From contig JAAWEK010000008.1 in NCBI GenBank assembly GCA_022794265.1, forward strand, positions 178,248-242,247: a DNA stretch of 64,000 nucleotides, read 5' to 3'. Under the pieces are notes generated by a model. The model was not told where the DNA came from. It made no database searches and saw only the letters and a list, made by a program, of their open reading frames with translations. The position numbers and the translations under genes are program-made. Positions 1 to 64,000 of the stretch are shown here, one piece after another. How positions within the stretch are numbered: the stretch's first letter is position 1; every line of letters starts with the position of its first letter. This DNA is from Lachnospiraceae bacterium. GTDB taxonomy: Bacteria; Bacillota; Clostridia; Lachnospirales; Lachnospiraceae.

Positions 1-940
1 GGTCTGCACTCTGGTTAATCTGTCCCAAGGTAGAGCTTAAGTCACGGTTCAGTTTTCGGATGGATAACAATAAACTCTGGAAACTTCCTATATACCGTTC
101 TTCCGCTTCTGTACGGACATCGAAATTACCGTCTGCCATTTCACTTAAAAGTCTGGAAGCATCGGAAATTACTGATTCCAGAATTACGGTCATATTTTTA
201 AATGAATTTGCCAGAACTCCCAGTTCATCTTTAGACTGATATGTAATATCAATATCAAAATTACCTTCAACAATTTTCTTTGCGGAGCGTTCCAGTTCAT
301 ACAATGGCCGGGTAATATTTCTTGTAAGATATGTAGAAATAAAAAGTGTAATGACCAGTGTACCTCCTGCCATGATTAATTGTAATGTTACCAGATTTTT
401 CTGCATGGAAGCGGTATTTTCATAATCATTTTCGGCGTTTTGCTCCGCTGCATTACTGATTTGTATCAGCGTATTCACTGCTTCCTCCAGCAGAGGCTGG
501 TATTCGTTCAGCAGTATTTCCCTTGCTTTTGGTTTATCTGTCTGAGCAGTATTGATTACGGTTTCCTGCAGTTCCATTACCTTTGTAATATTTGCGGCAA
601 AAGATTCTAACAGTTGAGGTTCGTTCTTAAAATTTTCAAACAGCCAGGTGGCATTGTCTTCCAGTAATTTCAGCTCTTTTTGCATATCCTCTAAATAAGT
701 CTGGCTTTTCGATGAATCTTCCTCGATTGTAATGAATGTAAGGTCTTTTACGATAATCTGCAGACCGCGGCGCATATTCATAATATTATTTGTAATACGG
801 TATCCGACATGATAAAAATCCGAATATTTATCGGCGTTTTCCCGCAATCCTGAGATGGCGGTTATAACGGTTCCGCAAAATAATAGAATGATAAGCATAA
901 ATGTTAACAAAAGTTTTTTTCCGATTCGTAAGTTTTTCAT
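1..940 (-). CDS. Methyl-accepting chemotaxis protein, N-terminal part (runs off left edge)
   Basis: Reading the - strand from an ATG at 938-940 gives an open frame to the window edge (about 313 residues). It begins with a short basic stretch and a hydrophobic segment (LLLTFMLIILLFCGTVI), then a long helical ectodomain of the four-helix-bundle MCP type and a second membrane segment near residues 185-205. A HAMP linker follows (ITRPLYELERSAKKI, later DELGVLANSF). Receptors of this family sense ligands at the membrane and signal to CheA through a cytoplasmic coiled coil, which lies outside the window. An AGGAGG at 945-950 lies four bases before the start. It is the first gene of its transcript, divergent from the PAS gene. 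Family assignment is firm; the ligand is unknown. Confidence 0.9.
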   Translation of the reverse strand, partial: MKNLRIGKKLLLTFMLIILLFCGTVITAISGLRENADKYSDFYHVGYRITNNIMNMRRGLQIIVKDLTFITIEEDSSKSQTYLEDMQKELKLLEDNATWLFENFKNEPQLLESFAANITKVMELQETVINTAQTDKPKAREILLNEYQPLLEEAVNTLIQISNAAEQNAENDYENTASMQKNLVTLQLIMAGGTLVITLFISTYLTRNITRPLYELERSAKKIVEGNFDIDITYQSKDELGVLANSFKNMTVILESVISDASRLLSEMADGNFDVRTEAEERYIGSFQSLLLSIRKLNRDLSSTLGQINQSAD

Positions 941-959
941 GTTTCCTCCTTCTTGTAAA

Positions 960-1012
960 CATTTGTAATTCTTTACAATGTAAATCGGTAATACATATGG
1001 AATTACAAAATG
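960..1012. other. Inverted repeat in the leader of the chemotaxis receptor gene
   Basis: CATTTGTAATTC at 960-971 and GAATTACAAAATG at 1000-1012 are reverse complements apart from one extra A. They flank a 28-base AT-rich loop that itself contains TTTACAATGTAAA. The repeat lies about 20 bases upstream of the receptor start on the - strand, so it could be an operator for a dimeric regulator or a leader hairpin. Neither role is shown by the sequence. Confidence 0.3.
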
Positions 1013-1112
1013 TTTATAATAATATTTTCTTTAATATGTAAATTATAATAGATAATTGTCAAACTGTCTACTCAATTAATCTCTTTATTCTGTTTCATTT
1101 ATTTTTTTATGT

Positions 1113-1118
1113 TATAAT
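1113..1118 (+). promoter_or_regulatory. -10 box for the PAS-domain gene
   Basis: A consensus TATAAT lies at 1113-1118; no good -35 is visible 17 bases upstream. Transcription from here would start near 1125. That argues against the first ATG (1127) as the real start and for the ATG at 1154. Confidence 0.4.
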
Positions 1119-1153
1119 TAAAAAATATGATGTATAGAAAGGATGGAAACGAA

Positions 1154-1540
1154 ATGAAAAATGAAATGGAGCTGTCAAAATATTTCCGCAGTGTGATTGA
1201 ACAGGACAAATGTGCGGTGGTAATCTGTAACCTGGAACATGAAATTATCTATATGAATCCAGCGGCAATTTCAAGGTATGAGAATCTTGGCGGCAGTGGT
1301 CTGGTAGGAAAAAATCTTTTGGATTGTCACAATAATGAATCCCGGGAGCGGATAAAAAAGGTGGTTCTGTGGTTCGAAGAAAGCAGAGAACATAACATGA
1401 TATTTACGTTTCACAATAAAAAGGAAAATAAGGATGTCTATATGGTTGCACTTCGGGATGACAAGAAGAAACTGATCGGTTATTATGAAAAACATGAATA
1501 CCGGAATGGGGAGAAAGAGGAATTATACCATTTTAAATAA
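1154..1540 (+). CDS. Small single-PAS-domain protein
   Basis: The 128-residue product is almost entirely one PAS fold: CAVVICNLEHEIIYMNPAA is the typical first strands (an 'everyday' PAS start), followed by a helix with YENLGG and strands MIFTFHNKKENKDVYMVAL and LIGYYEKHEY. PAS domains bind small ligands or mediate dimerisation. No output domain (kinase, GGDEF, helix-turn-helix) is attached, so it probably acts through a partner. I chose 1154 because AAAGGATGG lies seven bases upstream; an in-frame ATG at 1127 has no Shine-Dalgarno. The gene stands alone between the divergent chemotaxis receptor and the ATPase gene. Its target is unknown. Confidence 0.75.
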   Translation: MKNEMELSKYFRSVIEQDKCAVVICNLEHEIIYMNPAAISRYENLGGSGLVGKNLLDCHNNESRERIKKVVLWFEESREHNMIFTFHNKKENKDVYMVALRDDKKKLIGYYEKHEYRNGEKEELYHFK

Positions 1541-1654
1541 TGAATATCATGAGCTTATGCAATCTCCTGTTGAGAATAAAAATATGAAAATTAGATATAA
1601 TAATGAAATAATCTTGTTAATACGGTATCGGATATTTATATAAAGGAGTATAAA

Positions 1655-2479
1655 ATGAAAGAAAGTATTGTTCGGCTGGCAACGCTTAAACTGAAGAATA
1701 TAAAAAATGTAAAAAACGGGCGGATAGTCATGCCGAATGCCCTGCATAAGCAGTTGACGGATAAGAATGCCGAGGTTTTGGGGATATACGGGCAGAATGG
1801 TTCGGGAAAAACGGCTGTTGCGGATACTTTTTATTATTTACGGAAGATTATGACCGGAGGAAATTTGGATGAAGAATGTGCAGAATATATAGATGCCGGT
1901 TCCGAACAGGCCGAAATAGAAGCGGAATTTATAATATATTCGGGTGAAATTATTTATGAAGCGTGTTATAGAATTATATTGCATAAGGCTGGCCGGGGAG
2001 TGGAAATTCTGCAGGAATCCTTGAGTTTTGCAAAACATTTTAATGGTAACAGAAGCAATAAAGCGGTTATTATGGATTACCAAAGAGTGCAGGAATCCAC
2101 AGTTTTTACACCCAAAAAGAGGTTTTATGAGGCTGTGGGAGGTGATAAAGAGAGAAAAATGGACCTTATGGCTGCTAGGAAAATAGCGGAAAAAAGTAAA
2201 TGTTCCTATATTTTCGGAGAAAACAGCCGGGAGATTTTCTGCCTGAAATATGAAAATAATTTTAAAGACTGTTCTGAAATAATAAGGGCATTGTACAGAT
2301 TTGCCGATAACGAACTGATTGTGATTCGAAGTATACATTCCGGGGTTATTTGGGCGGATATGCTGTTACCTGTGCCTTTTCAGATGGAAGGGAATGGAGC
2401 AGGACAAAAAGAGAGTTTTTTTGTTTCCGATGAGAGAGCCGGTTATCATACATGCGGAGCAGAAGTATTTATTGGATAG
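1655..2479 (+). CDS. AAA/ABC-type ATPase, N-terminal part (frameshifted gene)
   Basis: The product starts with the strand-rich N-terminus of SMC/OLD-like ATPases (LATLKLKNIKNVKNGRIV) and a Walker A motif GQNGSGKT at residues 46-53. The frame then runs into unrelated sequence and stops at 2479. The missing C-terminal half, with Walker B and the switch histidine, is in the +1 frame from about 2394 to 3050. Removing one T from the T7 run at 2416-2422 joins both into one ORF of about 464 residues, a normal size for AAA_15/AAA_21 ATPases. GGAG lies close upstream of the ATG. The ATPase is paired with the following TOPRIM gene. I treat it as a broken or slippage-dependent gene; a sequencing error is the main alternative. 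Confidence 0.7.
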   Translation: MKESIVRLATLKLKNIKNVKNGRIVMPNALHKQLTDKNAEVLGIYGQNGSGKTAVADTFYYLRKIMTGGNLDEECAEYIDAGSEQAEIEAEFIIYSGEIIYEACYRIILHKAGRGVEILQESLSFAKHFNGNRSNKAVIMDYQRVQESTVFTPKKRFYEAVGGDKERKMDLMAARKIAEKSKCSYIFGENSREIFCLKYENNFKDCSEIIRALYRFADNELIVIRSIHSGVIWADMLLPVPFQMEGNGAGQKESFFVSDERAGYHTCGAEVFIG

Positions 2480-3050
2480 TATTCTTGAGCAGATGAATAC
2501 AGTTTTATATACGATTATTCCGGGGCTGCATCTGGAAATAAAAGATTATGGGATTCAGATGACGGATTCCGGTGAACAGGGATATAAGATTGAATTGCTG
2601 TCGGTCAGGGACAATATTCCGCCGATTCCGATTCGAATGGAATCCGACGGTATTATAAAAATAATTTCAATTCTGTGTGTGCTGATACGGGCCTTTGGAA
2701 CCCCTTCGGTCTGTCTGGTGATTGATGAACTGGATTCCGGAATTTTTGAATATATGCTGGGGGAACTGCTGGATATTTTTAACCGGTGCGCCAAAGGACA
2801 GCTAATCTTTACATCTCATAATTTAAGGGCATTGGAAATGCTGGAGGAAGAGAATATTATGTTTTCTACAAATAATCCGTTAAACAGATTTATTCATATG
2901 AAGAAAATCCGCTGTTCCCGTAATTTAAGAGATGTATATCTCCGAGGAATCACGCTGGGCGGACAGGAAGAAGAAATCTATGAAGAAACAGACAGTTTAA
3001 AGATTGCACGGGCGTTTCGAAAGGCAGGCAGGAATCTTCGTTATGAATGA
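2394..3050 (+). CDS. AAA/ABC-type ATPase, C-terminal part (frameshifted gene)
   Basis: This frame continues the ATPase begun at 1655. It holds the signature-like segment RMESDGIIKII, the Walker B strand with catalytic acid VCLVIDELDSG and the switch histidine in LIFTSHN, in the order seen in OLD/RloA/AriA-type ATPases. The ATG at 2394 is only the first methionine in this frame and has no evident ribosome binding site, so the segment is probably not translated alone. Its stop codon overlaps the start of the TOPRIM gene by eight bases, which points to translational coupling and a two-protein complex. Confidence 0.65.
   Translation: MEQDKKRVFLFPMREPVIIHAEQKYLLDSILEQMNTVLYTIIPGLHLEIKDYGIQMTDSGEQGYKIELLSVRDNIPPIPIRMESDGIIKIISILCVLIRAFGTPSVCLVIDELDSGIFEYMLGELLDIFNRCAKGQLIFTSHNLRALEMLEEENIMFSTNNPLNRFIHMKKIRCSRNLRDVYLRGITLGGQEEEIYEETDSLKIARAFRKAGRNLRYE
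2416..2422 (+). other. T7 homopolymer at the ATPase frameshift
   Basis: A run of seven T sits exactly where the two ATPase frames must be joined. Deleting one T changes SFFVSD-stop into SFLFPMREPVI, which continues into the Walker B half without interruption. Such runs are common sites of replication or transcription slippage, and also of sequencing errors. Confidence 0.55.
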
Positions 3051-3729
3051 AAAAAAGGTGATTGCGTTTATTGTGGAAGGACCCAGTGAAGAAGCGGCGC
3101 TGGGAACAGTTATGTCCGAATATTTTTCCGGTAGCGAGGTGAAGTTTACGGTGGTTCATGGAGATATTACATTAAAAGATTATGTATCCATGGACGGAAT
3201 TTTAAAGAAGATAAAAGAGCAAATTGATTTTGTAAAGAGAAAATACAGATATGATACAGAAGATTTTTTAAAAATCATACATCTGACAGATACGGATGGC
3301 GTCTTTATTCAGGACGGGGATATTTTTCCGGGGAATCGGGATACCATTGAATATTTTACCGATCATATAGAAACGCCTCATATTGAATCCACAGCAAAAA
3401 GGAATCACAGAAAAGCGGAAATCCTGCTGAAACTTAGGAGAACCGGAAAAATTAACGGGATTCCTTATAAGATATATTTTAATTCCTGTAATCTGGAGCA
3501 TGTTTTGTATAATACTTTGGAAGATTTTCCGGATGAAGATAAACAGAGGATGTCAGATGATTTTGCGGAAAAGTATGAAGGAAATATTGATAAATTTATT
3601 GAATTTGTTTCATGCTCCGACTTTACAGTACCGGGAACCTATCAGAAAACCTGGGATTTTATTGAAAAGAGCAGGAATTCCCTGAAACGGTTTTCAAATA
3701 TGAGTTTATTATTTAACAATAAAAAATAA
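3043..3729 (+). CDS. TOPRIM-domain protein, candidate effector nuclease paired with the ATPase
   Basis: The 228-residue product has the TOPRIM acidic signature: Glu12 in FIVEGPSE after a hydrophobic strand and the DxD pair Asp83/Asp85 in IIHLTDTDG. These residues bind Mg2+ in OLD-family nucleases, topoisomerases and primases. The rest (KIYFNSCNLEHVLYNTL) looks like the DUF4435/RloB type of C-terminal region, but I cannot assign it precisely. The ATG at 3043 overlaps the end of the ATPase gene, which suggests coupled expression. Known two-gene ATPase + TOPRIM systems include PARIS (AriA/AriB) and RloA/RloB, both linked to phage defence. Membership here is inferred from architecture only. An in-frame upstream start at 3004 exists but lacks a ribosome binding site. 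Confidence 0.65.
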   Translation: MNEKKVIAFIVEGPSEEAALGTVMSEYFSGSEVKFTVVHGDITLKDYVSMDGILKKIKEQIDFVKRKYRYDTEDFLKIIHLTDTDGVFIQDGDIFPGNRDTIEYFTDHIETPHIESTAKRNHRKAEILLKLRRTGKINGIPYKIYFNSCNLEHVLYNTLEDFPDEDKQRMSDDFAEKYEGNIDKFIEFVSCSDFTVPGTYQKTWDFIEKSRNSLKRFSNMSLLFNNKK

Positions 3730-3751
3730 TGCTTTGATATGGTTGATAGAA

Positions 3752-3780
3752 TTGAAAAGAATCGGTATTTGTTGTATGAT
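3752..3780 (+). promoter_or_regulatory. Sigma-A-type promoter for the SWIM-MoxR-VWA operon
   Basis: TTGAAA (3752-3757) and TATGAT (3775-3780) are separated by exactly 17 bases and lie 45 bases before the SWIM gene start. No promoter of similar quality is visible within the five-gene run that follows. Confidence 0.55.
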
Positions 3781-3825
3781 AATAGTTAATATCAACAGTC
3801 AAATTAATATAAAGGATGCGATAAA

Positions 3826-5250
3826 ATGAGAAAGATATCAGAGCAATATATTACCGTTCTTGCGCCCAATGCTGCGGCGGTCAGCAACGGGCGCAAGATT
3901 TCAGCAAAAGGGGGATTTGTAAAACGGTTTCGCTCGGAAGATGACACCTTCTATATGGGAGAATGTGCCGGCAGCGGCAAATCCAATTACATAACATCAG
4001 CAGATTTTGTGGAAGAAGAACATCCGGTATTCCGCTGTTCCTGTCCCAGCCGGCAGTTTCCGTGTAAACACAGTCTGGCGCTTCTCTTTGAAATCAGTCA
4101 GGAAAAGGAGTTTGAACTGTGTGAGATTCCGGAAGATATTGTTCAGAAAAGGAAGAAGAAAGAAGCCCGGGCAGCAAAAGCCTCAGCAGAGAAAAAAGAA
4201 GGAACACCAAAGGTAAACAAGGCGGCCCGTACCAAGAAGATAAAAAAACAATTAGAGGGATTAAAGCTGACGGAAGAGATGATGTGTAATCTGTTGCAGG
4301 CAGGCCTTGGCACCATGGGCGGCAATTCAATTAAGACTTACCGTAGTCTGGCAAAGCAGCTTGGAGATTATTATCTGTCGGGACCACAGCTTTATGTCAA
4401 CCGTCTGATTTTGGAGATGGAAGCTTTTCAGAAAGATGGAGATAGTTGTCATTACCGGGAGGCTATACATATATTGGTTCAATTAAGGGCACTGGTGAAA
4501 AAGTCAGATATTTATCTGAAGGAAAAACTGGAGAAAGATGAAATCGGAGATGATGACAGTATCCTGTATGAAGAACTGGGGGGAATCTGGAAACTGGAAC
4601 AACTGCAGGCATTGGGAATGAAAAAAGAAAATGCCAATTTGCTGCAGCTCTCCTTTCAGGTTGTCTATGATGAAGCCAGAAAGGAATTTATTGATATTGG
4701 CTGGTGGGCAGATGTAGAAAACGGGGAGGTATCGGTTTCACGGAATTACCGTCCGGTAAAAGCGATAAAGTATATCAGACAGGAAGATACGGTATTTGAG
4801 GCGGCTTCCATACCGTTGCTGACATATTATCCGGGAGAAATGAACCGCCGTATCCGTTGGGAGGGAGCCTGCTGGCAACCGGTAACAAAAGAACATCTTG
4901 CAGCGATTAGAACCCATGCCTGCGGCAGCCTTCCGAATGCTGTAAAAATGGCAAAGAACCAGATAAAAAATACCCTTTCCGATAACTTTGTTGTATTGCT
5001 GTTTGCCTTTGAACAGATTGGAAATATTGATGATACATATGTTATGCGGGATAGAGATGGAAATACTATATTGCTGGAAGATATGCCGGGAACGGAAAGT
5101 ACCGTTCATCGCCTGGCTATGCTGGAGCCGTTTATGAGGAAGGAACAGGTATTGCTGGGAGCATTTTATTATGATGAAGAAGAACGGCGCATTTGTGTGC
5201 AACCATACAGCATTGTAACGGATGAGAGAGTTGTCCGGTTATTATATTAG
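3826..5250 (+). CDS. SWIM zinc-finger protein (YehQ-like)
   Basis: Residues 71-82 form a SWIM zinc finger, CxCxnCxH (Cys71, Cys73, Cys80, His82, in CSCPSRQFPCKH). The family uses this to bind nucleic acid or protein. A basic, Ala/Lys-rich linker follows (residues about 107-145: KKKEARAAKASAEKK), then a long helical region of unknown fold. It is the first gene of a tightly spaced five-gene operon whose other members include a MoxR ATPase and a VWA protein. In E. coli a SWIM protein, YehQ, sits beside the equivalents YehL, YehM and YehP. AAAGGATG lies upstream of the start. Its molecular role is unknown. Confidence 0.75.
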   Translation: MRKISEQYITVLAPNAAAVSNGRKISAKGGFVKRFRSEDDTFYMGECAGSGKSNYITSADFVEEEHPVFRCSCPSRQFPCKHSLALLFEISQEKEFELCEIPEDIVQKRKKKEARAAKASAEKKEGTPKVNKAARTKKIKKQLEGLKLTEEMMCNLLQAGLGTMGGNSIKTYRSLAKQLGDYYLSGPQLYVNRLILEMEAFQKDGDSCHYREAIHILVQLRALVKKSDIYLKEKLEKDEIGDDDSILYEELGGIWKLEQLQALGMKKENANLLQLSFQVVYDEARKEFIDIGWWADVENGEVSVSRNYRPVKAIKYIRQEDTVFEAASIPLLTYYPGEMNRRIRWEGACWQPVTKEHLAAIRTHACGSLPNAVKMAKNQIKNTLSDNFVVLLFAFEQIGNIDDTYVMRDRDGNTILLEDMPGTESTVHRLAMLEPFMRKEQVLLGAFYYDEEERRICVQPYSIVTDERVVRLLY

Positions 5251-5271
5251 GAAGAAAGAAGGTAAAACATT

Positions 5272-7299
5272 ATGAATCTTAACCCGCTTTATGAATTAAA
5301 GGAGAGATTGGAATCCAGTGTCATTGCAGGTGTATCCCTTCTTTCAGAGGATTTCCGTCTGGCCCGGGCGGTGGAACAGATGGAGCCGCTTTCCAAAGCT
5401 TCGCCTGTATTTAGTAAAATTTACCAATCTTCCAGGGAGCTTCTTTCTGAGACTTGTACGAATAAAGAGGACACATTGCTGGATATTCTTGCTTTCGTAG
5501 AGGCAGTTCTCACAACGCAGGCAGTCAGCAGTGTAGAGGGAGAGTTAAAGCCACTTCCGGCGACAGAAGGAAAGGCATATTCGGATGCACCGTACAGTCT
5601 GCTGGCTCCCATACTGGAGGCGTTGACGACTTCAGGGAGCGGTCACTACAGTCTGATTGTAGAGACCCATGACAGAAATCCGGAAATATTTTCCGACTAT
5701 CGTCTGAAAACGGCATTGGTAGCCGGTCTGAATGCCGGTTATTCCGAACTGGCAGAACGCATTGAGGAATGGCTCAGCGCCGAAGATGCTTCCATACTGC
5801 CACTGCTGAAAAAAGATTTTAATCCTAAGGGAAAAAAGGAAATGGTACGCCGGATTCATGTTATTGAAGCCATTGCAGGAGCAAAAGAAAATGCATGGTT
5901 TCTTTCCGTGTTGGATCAGGCGGAAAAAGAAGTCCGTGCTGCGATTATTTATGCCCTTTGTCATAGTCAGGAGAATACGGAATTATTAATGGGACTGACA
6001 AAAACGGAAAAAGGAAATTGTAAAAAAGCTGCCATGTGGGCATTGGCGAGAATGGAGAACACGGAAAACAGGGAATTCTGGGAAGGCCAGATTAAGAAAA
6101 ATCCTGCCACTGCCACAACATATCTTGCCCTTTCAACAAATGATGAAGCTTCCGATTTGACAGCAGATGCCATACTCTGTGTACGAAATGAACTGCAGGC
6201 ACAGGCAGATAGCGGAAATACTCTGATATCTGATGAAAATCTGGGAAAGCTCCGGACATTGTTTGAATCCATGACAGGAAAAGCATCTCCGAAAATGCTG
6301 AATCTTTACCGGGAAATTGCTTCTGACAATCTGTTTGAAAGTTTAAAAACGGAAAAAAACAAACCAATACAGTTTGAAACATATATTCCTGATAAACATA
6401 CGGTTGTGCCGGTATCCCACTATATTGCAGAGCGGCTCACAGATTCCATGATATGGAGTATGGATAAGCGGCTGTTTGAACTGGCAGAGGAATTGTATCA
6501 GACATATGGGAATATGTTTATAAAGCCGGCATTGACAGCAGCATTATTGACAAAGCCTAAAGAAGAGGTATTTGATACATTTGCAGTATTACTTATAAAA
6601 GAAGGAATCTTATCCAAGGAAAATGAACAGCAGAAACTGCAGCGGCAGGAAATTATGGATACATTTGCCCGGGTGGTCTGGAGCACGGAACAACAGGAAT
6701 ATGAATTTTGCGGATGTTATTATGACGGATTTAAAGATAAACAGATTTATGTGAAAAGAAGTCTCTATGAAAAACCGGATATACGTTGGTTTGAATTGTT
6801 TGTAAATACAAAACTAAAGAAGTCAGGAACATTCTGTACATATCATCACGGTCAATATCCGGGATACACATATTATACAGACTGGGCAGGATACAGCCGG
6901 TATTCGGACTGGGATTCCGTTTTAACAAATCTTCTTTGTCCGTCAGACAGGGAAAGCTGTGAAATATTAAAGCACTATTTCCATCTTCGTCTTTTGGCAT
7001 CGGTAGGCTCTGACAATGATAAAAGGTATTTTTCATTGCTGAACCGATGCGGATTTATGGAGGGACAGGGACTTGTGGTTAAAAGTCTGGAGAAAAGAAA
7101 AGTTCAGTATTGGGTGATGGAAGATATGATAAAGGAAGCTCCAATGCCGCTGGCGGATAAGCTTAAAGAACTGGAGGAAATAAAGAGTCTTGTGGCTGGG
7201 GGCAAAATTAATATTACAGGCTGGAGTGATGAAAGATATCAGGATTTGTATGATAGTCTGTCAGTAAAATTAGAAAATGAGCAAAAAGGAGTATCTTAA
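5272..7299 (+). CDS. HEAT-repeat-like protein of the SWIM-MoxR-VWA operon
   Basis: The 675-residue protein has helical repeats through about residues 130-300, with HEAT-like units such as MVRRIHVIEAIAGAKENAWFL followed by EVRAAIIYALCHSQENTELL and KKAAMWALARMEN. The C-terminal half is Tyr/Trp-rich (YHHGQYPGYTYYTDWAGYSR) and I do not recognise it. HEAT solenoids act as scaffolds. Its place between the SWIM and MoxR genes, with 21 bases before and one base after, suggests a subunit or adaptor of that machine. No enzymatic motif is evident and the family name is uncertain. Confidence 0.6.
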   Translation: MNLNPLYELKERLESSVIAGVSLLSEDFRLARAVEQMEPLSKASPVFSKIYQSSRELLSETCTNKEDTLLDILAFVEAVLTTQAVSSVEGELKPLPATEGKAYSDAPYSLLAPILEALTTSGSGHYSLIVETHDRNPEIFSDYRLKTALVAGLNAGYSELAERIEEWLSAEDASILPLLKKDFNPKGKKEMVRRIHVIEAIAGAKENAWFLSVLDQAEKEVRAAIIYALCHSQENTELLMGLTKTEKGNCKKAAMWALARMENTENREFWEGQIKKNPATATTYLALSTNDEASDLTADAILCVRNELQAQADSGNTLISDENLGKLRTLFESMTGKASPKMLNLYREIASDNLFESLKTEKNKPIQFETYIPDKHTVVPVSHYIAERLTDSMIWSMDKRLFELAEELYQTYGNMFIKPALTAALLTKPKEEVFDTFAVLLIKEGILSKENEQQKLQRQEIMDTFARVVWSTEQQEYEFCGCYYDGFKDKQIYVKRSLYEKPDIRWFELFVNTKLKKSGTFCTYHHGQYPGYTYYTDWAGYSRYSDWDSVLTNLLCPSDRESCEILKHYFHLRLLASVGSDNDKRYFSLLNRCGFMEGQGLVVKSLEKRKVQYWVMEDMIKEAPMPLADKLKELEEIKSLVAGGKINITGWSDERYQDLYDSLSVKLENEQKGVS

Positions 7300-7300
7300 C

Positions 7301-8392
7301 ATGGAGAATGAATCAAAAGTACAGCGTCTGCCGGCAGAGCAGATGTTTCAAAAGGAAATAGATGCATTAATAGCAGCAGAAACGGATTCCATCCCTACCG
7401 GCTGGAAGATGTCTCCGAAGTCTGTATTGACTTATATTACCGGAGGAAAGGCCGGAAAAACAGTGATTACGCCCAAATATATCGGTCATAAGCGTCTGGT
7501 AGAAATAGCAATTGCCACATTGGTAACAGACCGGGCATTATTATTGATTGGGGAACCGGGGACTGCAAAATCCTGGCTGTCGGAGCATTTGACAGCAGCC
7601 ATCAACGGAGATTCCACAAAAGTTATTCAGGGAACGGCAGGAACCACGGAAGAACAGATTCGTTATTCATGGAATTATGCCATGCTGATTTCCAAGGGGC
7701 CATCTCCGGAAGCCATGCTGAAAAGTCCCATATATAATGCTATGGAAACAGGAACCATTGCGAGATTGGAAGAGATATCCCGGTGTGCTTCCGAGGTACA
7801 GGATGCCTTGATTTCCATTTTATCGGAGAAAAGAATCGCAGTGCCGGAACTGGGGATAGAGGTTCCGGCAAAGAAGGGATTTTCCGTTATTGCAACGGCA
7901 AATACCAGAGACAAAGGAGTAAATGAAATGTCTGCGGCTTTAAAGCGGCGTTTTAACATTGTAGTGCTTCCGGCGCCTTCGGATTTAGAATCGGAAATGG
8001 ATATTGTGAAAACACGTGTGGCGCAGCTTTCAGAAAATCTGGATTTGAATGCGAAGCTGCCGGAGGATGAAGTTGTTGAAAAAGTGTGTACTATTTTTCG
8101 TGAACTCCGGCTTGGTGCAACCTTAGACGGCAAACAAAAATTAAAGCCTACCACGGGAGTTCTGTCTACGGCAGAAGCGATTTCCCTGCTGGCCAACAGT
8201 ATGGCGCTGGCGGGAAGCTTCGGAAACGGAAAGATTACGGATTACGATTTGGCTGCCGGACTTCAGGGAGCCATAGTAAAAGATGATGAAAAAGACAGTC
8301 TTGCATGGAAGGAGTATCTGGAAAATATTCTGAAAAAAAGAGGATTAAAGTGGTCCGGTCTTTATAAAGAGTGTAAGGAGCTGAATGAATAA
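7301..8392 (+). CDS. MoxR-type AAA+ ATPase (YehL-like)
   Basis: This 363-residue AAA_5/MoxR protein has Walker A GEPGTAKS at residues 84-91, a Walker B-type strand ending in LEEISRC, sensor 1 ATANTRD and the arginine-finger region LKRRFN. MoxR ATPases remodel or activate partner proteins carrying a VWA domain, and such a gene lies two genes downstream. I start at 7301 because AAAAAGGAG at 7283-7291 is correctly spaced for it; an in-frame ATG at 7277 lies inside the preceding gene. The stop overlaps the next start (TAATG), so translation is likely coupled. Equivalent to E. coli YehL by gene order and family. Confidence 0.85.
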   Translation: MENESKVQRLPAEQMFQKEIDALIAAETDSIPTGWKMSPKSVLTYITGGKAGKTVITPKYIGHKRLVEIAIATLVTDRALLLIGEPGTAKSWLSEHLTAAINGDSTKVIQGTAGTTEEQIRYSWNYAMLISKGPSPEAMLKSPIYNAMETGTIARLEEISRCASEVQDALISILSEKRIAVPELGIEVPAKKGFSVIATANTRDKGVNEMSAALKRRFNIVVLPAPSDLESEMDIVKTRVAQLSENLDLNAKLPEDEVVEKVCTIFRELRLGATLDGKQKLKPTTGVLSTAEAISLLANSMALAGSFGNGKITDYDLAAGLQGAIVKDDEKDSLAWKEYLENILKKRGLKWSGLYKECKELNE

Positions 8393-10659
8393 TGGATGAA
8401 AATCAGCCGGTTATATTTGGAATCCGCCATCTTTCCCCGGCAGGTGCCTGGCATTTGAGAAAGCTGCTGGATGAAGTTATGCCTCAGATTGTTTTAATAG
8501 AGGGCCCCGGGGATTTTACTGAGGAGCTTCCTTATCTGAACAATAAACTTACAAAACCACCGGTTGCGGTTATGGCATATACCAATGAAACTCCGATTCA
8601 TACCATACTATATCCGTTTGCCGAATATTCTCCGGAATATCAGGCTGTTTTGTGGGCGCATGAAAATCAAAGGGAGTATCGTTTTATTGATTTGCCTTCC
8701 GGTGTGTTTCTGGCATTATCCCGTGCCGCAGGAAAAGAGGAAAATGTAGGAGAAGAGGGAAGTGTGTCGGTCTACCGCAGACTGGATGAACTTGCTGGTG
8801 AAGATACACATGAAACTTTCTGGGAACGGACCATGGAACATTTCAGCGAAGGATACGGGTATTGGAAAGGTGCCAAAGAGTTTGGAAAAAATCTTCGGGA
8901 ACTCACAGAAGGAACAGATAGTGATTATGCAGAGACTCTTGTGCGTGAAGCCTATATGAAACGGCAGATTCAGGAAGTTATATCTTCCGGTATTCAGCCG
9001 GAAAAAATCGTGATAGTAACAGGGGCATATCACGTAGAAGGATTAAAGAGTGATACACCCGGACTAAGTGATGAAGAATTAAAACAGCTTCCTTTTGTGG
9101 AAGTGCAAAAAACATTGATGCCTTATTCCTACTACCGTCTATCTACACGGGCCGGTTATGGAGCAGGAAATAAAGCTCCGGCATATTATAATTTGTTATG
9201 GAAAGGCTTTGTAAGAGGAGAAGCAGACTATGCAGCCCGAAGTTATCTGTCAAAACTCGCGTTCTGGCAGCGCAGAAACGGGAATATGGTTTCCTCTGCA
9301 GAGGTTATTGAGGCGGTCAGGTTATCTTTTTCCCTTGCGGAACTGCATGGATATCGGATTCCCGCACTGCGGGATTTAAGAGATGCGGCAATAACATGTA
9401 TGGGACATGGGAATTTTGGTGAAATTGCCCAGGCAGTTGCCGATACGGAGATTGGAACAGCCATCGGCAATCTTCCCCAGGGAGTCAGCCGTACATCGAT
9501 TCAGAATGATTTCTATCGATTGCTGGAGGAGTTGAATTTAAAGAGATATTGTTCTGTGACGGCAGATGACCTGCATTTGGATCTCAGGGAAAAGCTGACG
9601 GTAAAATCTCAGAAGGCAGCTTTTTTAGATATGGAACGGTCATTTTTTCTTCACAGACTGCGGGTACTGGGAATCTCATTTGTAAATTGGCAGCAGGTGC
9701 AGCAGGAAAAGGCAACCTGGGCAGAGCATTGGGTACTGCGCTGGACACCGGAGGCAGAAATTGAGATAGTGGAAGCACAGTTAAAGGGAGATACGGTACT
9801 TCAGGCGGCATCCTTTCAAATGAAAGAAGAGGTGGAGAAAGGAGAGAGTATTGCTGCCATTGCAAAAATTATAGAAGAATCCTTTTTATGCGGAATGCCG
9901 GATACGGTTAATTATGCCACTGGTGTTTTGCAGAAAATTGCCGTCGAAGCCGGAGCCGTGGAGGAAATTGCCAAAACCGTGCACAGTCTGTCAGTTGTCA
10001 TTCAGTATGGAACGATTCGTAAGATTTCCGGTGAAGCACTGCTTCCGGTAATGGAACAGTTATTTCTGCGTGCATGTCTGCTTTTGCCGGAAAGCTGTGT
10101 TTGTGATGATAATGCTTCCCGTGAAATTATACAGGGGATTCAATTGCTAAACGAAGCAGTACTGCATCATGAATTTCTTTCGGAGGAACGATGGCTGCAG
10201 GTAATGACAGAAATTGCAGACAGGGATGATTTAAATACAAAGATATCCGGTTATGCTGCTGCAATTCTTCTGGAGCGGGGAAAAATTACAAATGCGGAGC
10301 TGGAGGTGAAAGTGGAGCGACGTCTTTCCAAAGGAATTCCTGCTGATTTGGGAGCCGGATGGTTTGAAGGACTTTCCATGAAGAACCGGTATGCACTGAT
10401 TACCCGTATGAGTCTGTGGGAGAGCCTGGACCGTTATCTGAATACCCTGGATGACCAGGAATTTAAACGGGCGCTGTTGTTTCTGCGCCGGGCGTTTGCT
10501 GATTTTACAGCAAGGGAAAAAAGTGATATCGCAGAAAATTTAGGAGAATTGTGGCAGTTAAATCCACAACAGGTCAGTGAAGCAGTGAACACGCCTCTTA
10601 CCAGGGAAGCACAGGATATGCTGGAAGAATTGGAAGATTTTGATTTTGGAGATATTTGA
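8392..10659 (+). CDS. DUF5682-type protein (YehM-like)
   Basis: The 755-residue product opens with PVIFGIRHLSPAGAWHLRKLLD and VLIEGPGDF, the typical start of this uncharacterised family, whose N-terminal part resembles TraB/ChaN-like folds. E. coli YehM is about the same length and also sits between a MoxR ATPase and a VWA gene. KIVIVTGAYHVEGL near residue 205 also fits a TraB-like core. The C-terminal 400 residues are helical and featureless. Start and stop overlap or abut its neighbours. The function is not established; its constant presence with MoxR and VWA genes suggests a core component. Confidence 0.7.
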   Translation: MDENQPVIFGIRHLSPAGAWHLRKLLDEVMPQIVLIEGPGDFTEELPYLNNKLTKPPVAVMAYTNETPIHTILYPFAEYSPEYQAVLWAHENQREYRFIDLPSGVFLALSRAAGKEENVGEEGSVSVYRRLDELAGEDTHETFWERTMEHFSEGYGYWKGAKEFGKNLRELTEGTDSDYAETLVREAYMKRQIQEVISSGIQPEKIVIVTGAYHVEGLKSDTPGLSDEELKQLPFVEVQKTLMPYSYYRLSTRAGYGAGNKAPAYYNLLWKGFVRGEADYAARSYLSKLAFWQRRNGNMVSSAEVIEAVRLSFSLAELHGYRIPALRDLRDAAITCMGHGNFGEIAQAVADTEIGTAIGNLPQGVSRTSIQNDFYRLLEELNLKRYCSVTADDLHLDLREKLTVKSQKAAFLDMERSFFLHRLRVLGISFVNWQQVQQEKATWAEHWVLRWTPEAEIEIVEAQLKGDTVLQAASFQMKEEVEKGESIAAIAKIIEESFLCGMPDTVNYATGVLQKIAVEAGAVEEIAKTVHSLSVVIQYGTIRKISGEALLPVMEQLFLRACLLLPESCVCDDNASREIIQGIQLLNEAVLHHEFLSEERWLQVMTEIADRDDLNTKISGYAAAILLERGKITNAELEVKVERRLSKGIPADLGAGWFEGLSMKNRYALITRMSLWESLDRYLNTLDDQEFKRALLFLRRAFADFTAREKSDIAENLGELWQLNPQQVSEAVNTPLTREAQDMLEELEDFDFGDI

Positions 10660-10669
10660 AAGGTATGAT

Positions 10670-11866
10670 ATGGTTATGAATGATACAGAACGAATGAAAC
10701 GCTGGCGGCTGATTCTTGGTGCAGAAAGCAATGGCAGTTTTGCTTCCATGAATGGGAATGAGGAACTTGCCTTATCTGAAGAACAGGATTTAATGGATCA
10801 GGCGCTGGCGGCGATTTATAATCGAAGTGAATATGGTGGTTTTGGTTCCGGAAGAGGAGCCGGAAACGGGCCTTCCAATCCTCAGATTACCCGGTGGCTG
10901 GGAGATGTACGCACTTTATTTGAAAAAGATTTGGTTACGGTGATACAAGGGGATGCCATGGAGAGGTGCGGACTGCGTCAAATGGTTTTTGAACCGGAAC
11001 TGCTGGAAAATATAGAGCCGGATATCAGCCTGGCATCCACCATTCTTATGCTGAAGGATCAGATTCCAAAACGCTCCAAAGAGAGTGTACGTGCGTTTAT
11101 TGCGAAAATTGTGGAGGAAATCAACAAGTTGTTGGAAGCAGATATCCGTCGTGCCGTGACGGCTGCAATTAACCGACGGAATCATTCGCCGATACCATCT
11201 GCCTCAGCCATGGATTTTCCACTGACGATTCGTAGAAATCTGAAAAATTATAATCCGGAGCTGGGAACCATTGTACCGGAGCATTTTTACTTTTTTGACC
11301 GGACCACCATGGCGGCTTCCAGACAGTGGACTGTTATTCTGGATGTGGACCAGAGTGGTTCCATGGGAGAATCCGTTATATATTCTTCTATTATGAGTTG
11401 TATTCTGGCAAGTATGGCATCCATTCGGACTCATATTGTGGCATTTGATACAAATGTTGTAGATTTAACGGAAAAATGTGAGGACCCAGTGGATTTATTG
11501 TTTGGATTCCAGCTGGGCGGAGGAACGAATATAGAGCGTTCCGTGGCATACTGTGAGAAATTTGTGGAAAATCCGTCCAAAACTTTGTTTTTCCTGATTA
11601 CGGATTTAGAGGAAGGGGGCAATCGGGCTGCTTTGCTGCACAGGCTCCGGGAATTAAAAGAGTCAGGAGTAACTGTAGTGTGTTTACTTGCCATTGCAGA
11701 CGGAGGAAAACCCTACTATGATACACAGATGGCAGAACGGGTGGCAGGATTAAAGATTCCCTGTTTTGCGTGTAATCCCGAAATGCTTCCGGCCCTGCTG
11801 GAGCGGGCATTTAAAGGTCAGAATCTGGAAGCATTCCGGAAAGAATTTGAGAAGAGGAAAAAATAA
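10670..11866 (+). CDS. VWA-domain protein (CoxE/YehP-like)
   Basis: The C-terminal half is a von Willebrand A domain: the MIDAS motif DQSGS at residues 227-231 after strand WTVILDV, a Thr in GGGTNIERS, and Asp in FLITDLEEGG. The first 200 residues are helical with a Gly-rich loop (YGGFGSGRGAGNG). VWA proteins of this group are partners of MoxR ATPases, and the metal site binds an acidic ligand on a client. I chose the ATG at 10670 because AAAGG lies six bases upstream. This is the last gene of the operon. It converges on the reductase gene with only three bases between and no visible terminator. Confidence 0.85.
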   Translation: MVMNDTERMKRWRLILGAESNGSFASMNGNEELALSEEQDLMDQALAAIYNRSEYGGFGSGRGAGNGPSNPQITRWLGDVRTLFEKDLVTVIQGDAMERCGLRQMVFEPELLENIEPDISLASTILMLKDQIPKRSKESVRAFIAKIVEEINKLLEADIRRAVTAAINRRNHSPIPSASAMDFPLTIRRNLKNYNPELGTIVPEHFYFFDRTTMAASRQWTVILDVDQSGSMGESVIYSSIMSCILASMASIRTHIVAFDTNVVDLTEKCEDPVDLLFGFQLGGGTNIERSVAYCEKFVENPSKTLFFLITDLEEGGNRAALLHRLRELKESGVTVVCLLAIADGGKPYYDTQMAERVAGLKIPCFACNPEMLPALLERAFKGQNLEAFRKEFEKRKK

Positions 11867-11869
11867 AGA

Positions 11870-13540
11870 TTACATACATTCCGTGCAGATATATTCGGGA
11901 ACGCTTCTCTCGTTTATCACTGACTCATACAGTCGCCAGCCTCCGGCAAGATTGAAGCACTCATACCCGGAACCGGCCAGCATCCGGCAGGCAATATAGC
12001 TGCGGAGACCGCTATGACAGTGAACATAAACAGGCTTGTCTTTCGGGATTTCTTTCATGCGTTCTCTCAATGAATCTACCGGAATATGAATAAAGCCTTC
12101 AATCCTGCCCCGCTGTACTTCCGTCTGTGTTCTTACATCAAGAAGGGTGACGGTTCCGTCATGGGGCAGTTTTTCAATATCATGCCAGAAAAACTGACGG
12201 ATTTTTCCGGTAATGATATTTTCAGCCACAAAACCCAGCATATTAACGGGATCCTTTGCACTGCCAAAGGGCGGAGCGTAGCAAAGCTCAAGCCCGGTAA
12301 GCTCCGTTATTTTTGCCTCAAAACGGATGGCTGTAGCCAGAACATCCAGGCGTTTATCCACGCCGTCAAATCCAATGATTTGTGCACCGATTATTTTCAG
12401 TGTCTTTTTATCCCACAAAGCTTTGATGGACAGATTGTTTGCACCGGGATAGTAAGCGGCATGGGAACCTGAATAAATATAGGTTTTGTCATAATCGATA
12501 TCCGCCGCTGCCGCATTTTTTTCATTGAGGCCGGTAGTGGCTACTGTCATGTCAAAAAGTTTAAGCACTGCAGAACCCTGGGTTCCCGTATATTGGGAGC
12601 ACAGACCGGCAATATTGTCCGCAGCAATGCGTCCCTGTTTATTGGCGGGACCGGCCAGAGGAATAAATGCAGCAGACTTAGTGATAAAATCCTCTGTTTT
12701 TACAGCATCTCCCACAGCATAGATGTTTTGGATACTGGTTTTCATATATTTATCCACAAGGATGCTGCCACGGCTGTCAGTTTTAATACCACATTTCCGG
12801 GCCAGAGATGTTTCAGGGCGGACGCCGACGGACATAATAATCATTTCAGCATCTATCTTACCCTTTTGTAAAATAACCGTATTCCCTTCAATGGCCTTTA
12901 CACCGTTGTTAAGATACAACCGTATTCCTTTTTCTTTGATATACCGGTGGACATCTGCCGCCATGTCAAAATCAAGAGGAGCGATGAGATGGTTGGCAAG
13001 TTCTATAATGGAAACTTCAAGTCCAGCTTCCCGGAGATTTTCCGCCATTTCTACACCGATATATCCGCCGCCGATTACAACGGCGGATTTTGGCTTTCTG
13101 CTTTCAATATATTCCTTTATTTTTATGGTATCCGGAATATTGCGGAGGGTAAATACGATATCGCTGTCTATTCCGGGGATATCTGGTCTGACCGGCTCTG
13201 CACCGGGAGAAAGAATGAGATAGTCATAGTATTCTTCATAGATATGACCAGTATCCAGATTTTTAACGGTCACCGTTTTAGCTTCAGAGTTAATCTTAAC
13301 TGCTTCGTTTTTTATGCGGACGTCAATATTAAATCTTGATTTAAAACTTTCTGGTGTCTGCAAAGTAAGATTTTTTCTTTCGGTAATCACTCCTCCAATA
13401 TAATACGGCAAACCGCAATTAGCGAAAGAAACATATTCTCCCCGCTCAAAAATTATGATTTCCGCCGATTCATCAAGTCTGCGGAGTCTGGCCGCTGCAG
13501 AGGCGCCGCCTGCAACACCGCCTATTATAACTGTTTTCAT
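11870..13540 (-). CDS. CoA-disulfide reductase with C-terminal rhodanese domain
   Basis: This 556-residue flavoprotein reduces CoA disulfide, or persulfides, with NAD(P)H. The N-terminus has the FAD-binding motif GGVAGGASAAARLRR, and Cys42 in SFANCGLPYYIGG is the single redox-active cysteine that defines this family. A second nucleotide-binding motif, VVIGGGYIGVEMAE, lies near residue 155, and the dimerisation domain follows. The last 100 residues are a rhodanese domain with active-site Cys in VHCHSGLRS. The protein ends in CTEC-M. Such CoADR-Rhd fusions handle persulfide and redox balance in anaerobes. AAAGAGGT precedes the start on the - strand. The gene stands alone, facing the VWA operon. 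Confidence 0.92.
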   Translation of the reverse strand: MKTVIIGGVAGGASAAARLRRLDESAEIIIFERGEYVSFANCGLPYYIGGVITERKNLTLQTPESFKSRFNIDVRIKNEAVKINSEAKTVTVKNLDTGHIYEEYYDYLILSPGAEPVRPDIPGIDSDIVFTLRNIPDTIKIKEYIESRKPKSAVVIGGGYIGVEMAENLREAGLEVSIIELANHLIAPLDFDMAADVHRYIKEKGIRLYLNNGVKAIEGNTVILQKGKIDAEMIIMSVGVRPETSLARKCGIKTDSRGSILVDKYMKTSIQNIYAVGDAVKTEDFITKSAAFIPLAGPANKQGRIAADNIAGLCSQYTGTQGSAVLKLFDMTVATTGLNEKNAAAADIDYDKTYIYSGSHAAYYPGANNLSIKALWDKKTLKIIGAQIIGFDGVDKRLDVLATAIRFEAKITELTGLELCYAPPFGSAKDPVNMLGFVAENIITGKIRQFFWHDIEKLPHDGTVTLLDVRTQTEVQRGRIEGFIHIPVDSLRERMKEIPKDKPVYVHCHSGLRSYIACRMLAGSGYECFNLAGGWRLYESVINERSVPEYICTECM

Positions 13541-13642
13541 ATTTAGTACCTCTTTTCTGATAGAAATTTTTTCTCTGGGTCTGTTCCTGATATTGATTTA
13601 AATTTTATACCCTGATAATACGGAAGAAGATTTTATAATTCA

Positions 13643-13655
13643 GTGACAAAGTCAC
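13643..13655. promoter_or_regulatory. Short palindrome, candidate operator upstream of the reductase gene
   Basis: GTGAC-AAA-GTCAC lies 103 bases upstream of the reductase start, next to TATAAA-like elements on the - strand. The arms are only five bases long, so chance is possible. The sequence does not match a CRP or FNR box. Confidence 0.2.
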
Positions 13656-13772
13656 AGGATATGGTACGGTTCTATAAAACTTTCAAATTATTTACATTTC
13701 CGCCCCCAAAAACTCTTAATATGGAGATATGATGGTTTTGGTTAGCCGAACTGTGTATATGCAGCCGATGAA

Positions 13773-13809
13773 CAGCAGTGAATCCCCCGGGCTTCCACAG
13801 GATTCGCTG
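13773..13809. repeat. GC-rich hairpin in the 13.54-13.98 kb intergenic region
   Basis: GAATCC (13780-13785) pairs with GGATTC (13800-13805) and CAGC (13773-13776) with GCTG (13806-13809), with a three-base bulge and a 14-base loop. The 436-base gap otherwise contains no ORF I can support. It holds the divergent control regions of the reductase and the membrane-protein operon. Confidence 0.3.
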
Positions 13810-13884
13810 CCTACCTCAGCCATACCCCCCAGCCTGTCACCCTCTCTTCGTAATAAAAAATTAATAGATTAATTGTTTCTTGTA

Positions 13885-13893
13885 TGCTATAAT
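13885..13893 (+). promoter_or_regulatory. Extended -10 promoter for the membrane-protein/cdaA region
   Basis: TGCTATAAT at 13885-13893 is a perfect extended -10 element, 84 bases before the first membrane-protein gene. The -35 region is weak, as is usual for extended -10 promoters. Confidence 0.5.
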
Positions 13894-13976
13894 TAGAAAG
13901 CGAGCCTGTAATGGGTTGCTTTGCGTACAAAAAAATAGAATATCATGTTTTATTTCTATAAAATTGAGGTGCCATT

Positions 13977-14429
13977 ATGCTGAATGAAGAGAAAATCAGG
14001 CTGATGACAAAGCTTGCATTATATGAGGAAAAGAAGGGAAAAAAGGCGTTATCAGCAAATAAGTATTTTAGAAACGATTACATAAGCATAAATATGATTA
14101 ATACTGTTTTAACGGTTTCCTTTGCATATCTGCTGGGACTGGTACTCTGGGTGGTTTATAAAGTGGATTACTTTATGCAGGAGATTACCAATATTGACCT
14201 GATTGCTTTGGGAAAACAGGTATTGCTAATTTATGTGATTGTCCTGATTATTTTTCTGTTTATTTCATATGTGGTATATTCAGTCCGGTACCGGAATATG
14301 AAAATAGAAAACCGGGAGTATGCTGACAATTTGAAAGAGTTATATTTAATGTATAAACGGGAAGAAAAACATAAAAACGAATATCGGCCGGGAGGAGATA
14401 GCTCAGATGATGAAAATTTTGGTTTTTAA
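13977..14429 (+). CDS. Small two-helix membrane protein of unknown function
   Basis: The 150-residue product has two predicted membrane helices, at about residues 38-62 (INTVLTVSFAYLLGLVLWVVY) and 74-98 (VLLIYVIVLIIFLFISYVVYS), with a charged N-terminus and a Lys/Glu-rich C-terminus ending in an acidic tail. I do not recognise the family. It overlaps the next membrane-protein gene by 23 bases and lies upstream of cdaA in the same direction, so it may be co-transcribed with the cyclic-di-AMP genes. GAGGTG precedes the start. Confidence 0.7.
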   Translation: MLNEEKIRLMTKLALYEEKKGKKALSANKYFRNDYISINMINTVLTVSFAYLLGLVLWVVYKVDYFMQEITNIDLIALGKQVLLIYVIVLIIFLFISYVVYSVRYRNMKIENREYADNLKELYLMYKREEKHKNEYRPGGDSSDDENFGF

Positions 14430-15351
14430 GGAAAAGTTAAAAAAAATATACAGTACGCATTCGTTGTACATAATACCGGCAATCCGATTTTTAGCGGTAC
14501 TGACTTCACTTCTGGTTATTAATTCCAACATAGGTTTTATGAGTAAACTGGATCATCCGGCGGCTGCGATTTTTATTGCGGCTGTATGTTCTTTTATTCC
14601 TACAGGGATAACAGTTCTGATACTGGCGGTTTTAATTCTGATGAATCTGTATTCGCTGGCAGTGGAGCTGGCAGCGGTAACGCTGATTCTGATGCTGGTG
14701 ATGTTTATCTTGTATTACAGATTTACACCAAAGGACAGCTATGTGCTGATATTGGTACCAGTTTTATTTTTCTTAAAGATACCATATGTGATTCCGCTAA
14801 TTGCGGGTATAATATTAACGCCAGTATCTGTGGTTTCGGTATCATTTGGTATAATATTATATTATATAATGAATTATACCAAAGAAAATGCAGCGCTGAT
14901 TGCCAATTCTTCTGCGGACGCAGGATTGGCCAGAATCGAAAATCTTTTAGACAATATTATTAAAAATAAAGAAATGATGCTTATGATTGTGGTTTTTTCT
15001 CTGGTGCTCATTATGGTGTATGTAATCAGACGGCAGGCCATTGACCATGCACATGTCATTGCCATTGTATCAGGTGGATTAACGGAACTGGTTGCAATTA
15101 TCTGCGCCACTTTTATTATGAATATTGAGAGTGACCCGGTTTGGATGATAGCGGTGCTTGCTGTTTTATGTACCGGCATAGTTTATCTTCTCAATATATT
15201 TATTCTGGCAGTCGATTACAGCCGGACGGAGTATACTCAGTTTGAGGATGATGAATACTATTACTATGTTAAGGCAGTACCGAAGATTAAGGTGACTGCT
15301 CCGGAAGTTAAGGTAAAACATATCAACGTACAGAAAGTGAAACAGAGATAA
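14407..15351 (+). CDS. Polytopic membrane protein of unknown function, upstream of cdaA
   Basis: The 314-residue protein has roughly eight hydrophobic segments and an acidic, Tyr-rich C-terminal tail (FEDDEYYYYVKAV), then a basic, Val/Lys-rich end (KIKVTAPEVKVKHINVQKVKQ). A soluble stretch near residues 165-190 splits the membrane segments. I do not recognise the family. GGAGGAGATAG lies just upstream of the ATGATG start. Its position before cdaA-cdaR suggests a role in the envelope or in cyclic-di-AMP homeostasis, by context only. Confidence 0.7.
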   Translation: MMKILVFKEKLKKIYSTHSLYIIPAIRFLAVLTSLLVINSNIGFMSKLDHPAAAIFIAAVCSFIPTGITVLILAVLILMNLYSLAVELAAVTLILMLVMFILYYRFTPKDSYVLILVPVLFFLKIPYVIPLIAGIILTPVSVVSVSFGIILYYIMNYTKENAALIANSSADAGLARIENLLDNIIKNKEMMLMIVVFSLVLIMVYVIRRQAIDHAHVIAIVSGGLTELVAIICATFIMNIESDPVWMIAVLAVLCTGIVYLLNIFILAVDYSRTEYTQFEDDEYYYYVKAVPKIKVTAPEVKVKHINVQKVKQR

Positions 15352-15446
15352 ATTGTTTGCCTGAAGATGTAATTCATTCGCTTCTGAATCTGTGACCATG
15401 AGTTTCGCAATCGCCTGAAAATAAATAAAACAGAAAGGAGAAAGGC

Positions 15447-16367
15447 ATGCAGGTATTTATACAAAATATTATCACATTTCTTGAGCAATATCTTACAATA
15501 CCTAAATTTTCAGGTACAGATGCAGTGGAAATACTGATAATTGCATTTCTGGTGTATGAAATCATGCTTTGGATAAAGAATACAAGAGCGTGGATGCTGT
15601 TTAAAGGCATTATAATCTTACTTGCATTCGTTCTTCTTGCAACAATTTTTAATCTTACCACAATTCTGTGGATTGCGGATAAAACGTTTAATGTGGGAGT
15701 AATAGCTGCAATCGTGGTATTTCAGCCGGAACTGAGAAGGGCTTTGGAACAGCTGGGACGGAAGAATTTTCTGAACAGCATTTTAAGCTTTGACGAATCC
15801 AAGAATACCAACGAGCGTTTCAGCGACAGAACCGTCAATGAACTGGTAAAGGCAACCTTCGAACTTGCAAAACATAAGACGGGAGCGTTAATGGTCATTG
15901 AGCGGGAAGTCAGACTGGCGGAATATGAGAGAACGGGAATTGATTTGGATGCGGAAATCAGCAATCAGTTATTGATTAATATATTTGAGCATAACACACC
16001 GCTTCACGACGGAGCCATTATTATCAGGGGGAACCGGATAACTTCTGCAACCTGTTATCTGCCTTTATCCGATAATATGGAACTGGGCAAGGAACTGGGA
16101 ACCCGGCACAGAGCCGGAGTGGGAGTCAGCGAGGTTACGGACAGTCTTACAATAATTGTATCCGAAGAAACAGGAAAAGTGTCCCTGGCGCTGGGAGGAA
16201 AACTCATTCGAAGCGTGGACGGAGATGAACTGAGGGCCAGACTGGTTGAGATTCAGAACAAATCCTTTGATACCAAGAGATTCAAGATATGGAAGGGAAG
16301 AAGACATATTCCTTCTGCTGACGGTAAGGAGGCGAAATCGTCAAATGAAAAAAACGCTGACAAATAA
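15447..16367 (+). CDS. cdaA: Diadenylate cyclase CdaA
   Basis: CdaA makes cyclic-di-AMP from two ATP at the membrane. The 306-residue protein has three N-terminal membrane helices (about residues 25-95), a short linker and a DAC (DisA_N) domain. The catalytic signatures DGA (residues 188-190, in LHDGAIII) and RHR (220-222, in GTRHRAG) are both intact. Length and layout are normal for the family. It overlaps cdaR by 23 bases, and cdaA-cdaR-glmM is the conserved Firmicute order. CdaR and GlmM are known modulators of CdaA activity. AAAGGAGAAAGG precedes the ATG. Confidence 0.97.
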   Translation: MQVFIQNIITFLEQYLTIPKFSGTDAVEILIIAFLVYEIMLWIKNTRAWMLFKGIIILLAFVLLATIFNLTTILWIADKTFNVGVIAAIVVFQPELRRALEQLGRKNFLNSILSFDESKNTNERFSDRTVNELVKATFELAKHKTGALMVIEREVRLAEYERTGIDLDAEISNQLLINIFEHNTPLHDGAIIIRGNRITSATCYLPLSDNMELGKELGTRHRAGVGVSEVTDSLTIIVSEETGKVSLALGGKLIRSVDGDELRARLVEIQNKSFDTKRFKIWKGRRHIPSADGKEAKSSNEKNADK

Positions 16368-17709
16368 TATTGCATTAAAGCTGATTTCCCTGTTTTTTGC
16401 AGCGATATTCTGGATTGTTGTGGTTAATGTGGATGATCCGGAAGTAACAAGATCGATTTCGGGAATACCGGTCATTGTTCTGGACGAGGGAGTAATTACA
16501 AATCAAAACCAGGTCTATGAAATTGCTTCCGGGGATATGGTGGCGATTACCGTTACGGGACCCCGCTCTCAGGTGGATAAGATGACAAGGGATGATTTTC
16601 TGGCAGAAGCGCCCTTCAGTGAGAAGTCAAATGTAGATGCGGTTCCGATTTATGTTTCATTTCGCAATTCAAAATATGAAAAGACCTGTGAAATCAACCA
16701 GAAAACACGAACAATGAAACTTCAGGTGGAAAATATTGTATCAAAATCATATGAAATAAATATAAATAAAACTGGAAATGAAATGGCAGGATATATGATC
16801 GGAAAAGAAACACTGTCGCCGTCTACAGTAACAGTAACGGCGCCAGAATCTGTTATCGATATTATCAGCAAAGTTCAGGTAAATCTGGATGCCTCAGGTC
16901 ATACCGAAAGTTTTAGTGAAGAGCTTCCGATTATGTATTATACGGAAACCGGATCGGTAATAACAATGAATGATCATGTGAATGTCAGTGCAAAAACCAC
17001 AAATATAAGTGTGCAGATATATTCTATAAAGGAAGTTCCACTGAAATTTGGCAGTTCCGGAACCGTTGCAGACGGTTATGAACTGGTGGAAATTACAAGT
17101 AATAAACAGACTGTAAAAATTGCGGGAACTGCAGTGGACCAGATTGACAGTATTGAGTTGCCGGAGGAACTGATTAACATTTCAGGTGCAACCCAGGATG
17201 TGGTGGTAAATATTGATGTGGCAGCACAGCTTCCGGCTGGTACGACTCTGGTGGATGAAGAAAACGGTTCGATTGTTACGGTAACCGCAAAGATTGAACA
17301 GTTAGTCCGTCATACCTATAATCTTCCGATCAGTGAAATAGATATGCATAATCTGTCAGAAGAACTTAGGGCGGAATTTATGGAGCAGAGCATCAGTTTC
17401 CGGTTGACGGGACGTCAGTCAGTGCATGATTCCTTTAATATGGGAGATTTAAATGCTTATGTGGATTTGAGAAATGCCAGGGAGGGAATCAATGAGGTAA
17501 TCGTGAGGATGACTGTACCAGAGGGACTAAAACTTAGTTCGGAAGTGAGGGCTAATGTACAGGTAACGGGCATTCAGGCGGAAACCACCAGTCCGCCTGA
17601 GTCAGATACGGAGCCGGAAACCGATACGACGGAAACTTCCGCTCCGTTAAATGAGACGAAAGACAATAGCAGTGAACCGGAAGGTGAAAGTTCGAAAAAC
17701 GAAGAATAG
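16345..17709 (+). CDS. cdaR: CdaA regulator CdaR (YbbR-domain protein)
   Basis: CdaR is a membrane-anchored extracellular regulator of CdaA. After a short basic start comes one membrane helix (ALKLISLFFAAIFWIVVV, about residues 10-28), then about four YbbR-type beta domains and an acidic, Ser/Thr/Glu-rich tail (residues about 410-454). I chose the ATG at 16345, preceded by AAGGAGG, not the longer reading from 16246, which lies inside cdaA. The 23-base overlap suggests translational coupling. The low-complexity acidic tail probably lies outside the cell. Confidence 0.93.
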   Translation: MKKTLTNNIALKLISLFFAAIFWIVVVNVDDPEVTRSISGIPVIVLDEGVITNQNQVYEIASGDMVAITVTGPRSQVDKMTRDDFLAEAPFSEKSNVDAVPIYVSFRNSKYEKTCEINQKTRTMKLQVENIVSKSYEININKTGNEMAGYMIGKETLSPSTVTVTAPESVIDIISKVQVNLDASGHTESFSEELPIMYYTETGSVITMNDHVNVSAKTTNISVQIYSIKEVPLKFGSSGTVADGYELVEITSNKQTVKIAGTAVDQIDSIELPEELINISGATQDVVVNIDVAAQLPAGTTLVDEENGSIVTVTAKIEQLVRHTYNLPISEIDMHNLSEELRAEFMEQSISFRLTGRQSVHDSFNMGDLNAYVDLRNAREGINEVIVRMTVPEGLKLSSEVRANVQVTGIQAETTSPPESDTEPETDTTETSAPLNETKDNSSEPEGESSKNEE

Positions 17710-17721
17710 AAGGTGTGAAGA

Positions 17722-17982
17722 TTGATAAGTGAAAAAGTAACGGTGCTCACGGAGTCCGGATTGCATTTTCGTCCTGCCAGCCGTCTGAGTGAAGAAGCGT
17801 TAAAATATGATTGCGCCGTCCGTTTTAAATTTGGTGATTCTGTGGGCAGTCTGAAAAGTTTTTTAGGAATTCTGGCAGCGGGAATTAAACAAAATACAGA
17901 AATTGAAATAATCTGTGAGGGTGTGGATGAGGAAATTGCATTACATAATATAGTGAATCTGATTAAAGATGGTCTGAAATAA
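17722..17982 (+). CDS. HPr-family phosphocarrier protein
   Basis: The 86-residue protein keeps both regulatory sites of HPr: His15 in GLHFRPAS, phosphorylated by enzyme I, and Ser46 in LKSFLGI, the target of HPr kinase. It starts with TTG at 17722, after AAGGTG. Its place between cdaR and glmM is notable, because HPr is usually encoded with enzyme I or alone. It could be the main PTS carrier or a Crh-like regulator; the intact His15 argues against a pure Crh role. The 12-base gap to cdaR indicates one transcript. Confidence 0.88.
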   Translation: MISEKVTVLTESGLHFRPASRLSEEALKYDCAVRFKFGDSVGSLKSFLGILAAGIKQNTEIEIICEGVDEEIALHNIVNLIKDGLK

Positions 17983-18040
17983 TCAGACTGCCGGTTAACC
18001 GGAGATGGAATATAGTGAGAAAGTTTGAAAGGAATTGAAT

Positions 18041-19375
18041 ATGGGAAAATATTTTGGAACCGATGGATTTCGGGGAGAGGCGAATGTGACTCTTACGGTG
18101 GAGCATGCATTTAAAGTAGGAAGATATCTGGGATGGTATTATTCAAAAGAACATAAAGCAAAAGTGGTTATTGGAAAAGATACCAGAAGAAGCAGTTATA
18201 TGTTTGAATATGCTTTGGTTGCGGGACTGACTGCCTCTGGTGCGGATGTTTATCTACTCCATGTTACCACAACTCCAAGTGTATCTTATGTGGTCAGAAC
18301 CGAAGAATTTGACCTGGGAATCATGATATCGGCCAGCCATAATCCTTTTTATGACAATGGAATTAAAGTCATTAATTCACGGGGACAAAAACTGGAAGCC
18401 TCAGTGGAAGAGCTGATTGAACAGTATATAGACGGGGAGATTGGAGAAATTCCTTTTGCGTTAAAAGAAAATATCGGAAGGACCATTGACTATGCGGTGG
18501 GCAGAAACCGGTATATTGGATATCTTATATCTATAGCTACACGTTCCTTTAAGGATAAACGGGTGGCATTGGACTGCTCCAATGGAAGCGCTTCATCCAT
18601 TGCGAAAAATGTGTTCGATGCCCTTGGTGCAAAAACTTATGTAATAAACAATGAGCCGGACGGAACCAATATTAATAATAATTGTGGTTCTACCCATATA
18701 GAAATATTACAGAATTATGTAAAAGAGAATCAGCTGGATGTGGGATTTGCTTATGACGGAGATGCAGATCGTTGTATTGCAGTTGATGAAAACGGAGCAG
18801 TTGTCGACGGAGATGCGATTATGTATATATCCGGTGTTTATATGAAAGAACACGGTCAGTTGGAAAATGACACGGTGGTAACCACCATTATGTCAAACAT
18901 CGGGCTTTATATGGCGTTGGACGAAAAAGGAATCCGATATGAAAAAACCGCAGTGGGCGATAAATATGTTTGCGAAAATATGATGGCAAACGGCTACTGT
19001 CTGGGTGGCGAACAGTCGGGACATATTATATTTAGCAAACATGCAACTACCGGCGACGGAATACTGACATCTTTAAAACTGATGGAAGCAATGCTGGAGA
19101 ATAAGTCAACACTTGGTACACTGAGAAGGGATTTGAAAATTTATCCTCAGCTTCTTGTAAATGTTCAGGTTCCGGATAAAGACAGGATTATGGAAAATGA
19201 AGAAATTATACGTGTTTCCAGACAGGTGGAGGAAGAACTTGGCAGAAAAGGCAGACTGCTGCTGAGGCCCAGCGGTACGGAAAGTCTGATTCGTGTAATG
19301 GTTGAGGCGGAAACGGACGAAATTTGTAAAAAATATGTTGATTTAGTGGTTGAAAAAATCAAAAGAATTGTATAG
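18041..19375 (+). CDS. glmM: Phosphoglucosamine mutase GlmM
   Basis: GlmM converts glucosamine-6-phosphate to glucosamine-1-phosphate for UDP-GlcNAc, the precursor of peptidoglycan and surface glycans. Features seen: N-terminal KYFGTDGFRGEAN, the phosphoserine loop ISASHNPFYDNG (Ser99), the metal-binding loop YDGDADRC, and the C-terminal phosphate-binding RPSGTESLIRV. At 445 residues it has the usual length. I use the ATG at 18041 with AAAGGA seven bases upstream; a TTG two codons earlier is less likely. It closes the cdaA-cdaR-HPr-glmM group. Confidence 0.96.
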   Translation: MGKYFGTDGFRGEANVTLTVEHAFKVGRYLGWYYSKEHKAKVVIGKDTRRSSYMFEYALVAGLTASGADVYLLHVTTTPSVSYVVRTEEFDLGIMISASHNPFYDNGIKVINSRGQKLEASVEELIEQYIDGEIGEIPFALKENIGRTIDYAVGRNRYIGYLISIATRSFKDKRVALDCSNGSASSIAKNVFDALGAKTYVINNEPDGTNINNNCGSTHIEILQNYVKENQLDVGFAYDGDADRCIAVDENGAVVDGDAIMYISGVYMKEHGQLENDTVVTTIMSNIGLYMALDEKGIRYEKTAVGDKYVCENMMANGYCLGGEQSGHIIFSKHATTGDGILTSLKLMEAMLENKSTLGTLRRDLKIYPQLLVNVQVPDKDRIMENEEIIRVSRQVEEELGRKGRLLLRPSGTESLIRVMVEAETDEICKKYVDLVVEKIKRIV

Positions 19376-19408
19376 AATAGCCTATAAGTTGTTTATACTT
19401 GGTATAGA

Positions 19409-20365
19409 ATGGAAGATTATATGCAGGATAACAGATATATTGTGGATGTTATAATCCCGACATATAAGCCTGATGAAAGAATTTGGAAGCTGTTGGAACG
19501 GCTGGAAAAGCAGACTTATGTGATAAATAAGATAATTATAATAAATACGGATGAGTCATGTATTGATACTGCCAGAATTGCAGAAATGGAAAAAGTAGAG
19601 ATTCATCATATTCGTCTGGATGAGTTTGATCATGGGACCTCCAGAAATTACGGCATTACATTTTCAAATGCGGATATCGTTGTATTTATGACTCAGGATG
19701 CAGTTCCTGAGAATAAATACATGATAGAAGAATTAATACGTCCATTTGGAGATGAAGAAGTTTATGTGACTTATGGCAGGCAGATTCCAATGCAGCGTTG
19801 CGCATATATAGAAGCATATACCAGACAATTTAATTATCCTGATACAGATATAGTTAAAACAAAAGAAAATATAAAGAGTATGGGGATTAAAACTTATTTC
19901 AGTTCAGATGTCTGTGCCGCATACCGGCGGGAGCGACAGATAGAGCTGGGAGGATTTCCAAGAACCATATTTAATGAAGATTCTATTTTTGCGGCAAAAG
20001 TAATTCAGGCAGGCAAGAAAGTATATTATACTTCAAAAGCCTGCGTGATACATTCCCATAATTATACTTATATTCAGCAGTTTAGCCGAAACTTTGATAT
20101 CGGAGTATCCCATAAGGATTTTGAAGAGGTATTTGGAACCGTAAAATCCGAAGATGAGGGTATTAAACTTGTTAAACAGACTGCAAAATACCTGATTGGT
20201 ATGGGCAAGTGGTATTTAATACCGGATATGCTCATACGGAGCGGCTTTAAATTTATAGGTTATGTCATGGGAAAACAATACAGACATCTTCCGAAAAAAA
20301 TGGTTTTACGATGTACTTCTACAAAACAATACTGGGCAAAGAATTCATGGAAGGAGACGCGGTAG
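19409..20365 (+). CDS. Family 2 glycosyltransferase, rhamnosyltransferase-like
   Basis: The 318-residue protein has a GT-A fold: N-terminal VDVIIPTYKPDERI, a nucleotide-sugar motif region LDEFDHGTSRNYGI, VVFMTQDAVP in place of the usual DxD strand, and the acceptor segment FNEDSIFAAKVIQAG. FDHGTSRN and MTQDA are typical of the RfbF-type rhamnosyltransferase branch. It has no transmembrane segment, so it probably acts at the inner face of the membrane. It lies 33 bases after glmM and 16 before galE. An in-frame ATG at 19421 with GGAAG upstream is a possible alternative start. Sugar specificity is inferred. Confidence 0.8.
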   Translation: MEDYMQDNRYIVDVIIPTYKPDERIWKLLERLEKQTYVINKIIIINTDESCIDTARIAEMEKVEIHHIRLDEFDHGTSRNYGITFSNADIVVFMTQDAVPENKYMIEELIRPFGDEEVYVTYGRQIPMQRCAYIEAYTRQFNYPDTDIVKTKENIKSMGIKTYFSSDVCAAYRRERQIELGGFPRTIFNEDSIFAAKVIQAGKKVYYTSKACVIHSHNYTYIQQFSRNFDIGVSHKDFEEVFGTVKSEDEGIKLVKQTAKYLIGMGKWYLIPDMLIRSGFKFIGYVMGKQYRHLPKKMVLRCTSTKQYWAKNSWKETR

Positions 20366-20381
20366 ATGCCGCAAAAGTAAA

Positions 20382-21398
20382 ATGAAAATTTTAGTGACCG
20401 GAGGAGCCGGATATATTGGTTCCCATACTTGTGTGGAACTTTTGAATCACGATTATGAAGTAGTAGTTTTGGATAATTTCTGTAATTCTTCCATGGAATC
20501 CATTCGGAGGGTTGAGAAAATTACCGGTAAGAATATCATATTTTATGAAGCGGATATGGCTGACCGCAGCAAACTCAATGAAATCTTTGAAAAGGAAACC
20601 ATAGATGCGGTGATTCATTTTGCGGGACTGAAAGCCGTGGGCGAATCCGTGTCCATGCCTTTGGAATATTTTATAAACAATATATCCGGAACCCTGACAA
20701 TGTTAGATGTCATGCGGAAACATAATGTGAAAAATATAGTATTTAGTTCATCCGCAACGGTTTATGGCACACCGAAAACGGTTCCGATCCGGGAGGATTT
20801 TCCGCTGTCTGTTACGAATCCCTATGGAAGAACCAAGCTTATGCTGGAGGAGATTTTCCGGGATTTATATGTATCGGATAACAGTTGGAATATTATTTTG
20901 CTAAGGTATTTTAATCCTATCGGCGCCCATGCAAGCGGACTGATTGGAGAGGATCCTAATGGAATCCCAAACAATCTTCTGCCGTATATTACAAAGGTTT
21001 CTATAGGAGAGCTTCCGGTACTTCATGTATTCGGTGATGATTATGATACACCGGACGGTACCTGTATTCGGGATTATATTCATGTAGTGGATCTTGCAAG
21101 AGGTCATGTGAAAGCTATTGAAAAGCTGGCTGACCAGGTGGGTGTCCGGGAATATAATCTGGGTACCGGAAACGGATACAGTGTATTGGAAGTGATTCGG
21201 AATTTTGAAGCGGCTTCCGGCGCCAGAGTACCATATGAAATTGCACCGAGAAGACAGGGAGACGTGGCGGTATGCTATGCCGATGCGGGGAGAGCAAAGG
21301 AAGAACTGGGCTTTACTGCAGAATATGATATCAGAAGGATGTGTGAGGATTCCTACCGTTGGCAGAAACAGAATCCGAAAGGATACAGGGACTTGTAA
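20382..21398 (+). CDS. galE: UDP-glucose 4-epimerase GalE
   Basis: GalE interconverts UDP-glucose and UDP-galactose with bound NAD. The 338-residue extended SDR protein has the NAD motif GGAGYIGSHTC, the catalytic FSSSATVYG with NPYGRTK (the YxxxK pair), and the UDP-sugar segment LRYFNPIGAHASGLIGEDP, which marks GalE rather than a dehydratase. I chose the ATG at 20382 because the family begins directly with MKILVTGGAGYIG; the frame extends upstream into the glycosyltransferase gene without cause. It probably supplies UDP-galactose for the surface glycans. Confidence 0.95.
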   Translation: MKILVTGGAGYIGSHTCVELLNHDYEVVVLDNFCNSSMESIRRVEKITGKNIIFYEADMADRSKLNEIFEKETIDAVIHFAGLKAVGESVSMPLEYFINNISGTLTMLDVMRKHNVKNIVFSSSATVYGTPKTVPIREDFPLSVTNPYGRTKLMLEEIFRDLYVSDNSWNIILLRYFNPIGAHASGLIGEDPNGIPNNLLPYITKVSIGELPVLHVFGDDYDTPDGTCIRDYIHVVDLARGHVKAIEKLADQVGVREYNLGTGNGYSVLEVIRNFEAASGARVPYEIAPRRQGDVAVCYADAGRAKEELGFTAEYDIRRMCEDSYRWQKQNPKGYRDL

Positions 21399-21421
21399 AA
21401 ATAGATTTTCGGTGTTATAAT
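21393..21421 (+). promoter_or_regulatory. Promoter for leuA
   Basis: TTGTAA (21393-21398) and TATAAT (21416-21421) are spaced by 17 bases, with TG at 21413-21414 making an extended -10. The -35 box overlaps the galE stop codon. The roughly 160-base leader shows no T-box consensus. Confidence 0.65.
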
Positions 21422-21591
21422 CTTACGATAAATAAAAAGAAAAGGACTGATTTGGATGGGACTAACAGAAGTCTGAAAGTAAAGATTAAGATTTTAAAAA
21501 AGTATAGTGTGATTTATCGACTCCGTTGCTTTAATGATAGGAAATAAATGAGTTGAACGGATATCAGAACGGAGAAGAAAGGAAGCTAAAA

Positions 21592-23265
21592 ATGTTAAAT
21601 TATAAAAAATATAAAAGAGTTCCAGTGGTCAATCTGCCGGAACGGGAGTGGCCGAACAGGGAGATTATGAAAGCACCTGCATGGTGTAGCGTTGACTTAA
21701 GAGATGGAAATCAGGCCCTGATTGAGCCCATGGTGGTGGAAGAAAAAATTGAGTTCTTTAATATGCTGGTAAAACTTGGGTTTAAGGAAATAGAAATCGG
21801 ATTTCCTTCAGCCTCCCAGATTGAATATGATTTCTTAAGACAGCTGGTTGACCGGAAACTGATTCCGGATGATGTGACAGTACAGGTATTAGTACAGTGC
21901 CGGGAACATTTGATTGAGAAAACTTTTGAGTCTTTACAGGGAATTAAACAGGCGATTGTACATATCTATAATTCTACGTCCACGCTTCAGAGAGAAGTGG
22001 TATTTGGTAAAGAACGGGAAGAAATCAAGCAGATTGCCATTGAAGGAACCAGACTGGTTAAACAGTATGCCAAAGATTTCCCGGGAAAAATTATACTGGA
22101 ATACTCGCCGGAGAGCTTTACAGGTACAGAGCTGGATTTTGCATTAGATATTTGTACGGCTGTTCAGGAAGAATGGCAGCCGACCCCGGAGAATAAGCTT
22201 ATTATTAATCTGCCGGCAACTGTGGAAATGACAACTCCGAATGTTTATGCCGACCGGATTGAATGGATGAATAAACATTTTAAAGACAGAGACAGTATCA
22301 TTTTAAGCATACATCCCCACAATGACAGAGGAACCGGTATTGCAGCAACAGAGCTGGCGTTGCTGGCCGGAGCTGACCGGGTAGAGGGTACGTTGTTTGG
22401 AAATGGTGAGAGAACCGGTAATGTGGATATACTTACACTGGCATATAATATGTTTTCACAGGGAATCAATCCGGAACTGGAACTGGAGCATATCAACAGT
22501 ATTATTGAAGTCTATGAGAGATGTTGTAAGATGCCTGTGGATATGAGACATCCGTATGCCGGAAAATTAGTGTTTACCGCATTTTCAGGTTCCCATCAGG
22601 ATGCCATAAACAAAGGTATGAAAGCTCTGGCGAAAAGAAACGACGGCATTTGGGAAGTGCCGTATCTGCCAATCGATCCTTCGGATGTTGGCAGGGAATA
22701 TGAACCAATCGTAAGAATCAACAGTCAGTCCGGCAAGGGCGGAGTTGCGTTTGTTATGGACACTTGTTTTGGCTATAAACTTCCGAAAGGTATGCATAAG
22801 GAATTTGCCGACGTGATTCAAAAGATTGCGGAAGCCCAGGGTGAGGTGGCACCGGATACCATCATGGAGAAGTTCAGTGAAGAATATCTGGTAGCTAAGA
22901 CTTCGAGGGAGTATCCGTTTGAATTTGAAAGCTGCCAGGTAGTAGACAGCGGAGAAACGGATTCTGTTGCCAAATTAACTTTTAAATATAAAGGCGAAAA
23001 GAAATATGTGGAATCGGTAGGAAACGGTCCCATTGATGCAGTACATCGGGCAATCAAACAGGAAACAGGCATTGATGTGAAAATACTGGATTATACCGAA
23101 CATACTTTGGGAGAAGGTTCCCATGCCAGAGCGGCAGCATATATTCAGATGCTGGATAAAAAAACGGGAAAGACGACGTTTGGCGTCGGAGTAAGTTCCA
23201 ATATTACAAGGGCATCTATCCGGGCCATCTTCAGTGCGCTGGATAGGTTGGATAAAATGAATTAA
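21592..23265 (+). CDS. leuA: 2-isopropylmalate synthase LeuA
   Basis: LeuA condenses acetyl-CoA with 2-oxoisovalerate, the first step of leucine synthesis. The 557-residue protein is the longer LeuA form (N-terminal YKRVPVVNLPEREWPNRE). It has the substrate loop CSVDLRDGNQAL, metal ligands in LSIHPHNDRGTG, and a C-terminal regulatory LeuA dimer domain ending in ITRASIRAIFSALDRL. I chose the ATG at 21592, preceded by AGAAAGGAAG; a longer reading from 21553 has no ribosome binding site. It is transcribed alone, between its own promoter and a strong terminator, and is unrelated to its glycan neighbours. Confidence 0.95.
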   Translation: MLNYKKYKRVPVVNLPEREWPNREIMKAPAWCSVDLRDGNQALIEPMVVEEKIEFFNMLVKLGFKEIEIGFPSASQIEYDFLRQLVDRKLIPDDVTVQVLVQCREHLIEKTFESLQGIKQAIVHIYNSTSTLQREVVFGKEREEIKQIAIEGTRLVKQYAKDFPGKIILEYSPESFTGTELDFALDICTAVQEEWQPTPENKLIINLPATVEMTTPNVYADRIEWMNKHFKDRDSIILSIHPHNDRGTGIAATELALLAGADRVEGTLFGNGERTGNVDILTLAYNMFSQGINPELELEHINSIIEVYERCCKMPVDMRHPYAGKLVFTAFSGSHQDAINKGMKALAKRNDGIWEVPYLPIDPSDVGREYEPIVRINSQSGKGGVAFVMDTCFGYKLPKGMHKEFADVIQKIAEAQGEVAPDTIMEKFSEEYLVAKTSREYPFEFESCQVVDSGETDSVAKLTFKYKGEKKYVESVGNGPIDAVHRAIKQETGIDVKILDYTEHTLGEGSHARAAAYIQMLDKKTGKTTFGVGVSSNITRASIRAIFSALDRLDKMN

Positions 23266-23276
23266 TGTTAAAATAT

Positions 23277-23319
23277 CCGGCTTATACATTAGATTTATTG
23301 GTGTGTGAGTCGGTTTTTT
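23277..23319 (+). terminator. Rho-independent terminator of leuA
   Basis: CCGGCTTATACA (23277-23288) pairs along all 12 positions, three of them G-U, with TGTGTGAGTCGG (23302-23313). T6 follows at 23314-23319. It lies 11 bases after the leuA stop. Confidence 0.8.
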
Positions 23320-23337
23320 GCGGCAAGAATTTAGATA

Positions 23338-23366
23338 TTGACTATATTAAAATATTTTGTTATAAT
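23338..23366 (+). promoter_or_regulatory. Strong promoter of the AT-rich biosynthetic cluster
   Basis: TTGACT (23338-23343) and TATAAT (23361-23366) are spaced by exactly 17 bases, with TG at 23358-23359 giving an extended -10. This is the best promoter in the window and the only good one seen before the 16-kb gene run. Confidence 0.75.
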
Positions 23367-23399
23367 TCGTTTATAGTATACGAGATTAGAATAAAAGGA

Positions 23400-23459
23400 A
23401 ACACTTAATTTACAGAAGATATTTCCATTGGTTATATTTTGTAAATTGGGTGTTTTTTT
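23400..23459 (+). terminator. Leader terminator / attenuator before the biosynthetic cluster
   Basis: AACACTTAATTTACA (23400-23414) pairs over all 15 positions, two of them G-U, with TGTAAATTGGGTGTT (23440-23454), followed by more T to 23459. It begins about 27 bases after the expected transcription start and lies 50 bases before the first cluster gene. RNA polymerase must therefore read through it to express the operon, which suggests attenuation or processive antitermination. Confidence 0.75.
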
Positions 23460-23508
23460 GTTGTTAAAAAATTAACTGATTAGGCAGAAGGTTTAAGAAA
23501 GGTATTGT

Positions 23509-24591
23509 ATGAGAAAAGAAATTGAATTAATTTTAATTGGATCGATTTCAAACAGAACGGAAGAAGAAGAGGCGCTGTTTGAAAAATTATTAAAACAGAA
23601 ACTTGATTGGGCCTGGATAACAGGACAGTTAATTCGTCATAGGCTGAATGGTAATTTTTATTCAGGCATGACAAAAAAACAAAGAGGATACATAGTTGAT
23701 AAGGTCAGACAAACATTTGATATGTTATCATGCTGTTATGAAGCATGTAACAGGGTAAACCTGGATTTTGTACAGCAGTTATTTGAAAAGTGTAATGAAG
23801 AGGATATTCCGGTTGCGGGACTGAAGGGTGTGATTTTTAACACAACGATATATCCTTTATCGTCTAGAAAGTCTAACGACATAGATGTTTTGGTCAGAGA
23901 AAAGGATTTGGGAGTATTTGATCAAATTATGTGTAAAATGGGATTTATCCAAAGTCTGGATGGCGGACGGAGTGAGGCATCAAAAAAGGACAAAATAATT
24001 CAAAGAATGCACCATCATGATTTGGTTCCATACTTTAAAAGAATTGAATTGCCTTATATGGATTGTATAAAGGTGGATGTGAATTTTCAATTTGATACAA
24101 ATGAAAATGAAATAACAGATCAGATATTAGCAGATGGTATTCAGATAAATAAAGGGAATGGATATAATGTTCAGGGACTGGTTTGGCAAAATCATCTTTT
24201 ACATTTATGTGTTCATTTTTATAGAGAGGCATCCAATTCATTATGGACAAGCACTGCCAGAGATGTGGATTTATATAAATTGGTAGATATTCAAAACACT
24301 TTTCGAACTTATTCTGAAGAGCAATTAATTGCCTGGGCTGATAGTGTTCAGAAATATTGTTTAAACAAGCAATGCTATTTTACTTTATATTATTTAAATC
24401 AATTTTATCCATGTAAAACATATTCAGAAGTTATGAATTTAATAGAGCCAGCAGATTTAAGTTTTATTTCGGAAGTCCGGATAATCGGTGAAAACAGGGT
24501 AGAAGAGAGAAAGACAAATTTTTTTGATCAGACATTTAATATGAATTATGGAACAGACTTCTTGGATTTTGATTTATCACGGGTATTTTAA
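23509..24591 (+). CDS. Nucleotidyltransferase-family protein (NTP_transf_5)
   Basis: The 360-residue protein has the signature of the NTP_transf_5 family (PF14907): VAGLKGVIFN, then SRKSNDIDVLV (residues about 121-131), a minimal nucleotidyltransferase core with the DxD pair, and a conserved His/Asp segment further on (HLLHLCVHFYRE). Members occur in capsule, lasso-peptide and other specialised clusters; their substrate is usually unknown. It is the first gene of the AT-rich operon, 49 bases behind the leader terminator. AGAAAGGTATTG precedes the ATG. Transfer of a nucleotidyl group to a small molecule or protein is inference. Confidence 0.75.
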   Translation: MRKEIELILIGSISNRTEEEEALFEKLLKQKLDWAWITGQLIRHRLNGNFYSGMTKKQRGYIVDKVRQTFDMLSCCYEACNRVNLDFVQQLFEKCNEEDIPVAGLKGVIFNTTIYPLSSRKSNDIDVLVREKDLGVFDQIMCKMGFIQSLDGGRSEASKKDKIIQRMHHHDLVPYFKRIELPYMDCIKVDVNFQFDTNENEITDQILADGIQINKGNGYNVQGLVWQNHLLHLCVHFYREASNSLWTSTARDVDLYKLVDIQNTFRTYSEEQLIAWADSVQKYCLNKQCYFTLYYLNQFYPCKTYSEVMNLIEPADLSFISEVRIIGENRVEERKTNFFDQTFNMNYGTDFLDFDLSRVF

Positions 24592-24622
24592 AATAATTTA
24601 TGTTAACAAGAGGGGTGGACAA

Positions 24623-25576
24623 ATGTTTGATAGAAGTTATTTATACTATAATGAAGCAGTAAGTTTATTTTGTGGAGAAATATGTAATTCACCAAGAATG
24701 GCTATTATTTATCCAGTGTATGGATGTAATTTTTCATGTGATGGATGTTTATGTTCGGATTTTAACATGGAAAAGGTATACATGGATTTTGAAAAATTTA
24801 AAGAATTAACAATTCAGTTAAAAGACCAAGGTGTAAAATCTATTGAATTTTGCGGAGGCGGGGAACCGCTCTTGCATCCTTGCATTTGTGAAATGATATC
24901 CTGGATTACGAACAAACTTCATATGCATTTGGGAATAATTACGAATGGATCGTTATTAACAGAGCAACTGTCATATTATATTGTTACTCGTGCCAGTTAT
25001 ATTCGTATATCATTATATGATAATAGTTATCATAATGTTATGAAAAAAGTTGAGCGATTAATAGCTCTTAAGAAATCCGTAGATAGTGACATCGTTATTG
25101 GTACAAAATTTTTGATTAATAAACATAATGAAAATCTGGTATTAGAGCGTGTAAAGGAAGTTGCAGAAAATAAAGGAATTGGTCATGTGTCTGTAAAGGG
25201 ATTGAGAGGAAATGATAAAGTTGAAGATTATACTGGAATCGGTGTAAAAATTAATGAACTGGGTTATGAAAAAGTACATGTGAATTTGAATAAGAGTTAT
25301 CTGAGGGGGAGATGCTGGATGGCTCCGATACATACGCTTATTGATCCATTGGGAGATGTATATATTTGTTGTTATTATATGGACAGAAAGAAGGAGCATT
25401 GTATAGGTAATGTATTTGAAAAACCATTTGCTGAAATTTGGGGAAGCAGGGAACATATAAAGAAAAATAGCATTATAGATCCGAATAAATGCAATGTTTA
25501 TGATTGCAGATGGCATGAGTATAATAGGAAGATGTTTTCATTATTAAAAAACAATACCCATCATCAGTTTTGTTAA
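24623..25576 (+). CDS. Radical SAM enzyme with C-terminal SPASM-like cysteines
   Basis: The 317-residue protein binds a 4Fe-4S cluster through CxxxCxxC (Cys35, Cys39, Cys42, in GCNFSCDGC). It has the SAM-binding GGGEPLLHP motif and a TIM-barrel pattern (GIITNGSLL, IRISLYD). The C-terminal part has RCWMAPIHTLIDPLGDVYIC, then CIGNVFE, and CNVYDCRW, a SPASM-like arrangement for auxiliary clusters. Such enzymes modify peptides, sugars or nucleosides by radical chemistry. I start at 24623, after AGAGGGGTGG, not at 24548 inside the previous gene. No precursor-peptide gene is visible next to it, so a small-molecule substrate is at least as likely as a peptide. Confidence 0.85.
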   Translation: MFDRSYLYYNEAVSLFCGEICNSPRMAIIYPVYGCNFSCDGCLCSDFNMEKVYMDFEKFKELTIQLKDQGVKSIEFCGGGEPLLHPCICEMISWITNKLHMHLGIITNGSLLTEQLSYYIVTRASYIRISLYDNSYHNVMKKVERLIALKKSVDSDIVIGTKFLINKHNENLVLERVKEVAENKGIGHVSVKGLRGNDKVEDYTGIGVKINELGYEKVHVNLNKSYLRGRCWMAPIHTLIDPLGDVYICCYYMDRKKEHCIGNVFEKPFAEIWGSREHIKKNSIIDPNKCNVYDCRWHEYNRKMFSLLKNNTHHQFC

Positions 25577-25625
25577 TTTTATGTTGCTCTTCTAAAAAAA
25601 TAGAAAATACAGTAAAGGAAATGTG

Positions 25626-26351
25626 ATGAAGATAATTAATTTATTAACTCTGAATAATATTGAGATAACAAATATTGCAACAGACCCTAAGTATCGACAT
25701 TTGGTTCAGAGAAAAATAAAGCTGCTTTCACTTGCTTCAGCCATAGCAGATGCAAATATTTCGAATTACTTTATAATAGAGAATATTGATAATGATAATA
25801 ATAAAGCAGAGCAAATAAGGGATTTTGTGAAAACACTTAATCAGGGGTGGTATGAGATTAAGAGGATTAAATCAGTGACATGTGTATCGAAAGCAGGGGT
25901 TTTTAATGAAATAATGAATTTGGCTGAAGGGGAGACAATTGCAATAAGAGAGTTTTTTGAAATAAAATATTGTGGCTATGCCTGGATAACTAAGAATCAT
26001 AATACATATATTGAAGTAAGAAAAGGAGGATTTTTTGGTTTTTGGACTTCAGGAGATATTCCCACGTATTATTTGATTGGACCAGACGGCGAGGTAATGA
26101 CAGAGTATTTGTCAGATACGGATGGATACTATAGGTATGATTATGATAAAGAAAGCTGGTGCTGGAGTCAAAATGAATCGTTATCAAAGGAGATTGTCAG
26201 TCTGGATAAGAAGTATTTTTTGAAAATTAATTATATTTTAAGAAAAATCAATAATGACAGAGCCAATATGCATTTAGCCTGGATAATTTCTGGAGAAGAA
26301 TTAAAGGTATTTGATTTGTATATTCCTATAGGGGTTGGTGTAATTGAATGA
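25626..26351 (+). CDS. Unknown protein homologous to the central domain of the cluster's PEP-synthase-like enzyme
   Basis: I do not recognise this 241-residue protein as a named family. Its second half (KYCGYAWI, YIEVRKGGFFGFW, GPDGEVM, YRYDYDKESW, INNDRANMHLAWII, LKVFDLYIP) aligns motif by motif with the central part of the product of 28383-30281 (EYCGFAS, YIEAAKGGFTAFY, DSDGKKE, YFYDGKWW, NNARVEWIL, VYLFDI). The ATP-grasp and phosphohistidine parts of that protein are absent. It may be a stand-alone substrate-binding subunit. I use the ATG at 25626, seven bases after AAAGGA; a GTG at 25623 is also possible. Its stop overlaps the next start. Confidence 0.6.
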   Translation: MKIINLLTLNNIEITNIATDPKYRHLVQRKIKLLSLASAIADANISNYFIIENIDNDNNKAEQIRDFVKTLNQGWYEIKRIKSVTCVSKAGVFNEIMNLAEGETIAIREFFEIKYCGYAWITKNHNTYIEVRKGGFFGFWTSGDIPTYYLIGPDGEVMTEYLSDTDGYYRYDYDKESWCWSQNESLSKEIVSLDKKYFLKINYILRKINNDRANMHLAWIISGEELKVFDLYIPIGVGVIE

Positions 26352-27574
26352 TTATGTTAAGAATAATAGAAGTTTTGCTAACATCATATTTACTATATAA
26401 TTTAGTGAAGATACCGTTATCATACAAAAAAATAATACATTTAAAATCTTCAATAGAGGGAGATTTCCCAGGTAAGGAAAGATTTTTGATGATTATTCCA
26501 GTTTTTAAAGAACAGGAAAGAATAGCTAAATGTATTGAAAATATCGAGAGGTTGGATTGGGAGGCATATAAGTTAGATGTATGTATTTGTACAACACAGA
26601 AAGAACCTGTTGATGGAAAGGATACACAGACAATTCTGGAAAAGGTTCTAACAAATGAAAAACTGAAGTACCATTATGAAATTGTAAGATATCCTTTTAC
26701 AGATGGAAATATGGCAGAACAGGTTAATTATGCATATTCGCAGGTTGAACGCAAATATGATATCATATGTATTTATAATGCTGATTCTATGCCGGAAAGA
26801 GCGTCAATTCGGTATGCAGATATATGTTTCAGGAATAAGCAGATAGATTATGTTCAGCAGCGTGCAATATATTCAAATTATTACAAAAATAATATTTTTT
26901 CGATAGGATATAGCATTTATCAGAGCATTTTTGAAATTAATAAGAATTTAATAAAGGATATAAATAATAATGGTGAAAATGTTGTGGGACGTGCATTATA
27001 CATACGTAAAAGTGCAATTAATGACAAAATATATCCTACAGATTTCTTTTGCGAGGATATGGCGCTGTCATTTGAATTAATTGAGCGGAATAAAAAAATT
27101 ACAACTATTCCTTGTTTTGAAATTAATGAGCCGCCCCCAAGATTGAGAGATATTATTAATCAACAATATGTGTGGTTTCATACTGCTTTAAAGGTAAAAG
27201 AAATAACTAAGTATGTTATGAACAGATTTAATTGCACAGAGCTTAGTTTAAATACGAAGAAAAAAGCATTTAGAAGAATAATAGATAATATTATTTGGAT
27301 TGCAACATCACCGCTTATGCTGTTGATTACAATATGTGATATAAGGTATATTTTATGTATGTATTGTTATGCAGTAGTGCTTGTACTGGCAGTTGATATA
27401 TGCTTTAAAGTACGAAAATATAAGACAATATTATTTGACGCATTTTGTTGGGTTTTATACCTGTTTGTTTTGAGTTTGGGACCAATCAAATGCCTGGGAA
27501 AGAAATTTACGATGTTGTTTAGGGGAAAAGAACCTGATGTGAAATATAAAACACCGAGAGGAAAGGGGCAATAA
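26348..27574 (+). CDS. Membrane-bound family 2 glycosyltransferase
   Basis: The 408-residue protein has an N-terminal membrane helix, a GT-A domain (FLMIIPVFKEQERI; CIYNADSMPE with the DxD-type acid; FFCEDMALSFEL as catalytic acid; NQQYVWF as the Q-x3-W element), and three or four C-terminal membrane helices (residues about 310-385). This layout matches processive or polyprenol-linked GT2 enzymes. It overlaps the preceding gene at ATGA and ends one base before the phosphorylase gene. It would transfer a sugar from a nucleotide donor to a membrane-proximal acceptor; donor and acceptor are unknown. Confidence 0.8.
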   Translation: MIMLRIIEVLLTSYLLYNLVKIPLSYKKIIHLKSSIEGDFPGKERFLMIIPVFKEQERIAKCIENIERLDWEAYKLDVCICTTQKEPVDGKDTQTILEKVLTNEKLKYHYEIVRYPFTDGNMAEQVNYAYSQVERKYDIICIYNADSMPERASIRYADICFRNKQIDYVQQRAIYSNYYKNNIFSIGYSIYQSIFEINKNLIKDINNNGENVVGRALYIRKSAINDKIYPTDFFCEDMALSFELIERNKKITTIPCFEINEPPPRLRDIINQQYVWFHTALKVKEITKYVMNRFNCTELSLNTKKKAFRRIIDNIIWIATSPLMLLITICDIRYILCMYCYAVVLVLAVDICFKVRKYKTILFDAFCWVLYLFVLSLGPIKCLGKKFTMLFRGKEPDVKYKTPRGKGQ

Positions 27575-27575
27575 G

Positions 27576-28361
27576 ATGAAAATAGGAATTATTGGAAGTA
27601 CCGGAGTGCAAATCGGGTGTCTGACAACAGAATATGAAATGCAGACAAAAGAAATGAATAATAAGATATTTAACTATTATAAAGGAATACGCTCTGGTCA
27701 TGAGATATATTTTGTGACAAGAAATAACTTTACTGGTTCAGTGCCACCGCATTTAGTTGATTATCCTGGAATTATGAAATTATATAAGGCACTGGAAGTT
27801 GACTTTGTGCTTGCAAGTGCAATTGTTGGAAGTCTTTCCTATGATTATCATATAGGTGATTATGTTGTTCTAGATCAGTTTATTGATATGACAAAGAATA
27901 ATTATCATACAGTATATGATAATAAGGCATTTGCATTTGTTGATTTTACAAACCCATATTGTCCTAATGTCCGGGATGCCCTTATAAATAGCTGTAAGAA
28001 TTTAAATGTTTCTTTTCATACTTCAGGATGTTATGTAGGTGTGGATGGACCCAGGTATGAAACAGCTGCGGAGGTAAAAATGTATGGTATGTTAGGAGGT
28101 CATGTTGTTGGTATGACAAATGTAACAGAAGCAATTATGGCTCGTGAATTAGGAATATGTTATGGGGCTATAGCATTGATTTCTAATTATGGGGCGGGAA
28201 TGGATGCTGATGAGATACTGAGACAGGATTGCTATTCCAAAACAATGGAATATAAAGACAGTACGATAGCAATAATTTGTAATTTGATTGATACAATTCA
28301 AGAATATGACGATTGTTCCTGCAGAACGAAAAATTCAGATATGATTTACACAAATTTATAA
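27576..28361 (+). CDS. Purine nucleoside / methylthioadenosine phosphorylase-like enzyme
   Basis: The 261-residue protein belongs to the trimeric PNP/MTAP family: KIGIIGSTG phosphate loop start, PPHLVDYPGIMKLYKAL, ASAIVGSLS, GDYVVLDQFID, then GVDGPRYETAAEVKMYG and GHVVGMTNVTEA. These enzymes cleave a purine nucleoside with phosphate to free base and ribose-1-phosphate. In the base-binding loop the sequence is SNYGAG; an Asn there, rather than the Asp of adenine-specific MTAP, would fit a 6-oxopurine or unusual base, but this is inference from memory of the family. A phosphorylase inside a biosynthetic operon suggests base removal, base exchange or removal of a SAM by-product. GAAAGGGG precedes the ATG. 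Confidence 0.8.
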   Translation: MKIGIIGSTGVQIGCLTTEYEMQTKEMNNKIFNYYKGIRSGHEIYFVTRNNFTGSVPPHLVDYPGIMKLYKALEVDFVLASAIVGSLSYDYHIGDYVVLDQFIDMTKNNYHTVYDNKAFAFVDFTNPYCPNVRDALINSCKNLNVSFHTSGCYVGVDGPRYETAAEVKMYGMLGGHVVGMTNVTEAIMARELGICYGAIALISNYGAGMDADEILRQDCYSKTMEYKDSTIAIICNLIDTIQEYDDCSCRTKNSDMIYTNL

Positions 28362-28382
28362 ATGGAAAGGAAGAGATAAGCA

Positions 28383-30281
28383 TTGCAGACTATCGAGAGA
28401 TTAGGAAATATTCAGAATCCTAATTTTGATGAACTGGGTAGAAAAATATATTGGTTGGATTTTTTGAAAAAAAAGGGTTATGACGTATCAGAAGGCTATG
28501 CTATTCCAAAAAGCTTTTTTAATCGGTTTATCAGCGAAAATAATATAGATATAAATAGTTATAAAAACAAACCGGTTTTTAAATATGATGAAATAAGGCA
28601 GACTATATATAAAAATGATTTTCCGGAAGAAATGAAAAATATTTTGTATGGTGTTTTTTCTACATTGAAATCTCCGTTAATTGTGAGAAGCTCGTCATCA
28701 TATGAAGATATGGAGGATTACAGTTGTGCCGGAATGTTTACCAGTGTCAATGGTGTAAATAATTTTGATGAATTTTTAAATGCAATTAAGATATGCTGGA
28801 TTTCATCATTTGATGAATCAATAGATTATTATATTAAAAATACGAGAGACTTTGCAATCAGTCTTCTTATTCAGGAAGAATTGAATTACGAATTTGGGGG
28901 GGTTGCTTTTAGTGTAAATCCAATATCCGGCAATGCAAACGAAATTCTGATTGAGAGCAGTAAAAGCGGACCAAAAGCTGTTGTAACGGGATCTGGAGAG
29001 ATTAATAATATATTGATTAGTAAATATGAAGAGGAGGAACAGGAACCGGTATTTTTACAAATTAAAGAGACATTACTTGCTTTGGAAAGCTATTTTGGCA
29101 CATTTGTTGATATGGAGTGGTTATTTGATGGTAAAACACTATCTGTCCTTCAGGCAAGACCTGTTACTACCATTAAGGAAAATCAACAGTCATATATTGA
29201 TGTGGATGATGATGTAGCGATGACATACCAACTAAAAAACCTGTCCAGGCTGCATTCCAGGTGGATTGAAAAGAAAAAAAAGGTACGAAAATGTTGTAAA
29301 CAAAATAATATCAAAGTTGGTGGATTTTACTATTGGTTTAGAGATAATGATCCGGAAGCCAATTCAATAGATGAGATTTTAAATTTGATGCCAAATGCAA
29401 ATAGTTTTGAAGTGCATGATGGTAAAGATGTTTTGCTTGTTCAAAAAGAAGATGTTAAAGAGACAGTAAAACAATATGCAGCCAGTGCATTGAGAATAGC
29501 GGAATCGGTTCCAACGGAGTATTGTGGTTTTGCGAGCGTAATAGATGATAAATACTATATTGAAGCTGCAAAGGGAGGATTTACTGCTTTTTATTCCGGC
29601 GAATTTGAAGTCACAAAATATGTTGTTGATTCTGATGGCAAGAAAGAATTTTCTGATGAAAAATATTTTGATGAGGAATATTTTTACGATGGTAAATGGT
29701 GGGCAAAGCGTTCTATTGAGCCAACATTGGTCAGACTTTCTGATAATATTATTAAAGATGTGATTCGTATCACTTTAATCATTAATAAGAGTTTTAACAA
29801 TGCCCGTGTGGAATGGATATTAAATGAAAAAGGTGTATATTTATTTGATATTACTGTAGAAAATGACAGGCTGCTGTCTCAATATGGAGAGGGAAAGATT
29901 ATTTCAGCTGGAAAATGTTGTGGAAATTCAAAGGTATTAAAAGAAATTACTGTCTTTGATGATTATATTAATAAAGTATCAATTCGAATGGGATATCAAT
30001 TACTTCAAATTGAAGCCGATGACAGGATAAAGAAAATAAAAGACTCTTTGTCTATAGAAGAAGGTGATATAGTTGTTTGTGAATATCCAAATGAAAAACT
30101 GGCCGTTATTCTTGACAAAGCAAAGGGATTCATTTTCGAAAGAGGTTCATTACTGTGTCATTTTGCTATTATTTTAAGAGAGAGGCATATTCCGGCTGTG
30201 GTGTATCCGAAAGCATTGGAAAGGATAAAGGATGGCCAGATGGTATCAATTTCGGATGGTGAGGTTAAAATTGAGAAATAG
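28383..30281 (+). CDS. PEP-synthase-like dikinase/kinase lacking the PEP-binding domain
   Basis: The 632-residue protein has a PPDK_N ATP-grasp domain (residues about 1-270: IVRSSSSYEDMEDYSCAGMF, GGVAFSVNPISG, DMEWLFDGKTLSVLQARP) and a C-terminal phosphohistidine swivelling domain with His593 in LCHFAIILRERHIPAVV. Between them lies a novel domain (about 290-500), shared with the small protein encoded at 25626. The usual third, PEP/pyruvate-binding barrel is missing. So a phosphate from ATP probably goes through His593 to another substrate, as in rifampin phosphotransferase or the Campylobacter glutamine kinase Cj1418. Start is TTG at 28383, after GGAAAGGAAGAG. The substrate is unknown. Confidence 0.75.
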   Translation: MQTIERLGNIQNPNFDELGRKIYWLDFLKKKGYDVSEGYAIPKSFFNRFISENNIDINSYKNKPVFKYDEIRQTIYKNDFPEEMKNILYGVFSTLKSPLIVRSSSSYEDMEDYSCAGMFTSVNGVNNFDEFLNAIKICWISSFDESIDYYIKNTRDFAISLLIQEELNYEFGGVAFSVNPISGNANEILIESSKSGPKAVVTGSGEINNILISKYEEEEQEPVFLQIKETLLALESYFGTFVDMEWLFDGKTLSVLQARPVTTIKENQQSYIDVDDDVAMTYQLKNLSRLHSRWIEKKKKVRKCCKQNNIKVGGFYYWFRDNDPEANSIDEILNLMPNANSFEVHDGKDVLLVQKEDVKETVKQYAASALRIAESVPTEYCGFASVIDDKYYIEAAKGGFTAFYSGEFEVTKYVVDSDGKKEFSDEKYFDEEYFYDGKWWAKRSIEPTLVRLSDNIIKDVIRITLIINKSFNNARVEWILNEKGVYLFDITVENDRLLSQYGEGKIISAGKCCGNSKVLKEITVFDDYINKVSIRMGYQLLQIEADDRIKKIKDSLSIEEGDIVVCEYPNEKLAVILDKAKGFIFERGSLLCHFAIILRERHIPAVVYPKALERIKDGQMVSISDGEVKIEK

Positions 30282-30311
30282 ATTTGTAAGACTATTATGG
30301 GAGGCAGAGTT

Positions 30312-30752
30312 ATGAATGAAGAGGACATGGCTTTTCTTATTATTAAGCATGAGGCAGTTCAGCGGGGTCTGATTGGTGAAATATTAGGACGTATAGAAAA
30401 AAAAGGTTTGAAAATAATAGCCCTGAAAATGTTTGAGATGAAAAAGGAACAGGTAATGTGTTTATATGACAATTGCACAGAATTACCTTTTTTTGAAGAA
30501 CTTTTGGAATATAATTCAGATTGTCCGGTTATCGGTATTGTTGTTTCAGGACCTGCTGCAAATAAAGGAGCAAATGAAGTGTGCGGGGTGATTGGTCTGG
30601 GTGGAACCGTTCGGGGAGATTATGCACTTAGTAATTCACGTAATGTTTTGCATTGTTCGGATGAAGGAAAGACCCAAAGAGAGATTGATTTATTTTTTGG
30701 TAATGAGGAAATATTTAATTATAGCAATACTTGGGAAGGATGGCTGAAATAG
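30312..30752 (+). CDS. Divergent nucleoside diphosphate kinase
   Basis: The 146-residue protein has the NDK fold and keeps catalytic His114 (RNVLHCSDE), the Arg of TVRGDYAL and the Lys of LIIKHEAVQRGL. It departs from the near-invariant KPDGVQRGL (here KHEAVQRGL) and from NxxHGSD (here LHCSD). NDK moves the gamma phosphate between nucleoside triphosphates through phosphohistidine. Its position in this operon and its divergence suggest a pathway-specific copy that makes a triphosphate of an unusual nucleotide. I start at 30312, with GGGAGG seven bases upstream. A housekeeping ndk elsewhere is expected but not visible here. Confidence 0.8.
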   Translation: MNEEDMAFLIIKHEAVQRGLIGEILGRIEKKGLKIIALKMFEMKKEQVMCLYDNCTELPFFEELLEYNSDCPVIGIVVSGPAANKGANEVCGVIGLGGTVRGDYALSNSRNVLHCSDEGKTQREIDLFFGNEEIFNYSNTWEGWLK

Positions 30753-30778
30753 TTTTTTGGCGAAATGATGGTTTGAAT

Positions 30779-31417
30779 ATGAAATACTTTTATGTGCTGG
30801 AAGGAATAAGTTGTGCAGGAAAGACATCAACTATTAATTGTCTGGAAAAAAAGGGGATTTATATTATTCGCGAGAATGTCACTTTTTGTAATGATTTTCC
30901 ACCCCTGCCGACAAACTATAAGGAATCCCGTAGAAATGAAACGTTTATTTTAGAACTGGAAAAAAAGAGATGTAATATTGCCAATGGAAGAGACGGTCTT
31001 TCGGTTGCAGACCGAATGATAATATCTTCGATGGCGATAAGTTATGCATGGAATTATGGTTCTGTTCATAAATTTATTCAGGACATTATTATGAGCATTA
31101 GAAATACAGACAATCTTTTGCTTTCTGATTGTAATTTCTATCTGGATGTTAAGTATGAAGACGTTATTGAACGAAATAAAAAGCGGCGTAGTCTTTTAGG
31201 GAAGGAATGGGTTGGTGAAAATATTATTAAACGGCAAAAATATTTCTATGATGTATACAAGGATATTGTACGGTCAGAAAATTGGTATGATATTAATTCT
31301 TCAGCGTTATCAACTGAAGAGATTTCTGAAATAATTACAACAATTAAAATAAAAAGACAACATGTTACGAAAGAACAGCGTATTGAGGAGTTTATTAGGT
31401 TGTATGAAAATATATAA
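30779..31417 (+). CDS. Thymidylate-kinase-like P-loop kinase
   Basis: The 212-residue protein has a P-loop GISCAGKT (residues 9-16) after strand YFYVLE, a DR motif in VADRMIISSMAISYAW as in thymidylate kinases, the strand LSDCNFYLDVKYEDVIERN before the lid, and a basic lid KKRRSLLGKEW. It would phosphorylate a nucleoside or nucleotide monophosphate; sequence outside these motifs is too divergent to name the substrate. It follows the NDP kinase gene directly, so the two could act in sequence on one nucleotide. The start at 30779 has only a weak ribosome binding site; an ATG at 30740 that overlaps the previous gene is an alternative. Confidence 0.7.
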   Translation: MKYFYVLEGISCAGKTSTINCLEKKGIYIIRENVTFCNDFPPLPTNYKESRRNETFILELEKKRCNIANGRDGLSVADRMIISSMAISYAWNYGSVHKFIQDIIMSIRNTDNLLLSDCNFYLDVKYEDVIERNKKRRSLLGKEWVGENIIKRQKYFYDVYKDIVRSENWYDINSSALSTEEISEIITTIKIKRQHVTKEQRIEEFIRLYENI

Positions 31418-32492
31418 TTATATTTGGGGGATAATTCCACCTCATTTTAATGACTGGCTGCGATATAAAATTGTTCCAAATAATAATAAATATAATAAAA
31501 ACTTATTAAAAATAAAGAAGGTTTTTGTGTTTATTTGTGCAGATTATGCTAATATGGGGGACATTGCAATTACATTTTCTCAAATAAAATTTTTTGAGAA
31601 TAATTTTCCTGAATATAAAGTTATACCACATTTGATTAATGATATATACAGGGATATGAAAAGTTTGAAGGGAATTGTAAATAAGGATGATATTATTACT
31701 ATTATAGGTGGCGGAAATAATGGAAGCCTATATCCAGGAATAGAATTTTGCAGATTATTTGTTATACAAAATTTTACAGATAATCTGATTGTTTCCTTTC
31801 CGCAATCGATATCATTGTCTGCAAGTTTTACTGGAAGAAAGATATTAAGGAAGATGAAAAATGTTTATGGCAAGCAGAAGCATTTGGTTCTGTGCGCAAG
31901 AGAGACTTCTACATATAAAGTATATAAAGAAATATTTAAGAATAACAAGGCATTATTGATTCCGGATATTGTATTTTATGATACAGATAATCGGGGAATA
32001 TTTGAACTGAAAAAAAAGGACAGTATATTGATTTGCAGAAGAAATGATGCAGAATGTAAAATATCGAATGAGTTTTGGAAATCAGTTGAGAATACCTGTA
32101 AACAATATCAAACGGTTATTTATCAGGATACTGTTCTGAATAAATCATATACTGACTTTGAGAGTCAGTGTAAGGATTTAAATCATATGATGAATTGTTA
32201 CCGGAAAATTGGAATGGTAATTACAGATCGTTTACATGGAATGATATTCAGTTATATCACTGGAACGCCGTGCATTGTTTTTCACAGTGCAACAGATAAA
32301 ATTTGCAGAAGCTATGACTGGATCAAAGAATGCAATTTTATTTTTTTATTAAATCATGAAAATATAGATGAGTTTGCCAGTGCACTGGATTGTGTGAGTC
32401 ATATAAAAAAAATAAAGTATGCAGATTTAGGTGGGTATTTTGAAATGCTGTCAGTATGCATTAGAAAGGAATTGAATGAGTTACGAAAATAA
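31404..32492 (+). CDS. Polysaccharide pyruvyl transferase family protein
   Basis: The 362-residue protein carries the family landmarks: ICADYANMGDIAI near the N-terminus (N-x-GD, donor site), TIIGGGNNGSLYPG, and the C-terminal VITDRLHGMIFSYITGTPCIVF. Enzymes of this family move pyruvate from PEP to a sugar as a ketal (CsaB, ExoV). Some members do other chemistry, so the reaction is not certain. I use the ATG at 31404, which overlaps the kinase gene by 14 bases, in keeping with the packed operon. Pyruvylation would add a negative charge to the product. Confidence 0.8.
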   Translation: MKIYNYIWGIIPPHFNDWLRYKIVPNNNKYNKNLLKIKKVFVFICADYANMGDIAITFSQIKFFENNFPEYKVIPHLINDIYRDMKSLKGIVNKDDIITIIGGGNNGSLYPGIEFCRLFVIQNFTDNLIVSFPQSISLSASFTGRKILRKMKNVYGKQKHLVLCARETSTYKVYKEIFKNNKALLIPDIVFYDTDNRGIFELKKKDSILICRRNDAECKISNEFWKSVENTCKQYQTVIYQDTVLNKSYTDFESQCKDLNHMMNCYRKIGMVITDRLHGMIFSYITGTPCIVFHSATDKICRSYDWIKECNFIFLLNHENIDEFASALDCVSHIKKIKYADLGGYFEMLSVCIRKELNELRK

Positions 32493-33006
32493 ATGGAAAG
32501 AAGAATTTGAATATGATGAACGATTTATAGCAAGATATAAAAAATTAATTGGTATGCTGGATGGCGTCCCTTTTTCATCTGTACTGGATTTGGGCTGCGG
32601 AGTTCAGTATTTAAAGTATATTATACCAGATGAAGTGTACTATACGGGAGTTGATTTGTATAAGCATAAAGAAGATACGTTAATTTGTGATTTTAACAAA
32701 AAAGAATTTGTGTATGAATTGGATGCATATGATCTCACAATATCTGCAGGAGTATTGGAATATATATATGAAATACCGGACTTTATACATAATATATCCT
32801 GTATAACTACAGCTTTTTATTTATGTAGTTATCATTTTAGGGAATTTACAAAGTATAAACCAGATATTTGGACAGATACATTATTATCCTTTAGGGAATT
32901 TGTTGAAATAGCAGAAAAAGAAAATTTTGTATTGGTAAAGGCTATTACAAAAGCAAATGACAGAGATGATAACAGGGCAACATTAATGCTATTTGAAAAG
33001 AGATAA
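32476..33006 (+). CDS. SAM-dependent methyltransferase (class I)
   Basis: The 176-residue protein has the Rossmann SAM motif VLDLGCGVQYLKYI (residues about 36-49), the acidic ribose-binding strand YYTGVDLY, a post-II CDFN segment and the motif LTISAGVLEYI. It is short for the class, with no separate substrate domain. It overlaps the pyruvyl transferase gene by 17 bases and has AGAAAGGA upstream. It probably methylates an intermediate or tail of the pathway product; the target atom is unknown. Confidence 0.75.
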   Translation: MSYENKWKEEFEYDERFIARYKKLIGMLDGVPFSSVLDLGCGVQYLKYIIPDEVYYTGVDLYKHKEDTLICDFNKKEFVYELDAYDLTISAGVLEYIYEIPDFIHNISCITTAFYLCSYHFREFTKYKPDIWTDTLLSFREFVEIAEKENFVLVKAITKANDRDDNRATLMLFEKR

Positions 33007-33026
33007 TCTAAAAAAGAAAGGAGTAT

Positions 33027-33074
33027 ATGACATCAAATTTGAAGTGTGTCATACAAAGAAACTATGGATATTAA
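33027..33074 (+). CDS. Tiny ORF (15 codons) overlapping the carrier-protein start
   Basis: A strong Shine-Dalgarno, AAAGGAG at 33017-33023, is followed by ATG at 33027 and a 15-codon frame, MTSNLKCVIQRNYGY. The frame stops at 33072-33074, past the carrier-protein ATG at 33064. The carrier protein has no ribosome binding site of its own. The tiny ORF may couple translation to it, be the remnant of a frameshifted N-terminus, or encode a peptide. I cannot decide between these from sequence alone. Confidence 0.35.
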   Translation: MTSNLKCVIQRNYGY

Positions 33075-33315
33075 AGAAACAGTAATAATGTGTTGCAGGG
33101 AGATTATTGAGAAAAGCAGAGGGAATATTGAGGTTGATATGGATACCGCCATCTCCAGGGATAAAGGGATAGATTCCCTTGGAATTGTGAATCTGGTTCT
33201 GGAATTAGAAGATAAATTTGGTGTTGAATTGGATAATTATCTGGCTGATATAAGAAAATGTGAAACCATAAGGGACTTAGTTGACGTAATGACCGGTATA
33301 GTTGAGAAAAAATAA
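33064..33315 (+). CDS. Acyl/aminoacyl carrier protein
   Basis: The 83-residue protein is a standard ACP fold with the phosphopantetheine attachment Ser38 in GIDSLGIVNLVLELEDKF. It is small and acidic and has no attached domains. It is followed 23 bases later by a SerRS-like amino acid:carrier-protein ligase, so its load is probably an amino acid rather than a fatty acid. The ATG at 33064 lacks a Shine-Dalgarno; translation may be coupled to the tiny ORF just upstream. A GTG at 33046 is another possible start. Confidence 0.85.
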   Translation: MDIKETVIMCCREIIEKSRGNIEVDMDTAISRDKGIDSLGIVNLVLELEDKFGVELDNYLADIRKCETIRDLVDVMTGIVEKK

Positions 33316-33338
33316 TTCCGGAGATAGGAAAGATAGAG

Positions 33339-34481
33339 ATGAAAACGGTTAAAATCGAATTAGACAGCAATGTAGATACAGAGGAATTTGTTAAAGTTAT
33401 TGGATTTATTTCTGAAAGTATTTCAGGCTATAAAATGAAAAACAATATGTTGATGGTAGATATAGAGGATAGCGTAAATGAAGAGGATATATCAATAGCA
33501 GTACAAAATCTGGCGGCAAAATATGTGTCTGCCAGGCTCATTGAAAAGAATATTTATCAGAATAGAAAAGAAATTGAACATTATTATAATGAGTTTAAAT
33601 CAATATATTATTTTGACGAAGGAATGGCCTCTTTATCGGGAGTATCTTTGTTTTTATTTAGATACTTTGAGAACGTTTTTGAGAGTAAAGTGAAAGAGAT
33701 ATTTGAGAAAATGAATTGTAATTTAGTTACTAAACTGTTTCCTGTCATGCTGCCGATATCCTGTTATAAAAAAACAGGATATTTGAAACGTTCTCCTCAA
33801 TATGCGATTTTTTGCTGTTCAGCCATAGAGAATTTAGATTTACTTAATAATATAAATGAATTTGATGAAAAAGAGTATAAGGAGTTTGTTAATTATCCGT
33901 TATATGCGTTGTCACCATCCGCATGTTTTCATGTATATGAAGAATATAAAAACAAAGTATTAGATAAGAATACGGTTGTTACGTTTACTCAAAGTGTATT
34001 TAGAAATGAGGGACGATTTAACTTTGCACAGTTTGGACGAATGAGGGATTATCATGTAAGAGAAATTGTTTTTATTGGTGATGAGGATTTCGTTTCTTTA
34101 TCCAGAGAGCAAATGTTGGATATTACGAAATCCTTTATTGATGAAATTGATTTGGATGCTAAAATTCAAATAGCATCAGATCCGTTTATTTTACCTAAAA
34201 TGCAAAAATTTAAGAAGATACAAACGATTGACAAAAGCAAGTATGAATTACAAATATCATATGAAAAAGGTAAATATATTTCTGTAGCCTCATTCAATCT
34301 TCATGGTAATGCATTTACACATTCCTTTGAATTCTCAGTAAAAGATAAGGAAACGGTTACAGGGTGTATTGGATATGGTTTGGAGAGGTTCGTATTTGCT
34401 TTTTTGAGTCAATATGGTGAAGATTATGAAAATTGGCCCAAACCAATAAAACAGGAATATATTTTAAAGAATGGGGAATAG
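33339..34481 (+). CDS. SerRS-like amino acid:[carrier protein] ligase
   Basis: The 380-residue protein resembles the catalytic core of archaeal-type seryl-tRNA synthetase. Seen: PSACFHVYEEY with Cys196 as a likely zinc ligand, motif 2 VFRNEGR (residues 220-226), followed by FGRMRDYHVREIVFIG, and motif 3 GYGLERFVFAFL (about 345). The tRNA-binding arm is absent. Enzymes of this type in Bradyrhizobium and other bacteria activate glycine or alanine and load it on a carrier protein. The carrier-protein gene lies directly upstream, which supports this role. The N-terminal 90 residues are extra and of unknown function. The amino acid used cannot be read from the sequence. Confidence 0.8.
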   Translation: MKTVKIELDSNVDTEEFVKVIGFISESISGYKMKNNMLMVDIEDSVNEEDISIAVQNLAAKYVSARLIEKNIYQNRKEIEHYYNEFKSIYYFDEGMASLSGVSLFLFRYFENVFESKVKEIFEKMNCNLVTKLFPVMLPISCYKKTGYLKRSPQYAIFCCSAIENLDLLNNINEFDEKEYKEFVNYPLYALSPSACFHVYEEYKNKVLDKNTVVTFTQSVFRNEGRFNFAQFGRMRDYHVREIVFIGDEDFVSLSREQMLDITKSFIDEIDLDAKIQIASDPFILPKMQKFKKIQTIDKSKYELQISYEKGKYISVASFNLHGNAFTHSFEFSVKDKETVTGCIGYGLERFVFAFLSQYGEDYENWPKPIKQEYILKNGE

Positions 34482-34487
34482 AAGAAA

Positions 34488-35060
34488 ATGGTTCATAAAG
34501 AAAAAGAGATAAAGTTGTTATTAACCAAGGAAGAATATGAGATGATACAATCATTATTTCCTTTTGAAAAACCATATGTTCAGAGTAATTATTATTATGG
34601 ACATGAAAATATAGATACGCATATTACAGTTAGGATTCGAAAGAAAAACGATTTGAAATTACAGATTAAAATACCGGTTTGTATCAATGGCTCTCTTCAT
34701 ATTAAGGAAGAATATGAAGGAACAATCGATAAGGTTTATGATATCCTTCCGTTAGAAAAAATAAAAAATATTTATGATGTCGGTGCTGATAGTGATTTGT
34801 ATCTGCTTGGCAGATTATGCACAAATAGAAGGGTTTGTACGTTATTTCACGATATTGAAATAGCGTTGGATTTGAATGAATATTTGGGAAAAACTGATTA
34901 TGAACTGGAAATAGAATATAAAGGGGAATATCCATCTCAGGTGGTAGCTGTATTGGAGAGAGAGAATATTTTCCTGAAGGGTAACACAAAGGGTAAAAAA
35001 ACCAGATTTATGGAACAGCTACAGGAAGGCTGTGCCTGTAAAAGAGAAAAGGGTATTTGA
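34488..35060 (+). CDS. CYTH-domain protein (triphosphate tunnel family)
   Basis: The 190-residue protein begins with the CYTH signature ExExK (EKEIK, residues 5-9). It continues with the tunnel's basic and acidic strands (ITVRIRKKNDLKLQIKIP, YELEIEYKGE, GKKTRFMEQL). CYTH/TTM enzymes hydrolyse inorganic triphosphate or thiamine triphosphate, or cyclise ATP. In an operon with NDP-kinase-like and thymidylate-kinase-like genes, a nucleoside triphosphate substrate is plausible. It starts six bases after the ligase gene. No second (CHAD) domain is present. Confidence 0.75.
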   Translation: MVHKEKEIKLLLTKEEYEMIQSLFPFEKPYVQSNYYYGHENIDTHITVRIRKKNDLKLQIKIPVCINGSLHIKEEYEGTIDKVYDILPLEKIKNIYDVGADSDLYLLGRLCTNRRVCTLFHDIEIALDLNEYLGKTDYELEIEYKGEYPSQVVAVLERENIFLKGNTKGKKTRFMEQLQEGCACKREKGI

Positions 35061-35064
35061 TTTT

Positions 35065-36762
35065 ATGAATGATAAGAAATTACAAGAGCAGGAAGGAGAG
35101 AAATCTGATCTTATTGTTAGTGAGATTGGTTACAATATCATGATAAATAAATTTATACAAAATAAAATTATATCTAATAATGATAAGTATAATCCTAGAC
35201 AGTTAACATGTTTTCATAAACCCTGGGCGATTTTATATGGTTCCATAAGGAAAGAGTATTTTGACTTATACTTACTGACTTCGGTTTTTTATGAAAACTA
35301 TGGATATGGAAATTATTTTCCGTTATTTGCTTCATGTGAGAATTTAAATCAAAATTATCACCGGTTTGCAAAAGAAATATTAGAGCCAAGATTCGGAGTA
35401 AGCGTAGGAAAGATTACATACGAAAATAAAGAAGAATTCGTTATGAATATTTCTGAAAGACTAGTAGCTGAGGAGAGAATCTTAATTCCGGCAGATTTAA
35501 TTGAACTCCCATATTATGAGGATTACAAACTAAATCATCATATACATTTTTTTGTAATCAAAGGTTTTGACATAGAAAAAGAGATATTTTATGTTTTAGA
35601 CAATATGCAAATAGATGGCGGCTCAGATGGTATATATAAAAATTTTGCAATTACTTTTGATTGTATGTATTGTATGGCTAAAGCATGTTTTGATTCATAT
35701 TTTGTATCAGAATCAATACCATTTGTTTGGGTATTGAAAAGTCTGAAAAAGGATGATGAAGAGGGATATACGGTGTCAGAGGCATTAAAAAATCATAAGG
35801 AAGAGTTAGAACAAGCCGGTATCCATACAGAGCTATTATCATATCCGGAAGAGTACATCATATCCAATCAGGTAAGTGGCGTAATGAATTTTTCAAGATC
35901 TTATGCAAAAATTCTAAACTATAAAGAAGTTTATTATGATATATTGTTTAAGAAGCTTATGGAAAATAATATTGATGAAAATACATTACAGAATTTAATG
36001 TCGAAGAAAAAACAGAATTATAATAACTGGGAAAAATTAAGAACTTTAGTTATGTATCATTATGCAAAACAAAATGGCCGCTTAGGCGAACTGGAAAAAG
36101 AATATAGACAATGTGTATCAGAAGATAAAGAATTTTTTGATTATGTAATAAATGCTATAAAAGATATAAAACAAAATAAGATTAGTCCGGATACTCCGGA
36201 TGAGGTATATAAAGCCTGTTTATATAATCCTAAGCGGGCAGATGTTTCAATAAATGGTAATAAAGTCTTGATTAATCATAGTAAAATGGAAGTTTATGAT
36301 ACATGGAAAAATCAGGATAACGCTACGCAAATTTTATTTAAAATAAGACCGGAAGATGAAATTGAATTTAGTTGTGAACTACACATAAAAAATGAAGTAG
36401 ATTTCCCGTTTTTTAGCGGTATGATTATAAAAAACAATGACGGAAAAATGCTATTGTTTGGAAATGATGCCATGTGTTCCATGGCATTGTACTGTCCTCA
36501 ACTGGAAGAAAAGTTTACAATAAATAAAGAAAACTTTTATGATGAAACTATGAAACTGGATTGTATTATTTCTCAAAGTGAAATGATGTTCTGCTTCACA
36601 GACTCAAAAAACAAGGAAGGTAATTCCTGGAAGATTAATAAGGTTGGTAATATAAGCTGGATTGGTCTTATTTCAAAAACCTGGAATGCCATAGAGCATC
36701 AAAGTGAGTTTTACAATATAAGAACAAAGATAAATGGTAATTTTGTCGAGATATTCAGATAG
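35065..36762 (+). CDS. BtrH-like acyltransferase, predicted to off-load the carrier protein
   Basis: Residues about 35-200 fit the BtrH_N fold (PF14399), a papain-like domain: Cys49 in QLTCFHKPW, His159/161 in NHHIHFFVIKGFD and Asp179 in YVLDNM form a probable Cys-His-Asp set. BtrH moves an aminoacyl group from carrier protein BtrI to an aminoglycoside in butirosin synthesis. The middle is helical; the last 150 residues look like a beta-sandwich and may bind the acceptor. With the carrier protein and its ligase upstream, transfer of an amino acid to the scaffold is the best guess. I use the ATG at 35065; a GTG at 35032 inside the CYTH gene is also possible. Confidence 0.6.
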   Translation: MNDKKLQEQEGEKSDLIVSEIGYNIMINKFIQNKIISNNDKYNPRQLTCFHKPWAILYGSIRKEYFDLYLLTSVFYENYGYGNYFPLFASCENLNQNYHRFAKEILEPRFGVSVGKITYENKEEFVMNISERLVAEERILIPADLIELPYYEDYKLNHHIHFFVIKGFDIEKEIFYVLDNMQIDGGSDGIYKNFAITFDCMYCMAKACFDSYFVSESIPFVWVLKSLKKDDEEGYTVSEALKNHKEELEQAGIHTELLSYPEEYIISNQVSGVMNFSRSYAKILNYKEVYYDILFKKLMENNIDENTLQNLMSKKKQNYNNWEKLRTLVMYHYAKQNGRLGELEKEYRQCVSEDKEFFDYVINAIKDIKQNKISPDTPDEVYKACLYNPKRADVSINGNKVLINHSKMEVYDTWKNQDNATQILFKIRPEDEIEFSCELHIKNEVDFPFFSGMIIKNNDGKMLLFGNDAMCSMALYCPQLEEKFTINKENFYDETMKLDCIISQSEMMFCFTDSKNKEGNSWKINKVGNISWIGLISKTWNAIEHQSEFYNIRTKINGNFVEIFR

Positions 36763-36811
36763 AATTGAATTTAAGTGTAAATAATATTTTGGAGGAGTAA
36801 TAAATAAAGCG

Positions 36812-37813
36812 ATGATTAAACTGGAAAATGTTTCAAAAGAATTTATTACAGCAAAAAAATATCCTGGTTTTAAGGGTGCAGTAAAAGGACTATTTTCAAA
36901 TGAAAAAGAGAAAAAAAAGGCAGTAGATAATATATCATTTGAGATTGAAGATGGTGAAATGGTGGGATATATAGGTGAAAATGGTGCCGGAAAATCTACG
37001 TCTATAAAAATGATGACAGGAATTATTGAGCCGACAAAAGGAAATATTGAAGTGGATGGAATTGTTCCATACAAAAAAAGAATGGAAAATGCCAAAAACA
37101 TAGGAGTTGTTTTTGGGCAGAGAACACAGTTGTGGTGGAATTTGCCGCTGTGTGAATCTTTTGGAATTCTTAAAGAAATTTATAAAGTCAGTGATAATGA
37201 ATACAAAAAAAGAATGGAATTTTTAAATGAAGTTCTGGGGTTAGAAAAGTTTATTAACAGTTCCGTAAGAAATCTTTCGTTAGGACAAAGAATGAGAGCG
37301 GATTTAGCAGCTTCGTTATTACATAATCCGAAAACTTTGTATCTGGATGAACCAACCATTGGATTAGATGTTGTGGTAAAGGATAAGATACGTACGGCAA
37401 TAAAGGAAATTAACAGAGAGTATCAGACGAAAGTCATATTGACTACTCATGACTTAGGTGATATTGAGGAAATATGTAAACGTATCCTGATTATAGATAG
37501 AGGGAAAATAATTTATGATGGTACTGTGGAGGAAATTAAGAAAAAGTATGGAAAAATGAGAAAAATTTCTTTGGATTTGAAGGATATCAGTGTAGTATAT
37601 AAAGTTGATTTTAATCAAATATATCAGTTATCAGATCAGGATTTTAATTATGCAGTAGATGGGAAAACAGTGACATATTCAATTAACAGAGATAAGGTAA
37701 ATGTGTCTTTAGTAATTTCAAAAATAATGCTGGAAACAGATATACAGGATATACGAATTAAGGAGACGGATATAAGTGAGATTGTGAAACAGATTTACAT
37801 AAGTGGAATTTAA
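36812..37813 (+). CDS. ABC transporter ATP-binding protein (ABC-2 exporter)
   Basis: The 333-residue protein has Walker A GENGAGKST (residues about 54-62), Q-loop GQRTQLWW, signature RNLSLGQRMRADLA, Walker B LYLDEPTIGLD and the switch His in LTTHDLGD. A 100-residue C-terminal extension follows. QLWWNLP and the DxGDIEEICKR segment are typical of the ATPase that pairs with DUF990-type permeases, two of which follow. It would power export of the cluster product. GGAGGAG lies about 14 bases before the ATG, an unusually wide spacing. Confidence 0.9.
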   Translation: MIKLENVSKEFITAKKYPGFKGAVKGLFSNEKEKKKAVDNISFEIEDGEMVGYIGENGAGKSTSIKMMTGIIEPTKGNIEVDGIVPYKKRMENAKNIGVVFGQRTQLWWNLPLCESFGILKEIYKVSDNEYKKRMEFLNEVLGLEKFINSSVRNLSLGQRMRADLAASLLHNPKTLYLDEPTIGLDVVVKDKIRTAIKEINREYQTKVILTTHDLGDIEEICKRILIIDRGKIIYDGTVEEIKKKYGKMRKISLDLKDISVVYKVDFNQIYQLSDQDFNYAVDGKTVTYSINRDKVNVSLVISKIMLETDIQDIRIKETDISEIVKQIYISGI

Positions 37814-37825
37814 TGGGAGGCGGTT

Positions 37826-38674
37826 ATGAAAGATAGCAGTTTAAATTTTAATAAGAAAATAAAAAATTTGTATATATATACGCCGTTTGTTAAAAGCGTG
37901 TTAAAAGATAATTTAGCCTATAAAGGAACTTTTTATTTGTATATTTTATGTAAAATCCTATGTGTGTTTATTACATATTACTTATGGAGAGCTATCTTTT
38001 TGAGTTCCGACAATGCCAGTCTTGGTGGATTTACCCAAATAGAGATGGTTACATATATATTTATGTCGTTTGTCTGTTCCAATATAGTATTTATTAGTAT
38101 GACAACAAAAATTGGAAACGATGTAATGGATGGCTCTATTGCAATTAATTTGATAAAGCCTATCAGTTACAAGTTAAAATTATTATCAGAATCTTTTGGT
38201 GAAATGATTTATAAACTTATATTTCCGTCCTTATTTATATGGGGAGGAGTAGAATTTTATAAATTTTATACTTTGGAAAATTATCATTTTTTGATTAGCA
38301 ATGCCCTTTTGTTTTTAATAAGCAGTTTTCTGGGATTTATAATTTATTTTTTATTTGAATTCTGTTTTGGTATGCTGGCGTTTTACAGTACATATGTATG
38401 GGGAATGGAAATTATAAAAAATAGTATTTTGACATTTTTAACTGGTCAATTAATTCCGTTAACATTTTTTCCGGATATAATTCAAAAAATATTTGATTAT
38501 TTTCCATTTGCATTGATGAACTATGGACCGGTAATGATATATTTAGGAAAATTTAACCGTTCAAAAATAATATTTTTAATTGGGAAACAAATGCTGTGGA
38601 TATTATTGCTGGAGATTTTTAGTTATTGTCTATGGAAAAAGATAACGAAAAGAATTAGTATACTAGGAGGTTAA
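37826..38674 (+). CDS. ABC-2 permease, first subunit
   Basis: The 282-residue protein has six hydrophobic segments after a charged N-terminus (PFVKSVLKDNLAYKGTFYLY) and matches the DUF990/ABC2_membrane_6 pattern, including DGSIAINLIKPISYKL in the coupling region. It lies 12 bases after the ATPase gene and three before the second permease. The two unlike permeases probably form a heterodimeric pore. GGGAGG precedes the start. Confidence 0.85.
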   Translation: MKDSSLNFNKKIKNLYIYTPFVKSVLKDNLAYKGTFYLYILCKILCVFITYYLWRAIFLSSDNASLGGFTQIEMVTYIFMSFVCSNIVFISMTTKIGNDVMDGSIAINLIKPISYKLKLLSESFGEMIYKLIFPSLFIWGGVEFYKFYTLENYHFLISNALLFLISSFLGFIIYFLFEFCFGMLAFYSTYVWGMEIIKNSILTFLTGQLIPLTFFPDIIQKIFDYFPFALMNYGPVMIYLGKFNRSKIIFLIGKQMLWILLLEIFSYCLWKKITKRISILGG

Positions 38675-38677
38675 ATT

Positions 38678-39469
38678 TTGAGATATTATATAAAAATATA
38701 TAGGTTATTTTTAAGCCAGTATATAAAGTCGTTAATGCAATCAAAACTAAATTTTTTTGTTGGAATGTTCGGAAGTCTGTTTGTTCAGGCAAGCGGGATT
38801 GTATTTCTTTATCTGGTATTTGAGCAGATTCCATTGTTAAATGGATGGTCCATGGAAGAACTTATCTTTATTTATGGATTTTCACAGATTCCGAAAGCCC
38901 TTGACCATTTATTTGCAGACTATATCTGGTTGTTGTCATCAAGGATGATTACCAATGGTGAATTTGACAGGTACTTATTACGCCCGATTCCGGCTTTTTT
39001 TCAATTAATGTGTGACAGGTTTCAGTTAGATGCCATAGGTGAGTTGCTGGTTGGATCGGCATTGGTAATTATGTCGGTAAGCAATGGTACAATACAAATA
39101 ACTTTTCATGGTTGTATTTTATTTGTTATTTCGATTTTAGCTGGAATTTTAATTTTTATGTCAGTTAAATTGTTTTTTGCATCATTAGCATTTTGGCTGA
39201 CAAATAGCGCACCCATATTGCAATTAGGATATGAAATATCAAATTTTACAAAATATCCGGTATCTATTTATCCAAAACCAATACAATTTATATCATCATT
39301 TATTGTTCCATTTGCGTTTGCATCTTTTTATCCGGCCTCGTATTTTATCAGAGACATGTCTTTGTGGACAACAATAGCAGCAGAAGTAGCGGTATCATGT
39401 GTAGCCTGGATAATTGCTTATAGCGTCTTTGTGAAAGGTATGTCAGTATATAATAGTGTGGGAAATTGA
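38678..39469 (+). CDS. ABC-2 permease, second subunit
   Basis: The 263-residue protein has six membrane segments and the family's coupling motif NGEFDRYLLRPIPAFFQLM. It starts with TTG at 38678, seven bases after AGGAGG. It completes the ATPase-permease-permease exporter and is the last gene of the AT-rich operon. No clear terminator follows; the next gene has its own promoter 105 bases on. Confidence 0.85.
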   Translation: MRYYIKIYRLFLSQYIKSLMQSKLNFFVGMFGSLFVQASGIVFLYLVFEQIPLLNGWSMEELIFIYGFSQIPKALDHLFADYIWLLSSRMITNGEFDRYLLRPIPAFFQLMCDRFQLDAIGELLVGSALVIMSVSNGTIQITFHGCILFVISILAGILIFMSVKLFFASLAFWLTNSAPILQLGYEISNFTKYPVSIYPKPIQFISSFIVPFAFASFYPASYFIRDMSLWTTIAAEVAVSCVAWIIAYSVFVKGMSVYNSVGN

Positions 39470-39573
39470 AATTTTCTGACTGTTTCATAGTTATATGGAA
39501 AAGTTCTGGCAAGACCTGATTATCCAATCCCATTTATCTCTCGCCATATTTTACAGAAATTTCTTATACGCAC

Positions 39574-39602
39574 TTGATTTTTCAAAAGAAATAGCATAAA
39601 AT
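39574..39602 (+). promoter_or_regulatory. Promoter of the surface-polysaccharide locus
   Basis: TTGATT (39574-39579) and TAAAAT (39597-39602) are 17 bases apart, 48 bases before the LicD gene. This marks a transcription unit separate from the biosynthetic cluster. Confidence 0.5.
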
Positions 39603-39650
39603 TAATAAGTTAAACCACGCAATGGACAATGTGTTTGATTGGAGATTTTT

Positions 39651-40532
39651 ATGGCTGCAGATTTAGCAAAACAGTATGATAAGGAAGAACTTGAAAAGTT
39701 AAAAAAGGCAGAAGTGAATATTCTGTATGATTTTATACAGGTATGCGAAAAGCATGACATTAATTATTTTCTTGTATGGGGTACGGCAATTGGTGCAGTC
39801 AGGCATCAGGGTTTTATCCCATGGGATGATGATATAGATATAGGAATGCTTCGGGAAGATTATGATAAGTTTACTGCGGTGGCTGAACAGGAACTGGGAG
39901 ACCGGTATAAACTTACGACGCCTGTTACGGAAAAAGGCTATGCGGGAACCGTGGCAAAACTTCAGAGAAAGGGTACTAAATTTGTACCTTATATTTCCAG
40001 AACCATGAAATGTGATTTGTGTCTTCATATAGATTTGTTTATTTATGATAATATGGATAATGATGTGGAAGCAGCCCGGAAGAATATCAGGAAAACAAGG
40101 CGGATTGCCCATATTATATTTCTATGCGGCTCTCCGTATCCAATTATAAAGATTAAGGGAATCAAAGGGGCGTTGGCAAAAGCGGCCTGCTTTCTGGCCC
40201 ATTATATATTTAAACTGTTTCGTGTGTCGACTGCAAAGCAGTATTTGAAATTTGAGCGGATATCTATCTCTTCCAATCATAAAAATACTGCGAAGATGAC
40301 TTCCTATCAGAGTCTGGCGGCATTTACCAACGCGGTTTCACGAGAGGATATTTTTCCGCTGAAAGACATACAATTTGAAGACCTGACGGTTAAAATTCCA
40401 AATCACTATGATAAAATGCTGCGGCAGACATATGGAAATTACATGGAGTTGCCGAAAGAAGAAGACCGGGTAAATCATGGAGCATATCTCATTGATTTTG
40501 GAGACGGCTCCGTATTAAAGAGAGGTGTATGA
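39651..40532 (+). CDS. LicD-family phosphotransferase
   Basis: The 293-residue protein has the LicD signature: YFLVWGTAIGAVRHQGFIPW followed by DDDIDIGM, then HIDLFIYDN. LicD enzymes transfer phosphocholine or similar phospho-groups from CDP-linked donors to glycans such as teichoic acid. No choline uptake or CDP-choline genes are visible, so the group transferred is unknown. The start at 39651 follows TTGGAGA. The stop lies one base before the next gene. It opens the polysaccharide locus. Confidence 0.85.
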   Translation: MAADLAKQYDKEELEKLKKAEVNILYDFIQVCEKHDINYFLVWGTAIGAVRHQGFIPWDDDIDIGMLREDYDKFTAVAEQELGDRYKLTTPVTEKGYAGTVAKLQRKGTKFVPYISRTMKCDLCLHIDLFIYDNMDNDVEAARKNIRKTRRIAHIIFLCGSPYPIIKIKGIKGALAKAACFLAHYIFKLFRVSTAKQYLKFERISISSNHKNTAKMTSYQSLAAFTNAVSREDIFPLKDIQFEDLTVKIPNHYDKMLRQTYGNYMELPKEEDRVNHGAYLIDFGDGSVLKRGV

Positions 40533-40533
40533 T

Positions 40534-41706
40534 TTGAAAAGATACTGCATTTTTTCAGCGCAATACCTGCCAACGATAGGCGGAGTGGAGCGATACACAT
40601 ATTATATAGCAAAAAAAATGGTTGAAGCTGGAGATAAAGCTACCATCGTAACTTCCTATATAAAAGGGGAGCCAATACATGAAATAAAAGATGGGATTGA
40701 AATATACCGGGTTCCCTGCTTTTCTTTGATGAACGGCAGATTTCCGGTACTGAAACCCTGCTCTAATCTGATAAAAATTATGAGAAGCCTGGAATTAAAA
40801 GAATTTGACCTGGTAATTGTCAACACAAGATTTTATATCCATTCCCTCTATGGAATGAGGTTTGCCAAAAAAAACAAGATTAAATGTATCACCATTGAGC
40901 ATGGCACCAGTCATCTGACATTTAATAATAAATATCTGGATAAACTGGAGCATATATATGAGCATGTTATAACATTTTTTGATAAATTTTACTGCAAGGA
41001 TTATTACGGTGTCAGTCAGGCATGCTGTGAGTGGAGCGGACATTTTGGAATAAAATCCAAAGGCGTTTTGTATAATGCAGTGGATATTCAGGAAATTGAA
41101 GGGTTTATGGAGGAGCCGGCAGCAGACTATAAATCGGAATATGGCATAAGCGGGGAGGATGTGGTAATCTCCTATACCGGAAGACTTTTAAGAGAAAAAG
41201 GTATTCCGCAATTGCTGGAAGTGGTAAAAAACTTAAAATATGATAAGCGGATTCTGCTGTTTCTGGCAGGCGACGGTCCGCTGGACGATGTTGTGCGTCT
41301 GGTGGTGGAAGAGTGCAACGACGGGGTACGGAAAAATAAAATCATTCCTTTGGGCAGAATTGATTTTCCTCATGTGGCGGCTTTGTTGAAGATTACGGAT
41401 ATATTCTGTCTGCCTTCTGATTCGGAGGGATTTCCAACCTCCGTTCTGGAAGCAGCGGCGGCGAAATGTTTTATCATTACCACGTATAACGGCGGCGCAA
41501 AGGAGCTGATTAAAAGCAATGAATACGGAATCATTATGCCGGATAACCGGATACAGACGTTGGAAGATAATATCAGTCTGGCGCTGAAAGATGAGACATA
41601 CCGCAGAGAAGCGGTGGAGAAAACCTATGAGGCATTGAAGCGGGAATTTACTTTTGACGCTACTTTTGAAAAAATAAGGGAGATAGCAGATTCAGCCGGA
41701 AACTGA
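40534..41706 (+). CDS. Family 4 glycosyltransferase
   Basis: The 390-residue protein has a GT-B fold: N-terminal SAQYLPTIGGVERYTYYIAK, acceptor-side strands, and a C-terminal donor domain with ISYTGRLLREKGIPQLLE, FLAGDGPL and the E-x7-E motif SEGFPTSVLEAAA. These are retaining GT4 enzymes. I use a TTG at 40534, eight bases after AGAGG, since MKRYCIFSAQYLP is a natural start; a GTG at 40525 would overlap licD. It adds a sugar to the growing surface glycan; specificity is unknown. Confidence 0.85.
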   Translation: MKRYCIFSAQYLPTIGGVERYTYYIAKKMVEAGDKATIVTSYIKGEPIHEIKDGIEIYRVPCFSLMNGRFPVLKPCSNLIKIMRSLELKEFDLVIVNTRFYIHSLYGMRFAKKNKIKCITIEHGTSHLTFNNKYLDKLEHIYEHVITFFDKFYCKDYYGVSQACCEWSGHFGIKSKGVLYNAVDIQEIEGFMEEPAADYKSEYGISGEDVVISYTGRLLREKGIPQLLEVVKNLKYDKRILLFLAGDGPLDDVVRLVVEECNDGVRKNKIIPLGRIDFPHVAALLKITDIFCLPSDSEGFPTSVLEAAAAKCFIITTYNGGAKELIKSNEYGIIMPDNRIQTLEDNISLALKDETYRREAVEKTYEALKREFTFDATFEKIREIADSAGN

Positions 41707-41737
41707 AGGAATAGGAAAGGTCTGGATATAGATTAAT

Positions 41738-42976
41738 ATGAAAAATACAGCAACACAGAAGGAAAAATATTTCTGGAATATGATGGGCAGTTTTTCAAAT
41801 GCACTATCTTCAATGATACTTGCTATCATTGTTAACCGGCTGACAGGTGCGGAGCTGGGCGGAATCTTTGCATTTGCTTTTTCCAATGCCCAGCTTATGA
41901 TGACCATCGGTGCGTTTGAAGTCAGACCGTTACAGTCTACGGATGTAGATGAAAAATATTCTTTTACCCAGTATTTTTCGCTTCGAATCATAACATGCAC
42001 ACTGATGATTCTGATAGATGTTGCATATATATGGATCAGCGGGTATACTGGTGTGAAAGCATTTACGGTATTTCTGGTCTGTGTCTATAAGATGGTAGAG
42101 GGATTTACAGATGTATTTTCCGGTATGTTTCAACAGCATGACAGAATCGATCTGGTAGGAAAATCGCTGACGCTCCGTATTTTTGCCTGTACTGCCGGAT
42201 TTTTTCTCATATTATATACAACAAGAGATCTGGTATGGGCATCCTTAGCGTTAGGACTGATTTCTGCAGCATTGATATTTATATATGATCTGCGGTTATG
42301 GAAATGCTTCGATAATGTTAAAATCGGTGTGGAGTTCCATCATTTACTGCCGCTGGTATGGGAATGTCTGCCGTTGTTTATTTCCGCATTTATAATGATG
42401 TATATCAATAATGCTCCGAAATATGCAATTAATCAAATGTATCCGGATGAAATACAGAATATTTATAATATTTTATTTATGCCAGCCTTCGTTATTAACC
42501 TGTTCAGTTTATTTGTATTCAGGCCTATGCTTGTGAACCTCACAAAGGAATGGAATGAGAGGAATCTGAAACCTTTCGTAAAAACGGTGAAATATATACT
42601 TCTGTTGATAATTATATTAACAATTCTTGCCATGGGTGCTGCATATCTGTTAGGAATACCGATTTTGCAGATAATATATGGTGTAGATATATCCGGCTAC
42701 CAGACAGAACTGGTTCTGATTATGGTTACAGGCGGAATCAGCGCATTATCAACTTTTATGTATTATGTGATTACAGTGATGCGGATTCAGAAATATCTGC
42801 TGATTGGATATCTTTCTGCATTTGCCATTGCCCTGTTTTTGCCGGGGATTTTAGTGAAGAAATATGTTATTGCCGGAGCAGTATATTCCTGTGCGGCATC
42901 TCTTATTGTCTTGACAATGGTGTTTCTTCTTATTATTATAACAAATGTAATGTGTGCAAAGCGGGAATTAAGATAA
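41738..42976 (+). CDS. Wzx-like polysaccharide flippase (MOP superfamily)
   Basis: The 412-residue membrane protein has about 12 hydrophobic segments in MOP order, with NMMGSFSNALSSMILAIIVNR at the start, GIFAFAFSNAQLMMTIGAFEVR, and MMYINNAPKYAINQMY in the middle. Wzx proteins flip lipid-linked repeat units across the membrane. A recognisable Wzy polymerase is not present, and an ABC exporter lies 8 kb further on, so the flippase may serve a different or smaller glycan. Confidence 0.85.
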   Translation: MKNTATQKEKYFWNMMGSFSNALSSMILAIIVNRLTGAELGGIFAFAFSNAQLMMTIGAFEVRPLQSTDVDEKYSFTQYFSLRIITCTLMILIDVAYIWISGYTGVKAFTVFLVCVYKMVEGFTDVFSGMFQQHDRIDLVGKSLTLRIFACTAGFFLILYTTRDLVWASLALGLISAALIFIYDLRLWKCFDNVKIGVEFHHLLPLVWECLPLFISAFIMMYINNAPKYAINQMYPDEIQNIYNILFMPAFVINLFSLFVFRPMLVNLTKEWNERNLKPFVKTVKYILLLIIILTILAMGAAYLLGIPILQIIYGVDISGYQTELVLIMVTGGISALSTFMYYVITVMRIQKYLLIGYLSAFAIALFLPGILVKKYVIAGAVYSCAASLIVLTMVFLLIIITNVMCAKRELR

Positions 42977-43004
42977 GAGGAATAGAAAGGATATTCAGAA
43001 GAAA

Positions 43005-43724
43005 ATGAAGGATTTATTGATAATCATACCTGCTTATAATGAAGAAAAAAGTATTGAACGGGTGGTAAAAAACATAATAACCAATTTTCCGGAATATGAT
43101 TATGTGGTTGTAAACGACGGATCCAGAGATAAAACTGCAAAGATATGTAAGAAAAACGGATTTAATTATATTGATTTGCCGGTAAATCTGGGATTGGCCG
43201 GAGCCTTTCAAACCGGATTGAAATATGCATACAGGCAGGGATATGAATATGCCCTTCAGTATGACGGCGATGGACAGCATAAAATTGAGTATGTGGATAA
43301 ACTTTTGGCGGAAATTAAGAATGGCAGTGATATTGTCATCGGTTCCCGTTTTGTAGATAAGAAAAAACCTTTTAGTCTCCGTATGCTGGGCAGTATGGTA
43401 ATTTCTTTTTCCATCTGGCTGACAACTGGAAAGAAGATTAAAGACCCTACCTCTGGAATGCGGATGTTTAACCGGGCGTTATTAAAAGAATTTGCCGCAA
43501 ATCTGAATTACGGACCAGAGCCGGATACCATATCTTATCTATTAAAACAGGGAGTAAAAGTGAAAGAAGTTCAGGTGGAGATGGATGAGCGCATGGAAGG
43601 TGAAAGTTATCTGAATTTTTCAAAATCCATGAGTTATATGTTGCGGATGGTAATCTCCATTCTGTTTATTCAGAGTTTCCGGAAACGGGATAAACGGTAT
43701 ATAAAGACTGAAAGAAAAGTATAA
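43005..43724 (+). CDS. Family 2 glycosyltransferase, polyprenyl-phosphate sugar synthase type
   Basis: The 239-residue GT-A protein resembles dolichol-phosphate mannosyltransferases: LLIIIPAYNEEKSIERVV, VVVNDGSRDKT, LQYDGDGQH (the DxD motif) and GSRF. It probably makes a polyprenyl-phosphate-linked sugar for use outside the membrane. It is followed by a DUF2304 membrane protein, a standard partner of this GT type, and by a DUF2142 membrane protein that could use the lipid-linked sugar. Confidence 0.88.
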   Translation: MKDLLIIIPAYNEEKSIERVVKNIITNFPEYDYVVVNDGSRDKTAKICKKNGFNYIDLPVNLGLAGAFQTGLKYAYRQGYEYALQYDGDGQHKIEYVDKLLAEIKNGSDIVIGSRFVDKKKPFSLRMLGSMVISFSIWLTTGKKIKDPTSGMRMFNRALLKEFAANLNYGPEPDTISYLLKQGVKVKEVQVEMDERMEGESYLNFSKSMSYMLRMVISILFIQSFRKRDKRYIKTERKV

Positions 43725-43764
43725 GGCGGAGAAAACCATGTAACCGTGGAAAAGAGGTACAAAT

Positions 43765-44127
43765 ATGAGCATGACATTAAGAGTGGTACTGATCATGGCA
43801 TCGTTGCTGACCATGTTATTTATGTTAAAAAGAATTCGAAATGCAAAAGTACAGATTGAGGATGTAATATTCTGGATTATATTTTCAGTATTGCTGATAG
43901 GATTAAGTGTTTTTCCGGAACTGGGAGATTATTTTGCCGGAATGCTGGGGATTTATTCCACTGTTAATTTTGTATTTTTATTTATTATTTTTCTGCTTTT
44001 ATTGCGGGAATTTACCATGACTATTAAGGTATCACAGATGGAAAATAAGATTAAAGAGCTGACTCAGGAAATTGCAATTAAAAATAATATAGAATATCAG
44101 GAAAAAGAAAGTGAAGGAGATAATTAA
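43765..44127 (+). CDS. DUF2304 small membrane protein
   Basis: The 120-residue protein has three membrane helices (about residues 4-22, 33-52 and 66-87) and a C-terminal coiled-coil stretch (VSQMENKIKELTQEIAIKNN). DUF2304 proteins are regularly encoded next to DPM1-like glycosyltransferases and probably anchor or regulate them. It abuts rfbD by one base. Confidence 0.8.
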   Translation: MSMTLRVVLIMASLLTMLFMLKRIRNAKVQIEDVIFWIIFSVLLIGLSVFPELGDYFAGMLGIYSTVNFVFLFIIFLLLLREFTMTIKVSQMENKIKELTQEIAIKNNIEYQEKESEGDN

Positions 44128-44128
44128 G

Positions 44129-44986
44129 ATGTCTAAAAAAATTTTGGTTACAGGAGCAAACGGACAATTAGGAAGGGCAATCTGTGAATTATATTCCGGA
44201 AATCCGGAAGTGGAAATCATCAAAACCGATGTAGCAGAACTGGATATAACTGATGTTGCAGCTACCACAGCATTGATAGAAGAAGTGAAACCTTATGCGA
44301 TTATTAACTGTGCAGCTCATACAAATGTCAATGCATGTGAGACAGATGTGGACAATGCGTATAAGATAAATGCCATCGGACCGAGAAATTTAAGTATTGC
44401 AGCAGCAAAGACCGGAGCTAAAATGGTTCATGTATCTACGGATTATGTGTTTGAGGGAAACGGTACGGTACCGTATACGGAATTTGATGATACCAATCCG
44501 CTGGGAATGTATGGAAAGACCAAACTGGAGGGTGAAAAATTTGTTCAGCAATTCACGGATAAATACTTTATTATCCGTACCGCATGGCTCTACGGAGATG
44601 GTAAAAATTTTGTTAAGACCATGCTGAAGTTATCAGAGACAAATGATGAAGTAAAAGTAGTGGGAGATCAGATTGGTTCCCCAACCAGTACAAAGGTTTT
44701 GGCAGATATTATAAATGAACTGGTCTTTACCGAAAATTACGGAATTTTTCATGGAACCTGTGAAGGATTCTGTAGCTGGGCTGATTTTACGGAAGAGATT
44801 TTCCGCCTGGCGGGAAGAAATACAAAGGTAAAACATATTACTACAGAGGAATTTCCGACTCCGGCAAAGAGACCGGCATATTCCGTTCTGGACAATTATA
44901 TGTTAAAGCTGACCACAGGATATACGGCACCGGACTGGAAGGAAGCCATTAAGGAATATATTGAAGCCGGATGGCATTTGAAATAG
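44129..44986 (+). CDS. rfbD: dTDP-4-dehydrorhamnose reductase RfbD
   Basis: RfbD (RmlD) carries out the last step to dTDP-L-rhamnose. The 285-residue SDR protein has the NAD(P) motif VTGANGQLGRAI, the catalytic HVSTDYVFEGNG with YGKTKLEGE (YxxxK) and FIIRTAWLYG, all typical. I start at 44129, after GAAGGAGA. It is separated by 2.8 kb from rfbB, rfbA and rfbC, which supply its substrate. Confidence 0.95.
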   Translation: MSKKILVTGANGQLGRAICELYSGNPEVEIIKTDVAELDITDVAATTALIEEVKPYAIINCAAHTNVNACETDVDNAYKINAIGPRNLSIAAAKTGAKMVHVSTDYVFEGNGTVPYTEFDDTNPLGMYGKTKLEGEKFVQQFTDKYFIIRTAWLYGDGKNFVKTMLKLSETNDEVKVVGDQIGSPTSTKVLADIINELVFTENYGIFHGTCEGFCSWADFTEEIFRLAGRNTKVKHITTEEFPTPAKRPAYSVLDNYMLKLTTGYTAPDWKEAIKEYIEAGWHLK

Positions 44987-45035
44987 GATAATAAATGATT
45001 CCTGAAATGGGTTTACAGAGGAAAGGAATGGAATA

Positions 45036-45656
45036 ATGCGTAAGAAAATTTTTGGCATTGCTGTCCTGGTGCTGCTGGCATTAACCATATTATCTGCAAT
45101 ATTCAAAACTTCGGTGAAGAACGACACATCTATTGAATATACACAGAAAAAAGCAGTCGGTTATGTAGAAAAAGATACCGAAATCGAATATGTTTTTACT
45201 CCCCAGGAGGATATTGTGGGTATTAAACTTCTGATTGGAACATACGGAAAGAAAATTACCAGAGGAAAACTGATTATCCGGATTTATGATTATGAAAGCG
45301 ATGAATTGCTGGTGAAAACGGATATAGAATCGGAAAATCTCAGGGATAATCAGTTTGCCTATGCGGATACCGGAAAGCTTCAGACAAAAAACAGAAAATT
45401 AAAGGTTTTGATTACCGGAAGAGAATTTTGGCGAAGCAAAGGTGTTACACTGTGGCTGGGGGAAAATTCACTGGATGAATATTCCGTTACCAAAGTAGAT
45501 GAGCTGAGGCAGAAAGATGAGCTGATTATAACCACATCCTATCTGGTAAAGGATACACCTTATACATGGGAATTGTTATTACTGACAGCGGTTTGTTTTC
45601 TGGTATTTATTATGCAGTGGGACGGAGGAAGAGATGAACAGGAAGAGAATAATTAA
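45036..45656 (+). CDS. Membrane-anchored extracellular protein of unknown function
   Basis: I do not recognise this 206-residue protein. It has an N-terminal membrane helix (IFGIAVLVLLALTILSAIF), a beta-rich domain outside (residues about 30-165) and a C-terminal helix (WELLLLTAVCFLVFIMQW). The domain resembles the extracellular jelly-roll-like part at the start of the following DUF2142 protein, and the genes overlap by 23 bases. It may be a partner or split duplicate of that domain. Confidence 0.6.
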   Translation: MRKKIFGIAVLVLLALTILSAIFKTSVKNDTSIEYTQKKAVGYVEKDTEIEYVFTPQEDIVGIKLLIGTYGKKITRGKLIIRIYDYESDELLVKTDIESENLRDNQFAYADTGKLQTKNRKLKVLITGREFWRSKGVTLWLGENSLDEYSVTKVDELRQKDELIITTSYLVKDTPYTWELLLLTAVCFLVFIMQWDGGRDEQEENN

Positions 45657-47538
45657 ACATACAATTGCATTGATTGTGATTATATTGCTTACTGTTGTTG
45701 TTGAAATCTTGATTTTTAACAGTAACGCTGTTTTTGACGAGTCCTATTCCCATAAATATTCTGCCAGCGGAAGAAACGGTTATCAGTTTGAAAAGACCGA
45801 GACAGATGAATATATTATCTACAGCCTGGATACCCAGGGAGAATATATAGATAAGTTTCGAATGACGTATCAGGCGGAAGAAAGCTTCCCTTATACAATA
45901 TCTCTGCTACAGTATGGAAGTATTTCGGATGGAGCAAACGGAACGGAAGAGAATAATATTATTAAAATATCAGACAAAGCGATTGAAACATTTGAACAGA
46001 CAGTAACACATGTTAACCAAAAGGCGGATAAAGTTTTTGTCAGGATTAGTAAAGAAGATATTGATGAAGATTTAAAGCCTTCTATATCCAGTTTTGATTT
46101 AAGCAACAGTCTGCAGATTAATCCATACCGGACAGTGTTTATATTTGTTATATTATTTATCGGTTATGTAATTCTGTTTATGAGGCGTACGGTTGTGGAG
46201 CATCTGGAATACATGTTTTTTATCATTGCCATGTCAATGGGAACGATGATTATTATTCTCAGTCCGGTCCGGTTTAAGTCCTGGGATGAAGAAATTCATT
46301 TTAACAGGGCATATTCCATAACTTTCAGCGACAATGTGGAATATACACAGAGTGCATATAATATGTACTCCATGAATATTCCGGAGGCGGATACCCTGGA
46401 AGAAAGAGAATTAATTGCTAAGTATCTACAGGATAAGAATTATGAGATTGTAACAGTAAAAGAAAAACAATCGGATTTTGTGGATTACAGCAGGCGGGCA
46501 TATCTCCCCCAGGCATTTGGCCTGAAATTGGGAAGAACCGTAGGGCTTCCGTTCTTACAGACTATCTGGCTGGGGAAATTTTTCAATCTTCTGGTTTATT
46601 CGCTGATATTTTCTTTATCGGTGAAATATGCAAAATTTGGCAAGCGGGCATTGCTTTGCGTGGGTCTGCTTCCCACATCGCTGTTTCTGGCGGCCTCCTA
46701 TTCTTATGATGCATTTGTCACTGCATTTTTAATGCTGGGACTGGTTCTGATACTCAGTGAACTGGTGGATAAAGAGCCGGGACTGAATTGGAAACGTATC
46801 ACAGTGGGAGTATTGGCCATGATACTCGGCAGCTATTCCAAAGCGGTATATATTCCGCTTCTGCTATTGTTATGCTTTTTACCGAAAGAAAAATTTAAGA
46901 ACAGCAGGCAGCGGAAGTTTTTTGTACTGACCGTGATTCTTATCTTTTTGATTGTGATGAGCAGCTTTGTACTGCCGGCATTGGGGAATGTGGTTGGAAA
47001 TATTGATACAGGCGGAGATTCCAGAGGCGGCAATACCAGTGTGACAAGACAGATTATGTATATACTGGGAGCCCCTGTTGCATATGCAAAACTTCTGCTG
47101 GAAACCATGGCAAATTCCATCGGAGAATATTTTCTGGGATATAAGAGCCGTACCCTCTTTGGATTTATGGGCGGTAACCAGGAAAACATATATCTGTTAA
47201 GTGTGATACTAACCATCTTCGTTACCATAACAGGTGAAAATAAAATCAGACTGGACAGAAAAATGAAAATAATTACGGGAATCATTCTCACTGGAGTTGC
47301 TGCGCTAATCTGGACAGCATTATATCTGGACTTTACTCCGGTTGGAGCGGATATGATAAACGGCGTGCAGCCAAGATACTATATACCTCTTATGTTCCCG
47401 GTCATGCTTCTGTTTTCCAGTGACAGGATTAAATGTGAAATAAATGAACTGCGCTATAACAGAATAGTGCTTCTGACAAATCTGGCGATATTATCTGGCT
47501 GTATATACAGTTTGATATTGCTGCCGTTTTGTAGTTAA
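45634..47538 (+). CDS. DUF2142 polytopic membrane protein, probable lipid-linked sugar transferase
   Basis: The 634-residue protein has one N-terminal helix, an extracellular domain (about 30-165) and roughly ten further membrane helices. KSWDEEIHFNRAYSI just after the second helix is the acidic loop seen in GT-C-type and DUF2142 proteins. Such proteins are thought to transfer sugars from polyprenyl phosphate to surface glycans. Its neighbours, a DPM1-like synthase and DUF2304, fit that role. The locus pauses after it: no gene follows for 297 bases. Confidence 0.75.
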   Translation: MNRKRIIKHTIALIVIILLTVVVEILIFNSNAVFDESYSHKYSASGRNGYQFEKTETDEYIIYSLDTQGEYIDKFRMTYQAEESFPYTISLLQYGSISDGANGTEENNIIKISDKAIETFEQTVTHVNQKADKVFVRISKEDIDEDLKPSISSFDLSNSLQINPYRTVFIFVILFIGYVILFMRRTVVEHLEYMFFIIAMSMGTMIIILSPVRFKSWDEEIHFNRAYSITFSDNVEYTQSAYNMYSMNIPEADTLEERELIAKYLQDKNYEIVTVKEKQSDFVDYSRRAYLPQAFGLKLGRTVGLPFLQTIWLGKFFNLLVYSLIFSLSVKYAKFGKRALLCVGLLPTSLFLAASYSYDAFVTAFLMLGLVLILSELVDKEPGLNWKRITVGVLAMILGSYSKAVYIPLLLLLCFLPKEKFKNSRQRKFFVLTVILIFLIVMSSFVLPALGNVVGNIDTGGDSRGGNTSVTRQIMYILGAPVAYAKLLLETMANSIGEYFLGYKSRTLFGFMGGNQENIYLLSVILTIFVTITGENKIRLDRKMKIITGIILTGVAALIWTALYLDFTPVGADMINGVQPRYYIPLMFPVMLLFSSDRIKCEINELRYNRIVLLTNLAILSGCIYSLILLPFCS

Positions 47539-47564
47539 ATAATTTGATTATTGGCTAACCGGAC

Positions 47565-47644
47565 GCAGATGGGGAATCCTTCGGGCGCAGTCCGGCGGCT
47601 TTTGCAGGAGCCGCCGGACTGCGCCCGAAGGATTTCACATCTGC
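47565..47644. repeat. Near-perfect 36-bp hairpin element
   Basis: 47575-47600 and 47609-47634 are exact 26-base reverse complements with an eight-base loop. The stem extends to 47565/47644 through GCAGAT/ATCTGC with only one mismatch and one G-U. The element is far richer in G and C than its surroundings and has no T-run behind it, so it is not a typical terminator. It resembles a REP-type or other mobile palindrome. The rest of the 297-base gap holds the rfbB promoter and no ORF. Confidence 0.8.
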
Positions 47645-47744
47645 TGTGCTTTGCTGTAGCAAAATCTTTTGAAAAAATTGTTGTTGAACAGCCTGTTTGT
47701 TAAAGTAAAAACGTAAATATTTGGTAAAAAGATGTATAATTTAA

Positions 47745-47773
47745 TTGATTAAGTTAAATGATAGTGATATAAT
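47745..47773 (+). promoter_or_regulatory. Promoter of the rfbB gene group
   Basis: TTGATT (47745-47750) and a perfect TATAAT (47768-47773) are 17 bases apart, 63 bases before rfbB. It allows rfbBAC and the export genes to be transcribed apart from the upstream glycosyltransferases. Confidence 0.65.
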
Positions 47774-47835
47774 ACGTGCAAGTATGTCAAATGCGTATCA
47801 AAATAAAATTAATGTAATTAAAATGGAGGAAATCT

Positions 47836-48912
47836 ATGCGTACTTATTTAGTAACAGGAGGAGCCGGTTTCATTGGCTCAAACTATATTCATTATATGTT
47901 TAAGAAATATGACAATGAAATCAGGATCATTAATGTGGATGCATTAACATATGCAGGAAATCTTGAGAATTTAAAAGAAGTTGAAGATAGAGATAATTAT
48001 ACATTTGTAAAGGCAGATATCTGTGACAGCGAAGCAATCGGCAAAATATTTGAAGAAAATGATATTGACCGGGTGGTGCATTTTGCTGCTGAAAGTCATG
48101 TGGACAGAAGTATTAAGAATCCGGATGTCTTTGTTAAGACCAATGTATTGGGAACGCTTGTTATGCTGAATTGTGCTAAAGCGGCATGGGAAAACGAAGA
48201 CGGAACTTTTCAGCCGGACAAAAAGTTTTTGCATGTTTCTACTGATGAAGTATACGGCTCTCTGGAAAATGAAGATGAATTTTTCTATGAGACTACTCCG
48301 TATGATCCTCACAGCCCGTATTCGGCAAGCAAGGCATCATCCGATTTTCTTGTAAAAGCATATATGGATACCTATAAGTTTCCGGCAAATATTACTAACT
48401 GCAGTAATAATTACGGACCGTACCAGTTCCCGGAGAAACTGATTCCTCTTATTATAAACAATGCATTGCAGGGAAAGAAACTTCCTGTATACGGCGACGG
48501 AAAGAACGTACGCGACTGGCTGTATGTGGAAGACCATGCAAAAGCCATTGATATGGTTCAGGAGCAGGGCAGACTATTTGAAACCTATAATGTAGGTGGA
48601 CACAACGAAAAGCAAAATATTGAAATTATCAATATCATACTGGAAACTCTGCAGGAAATGCTTCCGGAGGGTGATCCGAGAAAGGCTCATATTAATCAGG
48701 AATTAATTACTTATGTGGAAGACAGAAAGGGCCATGACAGAAGATATGCCATTGCACCGGATAAGATTAAGGAAGAAATCGGCTGGTATCCGGAAACAAT
48801 GTTTAAAGATGGAATCAAGCTCACAATCAAATGGTTTTTTGAGCATGAGGATTGGATGAAAAACGTAACAAGCGGTGATTATCAGAAATATTATGAAGAA
48901 ATGTATAAATAA
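47836..48912 (+). CDS. rfbB: dTDP-glucose 4,6-dehydratase RfbB
   Basis: RfbB (RmlB) converts dTDP-glucose to dTDP-4-keto-6-deoxyglucose. The 358-residue SDR protein has the NAD motif VTGGAGFIGSNYI, FAAESHVDRSI, HVSTDEVYG with the catalytic Asp-Glu pair, PYSASKASSD (YxxxK) and NCSNNYGPYQFPEKLIP, which mark RmlB. Length is normal. GGAGG lies upstream. It heads the rfbB-rfbA-rfbC group. Confidence 0.96.
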   Translation: MRTYLVTGGAGFIGSNYIHYMFKKYDNEIRIINVDALTYAGNLENLKEVEDRDNYTFVKADICDSEAIGKIFEENDIDRVVHFAAESHVDRSIKNPDVFVKTNVLGTLVMLNCAKAAWENEDGTFQPDKKFLHVSTDEVYGSLENEDEFFYETTPYDPHSPYSASKASSDFLVKAYMDTYKFPANITNCSNNYGPYQFPEKLIPLIINNALQGKKLPVYGDGKNVRDWLYVEDHAKAIDMVQEQGRLFETYNVGGHNEKQNIEIINIILETLQEMLPEGDPRKAHINQELITYVEDRKGHDRRYAIAPDKIKEEIGWYPETMFKDGIKLTIKWFFEHEDWMKNVTSGDYQKYYEEMYK

Positions 48913-48918
48913 AATTCT

Positions 48919-48942
48919 ATGGGAACATGAAAATGTTCCCAT
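48919..48942 (+). other. Perfect 10-bp hairpin with GAAA tetraloop after rfbB
   Basis: ATGGGAACAT-GAAA-ATGTTCCCAT lies six bases after the rfbB stop. No T-run follows, so it is unlikely to be a strong intrinsic terminator. It may slow decay of the rfbB part of the transcript or reduce read-through to rfbA. Confidence 0.6.
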
Positions 48943-49016
48943 TCCGTGTGTAAAAACGGCGGGTATCAGAATATTAAAAAGCTTATTATAGAAGAATGGA
49001 ACAGGAGGAATGAAAC

Positions 49017-49886
49017 ATGAAAGGAATTATTTTAGCCGGAGGTTCAGGAACGAGATTATATCCGCTGACAAAGGCAATTTCCAAACAGATTATGCCGGTT
49101 TATGACAAACCGATGATATATTATCCGCTTTCTACGCTGATGCTGGCAGGCATCCGGGATATTTTAATTATCTCAACTCCAAGAGATTTACCAGTGTTTG
49201 AAGAATTGTTCGGTACTGGAGAACAACTGGGGCTTCGGATGTCATATGCAGTTCAGGAGTCTCCGAGGGGACTTGCCGATGCATTTATCATAGGAGAAGA
49301 ATTTATCGGCAATGACAATGTGGCGCTGGTACTGGGAGATAATATCTTTTATGGACAGAGTTTCTCCAGACTTTTAAGAAATGTAGCGGAGCGGGAAACA
49401 GGGGCTACCATTTTCGGCTATTATGTCAGGGATCCGAGAGAATATGGTGTGGTGGAGTTTGATGAAACCGGAAAGGCGATTTCCATCGAAGAAAAACCGG
49501 AACATCCAAAATCAAACTATGCAGTGCCTGGATTGTATTTCTATGACAATGATGTAGTAGAAATTGCCAAGAACGTAAAACCGTCAGCCAGAGGTGAGAT
49601 TGAAATAACTGCAGTAAACAATGAATATCTGAGACGGGGAACCCTTCATGTGGAAACCATGGGAAGAGGTTTTGCATGGCTGGATACCGGAAATCATGAT
49701 TCACTGTTGGATGCTTCGGATTTTGTATGTGCGTTTCAAAAGAGACAGGGATTATATATCTCCTGTATAGAGGAAATTGCATATAAAAGAGGATTTATTA
49801 CAAAAGAACAGCTGGTGGAACTGGCGCAGCCATTGTTAAAGACAGCATACGGACAATATCTGATTGAGGTTTCCAAAGGGTTATAA
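49017..49886 (+). CDS. rfbA: Glucose-1-phosphate thymidylyltransferase RfbA
   Basis: RfbA (RmlA) makes dTDP-glucose from dTTP and glucose-1-phosphate. The 289-residue protein has the nucleotidyltransferase signature [30 protein letters not shown], the metal-binding [10 protein letters not shown] and [12 protein letters not shown]. It is of usual length. ACAGGAGG precedes the start. Confidence 0.96.
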
Positions 49887-49950
49887 TATACAGAATAATA
49901 GAAGAAAGGACGGCATACATTTTAGTTATATATGTATGTGAGGTGTTAAA

Positions 49951-50505
49951 ATGGGAAAAATTAAAGTAACGACCTGTGATATTGAAGGTTTAAAGGTAAT
50001 AGAGCCTACCGTATTTGGTGATGAAAGAGGTTATTTCATGGAGACTTATAATTATAATGATTATAAGGAAGCCGGTATCGACATGGAATTTGTACAGGAT
50101 AACCAGTCCTGTTCGAAAAAAGGCGTGTTGAGAGGTCTTCACTTTCAGATTAATTACCCGCAGGATAAACTGGTTCGTGTGGTAAGTGGTGAAGTATTTG
50201 ATGTGGCAGTGGATTTAAGAGAGGGGTCCGCTACTTATGGCAAGTGGTTTGGCGTGCTGCTGTCAGCTGAAAACAAAAAGCAGTTCTTTATTCCGAAAAA
50301 TTTTGCCCATGGATTTCTGGTATTATCAGATTCCGCAGAGTTTGTATATAAATGTACGGATTTTTATCATGCAAATGATGAGGGAGGAATTGCATGGAAT
50401 GACAGAGATATCGCAGTAGAATGGCCGATACCGGAAGGAATGGAACTGACTATATCGGAAAAAGACAAGGTATGGCCGGGATTTAAGGATTATAAGAAAA
50501 ACTAA
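49951..50505 (+). CDS. rfbC: dTDP-4-dehydrorhamnose 3,5-epimerase RfbC
   Basis: RfbC (RmlC) epimerises C3 and C5 of the 4-keto sugar. The 184-residue cupin has FGDERGYFMETYN, the catalytic His in VLRGLHFQ, and FFIPKNFAHGFLVLSD. With rfbD at 44129 the dTDP-L-rhamnose pathway is complete, so the surface polymer very probably contains rhamnose. GAGGTG precedes the ATG. Confidence 0.95.
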   Translation: MGKIKVTTCDIEGLKVIEPTVFGDERGYFMETYNYNDYKEAGIDMEFVQDNQSCSKKGVLRGLHFQINYPQDKLVRVVSGEVFDVAVDLREGSATYGKWFGVLLSAENKKQFFIPKNFAHGFLVLSDSAEFVYKCTDFYHANDEGGIAWNDRDIAVEWPIPEGMELTISEKDKVWPGFKDYKKN

Positions 50506-50520
50506 CAACGGAGTTTCAGG

Positions 50521-51324
50521 ATGAAAAGACTTTCAAAGCTTGGAGAAAGCAAAGATTTAATTCTATATTTGTCAAAGAACGATTTTAAGACAAAGTATGC
50601 GGGTTCATACATGGGAATTGTATGGGCCTTTATACAGCCCCTTGTAACCATCGTGTTGTACTGGTTTGTATTTGAAAAGGGATTGAAGTCAGGAGCAGTC
50701 AGTGACGTTCCTTTTATCCTGTGGCTGATGGCAGGTCTGATTCCATGGTTTTTCTTTCAGGAAGCCTTGGTCAATGCCACCAACTGTTTTGCGGAATACA
50801 GCTATCTGGTAAAAAAAGTGGTATTTAATATAAATATACTTCCGGTGGTAAAGGTAGTATCATCTCTGTTTGTTCATGTATTCTTTCTGTTTCTGTTAGT
50901 GGCTGCTTATGTGTTAATGGGATATTTTCCGGGTATCATTGCCCTTCAGCTTTTATATTATTCCTTCTGCATGATTGCTCTGGTATTGTCTCTGGCTTAT
51001 ATGACTTCGGCATTTTCCGTATTCTTTAAGGATACAGTACAGATTATCAGTGTGCTGATGCAGGTTGGTACCTGGATGACGCCGATTCTCTGGAATATGG
51101 ATTCTCCGGATATGATGAACAGTCTTGGAAAATTTGTCTATATTCTTAAGCTGAATCCCATGTATTATGTGGTATCAGGCTGCAGGGGAACACTGATTGA
51201 TAAAACCATGTTTTATCAGCGGCCGCGGCTTACCCTGTATTTCTGGCTGTTTGTTATGGCAATGTCTTTGTTATCCGGATTTATTTACAAAAGACTGAAG
51301 CCTCATTTTTCAGATTCTTTATAA
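50521..51324 (+). CDS. Polysaccharide ABC exporter permease (Wzm-like)
   Basis: The 267-residue ABC-2 permease has six membrane segments and the typical N-terminus DFKTKYAGSYMGIVWAFIQP, followed by GLIPWFFFQEAL. Wzm/TagG proteins form the channel that moves lipid-linked finished polymers across the membrane. It lies 15 bases after rfbC and 20 before its ATPase partner. Confidence 0.92.
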   Translation: MKRLSKLGESKDLILYLSKNDFKTKYAGSYMGIVWAFIQPLVTIVLYWFVFEKGLKSGAVSDVPFILWLMAGLIPWFFFQEALVNATNCFAEYSYLVKKVVFNINILPVVKVVSSLFVHVFFLFLLVAAYVLMGYFPGIIALQLLYYSFCMIALVLSLAYMTSAFSVFFKDTVQIISVLMQVGTWMTPILWNMDSPDMMNSLGKFVYILKLNPMYYVVSGCRGTLIDKTMFYQRPRLTLYFWLFVMAMSLLSGFIYKRLKPHFSDSL

Positions 51325-51344
51325 AGGGAAAGGCATGAATAGAT

Positions 51345-52691
51345 ATGAGTGATATTGCAATTAAAGTTTCGAATTTAACAAAGATATATAAATTATATGA
51401 CAAGCCTACACTCAGACTGAAGGAAGCCCTAAGTGTTACAAAAAAGAAATATCATAAGGATTTTCAGGCGCTGAATGATGTATCTTTTGAAATCGAAAAG
51501 GGGGAAATGCTGGGAATCATCGGAAAAAACGGCGCCGGAAAATCTACCATATTAAAAATTATTACAGGTGTACTGACACCTACTTCCGGTACGGTGGAGA
51601 TAAACGGAAAGATATCTGCTCTTTTAGAGTTGGGCGCCGGATTTAATCCGGAATATACCGGAATCGAAAATGTATACCTCAATGGTACTATGATTGGATT
51701 TACCAAAGAGGAAATGGATCGGAAAATAGACGATATCATCGGGTTTGCGGATATTGGAGATTTTATTAACCAGCCGGTAAAGACGTACTCCAGCGGTATG
51801 TTTGCCAGACTGGCTTTTGCTGTTGCCATTAATGTAGAGCCGGATATTCTGATTGTTGACGAGGCGCTGTCGGTAGGCGATGTGTTTTTTCAGGCGAAAT
51901 GTTATAAAAAGCTGGAGGATTTAAAAAACAGCGGTAAGACCATATTATTTGTCACCCATGATATGGGTAGCGTAATGAAATACTGCAACCGGGCCATCAT
52001 ATTCAATGCAGGAAGTATTGTGGCACAGGGAAATCCGGCGGAAATGATTGATATCTATAAAAAAATTCTGGTGGGTCAGTTCGACGGTGATAAAAAAGAT
52101 GTGGATGATCTGATTGAAAAAGAAACACCTACAGAGTTAATGGAGAATACTGGAAAGAAAGCGGCGGCTTCTGATGGCAACGGCTCGAAATCCGGAAAAG
52201 GCATAAAACCGGGAATAAAATGGCAGGATTATATGCTGGTGAATCCCAACAGCCAGATTTATGGAGATGAACGGGCGGAAATCATAGATTTCGGAATCTT
52301 TGATGAAAATGGAGAGATTACCAATACCATTTATAAGTTTAAGGAATTTTCTGTCCGAATGAAGATTCGTTTTAATGAAACCATTGAAAATCCGATTTTT
52401 GCGTTCAGTATCAAGGATATCAAGGGAACAGAGCTGACGGGGACCAATACTATTATAGAAAAAACAGATACCGGTGTGATCCGGCAGGGAGAAGAAGCAG
52501 AGATAGAATTCCGTCAGAAAATGATATTACAGGGGGGACAATATCTGTTGCTGCTGGGCTGTACGGGTTTTGAGCGGGACAATCTGGTAGTATATAACCG
52601 TTTATACGATATCTGTTGTATTAATGTCATTGCAGATAAAACAACGGTGGGATATTTTGATTTGGATTCCAGAGTAACCTTTACAACATAA
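51345..52691 (+). CDS. Polysaccharide ABC exporter ATPase with Wzt-type carbohydrate-binding tail
   Basis: The 448-residue protein has Walker A GKNGAGKST, signature VKTYSSGMFARLAFA, Walker B ILIVDEALSVGD and a switch His in LFVTHDMGS. After a linker (about residues 245-300) comes a beta-sandwich of the Wzt_C type (AEIIDFGIFDENGE, FKEFSVRMKIRFN, FAFSIKDIKG). In E. coli O8/O9a this tail reads a terminal chain modification before export. A WbdD-like modifying enzyme two genes downstream fits such a mechanism. Confidence 0.92.
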   Translation: MSDIAIKVSNLTKIYKLYDKPTLRLKEALSVTKKKYHKDFQALNDVSFEIEKGEMLGIIGKNGAGKSTILKIITGVLTPTSGTVEINGKISALLELGAGFNPEYTGIENVYLNGTMIGFTKEEMDRKIDDIIGFADIGDFINQPVKTYSSGMFARLAFAVAINVEPDILIVDEALSVGDVFFQAKCYKKLEDLKNSGKTILFVTHDMGSVMKYCNRAIIFNAGSIVAQGNPAEMIDIYKKILVGQFDGDKKDVDDLIEKETPTELMENTGKKAAASDGNGSKSGKGIKPGIKWQDYMLVNPNSQIYGDERAEIIDFGIFDENGEITNTIYKFKEFSVRMKIRFNETIENPIFAFSIKDIKGTELTGTNTIIEKTDTGVIRQGEEAEIEFRQKMILQGGQYLLLLGCTGFERDNLVVYNRLYDICCINVIADKTTVGYFDLDSRVTFTT

Positions 52692-52709
52692 AGGGAAAAT
52701 TGTTTTTGA

Positions 52710-55700
52710 ATGGACAACGGAAGGACAGTAGAAAGGAATAAATGCAGTATGGCTAAGATTAAGAAAATTCTCAGTTTGCCGAAGAGGTGTATCGACAATC
52801 CCCAGTGGTTCGGAAAGGGACTGCGGTATATCCGGCATTACGGAGTATCCGCATTTGTGGAAAAAGTAAGGTTAAAGACGGCAGGATATACTCCGCCGGA
52901 TGATGCGATGGAGGCAAGTAAACCGGATGTACAGTATGAAGGGGAGATTAAATTCTCCATTGTAATGCCGGTTTACAATGTGGAGATTCAATGGCTGGAA
53001 AAGGCCATTGAATCCGTAAAGCGTCAGAATTATACCAACTGGGAATTATGTATTGCGGATGACTGTTCCACAGACAGACGGGTACCGGAATATTTAAAAA
53101 CCGTGGAATCTGATAAGATTCTGGTAACATATCAGGAAAAAAACGGCGGTATTTCCGAGGCCACCAATGCGGCGGCGGCTCTTGCATCCGGAGATTATAT
53201 TCTGTTAATGGATAATGATGATGAGATTACCTATGATGCATTGTATGAATTTTATCGTGCGGTAACAGATACCGAAGCGGATATTATCTACAGTGATATG
53301 GATATCATGGATAAAGACGGCAACCGGAGCCAGCCGTTATATAAACCGGACTGGTCCTATGACCTGATGCTCAGTCAGATGTATGTAGGTCATCTGCTGG
53401 GATTTAAGCGCAGTCTGTTTGAACGGACCGAAGGATTCCGCACGGCTTTTAACGGTAGTCAGGACTATGATTTGTTCCTGCGTATGATGGAGAAAGCAGA
53501 AAAGATATATCATGTTCCGAAAGTATTATATTCCTGGAGAGCGCTGCCAAGCTCTACTGCAGCCAATCCTGAATCCAAGCCGTATGCCCAGACCGCAGGA
53601 CTGAATGCCATACAGGAACATCTGGACAGAACTTATGGAACGGGACGGGCAACGGTTAAAGAAACGGAAAATCTTTTTGTTTATGACGTGCGCTATGCAT
53701 TGGAGCAGAAACCGAAGGTATCCGTTATCATACCTACCAAAGACCATGTGGAATTACTGAAAGATGCCATTGACAGTATCTATGATAAGACTGACTATCC
53801 GGATTTTGAAATCATTATTCTGAATAATAATTCCGAAGAGGATAAAACCTTTGAATATTTTTCCAGGATACAGAAAGAGCATGAAAATATCCGGGTTATT
53901 GAGGCAGCTTATGAATTTAACTGGTCAAAATTAAACAATCACGGTATGCGGGAGGCAGCCGGAGACGTCTATATATTCCTGAATAATGATGTAAAGATAC
54001 TGACTGCCCAATGGATGGAACGTCTGGCAGAAAAAACCGTACTTGAGCGCGTAGGCGTGGTAGGCGGTCTGTTGTTGTATGAAGATGATACTATACAGCA
54101 TGCTGGCGTGATTGTCGGCATGGGCGGATGGGCGGACCATGTTTTTAAAGGAATGAAGCCGATACATCACGGTTCACCGTTTATTTCGCCGATGGTTACC
54201 AGAAACGTAACTGCCTGCACCGGAGCACTGATGGCGGTATCCAAAGCAACCATTGAAACAATCGGCGGATTTGACGAGGACTTTATCATATGCGGCAGTG
54301 ATATTGAATTATGTATCCGGGCCTATTATGCCGGATTTGATAATATATATGACCCAAATGTAAAATTATACCATTATGAATCTAAGAGCCGGGATTCCTA
54401 TATTCCCGACGTGGATTTTAAATTATCCTATGAGGCATACAGAACCTATCGGGAAGAGGGAGACCCGTTCTATAATGAAAATCTGGATTATACCAGCCCG
54501 GTACCGAAGGTTGCAGAACGGGAAAATCAATTTAATAAAAGAGAGAGTGATAGGATGAAGGCCATAAATGCTGCAAACAGTAAAAAGAAAATGTCGGAAG
54601 CGGTAACCCAGGTGGCGGAAATAACACCGTTTCTGTTCCGAAAATGTGAGTTTCCGGAAAAAAGATTAAATCTGCTGGTTCCGTCGCTGAATCCGGAGCA
54701 TGTATTCGGAGGAATCTCTACAGCATTGAAATTTTTTGACAAGCTTGCCGAAGAAACCGGATTTGCCCTTCGAATGGTCGTAACGGATGCGGCGCCTCAC
54801 AGAAGCGTAATGACCGAATACGGAAAAAAGGGATATAAATTTGTGACTTGTGAAAAGAACAGCAGTGACCGGATGCAGATTGTGGCATACAATGACCGGT
54901 TTCAGAGAAGTATTCCGGTCAGCGAAAATGATATCTTTATGTTTACCGGATGGTGGACCGCATACAGTACCCAGGATGCATATGTGGAATTTGAGAAAAA
55001 AGAGGGAATTGCTCCGAATCCGTTTATTTATTTTATTCAGGATTATGAGCCGGGATTTTATCCATGGTCTGCCAGATATCTGCTGGCGGATTCCACATAC
55101 AGAAATGAATACAAGCAGATTGCCGTATTTAATTCCAGATTATTAAGTGAGTTTTTTAAACAAAATCAATATGAATTTTATCGTGAATTTGATTTTGACC
55201 CGGTATTAAACGGAGGTTTGAAAAAGGTACTGGAGGAATCCGTCGGAGAAATCCGAAAGAAAAAACAGATACTGGTATATGGCCGGCCTTCAGTAGAACG
55301 AAACGCGTTTAACCTTCTGGTAGCAGCGTTGAAAAAATGGGTGGATATTCAGGAGGATATTGAGGAATGGGAGATTTTATCTGCTGGAGAGTATCATCTT
55401 CCTGTGGTATTGGGAAAAGGAAAGGAACTGGTATCCGTAGGCAAACTGACGATTGAGCAGTATGGACGTACCATGCTGGACAGTTTTGCAGGAATTTCCC
55501 TGATGTCCAGTCCTCATCCGAGTTATCCGCCGCTTGAAATGTCGGTGTTTGGGGTTAAGGTAATTACCAATACTTATGCAAACAAGGACCTGGCTTCATT
55601 CAATGAAAATATGGTGTCATTAAGCAACATCAGTCCGAATAACATAGCATTAACATTAAAAAATATTTGTGATAATTATAAGGAAATCATGGATTTAAAG

Positions 55701-55781
55701 ATAACAAATTCTGAATATGTGGAAAATGAAAATATTTTTAATTTTGTAAAAGAAATTGCAGATATATATCATCAGATATAA
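52710..55781 (+). CDS. Three-domain glycosyltransferase (GT2-GT2-WsaF-like GT4)
   Basis: The 1023-residue protein has three catalytic units. The first GT2 domain (about 80-310) has FSIVMPVYNVEIQWLEKAI and LLMDNDDE. The second (about 330-590) has VSVIIPTKDHVELLKDAI and IFLNNDVK. The C-terminal part (about 645-1015) has FGGISTALKFFDKL, FIQDYEPGFYPWSARY, YGRPSVERNAF and SSPHPSYPPLEMSVFG, the pattern of the rhamnosyltransferase WsaF. It probably builds a repeat with two or three linkages, including rhamnose. An internal ATG at 52749 is an alternative start; neither has an ideal ribosome binding site. Confidence 0.85.
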   Translation: MDNGRTVERNKCSMAKIKKILSLPKRCIDNPQWFGKGLRYIRHYGVSAFVEKVRLKTAGYTPPDDAMEASKPDVQYEGEIKFSIVMPVYNVEIQWLEKAIESVKRQNYTNWELCIADDCSTDRRVPEYLKTVESDKILVTYQEKNGGISEATNAAAALASGDYILLMDNDDEITYDALYEFYRAVTDTEADIIYSDMDIMDKDGNRSQPLYKPDWSYDLMLSQMYVGHLLGFKRSLFERTEGFRTAFNGSQDYDLFLRMMEKAEKIYHVPKVLYSWRALPSSTAANPESKPYAQTAGLNAIQEHLDRTYGTGRATVKETENLFVYDVRYALEQKPKVSVIIPTKDHVELLKDAIDSIYDKTDYPDFEIIILNNNSEEDKTFEYFSRIQKEHENIRVIEAAYEFNWSKLNNHGMREAAGDVYIFLNNDVKILTAQWMERLAEKTVLERVGVVGGLLLYEDDTIQHAGVIVGMGGWADHVFKGMKPIHHGSPFISPMVTRNVTACTGALMAVSKATIETIGGFDEDFIICGSDIELCIRAYYAGFDNIYDPNVKLYHYESKSRDSYIPDVDFKLSYEAYRTYREEGDPFYNENLDYTSPVPKVAERENQFNKRESDRMKAINAANSKKKMSEAVTQVAEITPFLFRKCEFPEKRLNLLVPSLNPEHVFGGISTALKFFDKLAEETGFALRMVVTDAAPHRSVMTEYGKKGYKFVTCEKNSSDRMQIVAYNDRFQRSIPVSENDIFMFTGWWTAYSTQDAYVEFEKKEGIAPNPFIYFIQDYEPGFYPWSARYLLADSTYRNEYKQIAVFNSRLLSEFFKQNQYEFYREFDFDPVLNGGLKKVLEESVGEIRKKKQILVYGRPSVERNAFNLLVAALKKWVDIQEDIEEWEILSAGEYHLPVVLGKGKELVSVGKLTIEQYGRTMLDSFAGISLMSSPHPSYPPLEMSVFGVKVITNTYANKDLASFNENMVSLSNISPNNIALTLKNICDNYKEIMDLKITNSEYVENENIFNFVKEIADIYHQI

Positions 55782-55802
55782 GAAAGCAGCAGGAGGACTT
55801 CA

Positions 55803-58283
55803 GTGGCGGAAAAAATCGGAAATGTTACAATGAATTATGAATACTATAACGGCTCGGATGATTACAGTGACGGAGACATTGAAAACGTATTACTGGATTA
55901 TGTAAAGAATCAGATGCCTTCAGAAGACGGTCAGGATTACGATACTGTCATGGACATTCTGAGAAAAGATAACCGGTGGCCGGTTTTGTATCATTTATCA
56001 CCGGTAAGGCAGAATATCATAGACTGGTATGACATGAAGAAGGGTGCTTCCGTACTGGAAATCGGCGCAGGCTGCGGTGCAGTAACTACAGCCATATGCA
56101 GGCAGGCTTTGAAAGTTACCAGTGTGGAACTTTCAAAGCGGCGGGCCTTAATAAATGCATACCGGAACCGGAAGTGCGGAAATCTGGATATCATCGTAGG
56201 GAATTTCAATGACATCCGGTTTCAGGAAACCTATGATTATATTACTTTGATTGGTGTTTTGGAATACGCCAATTATTTTACCGGCGGAGAGGATTCCTTT
56301 GTCAGTTTTCTGAAGAAAATAAAAACGTTATTGAAACCCGACGGTAAACTGCTGATTGCTATTGAAAATAAATTCGGAATGAAATATTTCGCCGGTCAGG
56401 CAGAGGATCATACCGGTCGGCTGTTTGACGGAATCGAAGGTTATACTGGCACTGACAGCCGGGTACGGACTTTTTCGAAGAAAGAACTGAAGGATATCGT
56501 AACGGAAGCAGGACTGCCGGAAATCCGGTATTTTTATCCGTTTCCGGACTATAAATTTCCGGTTCAGATATTCAGTGAAGATTATATGCCGCAGCCTGAA
56601 GACCTGGTGTGCAGTCTGGATTCCTATGACAACGACAGAATTCATTTTTTTGATGAAACGGCGGCTTTTGCCGGAATTGTAAAAGCAGGACAGTTTGACT
56701 TTTTTTCCAATTCTTTTTTTGTGGAAGCATCTATGGCAAAGAATGAGGAAAGCGAAAAAAAAGTTTATTCCAAGATTACAAAGGACAGAAGGAAAGAATT
56801 TCAGATAGAAACCTCTGTTTACCATGACAGCCGGAAAAACCAATACAAGGCGGTAAAGCGTGCCATAACACCGGAAGCGGAAAAGCATATTGCTTCCATG
56901 AACCGGATTTACATTCTGGAAAAAGAGAAAACCGGAAAAAAACATTTTTCGGCAACCTTATGCCGTTCGGAAAATACTGGCGGCAGACTGGAGTTTGAAT
57001 TCGTAAAAGGAAAGAGTTTGTGCGACAAGCTGCTGGATTTGTTAAAATCGGGAAAACGGAAAGAATTTGAGAAATTATTATTTGAATATGAAAATATGGT
57101 TTATGAAACGGCTGCCGGTTATTCGGAAGAGAAATCTGCCAGCCGTCTGACGGAAGTGCAAGGTCTGAATATAGATTTAACCTTTGACAATATCATAGAG
57201 GTCAATCCGGGAGAATATAAAATTATTGATTATGAATGGTGTTTGCAGGAAACAACTCCGGTTAAGTATGTGTTATACAGGGCCGTTTATGCGTTCTATA
57301 TGCGGTATCAGGATATGGTATCCAAATATTATACTCTGCCGGAACTGTTGCAGAATTTCGGAATCGGAGAGCGGGAGGCGCAGGAATATTATAATCGGAA
57401 TCTGGATTTTATTGATTATGTATACGACAGTAAAAACGGATACAATGAAATGCTGAAGGCATATAAGAAAAATACCATAGTATTCGGACAGCGGATTCTT
57501 CATCATGAGTATTTTGCCCAGTTGTTTACGGACTGTGGAGCAGGTTTTTCGGAAGCAGAAAGTATTAAAATTCCTCTGGGTTCTGACAGGGAATATCATA
57601 TGCTGGAATTTGACATATCCGGAAAGGAAATAAAGGCGTTGAGGTTTGATCCCTTTAATATACCGGCAGTTGTCAAATTAAAGGAAATAGAAGCGGAATA
57701 TCAGGACGGAAACAGGATGCCTCTTCCAATTCTCAGCCATAATGCTGCAGCAGTCAGTACCTATTCATATCTGTTTGAGAACAGTGACCCGCAGATGATT
57801 TTGGATATCAGCGGGATCCGGACCGGAGAAATCCGGAAGCTTATCATCAAAATGAAAGTATCACTGACGAATTTTGAGGATTACAGCGAGATTTTCCGTC
57901 TGAATGATATCCGGAATTCCCAGGAATATCTGAAAGAGTCGGGACTGCTGAACCGGACGTTTGAAGTGCTGGAAGAAAACAGGGCCGTATTGCCGGATAT
58001 TGATAAATACTATGCGGTAACCAGAAAACTGATGGATATCGAAAATCAGAAACCGGACAATGAAAAAAGTCTGGTCATGCTGACCGATACGTATGCAGAG
58101 GAATCAGAAGTATTTATCCGGGAAATGATTAATCTGGAATATCTGAGACGGGAAATGGAACAACAGCTGAAAGAAGCCCTTGCCAGGGAAGACCGTCTGA
58201 AAGAAGAATTGAAATATATAAAAGGAACCAGGGCATACCGGCATCTTCTGGATAAAAAAGTAAAAAAAGTATTTGAAGAATAA
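55803..58283 (+). CDS. Methyltransferase-kinase protein, WbdD-like chain terminator candidate
   Basis: The 826-residue protein starts with GTG after AGGAGG. Residues about 50-200 are a SAM methyltransferase (VLEIGAGCGAV at 84-94, VTSVELSKRRALI, YDYITLIGVLEY). About 310-520 resemble a choline/APH-type kinase: Asp458 and Asn463 in NIDLTFDNII, Asp476 in IIDYEW. A beta-rich domain follows (about 590-720), then a charged helical, probably coiled-coil, end. E. coli WbdD joins a kinase and a methyltransferase to a coiled coil and caps O9a chains for Wzt. The same pairing beside Wzm/Wzt suggests capping. The usual His of the HxD motif is not conserved, so kinase activity is uncertain. Confidence 0.65.
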   Translation: MAEKIGNVTMNYEYYNGSDDYSDGDIENVLLDYVKNQMPSEDGQDYDTVMDILRKDNRWPVLYHLSPVRQNIIDWYDMKKGASVLEIGAGCGAVTTAICRQALKVTSVELSKRRALINAYRNRKCGNLDIIVGNFNDIRFQETYDYITLIGVLEYANYFTGGEDSFVSFLKKIKTLLKPDGKLLIAIENKFGMKYFAGQAEDHTGRLFDGIEGYTGTDSRVRTFSKKELKDIVTEAGLPEIRYFYPFPDYKFPVQIFSEDYMPQPEDLVCSLDSYDNDRIHFFDETAAFAGIVKAGQFDFFSNSFFVEASMAKNEESEKKVYSKITKDRRKEFQIETSVYHDSRKNQYKAVKRAITPEAEKHIASMNRIYILEKEKTGKKHFSATLCRSENTGGRLEFEFVKGKSLCDKLLDLLKSGKRKEFEKLLFEYENMVYETAAGYSEEKSASRLTEVQGLNIDLTFDNIIEVNPGEYKIIDYEWCLQETTPVKYVLYRAVYAFYMRYQDMVSKYYTLPELLQNFGIGEREAQEYYNRNLDFIDYVYDSKNGYNEMLKAYKKNTIVFGQRILHHEYFAQLFTDCGAGFSEAESIKIPLGSDREYHMLEFDISGKEIKALRFDPFNIPAVVKLKEIEAEYQDGNRMPLPILSHNAAAVSTYSYLFENSDPQMILDISGIRTGEIRKLIIKMKVSLTNFEDYSEIFRLNDIRNSQEYLKESGLLNRTFEVLEENRAVLPDIDKYYAVTRKLMDIENQKPDNEKSLVMLTDTYAEESEVFIREMINLEYLRREMEQQLKEALAREDRLKEELKYIKGTRAYRHLLDKKVKKVFEE

Positions 58284-58352
58284 TCGCATTTCTACTTAAA
58301 AAGCGATTGTGCAACATTATGTTTTGAGATTTTCTGATTTGGAAAGGAGTGA

Positions 58353-58364
58353 TGTGTGTGTGTG
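58353..58364 (+). repeat. (TG)6 dinucleotide repeat at the start of a glycosyltransferase gene
   Basis: Six TG units run through the start region of the next gene, between the Shine-Dalgarno (AAAGGAG, about 58343-58349) and codon 3. Changes in copy number would alter the reading frame or the spacing to the start codon. Whether the repeat varies is unknown. Confidence 0.6.
58358..58364 (+). promoter_or_regulatory. Ambiguous start codons of the GT2 gene
   Basis: GTG at 58349, ATG at 58352 and GTG at 58358 are all in frame. Only GTG 58358 is properly spaced (about eight bases) from AAAGGAG, and MCVTVIIPNYNG is a natural GT2 N-terminus. Confidence 0.4.
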
Positions 58365-59332
58365 TTACAGTGATTATTCCTAATTATAATGGAAGAAAAT
58401 TTATTCATGAGTGTTTGGATTCCCTGCGGCTACAGAACTTTAAGGATTTTAAGATTATTGTTGTGGATAACGCCTCTACGGATGGCAGTGCAGAAGAGAT
58501 AGAGGAAGAATATGAGGAAGTCCGGCTGATTCGGAATGATAAGAATTATGGGTTCAGTCAGGCGGTAAATACGGGGATACGGGCAGCAGATACCGAATTT
58601 GTTATTCTGCTCAACAATGATGCCATGTGTGAATATAACTTTATTGAAGAACTGGTGAAGGGAATCCGGAAATCAGACCGGATTTTTTCCTGCGGTGCGA
58701 AGATGATTCAGTACCATGACCATAAAAAACTGGACAATACCGGAGATTTTTACACCATATTCGGCTGGGCATATCAGCGGGGACTGGATGAGAGTATCAG
58801 AAAATATAAAAAAGCGGAGAGGGTTTTTTCTGCCTGTGCCGGAGCTGCAATTTACAGAAGGGAATTATTTGAACAGATAGGATACTTTGATGAACAGCAT
58901 TTTGCATATCTGGAAGATGTGGATATAGGATTTCGGGCAAATATTCTGGGATATAAGAATTATTATCTTCCGAAAGCCGTAGCATATCATATCGGCAGCG
59001 CCTCTTCCGGCGTACGTTATAATGAATTTAAGGTAAAACTGGCGGCACGAAACAGTGTTTATGTATATTATAAAAATCTGCCTTCGCTGCAGCTTCTTTT
59101 GAATGCTCCGTTTATAGCCGCCGGCCATTTCATTAAATATTTATTTTTTAAGAAAAAGGGATTGGACAAATTATATCTAAAAGGCGTTGCGGAAGGGTAT
59201 AAAACGTTGGATAAAGTTTCGAAAGTCCCGTATGATTCCGGAAATCTGAATCATTATATCTGGATTCAGATTTCCATGTTCGGGGGGATATGGAATCTGG
59301 TAAAAGGGAGATTGATGAATGATCAAAGATAA
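58358..59332 (+). CDS. Family 2 glycosyltransferase, rhamnosyltransferase-like
   Basis: The product of about 324 residues has VTVIIPNYNGRKFIHECLDS, VVDNASTDGS, FVILLNNDAMCE (DxD-like) and AYLEDVDIGFRANILGY (acceptor/catalytic acid region). It belongs to the cytoplasmic rhamnosyltransferase-like GT2 group; a C-terminal amphipathic or membrane-associated helix follows (LLLNAPFIAAGHFIKYLFF). A (TG)6 repeat covers the start. The end overlaps the next gene by 14 bases. Sugar specificity is inferred from the neighbouring rhamnose genes. Confidence 0.85.
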   Translation: MCVTVIIPNYNGRKFIHECLDSLRLQNFKDFKIIVVDNASTDGSAEEIEEEYEEVRLIRNDKNYGFSQAVNTGIRAADTEFVILLNNDAMCEYNFIEELVKGIRKSDRIFSCGAKMIQYHDHKKLDNTGDFYTIFGWAYQRGLDESIRKYKKAERVFSACAGAAIYRRELFEQIGYFDEQHFAYLEDVDIGFRANILGYKNYYLPKAVAYHIGSASSGVRYNEFKVKLAARNSVYVYYKNLPSLQLLLNAPFIAAGHFIKYLFFKKKGLDKLYLKGVAEGYKTLDKVSKVPYDSGNLNHYIWIQISMFGGIWNLVKGRLMNDQR

Positions 59333-60722
59333 TCAGGCGTTTTTTAACCGGCTGCATCTCTGGCTGGACGGTCTTGGAATTATTCTGTCCTATATGGCGG
59401 CATGGTTTTTAAAATTTGATTCTGGCTTATTTGAACGGGAAACGGGGACACTGTCTTTTTGGACATATATGTACGCTCTCTTGTTTATCGTTCCTGCCTA
59501 TCTGGTATTGTATTCTTTGTGTCAGCTCTATACCTCCAGACGGATTCAGCGGTTCCGGGTGGAATTTACAAATATAATAAAAGCCAATGTGCTGGGGCTG
59601 CTGGTATTTCTTACCGTATTATATATTATTAAGCAGACCCACTTTTCCAGAACCATGTTATTTATATTTTTCATTACGAATATAATACTGGCCATGATGT
59701 TTCGCGGAATGATTTATCTGTTGCTGTTTTCCCTGAGGAGGGGAGGATACAACATTAAACATGTATTGCTGGTGGGGTTTAGTGAAACAGCCAAAGCTTA
59801 TATAGACCGCGTGCTGGTCTACAGGGAATGGGGGTATGAGGTTCATGGTATATTAGACGATACCGCCGGACCAGAAGAAAATTACAAAGGAATTTCGGTG
59901 ATTGGAAGGATTGATTCGTTAAAAGAATATCTGGACAGCAATAATTTTGATGAAATTGCCATTACTTTAAAAATAGATGAATACAGTAAATTACGGGATA
60001 TTGTTAATATTTGTGAAAAGACCGGAGTGCATACTCAGTTCATTCCGGATTATAATAATATTATTCCGACCCGGCCGTATACTGAAGATTTAATGGGAAT
60101 GCCGGTAATAAATATCCGTTATGTTCCGTTGTCAAACACCTTTCATTCTCTGGTTAAACGGGTGATGGATGTAATGATATCCCTGACGGGTATTCTTATA
60201 ACATCTCCGTTAATGGTATGTATTGCCGTTATTATAAAAATCACATCAAAAGGACCTCTGATTTATAAGCAGGAGCGGGTGGGGTTGCATAATAAATCTT
60301 TTATGATGTACAAGTTCCGTTCCATGCGGGTGCAGGATGCCGGGGAAGAGAAGAAAGCCTGGACTACCAAAAATGATCCAAGAGTTACGATGGTAGGGAA
60401 ATTTATCCGGCGTACCAGTATTGACGAGCTTCCACAGCTGTTCAATATACTCAAGGGAGATATGAGCGTGGTAGGCCCGAGACCGGAGCGGCCGTTTTTT
60501 GTGGAGAAGTTTAAGGAGGAGATACCCCGCTACATGATAAAGCATCAGGTCCGGCCGGGACTTACCGGATGGGCGCAGGTCAACGGATACCGGGGAGATA
60601 CCTCCATTAAGAAACGAATTGAATATGATTTATTTTATATAGAGAACTGGACATTGGGATTTGATATAAAGATAATGTTTCTAACCATATTTAAAGGTTT
60701 AATTAATAAAAATGCATATTAA
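59319..60722 (+). CDS. Undecaprenyl-phosphate sugar-phosphate transferase (WcaJ/WbaP type)
   Basis: The 467-residue membrane protein starts the glycan by moving a sugar-phosphate from a nucleotide donor to undecaprenyl phosphate. It has four N-terminal helices, a CoA-binding-like Rossmann middle domain (VLLVGFSETAKAYIDRVL) and the bacterial sugar transferase domain: KRVMDVMISLTGILITSPLM, YKQERVG, MYKFRSM, SIDELPQLFNILKGDMSVVG-PRPERP and RPGLTGWAQVNG. All signature motifs are intact. GATGAATG overlap with the preceding gene shows a common transcript. Confidence 0.95.
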   Translation: MIKDNQAFFNRLHLWLDGLGIILSYMAAWFLKFDSGLFERETGTLSFWTYMYALLFIVPAYLVLYSLCQLYTSRRIQRFRVEFTNIIKANVLGLLVFLTVLYIIKQTHFSRTMLFIFFITNIILAMMFRGMIYLLLFSLRRGGYNIKHVLLVGFSETAKAYIDRVLVYREWGYEVHGILDDTAGPEENYKGISVIGRIDSLKEYLDSNNFDEIAITLKIDEYSKLRDIVNICEKTGVHTQFIPDYNNIIPTRPYTEDLMGMPVINIRYVPLSNTFHSLVKRVMDVMISLTGILITSPLMVCIAVIIKITSKGPLIYKQERVGLHNKSFMMYKFRSMRVQDAGEEKKAWTTKNDPRVTMVGKFIRRTSIDELPQLFNILKGDMSVVGPRPERPFFVEKFKEEIPRYMIKHQVRPGLTGWAQVNGYRGDTSIKKRIEYDLFYIENWTLGFDIKIMFLTIFKGLINKNAY

Positions 60723-60771
60723 AAATTCCCCGGATGTCTGATTATAATAAAAAAGAAAGGTACAGTAAGGT

Positions 60772-62052
60772 ATGAAAGGTAATTTAGGAGAAAAAGTTAC
60801 AAAGTGGAAAATTGCACTGCTGGTTCTGGAGGGTATTCTGATTTCGGCCTATCTGGTGCTTACGGTTTTTTATGTATGGTTTAAGGTGGACCAGAATGGA
60901 TTTATCAAAAAATTTTCAAAAAATTCCCTGGTAAGAATGTATCTCAGCAATGTCGCCGCAGATGATTATGAGGAAAAAGTACAGGATACTGGTTTTAATA
61001 AGGAGAATGTAACCACCAATAATGAAATCGGAGAAGAAATAGAAACATACCGGAATATTGCATTGTTTGGTATTGATTCCAGAAACAGCGCATTTGATGA
61101 CCAGGTACACAGCGATTCCATTATTATCGTCAGTATCAACAATAAAACCGGAGAAGTGAAACTGGCTTCGGTATACCGGGATACCATGCTTAAAATGACA
61201 AACCGGCAGGGGGAAGAGGTTTATACCAAAGCCAACTCCGCATTTTTTATGGGAGGAGCGGAGAATGCCGTCAGTATGTTAAACATAAATCTGGATTTAA
61301 ATATTACGGATTATGCGGTAGTAAATTTTACAGGTCTGACCAAAATCATAGATGCATTGGGGGGGATTGACGTAAACATCACGCCGCAGGAGAAGTTTTA
61401 TATCAACGGATATCTGGTGGAAACACGGGAAATTACCGGAATGGATGCACCGGATGTTGCGGAAGCCGGGCATGTACATCTGTGCGGTTTGCAGGCTACG
61501 GCATACTGCCGTATCCGGTATGTAACTTTTACCGATGAAGATGGAACAGATTATCATTATGATATGGGTCGTACGGCCAGACAGCGTTCCGTATTAAAAA
61601 AGCTGGTGGCAAAGGCGAAACTGGCAGGAGCCGGTCAGGTTATGAGCATTGCAGACAGTATTTTAAATTATAATACGGCGGATGAAAAGATTTTAACCAC
61701 AAGTCTGACTTTTGATGAAGTCATGGATCTGATACCGACTATGCTGGATTTTGAACTGACGGAAACCATGGGATTCCCATTTACCTGCGATACGCCTACC
61801 ATAGATAAGGCCAGTGTGGTAGTTGCCAACGGACTGTCCTATAATGTGACAAAACTACATGAATATTTATTCGGTGAGAAAAATTATATTCCGAGTCTCC
61901 AGGTACAGAATATCAGTGATTATCTTGAAAATTATACCGGGATTCCGACGATAAAGCTAAAAGAAGATGAAACTGGAAACAATACGGAAGATGAGACTGG
62001 CAGTACGTCAGATAACGGAGAAGAACCGGGGTCTGCCGATGAAAATCAGTGA
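60772..62052 (+). CDS. LytR-CpsA-Psr (LCP) family glycopolymer ligase
   Basis: LCP enzymes join lipid-linked glycopolymers to peptidoglycan outside the cell. The 426-residue protein has an N-terminal membrane helix (IALLVLEGILISAYLVLTVFY), then the LCP domain with NIALFGIDSR, HSDSIIIVSINNKTGEVKLASVYRDT, NLDLNITDYAVVNF and GRTARQRSVLKKL, the Arg/Asp residues that bind the lipid diphosphate. An acidic tail follows (NNTEDETGSTSDNGEE). As the last gene of the locus it fits attachment of the exported rhamnose polymer to the wall. GAAAGG precedes the start. Confidence 0.93.
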   Translation: MKGNLGEKVTKWKIALLVLEGILISAYLVLTVFYVWFKVDQNGFIKKFSKNSLVRMYLSNVAADDYEEKVQDTGFNKENVTTNNEIGEEIETYRNIALFGIDSRNSAFDDQVHSDSIIIVSINNKTGEVKLASVYRDTMLKMTNRQGEEVYTKANSAFFMGGAENAVSMLNINLDLNITDYAVVNFTGLTKIIDALGGIDVNITPQEKFYINGYLVETREITGMDAPDVAEAGHVHLCGLQATAYCRIRYVTFTDEDGTDYHYDMGRTARQRSVLKKLVAKAKLAGAGQVMSIADSILNYNTADEKILTTSLTFDEVMDLIPTMLDFELTETMGFPFTCDTPTIDKASVVVANGLSYNVTKLHEYLFGEKNYIPSLQVQNISDYLENYTGIPTIKLKEDETGNNTEDETGSTSDNGEEPGSADENQ

Positions 62053-62061
62053 TTCACATTT

Positions 62062-62083
62062 ATGATGACATGAAATCATTTTT
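62062..62083 (+). terminator. Weak terminator candidate after the LCP gene
   Basis: ATGAT (62062-62066) and ATCAT (62075-62079) can pair, followed by T5 interrupted only by the stem end. The stem is only five pairs, so the call is tentative. Confidence 0.25.
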
Positions 62084-62181
62084 AACACAATTTTTTCAAA
62101 ACCTGAACACAAAAAGTACACAATCACTTGTTATCATACCTATAACGAAAAACAAGGAGACAAAACACAGGAGGGATTTAT

Positions 62182-63786
62182 ATGTCAGATAAATTTGAGC
62201 CAATGAATGAAACAGAACAAAATGAAGCGGCAGAGCATATGGAATCAAATGATACAGTAAATAATACAGAGCAGAGGGAAGCGGTATATACTGCAGATCC
62301 AGTGCAGCCGGAAGTGAATACCGATATGAGCCATGGGTCTGCATATGACGGCAGTGAATTCAGACAGCAGATTGAAAACAGCAGTTATCAGGAATCCGCC
62401 GGTGCAGCCAGGGCAAAAAGACAGGCAGAAAAAGAAAAGGCAAAATTCGAACAGAGACAGGCAAAAGCCAGAAAAAAGGCAGAAAAGAAAGCCGCTAAGA
62501 AAGCAGCTGGAAAAGCAAAAGGCCATGGCATAGTTTTTAGAACGGCAGGTTTTGTTATTTCGGCGGCAGCATTCGGAGTGATTGCTCTGGGAACCATGTA
62601 TTTTGTGGGTGACGGATTGGGAATCATAAATAAAAACTCTTCACAGAGCCAGACAATAACCTCGACCCAGGTGGGGACGTCAGGTAAGGATGTTTTAAAC
62701 AAAGATAAGGAAAATGAAACATCTGCAATCAATACCAATAAAACAGATTCTTCCCAGCAGGATCTGGTTGCAGTGGACGTATCGCCGATTGTGGAAGAAG
62801 TTATGCCTTCCATTGTATCCATTACCAGTAAAACTATTGTACAGTCAGGAATGAACGACTGGTTTTATAATTATTATTTCGGTGGACAGAACGGAAATTC
62901 TTATGAAGAGACGGGTGCAGGCTCCGGCATAATCATCGGTCAGAATGATACGGAGCTGCTGGTCATAACCAACAATCATGTTGTGGAGGGGGCTGACAGC
63001 CTTCAGGTTCAGTTTATAGACGGCTCGTCCGTGGATGCGGTAATTAAGGGAACGGAAGCAAACAAAGATTTAGCGGTTGTGGCTATTAAATTATCGGATA
63101 TTGACTCCGAAACGAAAGATAAGATAAAGGTTGCAACACTGGGAGATTCAGATTCCATGAAGGTTGGGGAAGGAACCATTGCCATTGGTAATGCCTTAGG
63201 CTATGGCCAGTCGGTAACGGTGGGAGTTATCAGCGCCCTTGACCGGGAAGTCACCGTGGAAAACAGAACCATGAATATGATTCAGACGGATGCCGCCATT
63301 AACCGTGGAAACAGCGGTGGTGCTTTGCTGAATATGAGAGGCGAAGTAATTGGTATCAATGCGGCCAAGTATTCTTCCGATACTGTGGAAGGCATGGGAT
63401 TTGCCATACCGGTATCTTCTGTATCCGATATAATTGAGAAACTGATGAATAGGGAGACTTTGACAAAGGTGGATATCGCTGACCGGGGATACCTGAATAT
63501 CCGGGGCAGGGATGTAACTGATGAACTGGCCAATGACTTTAATGCTCCGAAGGGCGTACTGATTCGTGAAGTAATGGAAGGTGGTGCTGCCGATAAAGCC
63601 GGACTGGAAAAATCTCAGATTATCACAAAAATTAATGATGATGAAGTGAAATCCATGGATGAACTGAAGGAGCGGCTGGAGTATTACGAAAAAGGAGCGA
63701 CAGTAACTTTGACCATTGAGTATCTGGAAAACAAAGAATACAAAGAAAAAGAGGTGAAGGTCGTACTTGGCGGCCAGATGGAATAG
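62182..63786 (+). CDS. htrA: HtrA/DegP-type serine protease with PDZ domain
   Basis: HtrA degrades or refolds damaged proteins outside the membrane. The 534-residue protein has a long charged cytoplasmic start with a Lys/Ala-rich stretch (about 77-114), one membrane helix (about 119-143), a Ser/Thr-rich linker and a trypsin-like domain. The triad is complete: His266 (TNNHVVEG), Asp296 (NKDLAVV), Ser378 (RGNSGGAL). One PDZ domain follows (about 430-525: GVLIREVMEGGAADKAGL). AGGAGGG precedes the ATG. It is transcribed apart from the glycan locus and ends in a strong terminator. Confidence 0.95.
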   Translation: MSDKFEPMNETEQNEAAEHMESNDTVNNTEQREAVYTADPVQPEVNTDMSHGSAYDGSEFRQQIENSSYQESAGAARAKRQAEKEKAKFEQRQAKARKKAEKKAAKKAAGKAKGHGIVFRTAGFVISAAAFGVIALGTMYFVGDGLGIINKNSSQSQTITSTQVGTSGKDVLNKDKENETSAINTNKTDSSQQDLVAVDVSPIVEEVMPSIVSITSKTIVQSGMNDWFYNYYFGGQNGNSYEETGAGSGIIIGQNDTELLVITNNHVVEGADSLQVQFIDGSSVDAVIKGTEANKDLAVVAIKLSDIDSETKDKIKVATLGDSDSMKVGEGTIAIGNALGYGQSVTVGVISALDREVTVENRTMNMIQTDAAINRGNSGGALLNMRGEVIGINAAKYSSDTVEGMGFAIPVSSVSDIIEKLMNRETLTKVDIADRGYLNIRGRDVTDELANDFNAPKGVLIREVMEGGAADKAGLEKSQIITKINDDEVKSMDELKERLEYYEKGATVTLTIEYLENKEYKEKEVKVVLGGQME

Positions 63787-63821
63787 GTGACAGAACCTTA
63801 AATGCAAAGACAGATAAAAAT

Positions 63822-63860
63822 GAATCAATGTATGGATATCATATATTGGTTCGTTTTTTT
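63822..63860 (+). terminator. Rho-independent terminator of the HtrA gene
   Basis: GAATCAATGTATG (63822-63834) pairs at all 13 positions, two of them G-U, with CATATATTGGTTC (63840-63852), with a five-base loop. G and T7 follow to 63860. Confidence 0.85.
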
Positions 63861-63861
63861 G

Positions 63862-64000
63862 GTGTGCCAAGCATGGCACTAATCTAGTCAGTGAAAGTCT
63901 GACCACGGGTATTTACCGCCAAGTGTAGCGGAGCGCAAGTTGGTGTCAGTAATGACATGGATGAAGGAAGCGCATAGCAAAGTTCTTGAGCCTACGTATA
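63862..64000 (+). mobile_element. Group II intron, 5' end (truncated by window edge), probably class IIC
   Basis: GTGTGCC at 63862 matches the conserved 5' end of bacterial group II introns. It is followed by domain I-like sequence including AGTGAAAGTCTGACCACGG, GTAGCGGAGCGCAAG and GACATGGATGAAGGAAGC, in the same order as in Clostridia/Faecalibacterium introns I recall. The insertion lies one base after the T-run of the HtrA terminator, the preferred target of class IIC introns. The rest of the ribozyme and any reverse transcriptase gene lie outside the window. Confidence 0.8.

Follow-up and report, generated by a model that had tools for sequence, protein, structure and literature searches.

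The DNA analyzed here, hereafter called the window, is a stretch of 64,000 nucleotides from a Lachnospiraceae bacterium. Between leuA and a polysaccharide locus (LicD/glycosyltransferase/rml), it carries an island of seventeen genes that form one co-directional run on the + strand (23509-39469), with intergenic gaps of -56 to +49 bp when every ORF is taken from its first start codon. The island and its upstream border comprise the following features:

23277-23313, + strand: terminator-like hairpin after leuA, upstream border of the island (16 pairs, then TTTTTT)
23338-23366, + strand: promoter-like site (11/12; TTGACT, 17, TATAAT, TG before the second hexamer; consensus match only)
23509-24591, + strand: NTP_transf_5 nucleotidyltransferase, NTP5 (PF14907, 1.2e-25)
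24548-25576, + strand: radical SAM/SPASM enzyme (PF04055, 5e-9; SPASM, 1.2e-8)
25623-26351, + strand: 242-aa stand-alone homologue of the PPDK-like middle domain (24.7% identity to PPDK residues 316-492, E 1e-9)
26348-27574, + strand: GT2-like glycosyltransferase with a hydrophobic C-terminal part (Glyco_tranf_2_3, E 0.016, below cut-off, 15.6 of 27)
27576-28361, + strand: MTAP/PNP-type nucleoside phosphorylase (PF01048, 1.1e-35)
28383-30281, + strand: PPDK-like phosphotransferase with ATP-grasp, middle and phospho-His domains (PPDK_N, 8e-36; PEP-utilizers, 1.4e-13)
30297-30752, + strand: divergent nucleoside diphosphate kinase, NDK (PF00334, 1e-30)
30731-31417, + strand: TMPK-like P-loop kinase (PF02223, 7e-6, just below cut-off, 26.2 of 27)
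31362-32492, + strand: polysaccharide pyruvyl transferase family protein, PyrT (PF04230, 8e-28)
32476-33006, + strand: small methyltransferase-like protein, MT (Methyltransf_23, E 0.0098, below cut-off, 16.1 of 27)
33046-33315, + strand: carrier protein, ACP (PF00550, 4e-7)
33339-34481, + strand: protein of the amino acid:carrier-protein ligase (aaCPL) type, SerRS-type class II (NCBIfam NF005479, 2e-33, below its own cut-off)
34488-35060, + strand: CYTH (triphosphate tunnel) protein (PF01928, 6.6e-14)
35032-36762, + strand: BtrH-like papain-fold acyltransferase with an extra C-terminal region (PF14399, 1.4e-6)
36812-37813, + strand: ABC exporter ATPase (PF00005, 5e-27)
37826-38674, + strand: ABC exporter permease 1 (PF06182, 6e-25)
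38678-39469, + strand: ABC exporter permease 2 (PF06182, 9e-53)

The initial annotation had described seventeen tightly packed, co-directional genes more AT-rich than their flanks, and both statements held: the GC content of the island is 31.2%, the flanks (3001-23000 and 40001-64000) have 40.9%, and GC3 is 0.22-0.34 in the 17 island genes versus 0.36-0.44 in eight flanking genes. Its extent for the unit, 23338-39469, was right at the downstream end, where the ATPase-permease-permease exporter that it had recognized closes the operon (Pfam ABC_tran and two ABC2_membrane_6 matches); the genes, however, start at 23509, and 23338 marks the promoter-like site. The proposal of one strong promoter was borne out in part: among 96 such sites of the region this one scores best, but shuffled sequences yield as many (mean 100.3), and it is mainly its position directly after the terminator-like hairpin that makes it credible as a promoter. 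Downstream, 169 bp separate the last island gene from a LicD gene (39639) that belongs to the neighboring polysaccharide locus and lies outside the island. In five of five same-genus genomes, leuA is followed by polysaccharide-type genes and the island is absent there; it is therefore probably a horizontally acquired operon. Plasmids searched by tblastn gave no match with BtrH and, with NTP5, one 22% Streptomyces match in a context without recognized core genes; a plasmid origin was rejected on these results. Rfam yielded no match at gathering score within 23000-40000.

Eleven of the 17 proteins score above their curated Pfam cut-offs (NTP_transf_5, radical SAM/SPASM, PNP_UDP_1, PPDK_N/PEP-utilizers, NDK, PS_pyruv_trans, PP-binding, CYTH, ABC_tran and two ABC2_membrane_6), and the ligase lies exactly at the cut-off (tRNA-synt_2b, 29.3 of 29.3 bits) with stronger matches in NCBIfam and the PDB. 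The families previously listed for these proteins can stand, while those of the GT2-like, TMPK-like, methyltransferase and BtrH_N proteins fall below cut-off; the 242-aa ORF matches no Pfam or NCBIfam family. As had been stated, there are no NRPS or PKS modules among the 17 genes.

The SerRS-like ligase, proposed earlier to serve carrier-protein aminoacylation, proved to be of the aaCPL type and is accompanied by ACP and BtrH-like genes. It contains a SerRS_MJ-type class II catalytic domain, recognized through NF005479 and through the PDB structure of Bll0957 (profile 2e-33 over the catalytic part); the serine-tRNA ligase model PRK00960 scores slightly above NF005479 (1.7e-36 versus 2e-33), with neither curated cut-off reached. 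Residues C196, E242 and C343, which are presumably zinc ligands, are invariant in 9/9 sequences and align with Bll0957. The class II type, the adjoining carrier gene and these Cys/Glu/Cys positions are thus common to the island and the Bll0957-type amino acid:[carrier protein] ligases, but the island enzyme is a distant one (profile E 2e-33; NF005479 cut-off missed), and its neighbors differ from the aaCPL neighbors described in the portion of PMC2922099 considered here. The adjoining carrier protein, which the ligase is predicted to load, retains Ser44, and D43-S44 is invariant in 6/6 aligned carrier proteins. In the BtrH-like protein (BtrH_N, 29.0 bits versus a cut-off of 29.7), Cys60 and His172 are present; besides the first Met, His172 and Gly178 are the only invariant positions in an alignment of eight divergent rows. 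In butirosin side-chain assembly (BtrI/BtrJ/BtrH), a BtrH-type transferase reportedly moves an amino acid from a stand-alone carrier protein, which is said to be loaded by an ATP-grasp ligase. The island resembles this system in its stand-alone carrier protein and putative BtrH-type transferase (BtrH_N just below cut-off), but it possesses a SerRS-type aaCPL in place of the ATP-grasp ligase, and extra nucleotide kinases, PNP, NTP5 and CYTH.

The nucleotide-type enzymes retain many of their characteristic residues. The phosphorylase (43% to L097:6753-7538) has Asn-Tyr-Gly at the MTAP TDYD motif, with Asn204 in both the window and the L097 protein; the Asp of the motif is absent and the equivalog cut-off of adenine-specific MTAP is missed (172.7 of 274.85). 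Judged from one residue, it is most likely of the 6-oxopurine type. The PPDK-like protein, in which His593 is present, has rifampin phosphotransferase (RPH) as its nearest solved structure (9e-52) and shares with it the ATP-grasp and phospho-His domains; it differs in its middle domain, which has no solved sequence relative, and stays below the full-length cut-offs of RIF_Ptrans_rph (85.5 of 999 bits) and PEP_synth (113.3 of 739.75). A low-confidence model of the 242-aa protein (pLDDT 59.9) gave matches to ATP-grasp enzymes and to rifampin phosphotransferase, and both this protein and the PPDK-like middle domain are perhaps degenerate ATP-grasp domains. The NDK is the sole PF00334 match found in the genome; K17, R106, N116 and H119 are conserved in 4/4 divergent NDKs aligned, H119 being the catalytic His of this predicted enzyme, and its scores stay below the NCBIfam equivalog cut-offs. 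In the TMPK-like protein, a P-loop is found at residue 25 and DR at 94; the true start of its gene may be the ATG at about 30779. CYTH proteins have triphosphates as substrates; the ExExK motif is invariant in 4/4 of them, and in L019 CYTH is fused to BtrH. The predicted model of NTP5 matches pol-beta-type nucleotidyltransferases; D124, D126 and D190 are invariant in 4/4 sequences, and a sequence search for solved-structure relatives returned none at 0.01. The radical SAM protein has CxxxCxxC at residue 60, and the GT2-like protein is related (24%, 1e-7) to L055:7239-8864, which adjoins another NTP5.

The complete 17-gene set was found in no other genome among those searched. A core recurs in members of Lachnospiraceae and of the Paenibacillus family and in another Bacillota MAG. 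It consists of NTP_transf_5, an aaCPL or adenylation domain, a carrier protein, a BtrH-like protein and an exporter, and in many cases includes a TMPK-like kinase. The conserved gene neighborhood envisaged by the initial annotation thus exists for this core and not for the whole set: the best relative, G918:C54, has five of the 17 proteins in common with the window by direct BLAST (NTP5, aaCPL, TMPK at 4e-15, PPDK at 1e-73 and PNP at 1e-76), along with ACP-like and BtrH-like genes recognized only via proteins of other clusters. NTP5, aaCPL, ACP and the same three-gene exporter occur together at 7 of 19 other NTP5 loci (G017:C18, G836:C86, G835:C90, G834:C4, G837:C157, G910:C2 and G1041:C30), five of which were identified from their aaCPL. 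Of the 14 loci to which NTP5 itself led, five contain aaCPL and eight have a PF02223 kinase within 10 kb. Overall, a PF02223 kinase lies within 10 kb of NTP5 at 11/20 loci (expected 0.19) and is missing from this range at nine; NDK and PPDK_N are each near NTP5 at 3/20 loci (expected 0.10 and 0.09, respectively), but these counts are not independent, since the G886/G967 and the G865/G1041/G1096 loci look related. Twenty stretches drawn at random from 11 of the 17 genomes contained no match to NTP5, aaCPL, ACP, BtrH, TMPK, NDK, PPDK, PNP, CYTH or permease. By BLAST to the window proteins (1e-4), the other 19 NTP5 loci had no PyrT, one GT2, NDK, PNP and MT each, and three CYTH. The PPDK-like protein at E 1e-25 matched in two of 299 family genomes, one being its own; the NTP5 profile at 1e-40 matched in one of 398 phylum genomes, again its own, and in 12/295 genomes of the P. 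kobensis family.

The distances of aaCPL and ACP co-vary (r 0.75, p 0.0004). Those of NTP5 show no correlation with the exporter ATPase (Mantel r -0.06) and only a weak one with aaCPL (r 0.36, p 0.06) and ACP (r 0.48, p 0.01); the modules have therefore been reshuffled, and strict co-inheritance of all of them is unsupported. Reshuffling, and a complete set found once, would also fit a chance pile-up of acquired genes with no joint function, but the tight operon, the uniformly low GC and a much more frequent co-occurrence than expected in distant genomes render this very improbable.

On balance, we favor the view that the island is one member of a seemingly uncharacterized biosynthetic cluster family that spans Lachnospiraceae, the Paenibacillus family and another Bacillota; family membership and a biosynthetic role as such we hold with considerable confidence. 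In our best reading, for which we infer substrates, order and product, a carrier-bound amino acid would be joined to a phosphorylated unit derived from a nucleoside or sugar, and the conjugate exported. The aaCPL would activate an amino acid and load the carrier protein, a step that its family strongly suggests and that we consider very likely. By analogy to butirosin, the BtrH-like transferase might transfer the amino acid to a scaffold, at either an amine or a hydroxyl group. This scaffold would be a nucleoside or its sugar, processed by the MTAP/PNP-type phosphorylase; a nucleoside- or sugar-phosphate is an evenly balanced proposition. The PPDK-like, TMPK-like and NDK enzymes might, in this order, convert a hydroxyl to the mono-, di- and triphosphate, although this exact relay is doubtful. 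NTP5 could consume the relay triphosphate, or an ordinary NTP, yielding a phosphodiester or phosphoramidate, and the CYTH protein may process a triphosphate beside acyl transfer. Radical SAM, GT2-like, pyruvyl- and methyltransferase-like enzymes would decorate the product, and the ABC transporter would export it.

Recurrence of the core, PF02223 kinases near NTP5, the BtrH-CYTH fusion, aaCPL/ACP co-variation and the kept catalytic residues speak for this scheme, as do the genes shared with G918:C54 and the P. kobensis cluster L053. Against it count the single occurrence of the complete set, the reshuffled modules, the nine NTP5 loci lacking a nearby PF02223 kinase, the few loci with NDK or PNP and the weak family match of the window TMPK, whose G918 homologue scores only AAA_33/dNK. 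Instead of a nucleoside, the kinases and CYTH, a family that acts on triphosphates, could also have the hydroxyl of an amino acid as their substrate. A hydroxy-amino acid (e.g., seryl) would then be (poly)phosphorylated on its side chain and NTP5 would cap the phosphate, as PsmK and PsmN do in lasso peptides. In the NTP5 clusters L012, L018, L019/L054, L055 and L065, the place of the window's PPDK-like protein is taken by HPr-kinase-like proteins, which are weakly assigned (PF07475 falls short of its cut-off in L018, L055 and L065, a P-loop match only in L012, BLAST kinship only in L054). The precedent is the pair of a kinase and a nucleotidyltransferase-annotated protein of paeninodin and pseudomycoidin: according to the part of PMC9266682 used here, an HPrK-like kinase polyphosphorylates Ser, which the second protein then hexosylates. 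The island differs from these phosphorylated and hexosylated lasso peptides in having carrier-protein genes and no recognized lasso cyclase, protease or precursor; Pfam and NCBIfam searches of the 17 proteins found neither cyclase nor precursor peptide among them. The PNP, TMPK-like and NDK enzymes of the window suit a nucleotide better, and we regard the hydroxy-amino-acid route as unlikely.

Considerably less probable is a decoration of cell-surface polysaccharide, in which amino acid and pyruvate would be added to the glycan of the neighboring LicD/glycosyltransferase/rml locus. The location between leuA and that locus and the GT2-like and pyruvyl transferase genes fit it, as does a 2010 proposal for aaCPL systems, in the passages of PMC2922099 drawn upon, that the amino acid is passed to a surface sugar. 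However, the island contrasts sharply in GC with that locus and ends 169 bp before LicD, it has its own exporter, its relative L012 adjoins OTC and amylase genes, and the five same-genus genomes have polysaccharide-type genes after leuA without the island. A viperin-like phage-defense system making a modified nucleotide, to which the nucleotide kinases and a match of the radical SAM protein to PADLOC pVip models (5.5e-15, part of the core domain) might point, was rejected on the NCBIfam score (45.3 of 180 bits for viperin, with a SPASM domain present) and on the PADLOC scan (8/10 cluster proteins scanned without a match at 1e-3, the 242-aa protein with a partial one at 2.4e-4 only); aaCPL, BtrH and exporter would be out of place in such a system, and we give it next to no credence.

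The statement of the initial annotation that the gene set matches no known pathway agrees with a narrow phrase-matching literature search, a weak negative, in which no characterized pathway or paper on such a cluster was found. Radical-SAM nucleoside antibiotics (albomycin, 4'-thiothymidine) resemble the island in having both a radical SAM and a nucleoside kinase-type gene, and for 4'-thiothymidine a triphosphatase serves self-resistance (PMC12691670, in part); their gene set is another one, and "carrier protein" is absent from the main text of that source. It is conceivable, if rather doubtful, that the favored biosynthetic family represents a pathway class unrecorded before, in which a three-kinase relay (phospho-His phosphotransferase, TMPK-like, NDK) would make a non-canonical triphosphate and a pol-beta-type transferase would join it to a carrier-delivered aminoacyl unit, so that gut and soil Bacillota would secrete aminoacyl nucleotide conjugates. 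If the family is real, it would span distant Bacillota without, in the window at least, an NRPS, PKS or precursor-peptide signature, and aaCPL-driven aminoacylation coupled with a nucleotide-kinase relay would be an added bacterial route to secreted small molecules. NTP5 adjoining a TMPK-like kinase and a carrier protein offers a search handle for further clusters. A named host is Paenibacillus kobensis NBRC 15729, which carries two clusters and in which BtrH-like, NTP5, radical SAM, TMPK-like and NDK genes and an ACP-like ORF (by eye) lie within 6 kb (L053).

Within the window (G000:C16:178248-242247), the island comprises seventeen + strand genes that together span 23509-39469. Neighboring genes are separated by -56 to +49 bp when the first start codons are used, and the last gene is followed by LicD after 169 bp. 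The overlapping or closely spaced co-directional run described in the initial annotation was thus recovered, and so was its AT-richness: the GC content is 31.2% in the island vs 40.9% in the flanks, and GC3 is 0.22-0.34 in island genes vs 0.36-0.44 in eight flanking genes. A terminator-like hairpin (23277-23313) lies upstream of the island. The strong promoter claimed earlier corresponds to a site at 23338 that precedes the island, matches 11 of 12 consensus positions and scores highest in the region, but promoter-like sites are no more frequent across the region than in shuffled sequence. A leuA search of eight genus genomes (own included) found close homologs (79-88% identity) in five others; the remaining two, with a leuA homologue of just 52%, lay outside the comparison. 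Polysaccharide-type genes occupy the about 13-17 kb downstream of those five leuA genes, and in these stretches island genes have no counterpart apart from generic ABC-ATPase matches and, in genome G005, LicD matches; the island was therefore probably acquired. Pfam, NCBIfam and PDB comparisons yielded the following assignments, all on the + strand.

23509-24591, +, NTP_transf_5 nucleotidyltransferase (NTP5)
+, radical SAM enzyme carrying SPASM
+, u242, a 242-aa protein without family
+, GT2-like protein (weak match)
+, PNP, an MTAP/PNP phosphorylase
+, PPDK-like protein with PPDK_N and phospho-His domain
+, NDK, nucleoside diphosphate kinase family
+, TMPK-like protein (score just under cut-off)
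+, pyruvyl transferase (PyrT)
+, methyltransferase-like protein (MT; weak match)
+, carrier protein (ACP)
33339-34481, +, amino acid:carrier-protein ligase (aaCPL)
+, CYTH protein
+, BtrH-like protein (BtrH_N, score just under cut-off)
+, exporter: ABC ATPase and two ABC2_membrane_6 permeases

The nearest solved relative of the ligase, initially annotated as SerRS-like, is the amino acid:carrier-protein ligase Bll0957; among NCBIfam models, the one for a serine-tRNA ligase slightly outscores the one for amino acid:carrier-protein ligases, both far below their own cut-offs. The structural model of NTP5 (pLDDT 73.4, pTM 0.72) resembles pol-beta nucleotidyltransferases. Its best matches, with E values of 1e-4 to 2e-3 but query-normalised TM scores of only 0.3-0.4, are MenT1, ANT(2'')-Ia and a fungal protein of nucleotidyltransferase-like type; three acidic residues are invariant among four sequences. 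Since Asn-Tyr-Gly replaces the MTAP Asp-Tyr-Asp, the phosphorylase sequence suggests a 6-oxopurine substrate. For the ATP-grasp part (profile 16-273) and phospho-His part (568-648) of the PPDK-like protein, the nearest match is rifampin phosphotransferase; PDB comparison found no solved sequence relative of its middle part, of which u242 is a free-standing homologue (24.7%, 1e-9). A low-confidence model of u242 (pLDDT 59.9, two rows) resembles ATP-grasp enzymes and rifampin phosphotransferase (best E 1.1e-5), so u242 and the middle part may each be a degenerate ATP-grasp domain. Lys17, Arg106, Asn116 and His119 are kept in the NDK and three other divergent NDKs. In the 91% complete own genome (G000), the island genes provide the sole PF00334 (NDK) match found and the sole PF02223 (TMPK-like) match at 0.01; no PF00334 match was found in genomes G017 and G836.

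The ligase is rare, occurring in 5/97 relatives and, at 1e-50, in 5/397 family genomes (own genome counted in both). A scan of genome contigs gave 25 loci, nine of them with at least 36% identity. At the fetched loci L012/L026, L018, L019, L022 and L023, it stands beside an ACP, a three-gene exporter like that of the window and BtrH-like proteins, some of which were recognised through BLAST alone; all five carry NTP5, in L018 and L023 just beyond the first stretch fetched. BLAST with window proteins found no NTP5 in the short or partial stretches L020/L011, L021, L024 and L025/L013. CYTH occurs in four clusters (window, L012, L018, L019), and at L019:11344-12948 a BtrH-like transferase is naturally fused to a CYTH domain. 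Accessory genes vary (HPr-kinase-like, PHP, guanylate kinase, NUDIX, RibD_C, ATP-grasp, adenylation domain, racemase, TMPK-like); the L012 ligase and exporter ATPase contain frameshifts. Around a second, about 40% identical ligase of G000 (G000:C30:68517-69620; L009:13514-14638) lie genes for an AMP-binding enzyme, a pair of ACPs and a pair of BtrH-like proteins; the 20 kb covered there gave no match to NTP5. At L013:3128-4261, from the same-genus genome G004, a carrier protein is apparently fused to a ligase of this type.

An NTP5 profile built from four rows matched 1/398 phylum genomes at 1e-40, namely the own genome; at 1e-20 it gave seven matches, covering 4/4 genomes of ligase loci. It also matched 12/295 genomes of the Paenibacillus kobensis family. 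The second P. kobensis cluster (L053) contains BtrH-like, ACP-like (by eye), NTP5, radical SAM, TMPK-like (21.8 bits, below cut-off), NDK, Mur ligase and DAP epimerase genes; matches to the ligase and exporter were not found there. Its Mur-ligase-like and DAP-epimerase genes (L053:13222-18206) adjoin the NTP5/TMPK/NDK cluster. Contig G918:C54 encodes NTP5, the ligase, an ACP-like protein, two PPDK-like proteins, a BtrH-like protein (recognised by BLAST to other clusters, Pfam match absent), sugar enzymes, PNP (43% identical to the window protein), a TMPK-like protein (27%) and a carbamoyltransferase; its ABC transporter pair differs in type from the island exporter. A related-looking cluster at L093:9590-16286 (G910:C3) holds a divergent NDK (43% to that of L053) and an HPr-kinase-like protein (27% to that of L012). 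Radical SAM and pol-beta-like genes were also recognised there by eye, but BLAST gave no NTP5 match.

Co-occurrence was assessed in 17 genomes with 20 NTP5 loci; the matches listed included 43 for PF02223, 24 for PF00334 and 29 for PF01326 (PPDK_N), the last merged by hand into 18 places. Within 10 kb of NTP5, PF02223 was found at 11/20 loci (expected 0.19), NDK at 3/20 (0.10) and PPDK_N at 3/20 (0.09). With the window excluded, the counts were 10/19, 2/19 and 2/19; the Poisson P values (8e-15, 0.004 and 0.003, with hand-rounded expectations) are indicative, since genome sizes were rounded and the genomes, some of them closely related, were all selected because they carry NTP5. PF02223 was not nearby at G835:C90, G836:C86, G910:C2, G906:C7, G918:C54, G1006:C7, G886, G967 and G017:C18. 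PPDK_N ORFs shorter than 700 aa lie within 10 kb of NTP5 in G000 (633), G910 (671) and G918 (559 and 665); others are in G1041 (293 aa, 14 kb away) and G017:C57 (105 aa, not near NTP5), and all remaining places have ORFs of at least 778 aa. BtrH_N (PF14399) matches at 0.1 were numerous, mostly under cut-off. BLAST against window proteins at the 19 other NTP5 loci detected the ABC ATPase at 17, the ligase, ACP and each permease at 10, BtrH at 4, CYTH at 3, PPDK, TMPK and radical SAM at 2, NDK, PNP, u242, GT2 and MT at 1 and PyrT at 0. Twenty random control stretches, shorter than those NTP5 loci that pool two stretches, gave 6 for the ABC ATPase, 1 for PyrT and 0 for every other window protein. 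Five of the 10 ligase-bearing loci had been reached through the ligase itself; among the 14 reached through NTP5, five carry it.

The ligase, ACP, BtrH-like protein, exporter and NTP5 thus recur together, but the window's own combination was encountered once, with modules shuffled elsewhere. Distance matrices of seven clusters correlate for ligase and ACP (r 0.75, p 0.0004), for the two permeases (0.92) and for ATPase and permeases (about 0.8), while NTP5 gave 0.48 with ACP (p 0.014), 0.36 with the ligase (p 0.06) and -0.06 with the ATPase. Because the ligase-ACP and exporter parts co-vary while NTP5 tracks the ligase and ACP only weakly and the ATPase not at all, the family is, by these sequence comparisons, modular; the window cluster may represent a complete pathway.

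Gene content, retained catalytic residues and co-occurrence are observed directly. In the route that we propose, the ligase very probably loads the ACP, the BtrH-like protein very probably takes the acyl group, and the exporter very probably secretes the product. Part of the product would be of nucleoside origin, as PNP, TMPK and NDK suggest; the kinases may act as a relay, and NTP5 may use the resulting triphosphate. Because it is fused to BtrH in L019, CYTH would act near acyl transfer. The main rival, by analogy with lasso peptides, would place the phosphates on a hydroxy-amino acid instead; in those peptides Ser is polyphosphorylated by PsmK and hexosylated by PsmN (PMC9266682). In a variant suggested by thmC of 4'-thiothymidine (PMC12691670), CYTH would serve as a self-resistance triphosphatase. 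Ligase neighborhoods were noted in a 2010 paper, which proposed that the amino acid is passed to a sugar on the cell surface (PMC2922099), and a narrow literature search found no described pathway with this core. We regard the window cluster as a novel variation on biosynthesis that uses carrier proteins; its product class may be categorically new.

Elsewhere in the window, a five-gene block (3826-11866) includes proteins that were judged by eye to be of the SWIM, MoxR-type AAA and VWA types, with no PADLOC match at 1e-3. At 1655-3729, the coding sequence of an AbiLi-like ATPase is divided between a pair of overlapping frames (PADLOC 4e-11 and 2e-17); together with the adjoining 241-aa protein, which has no PADLOC match, it is possibly a broken defence pair.
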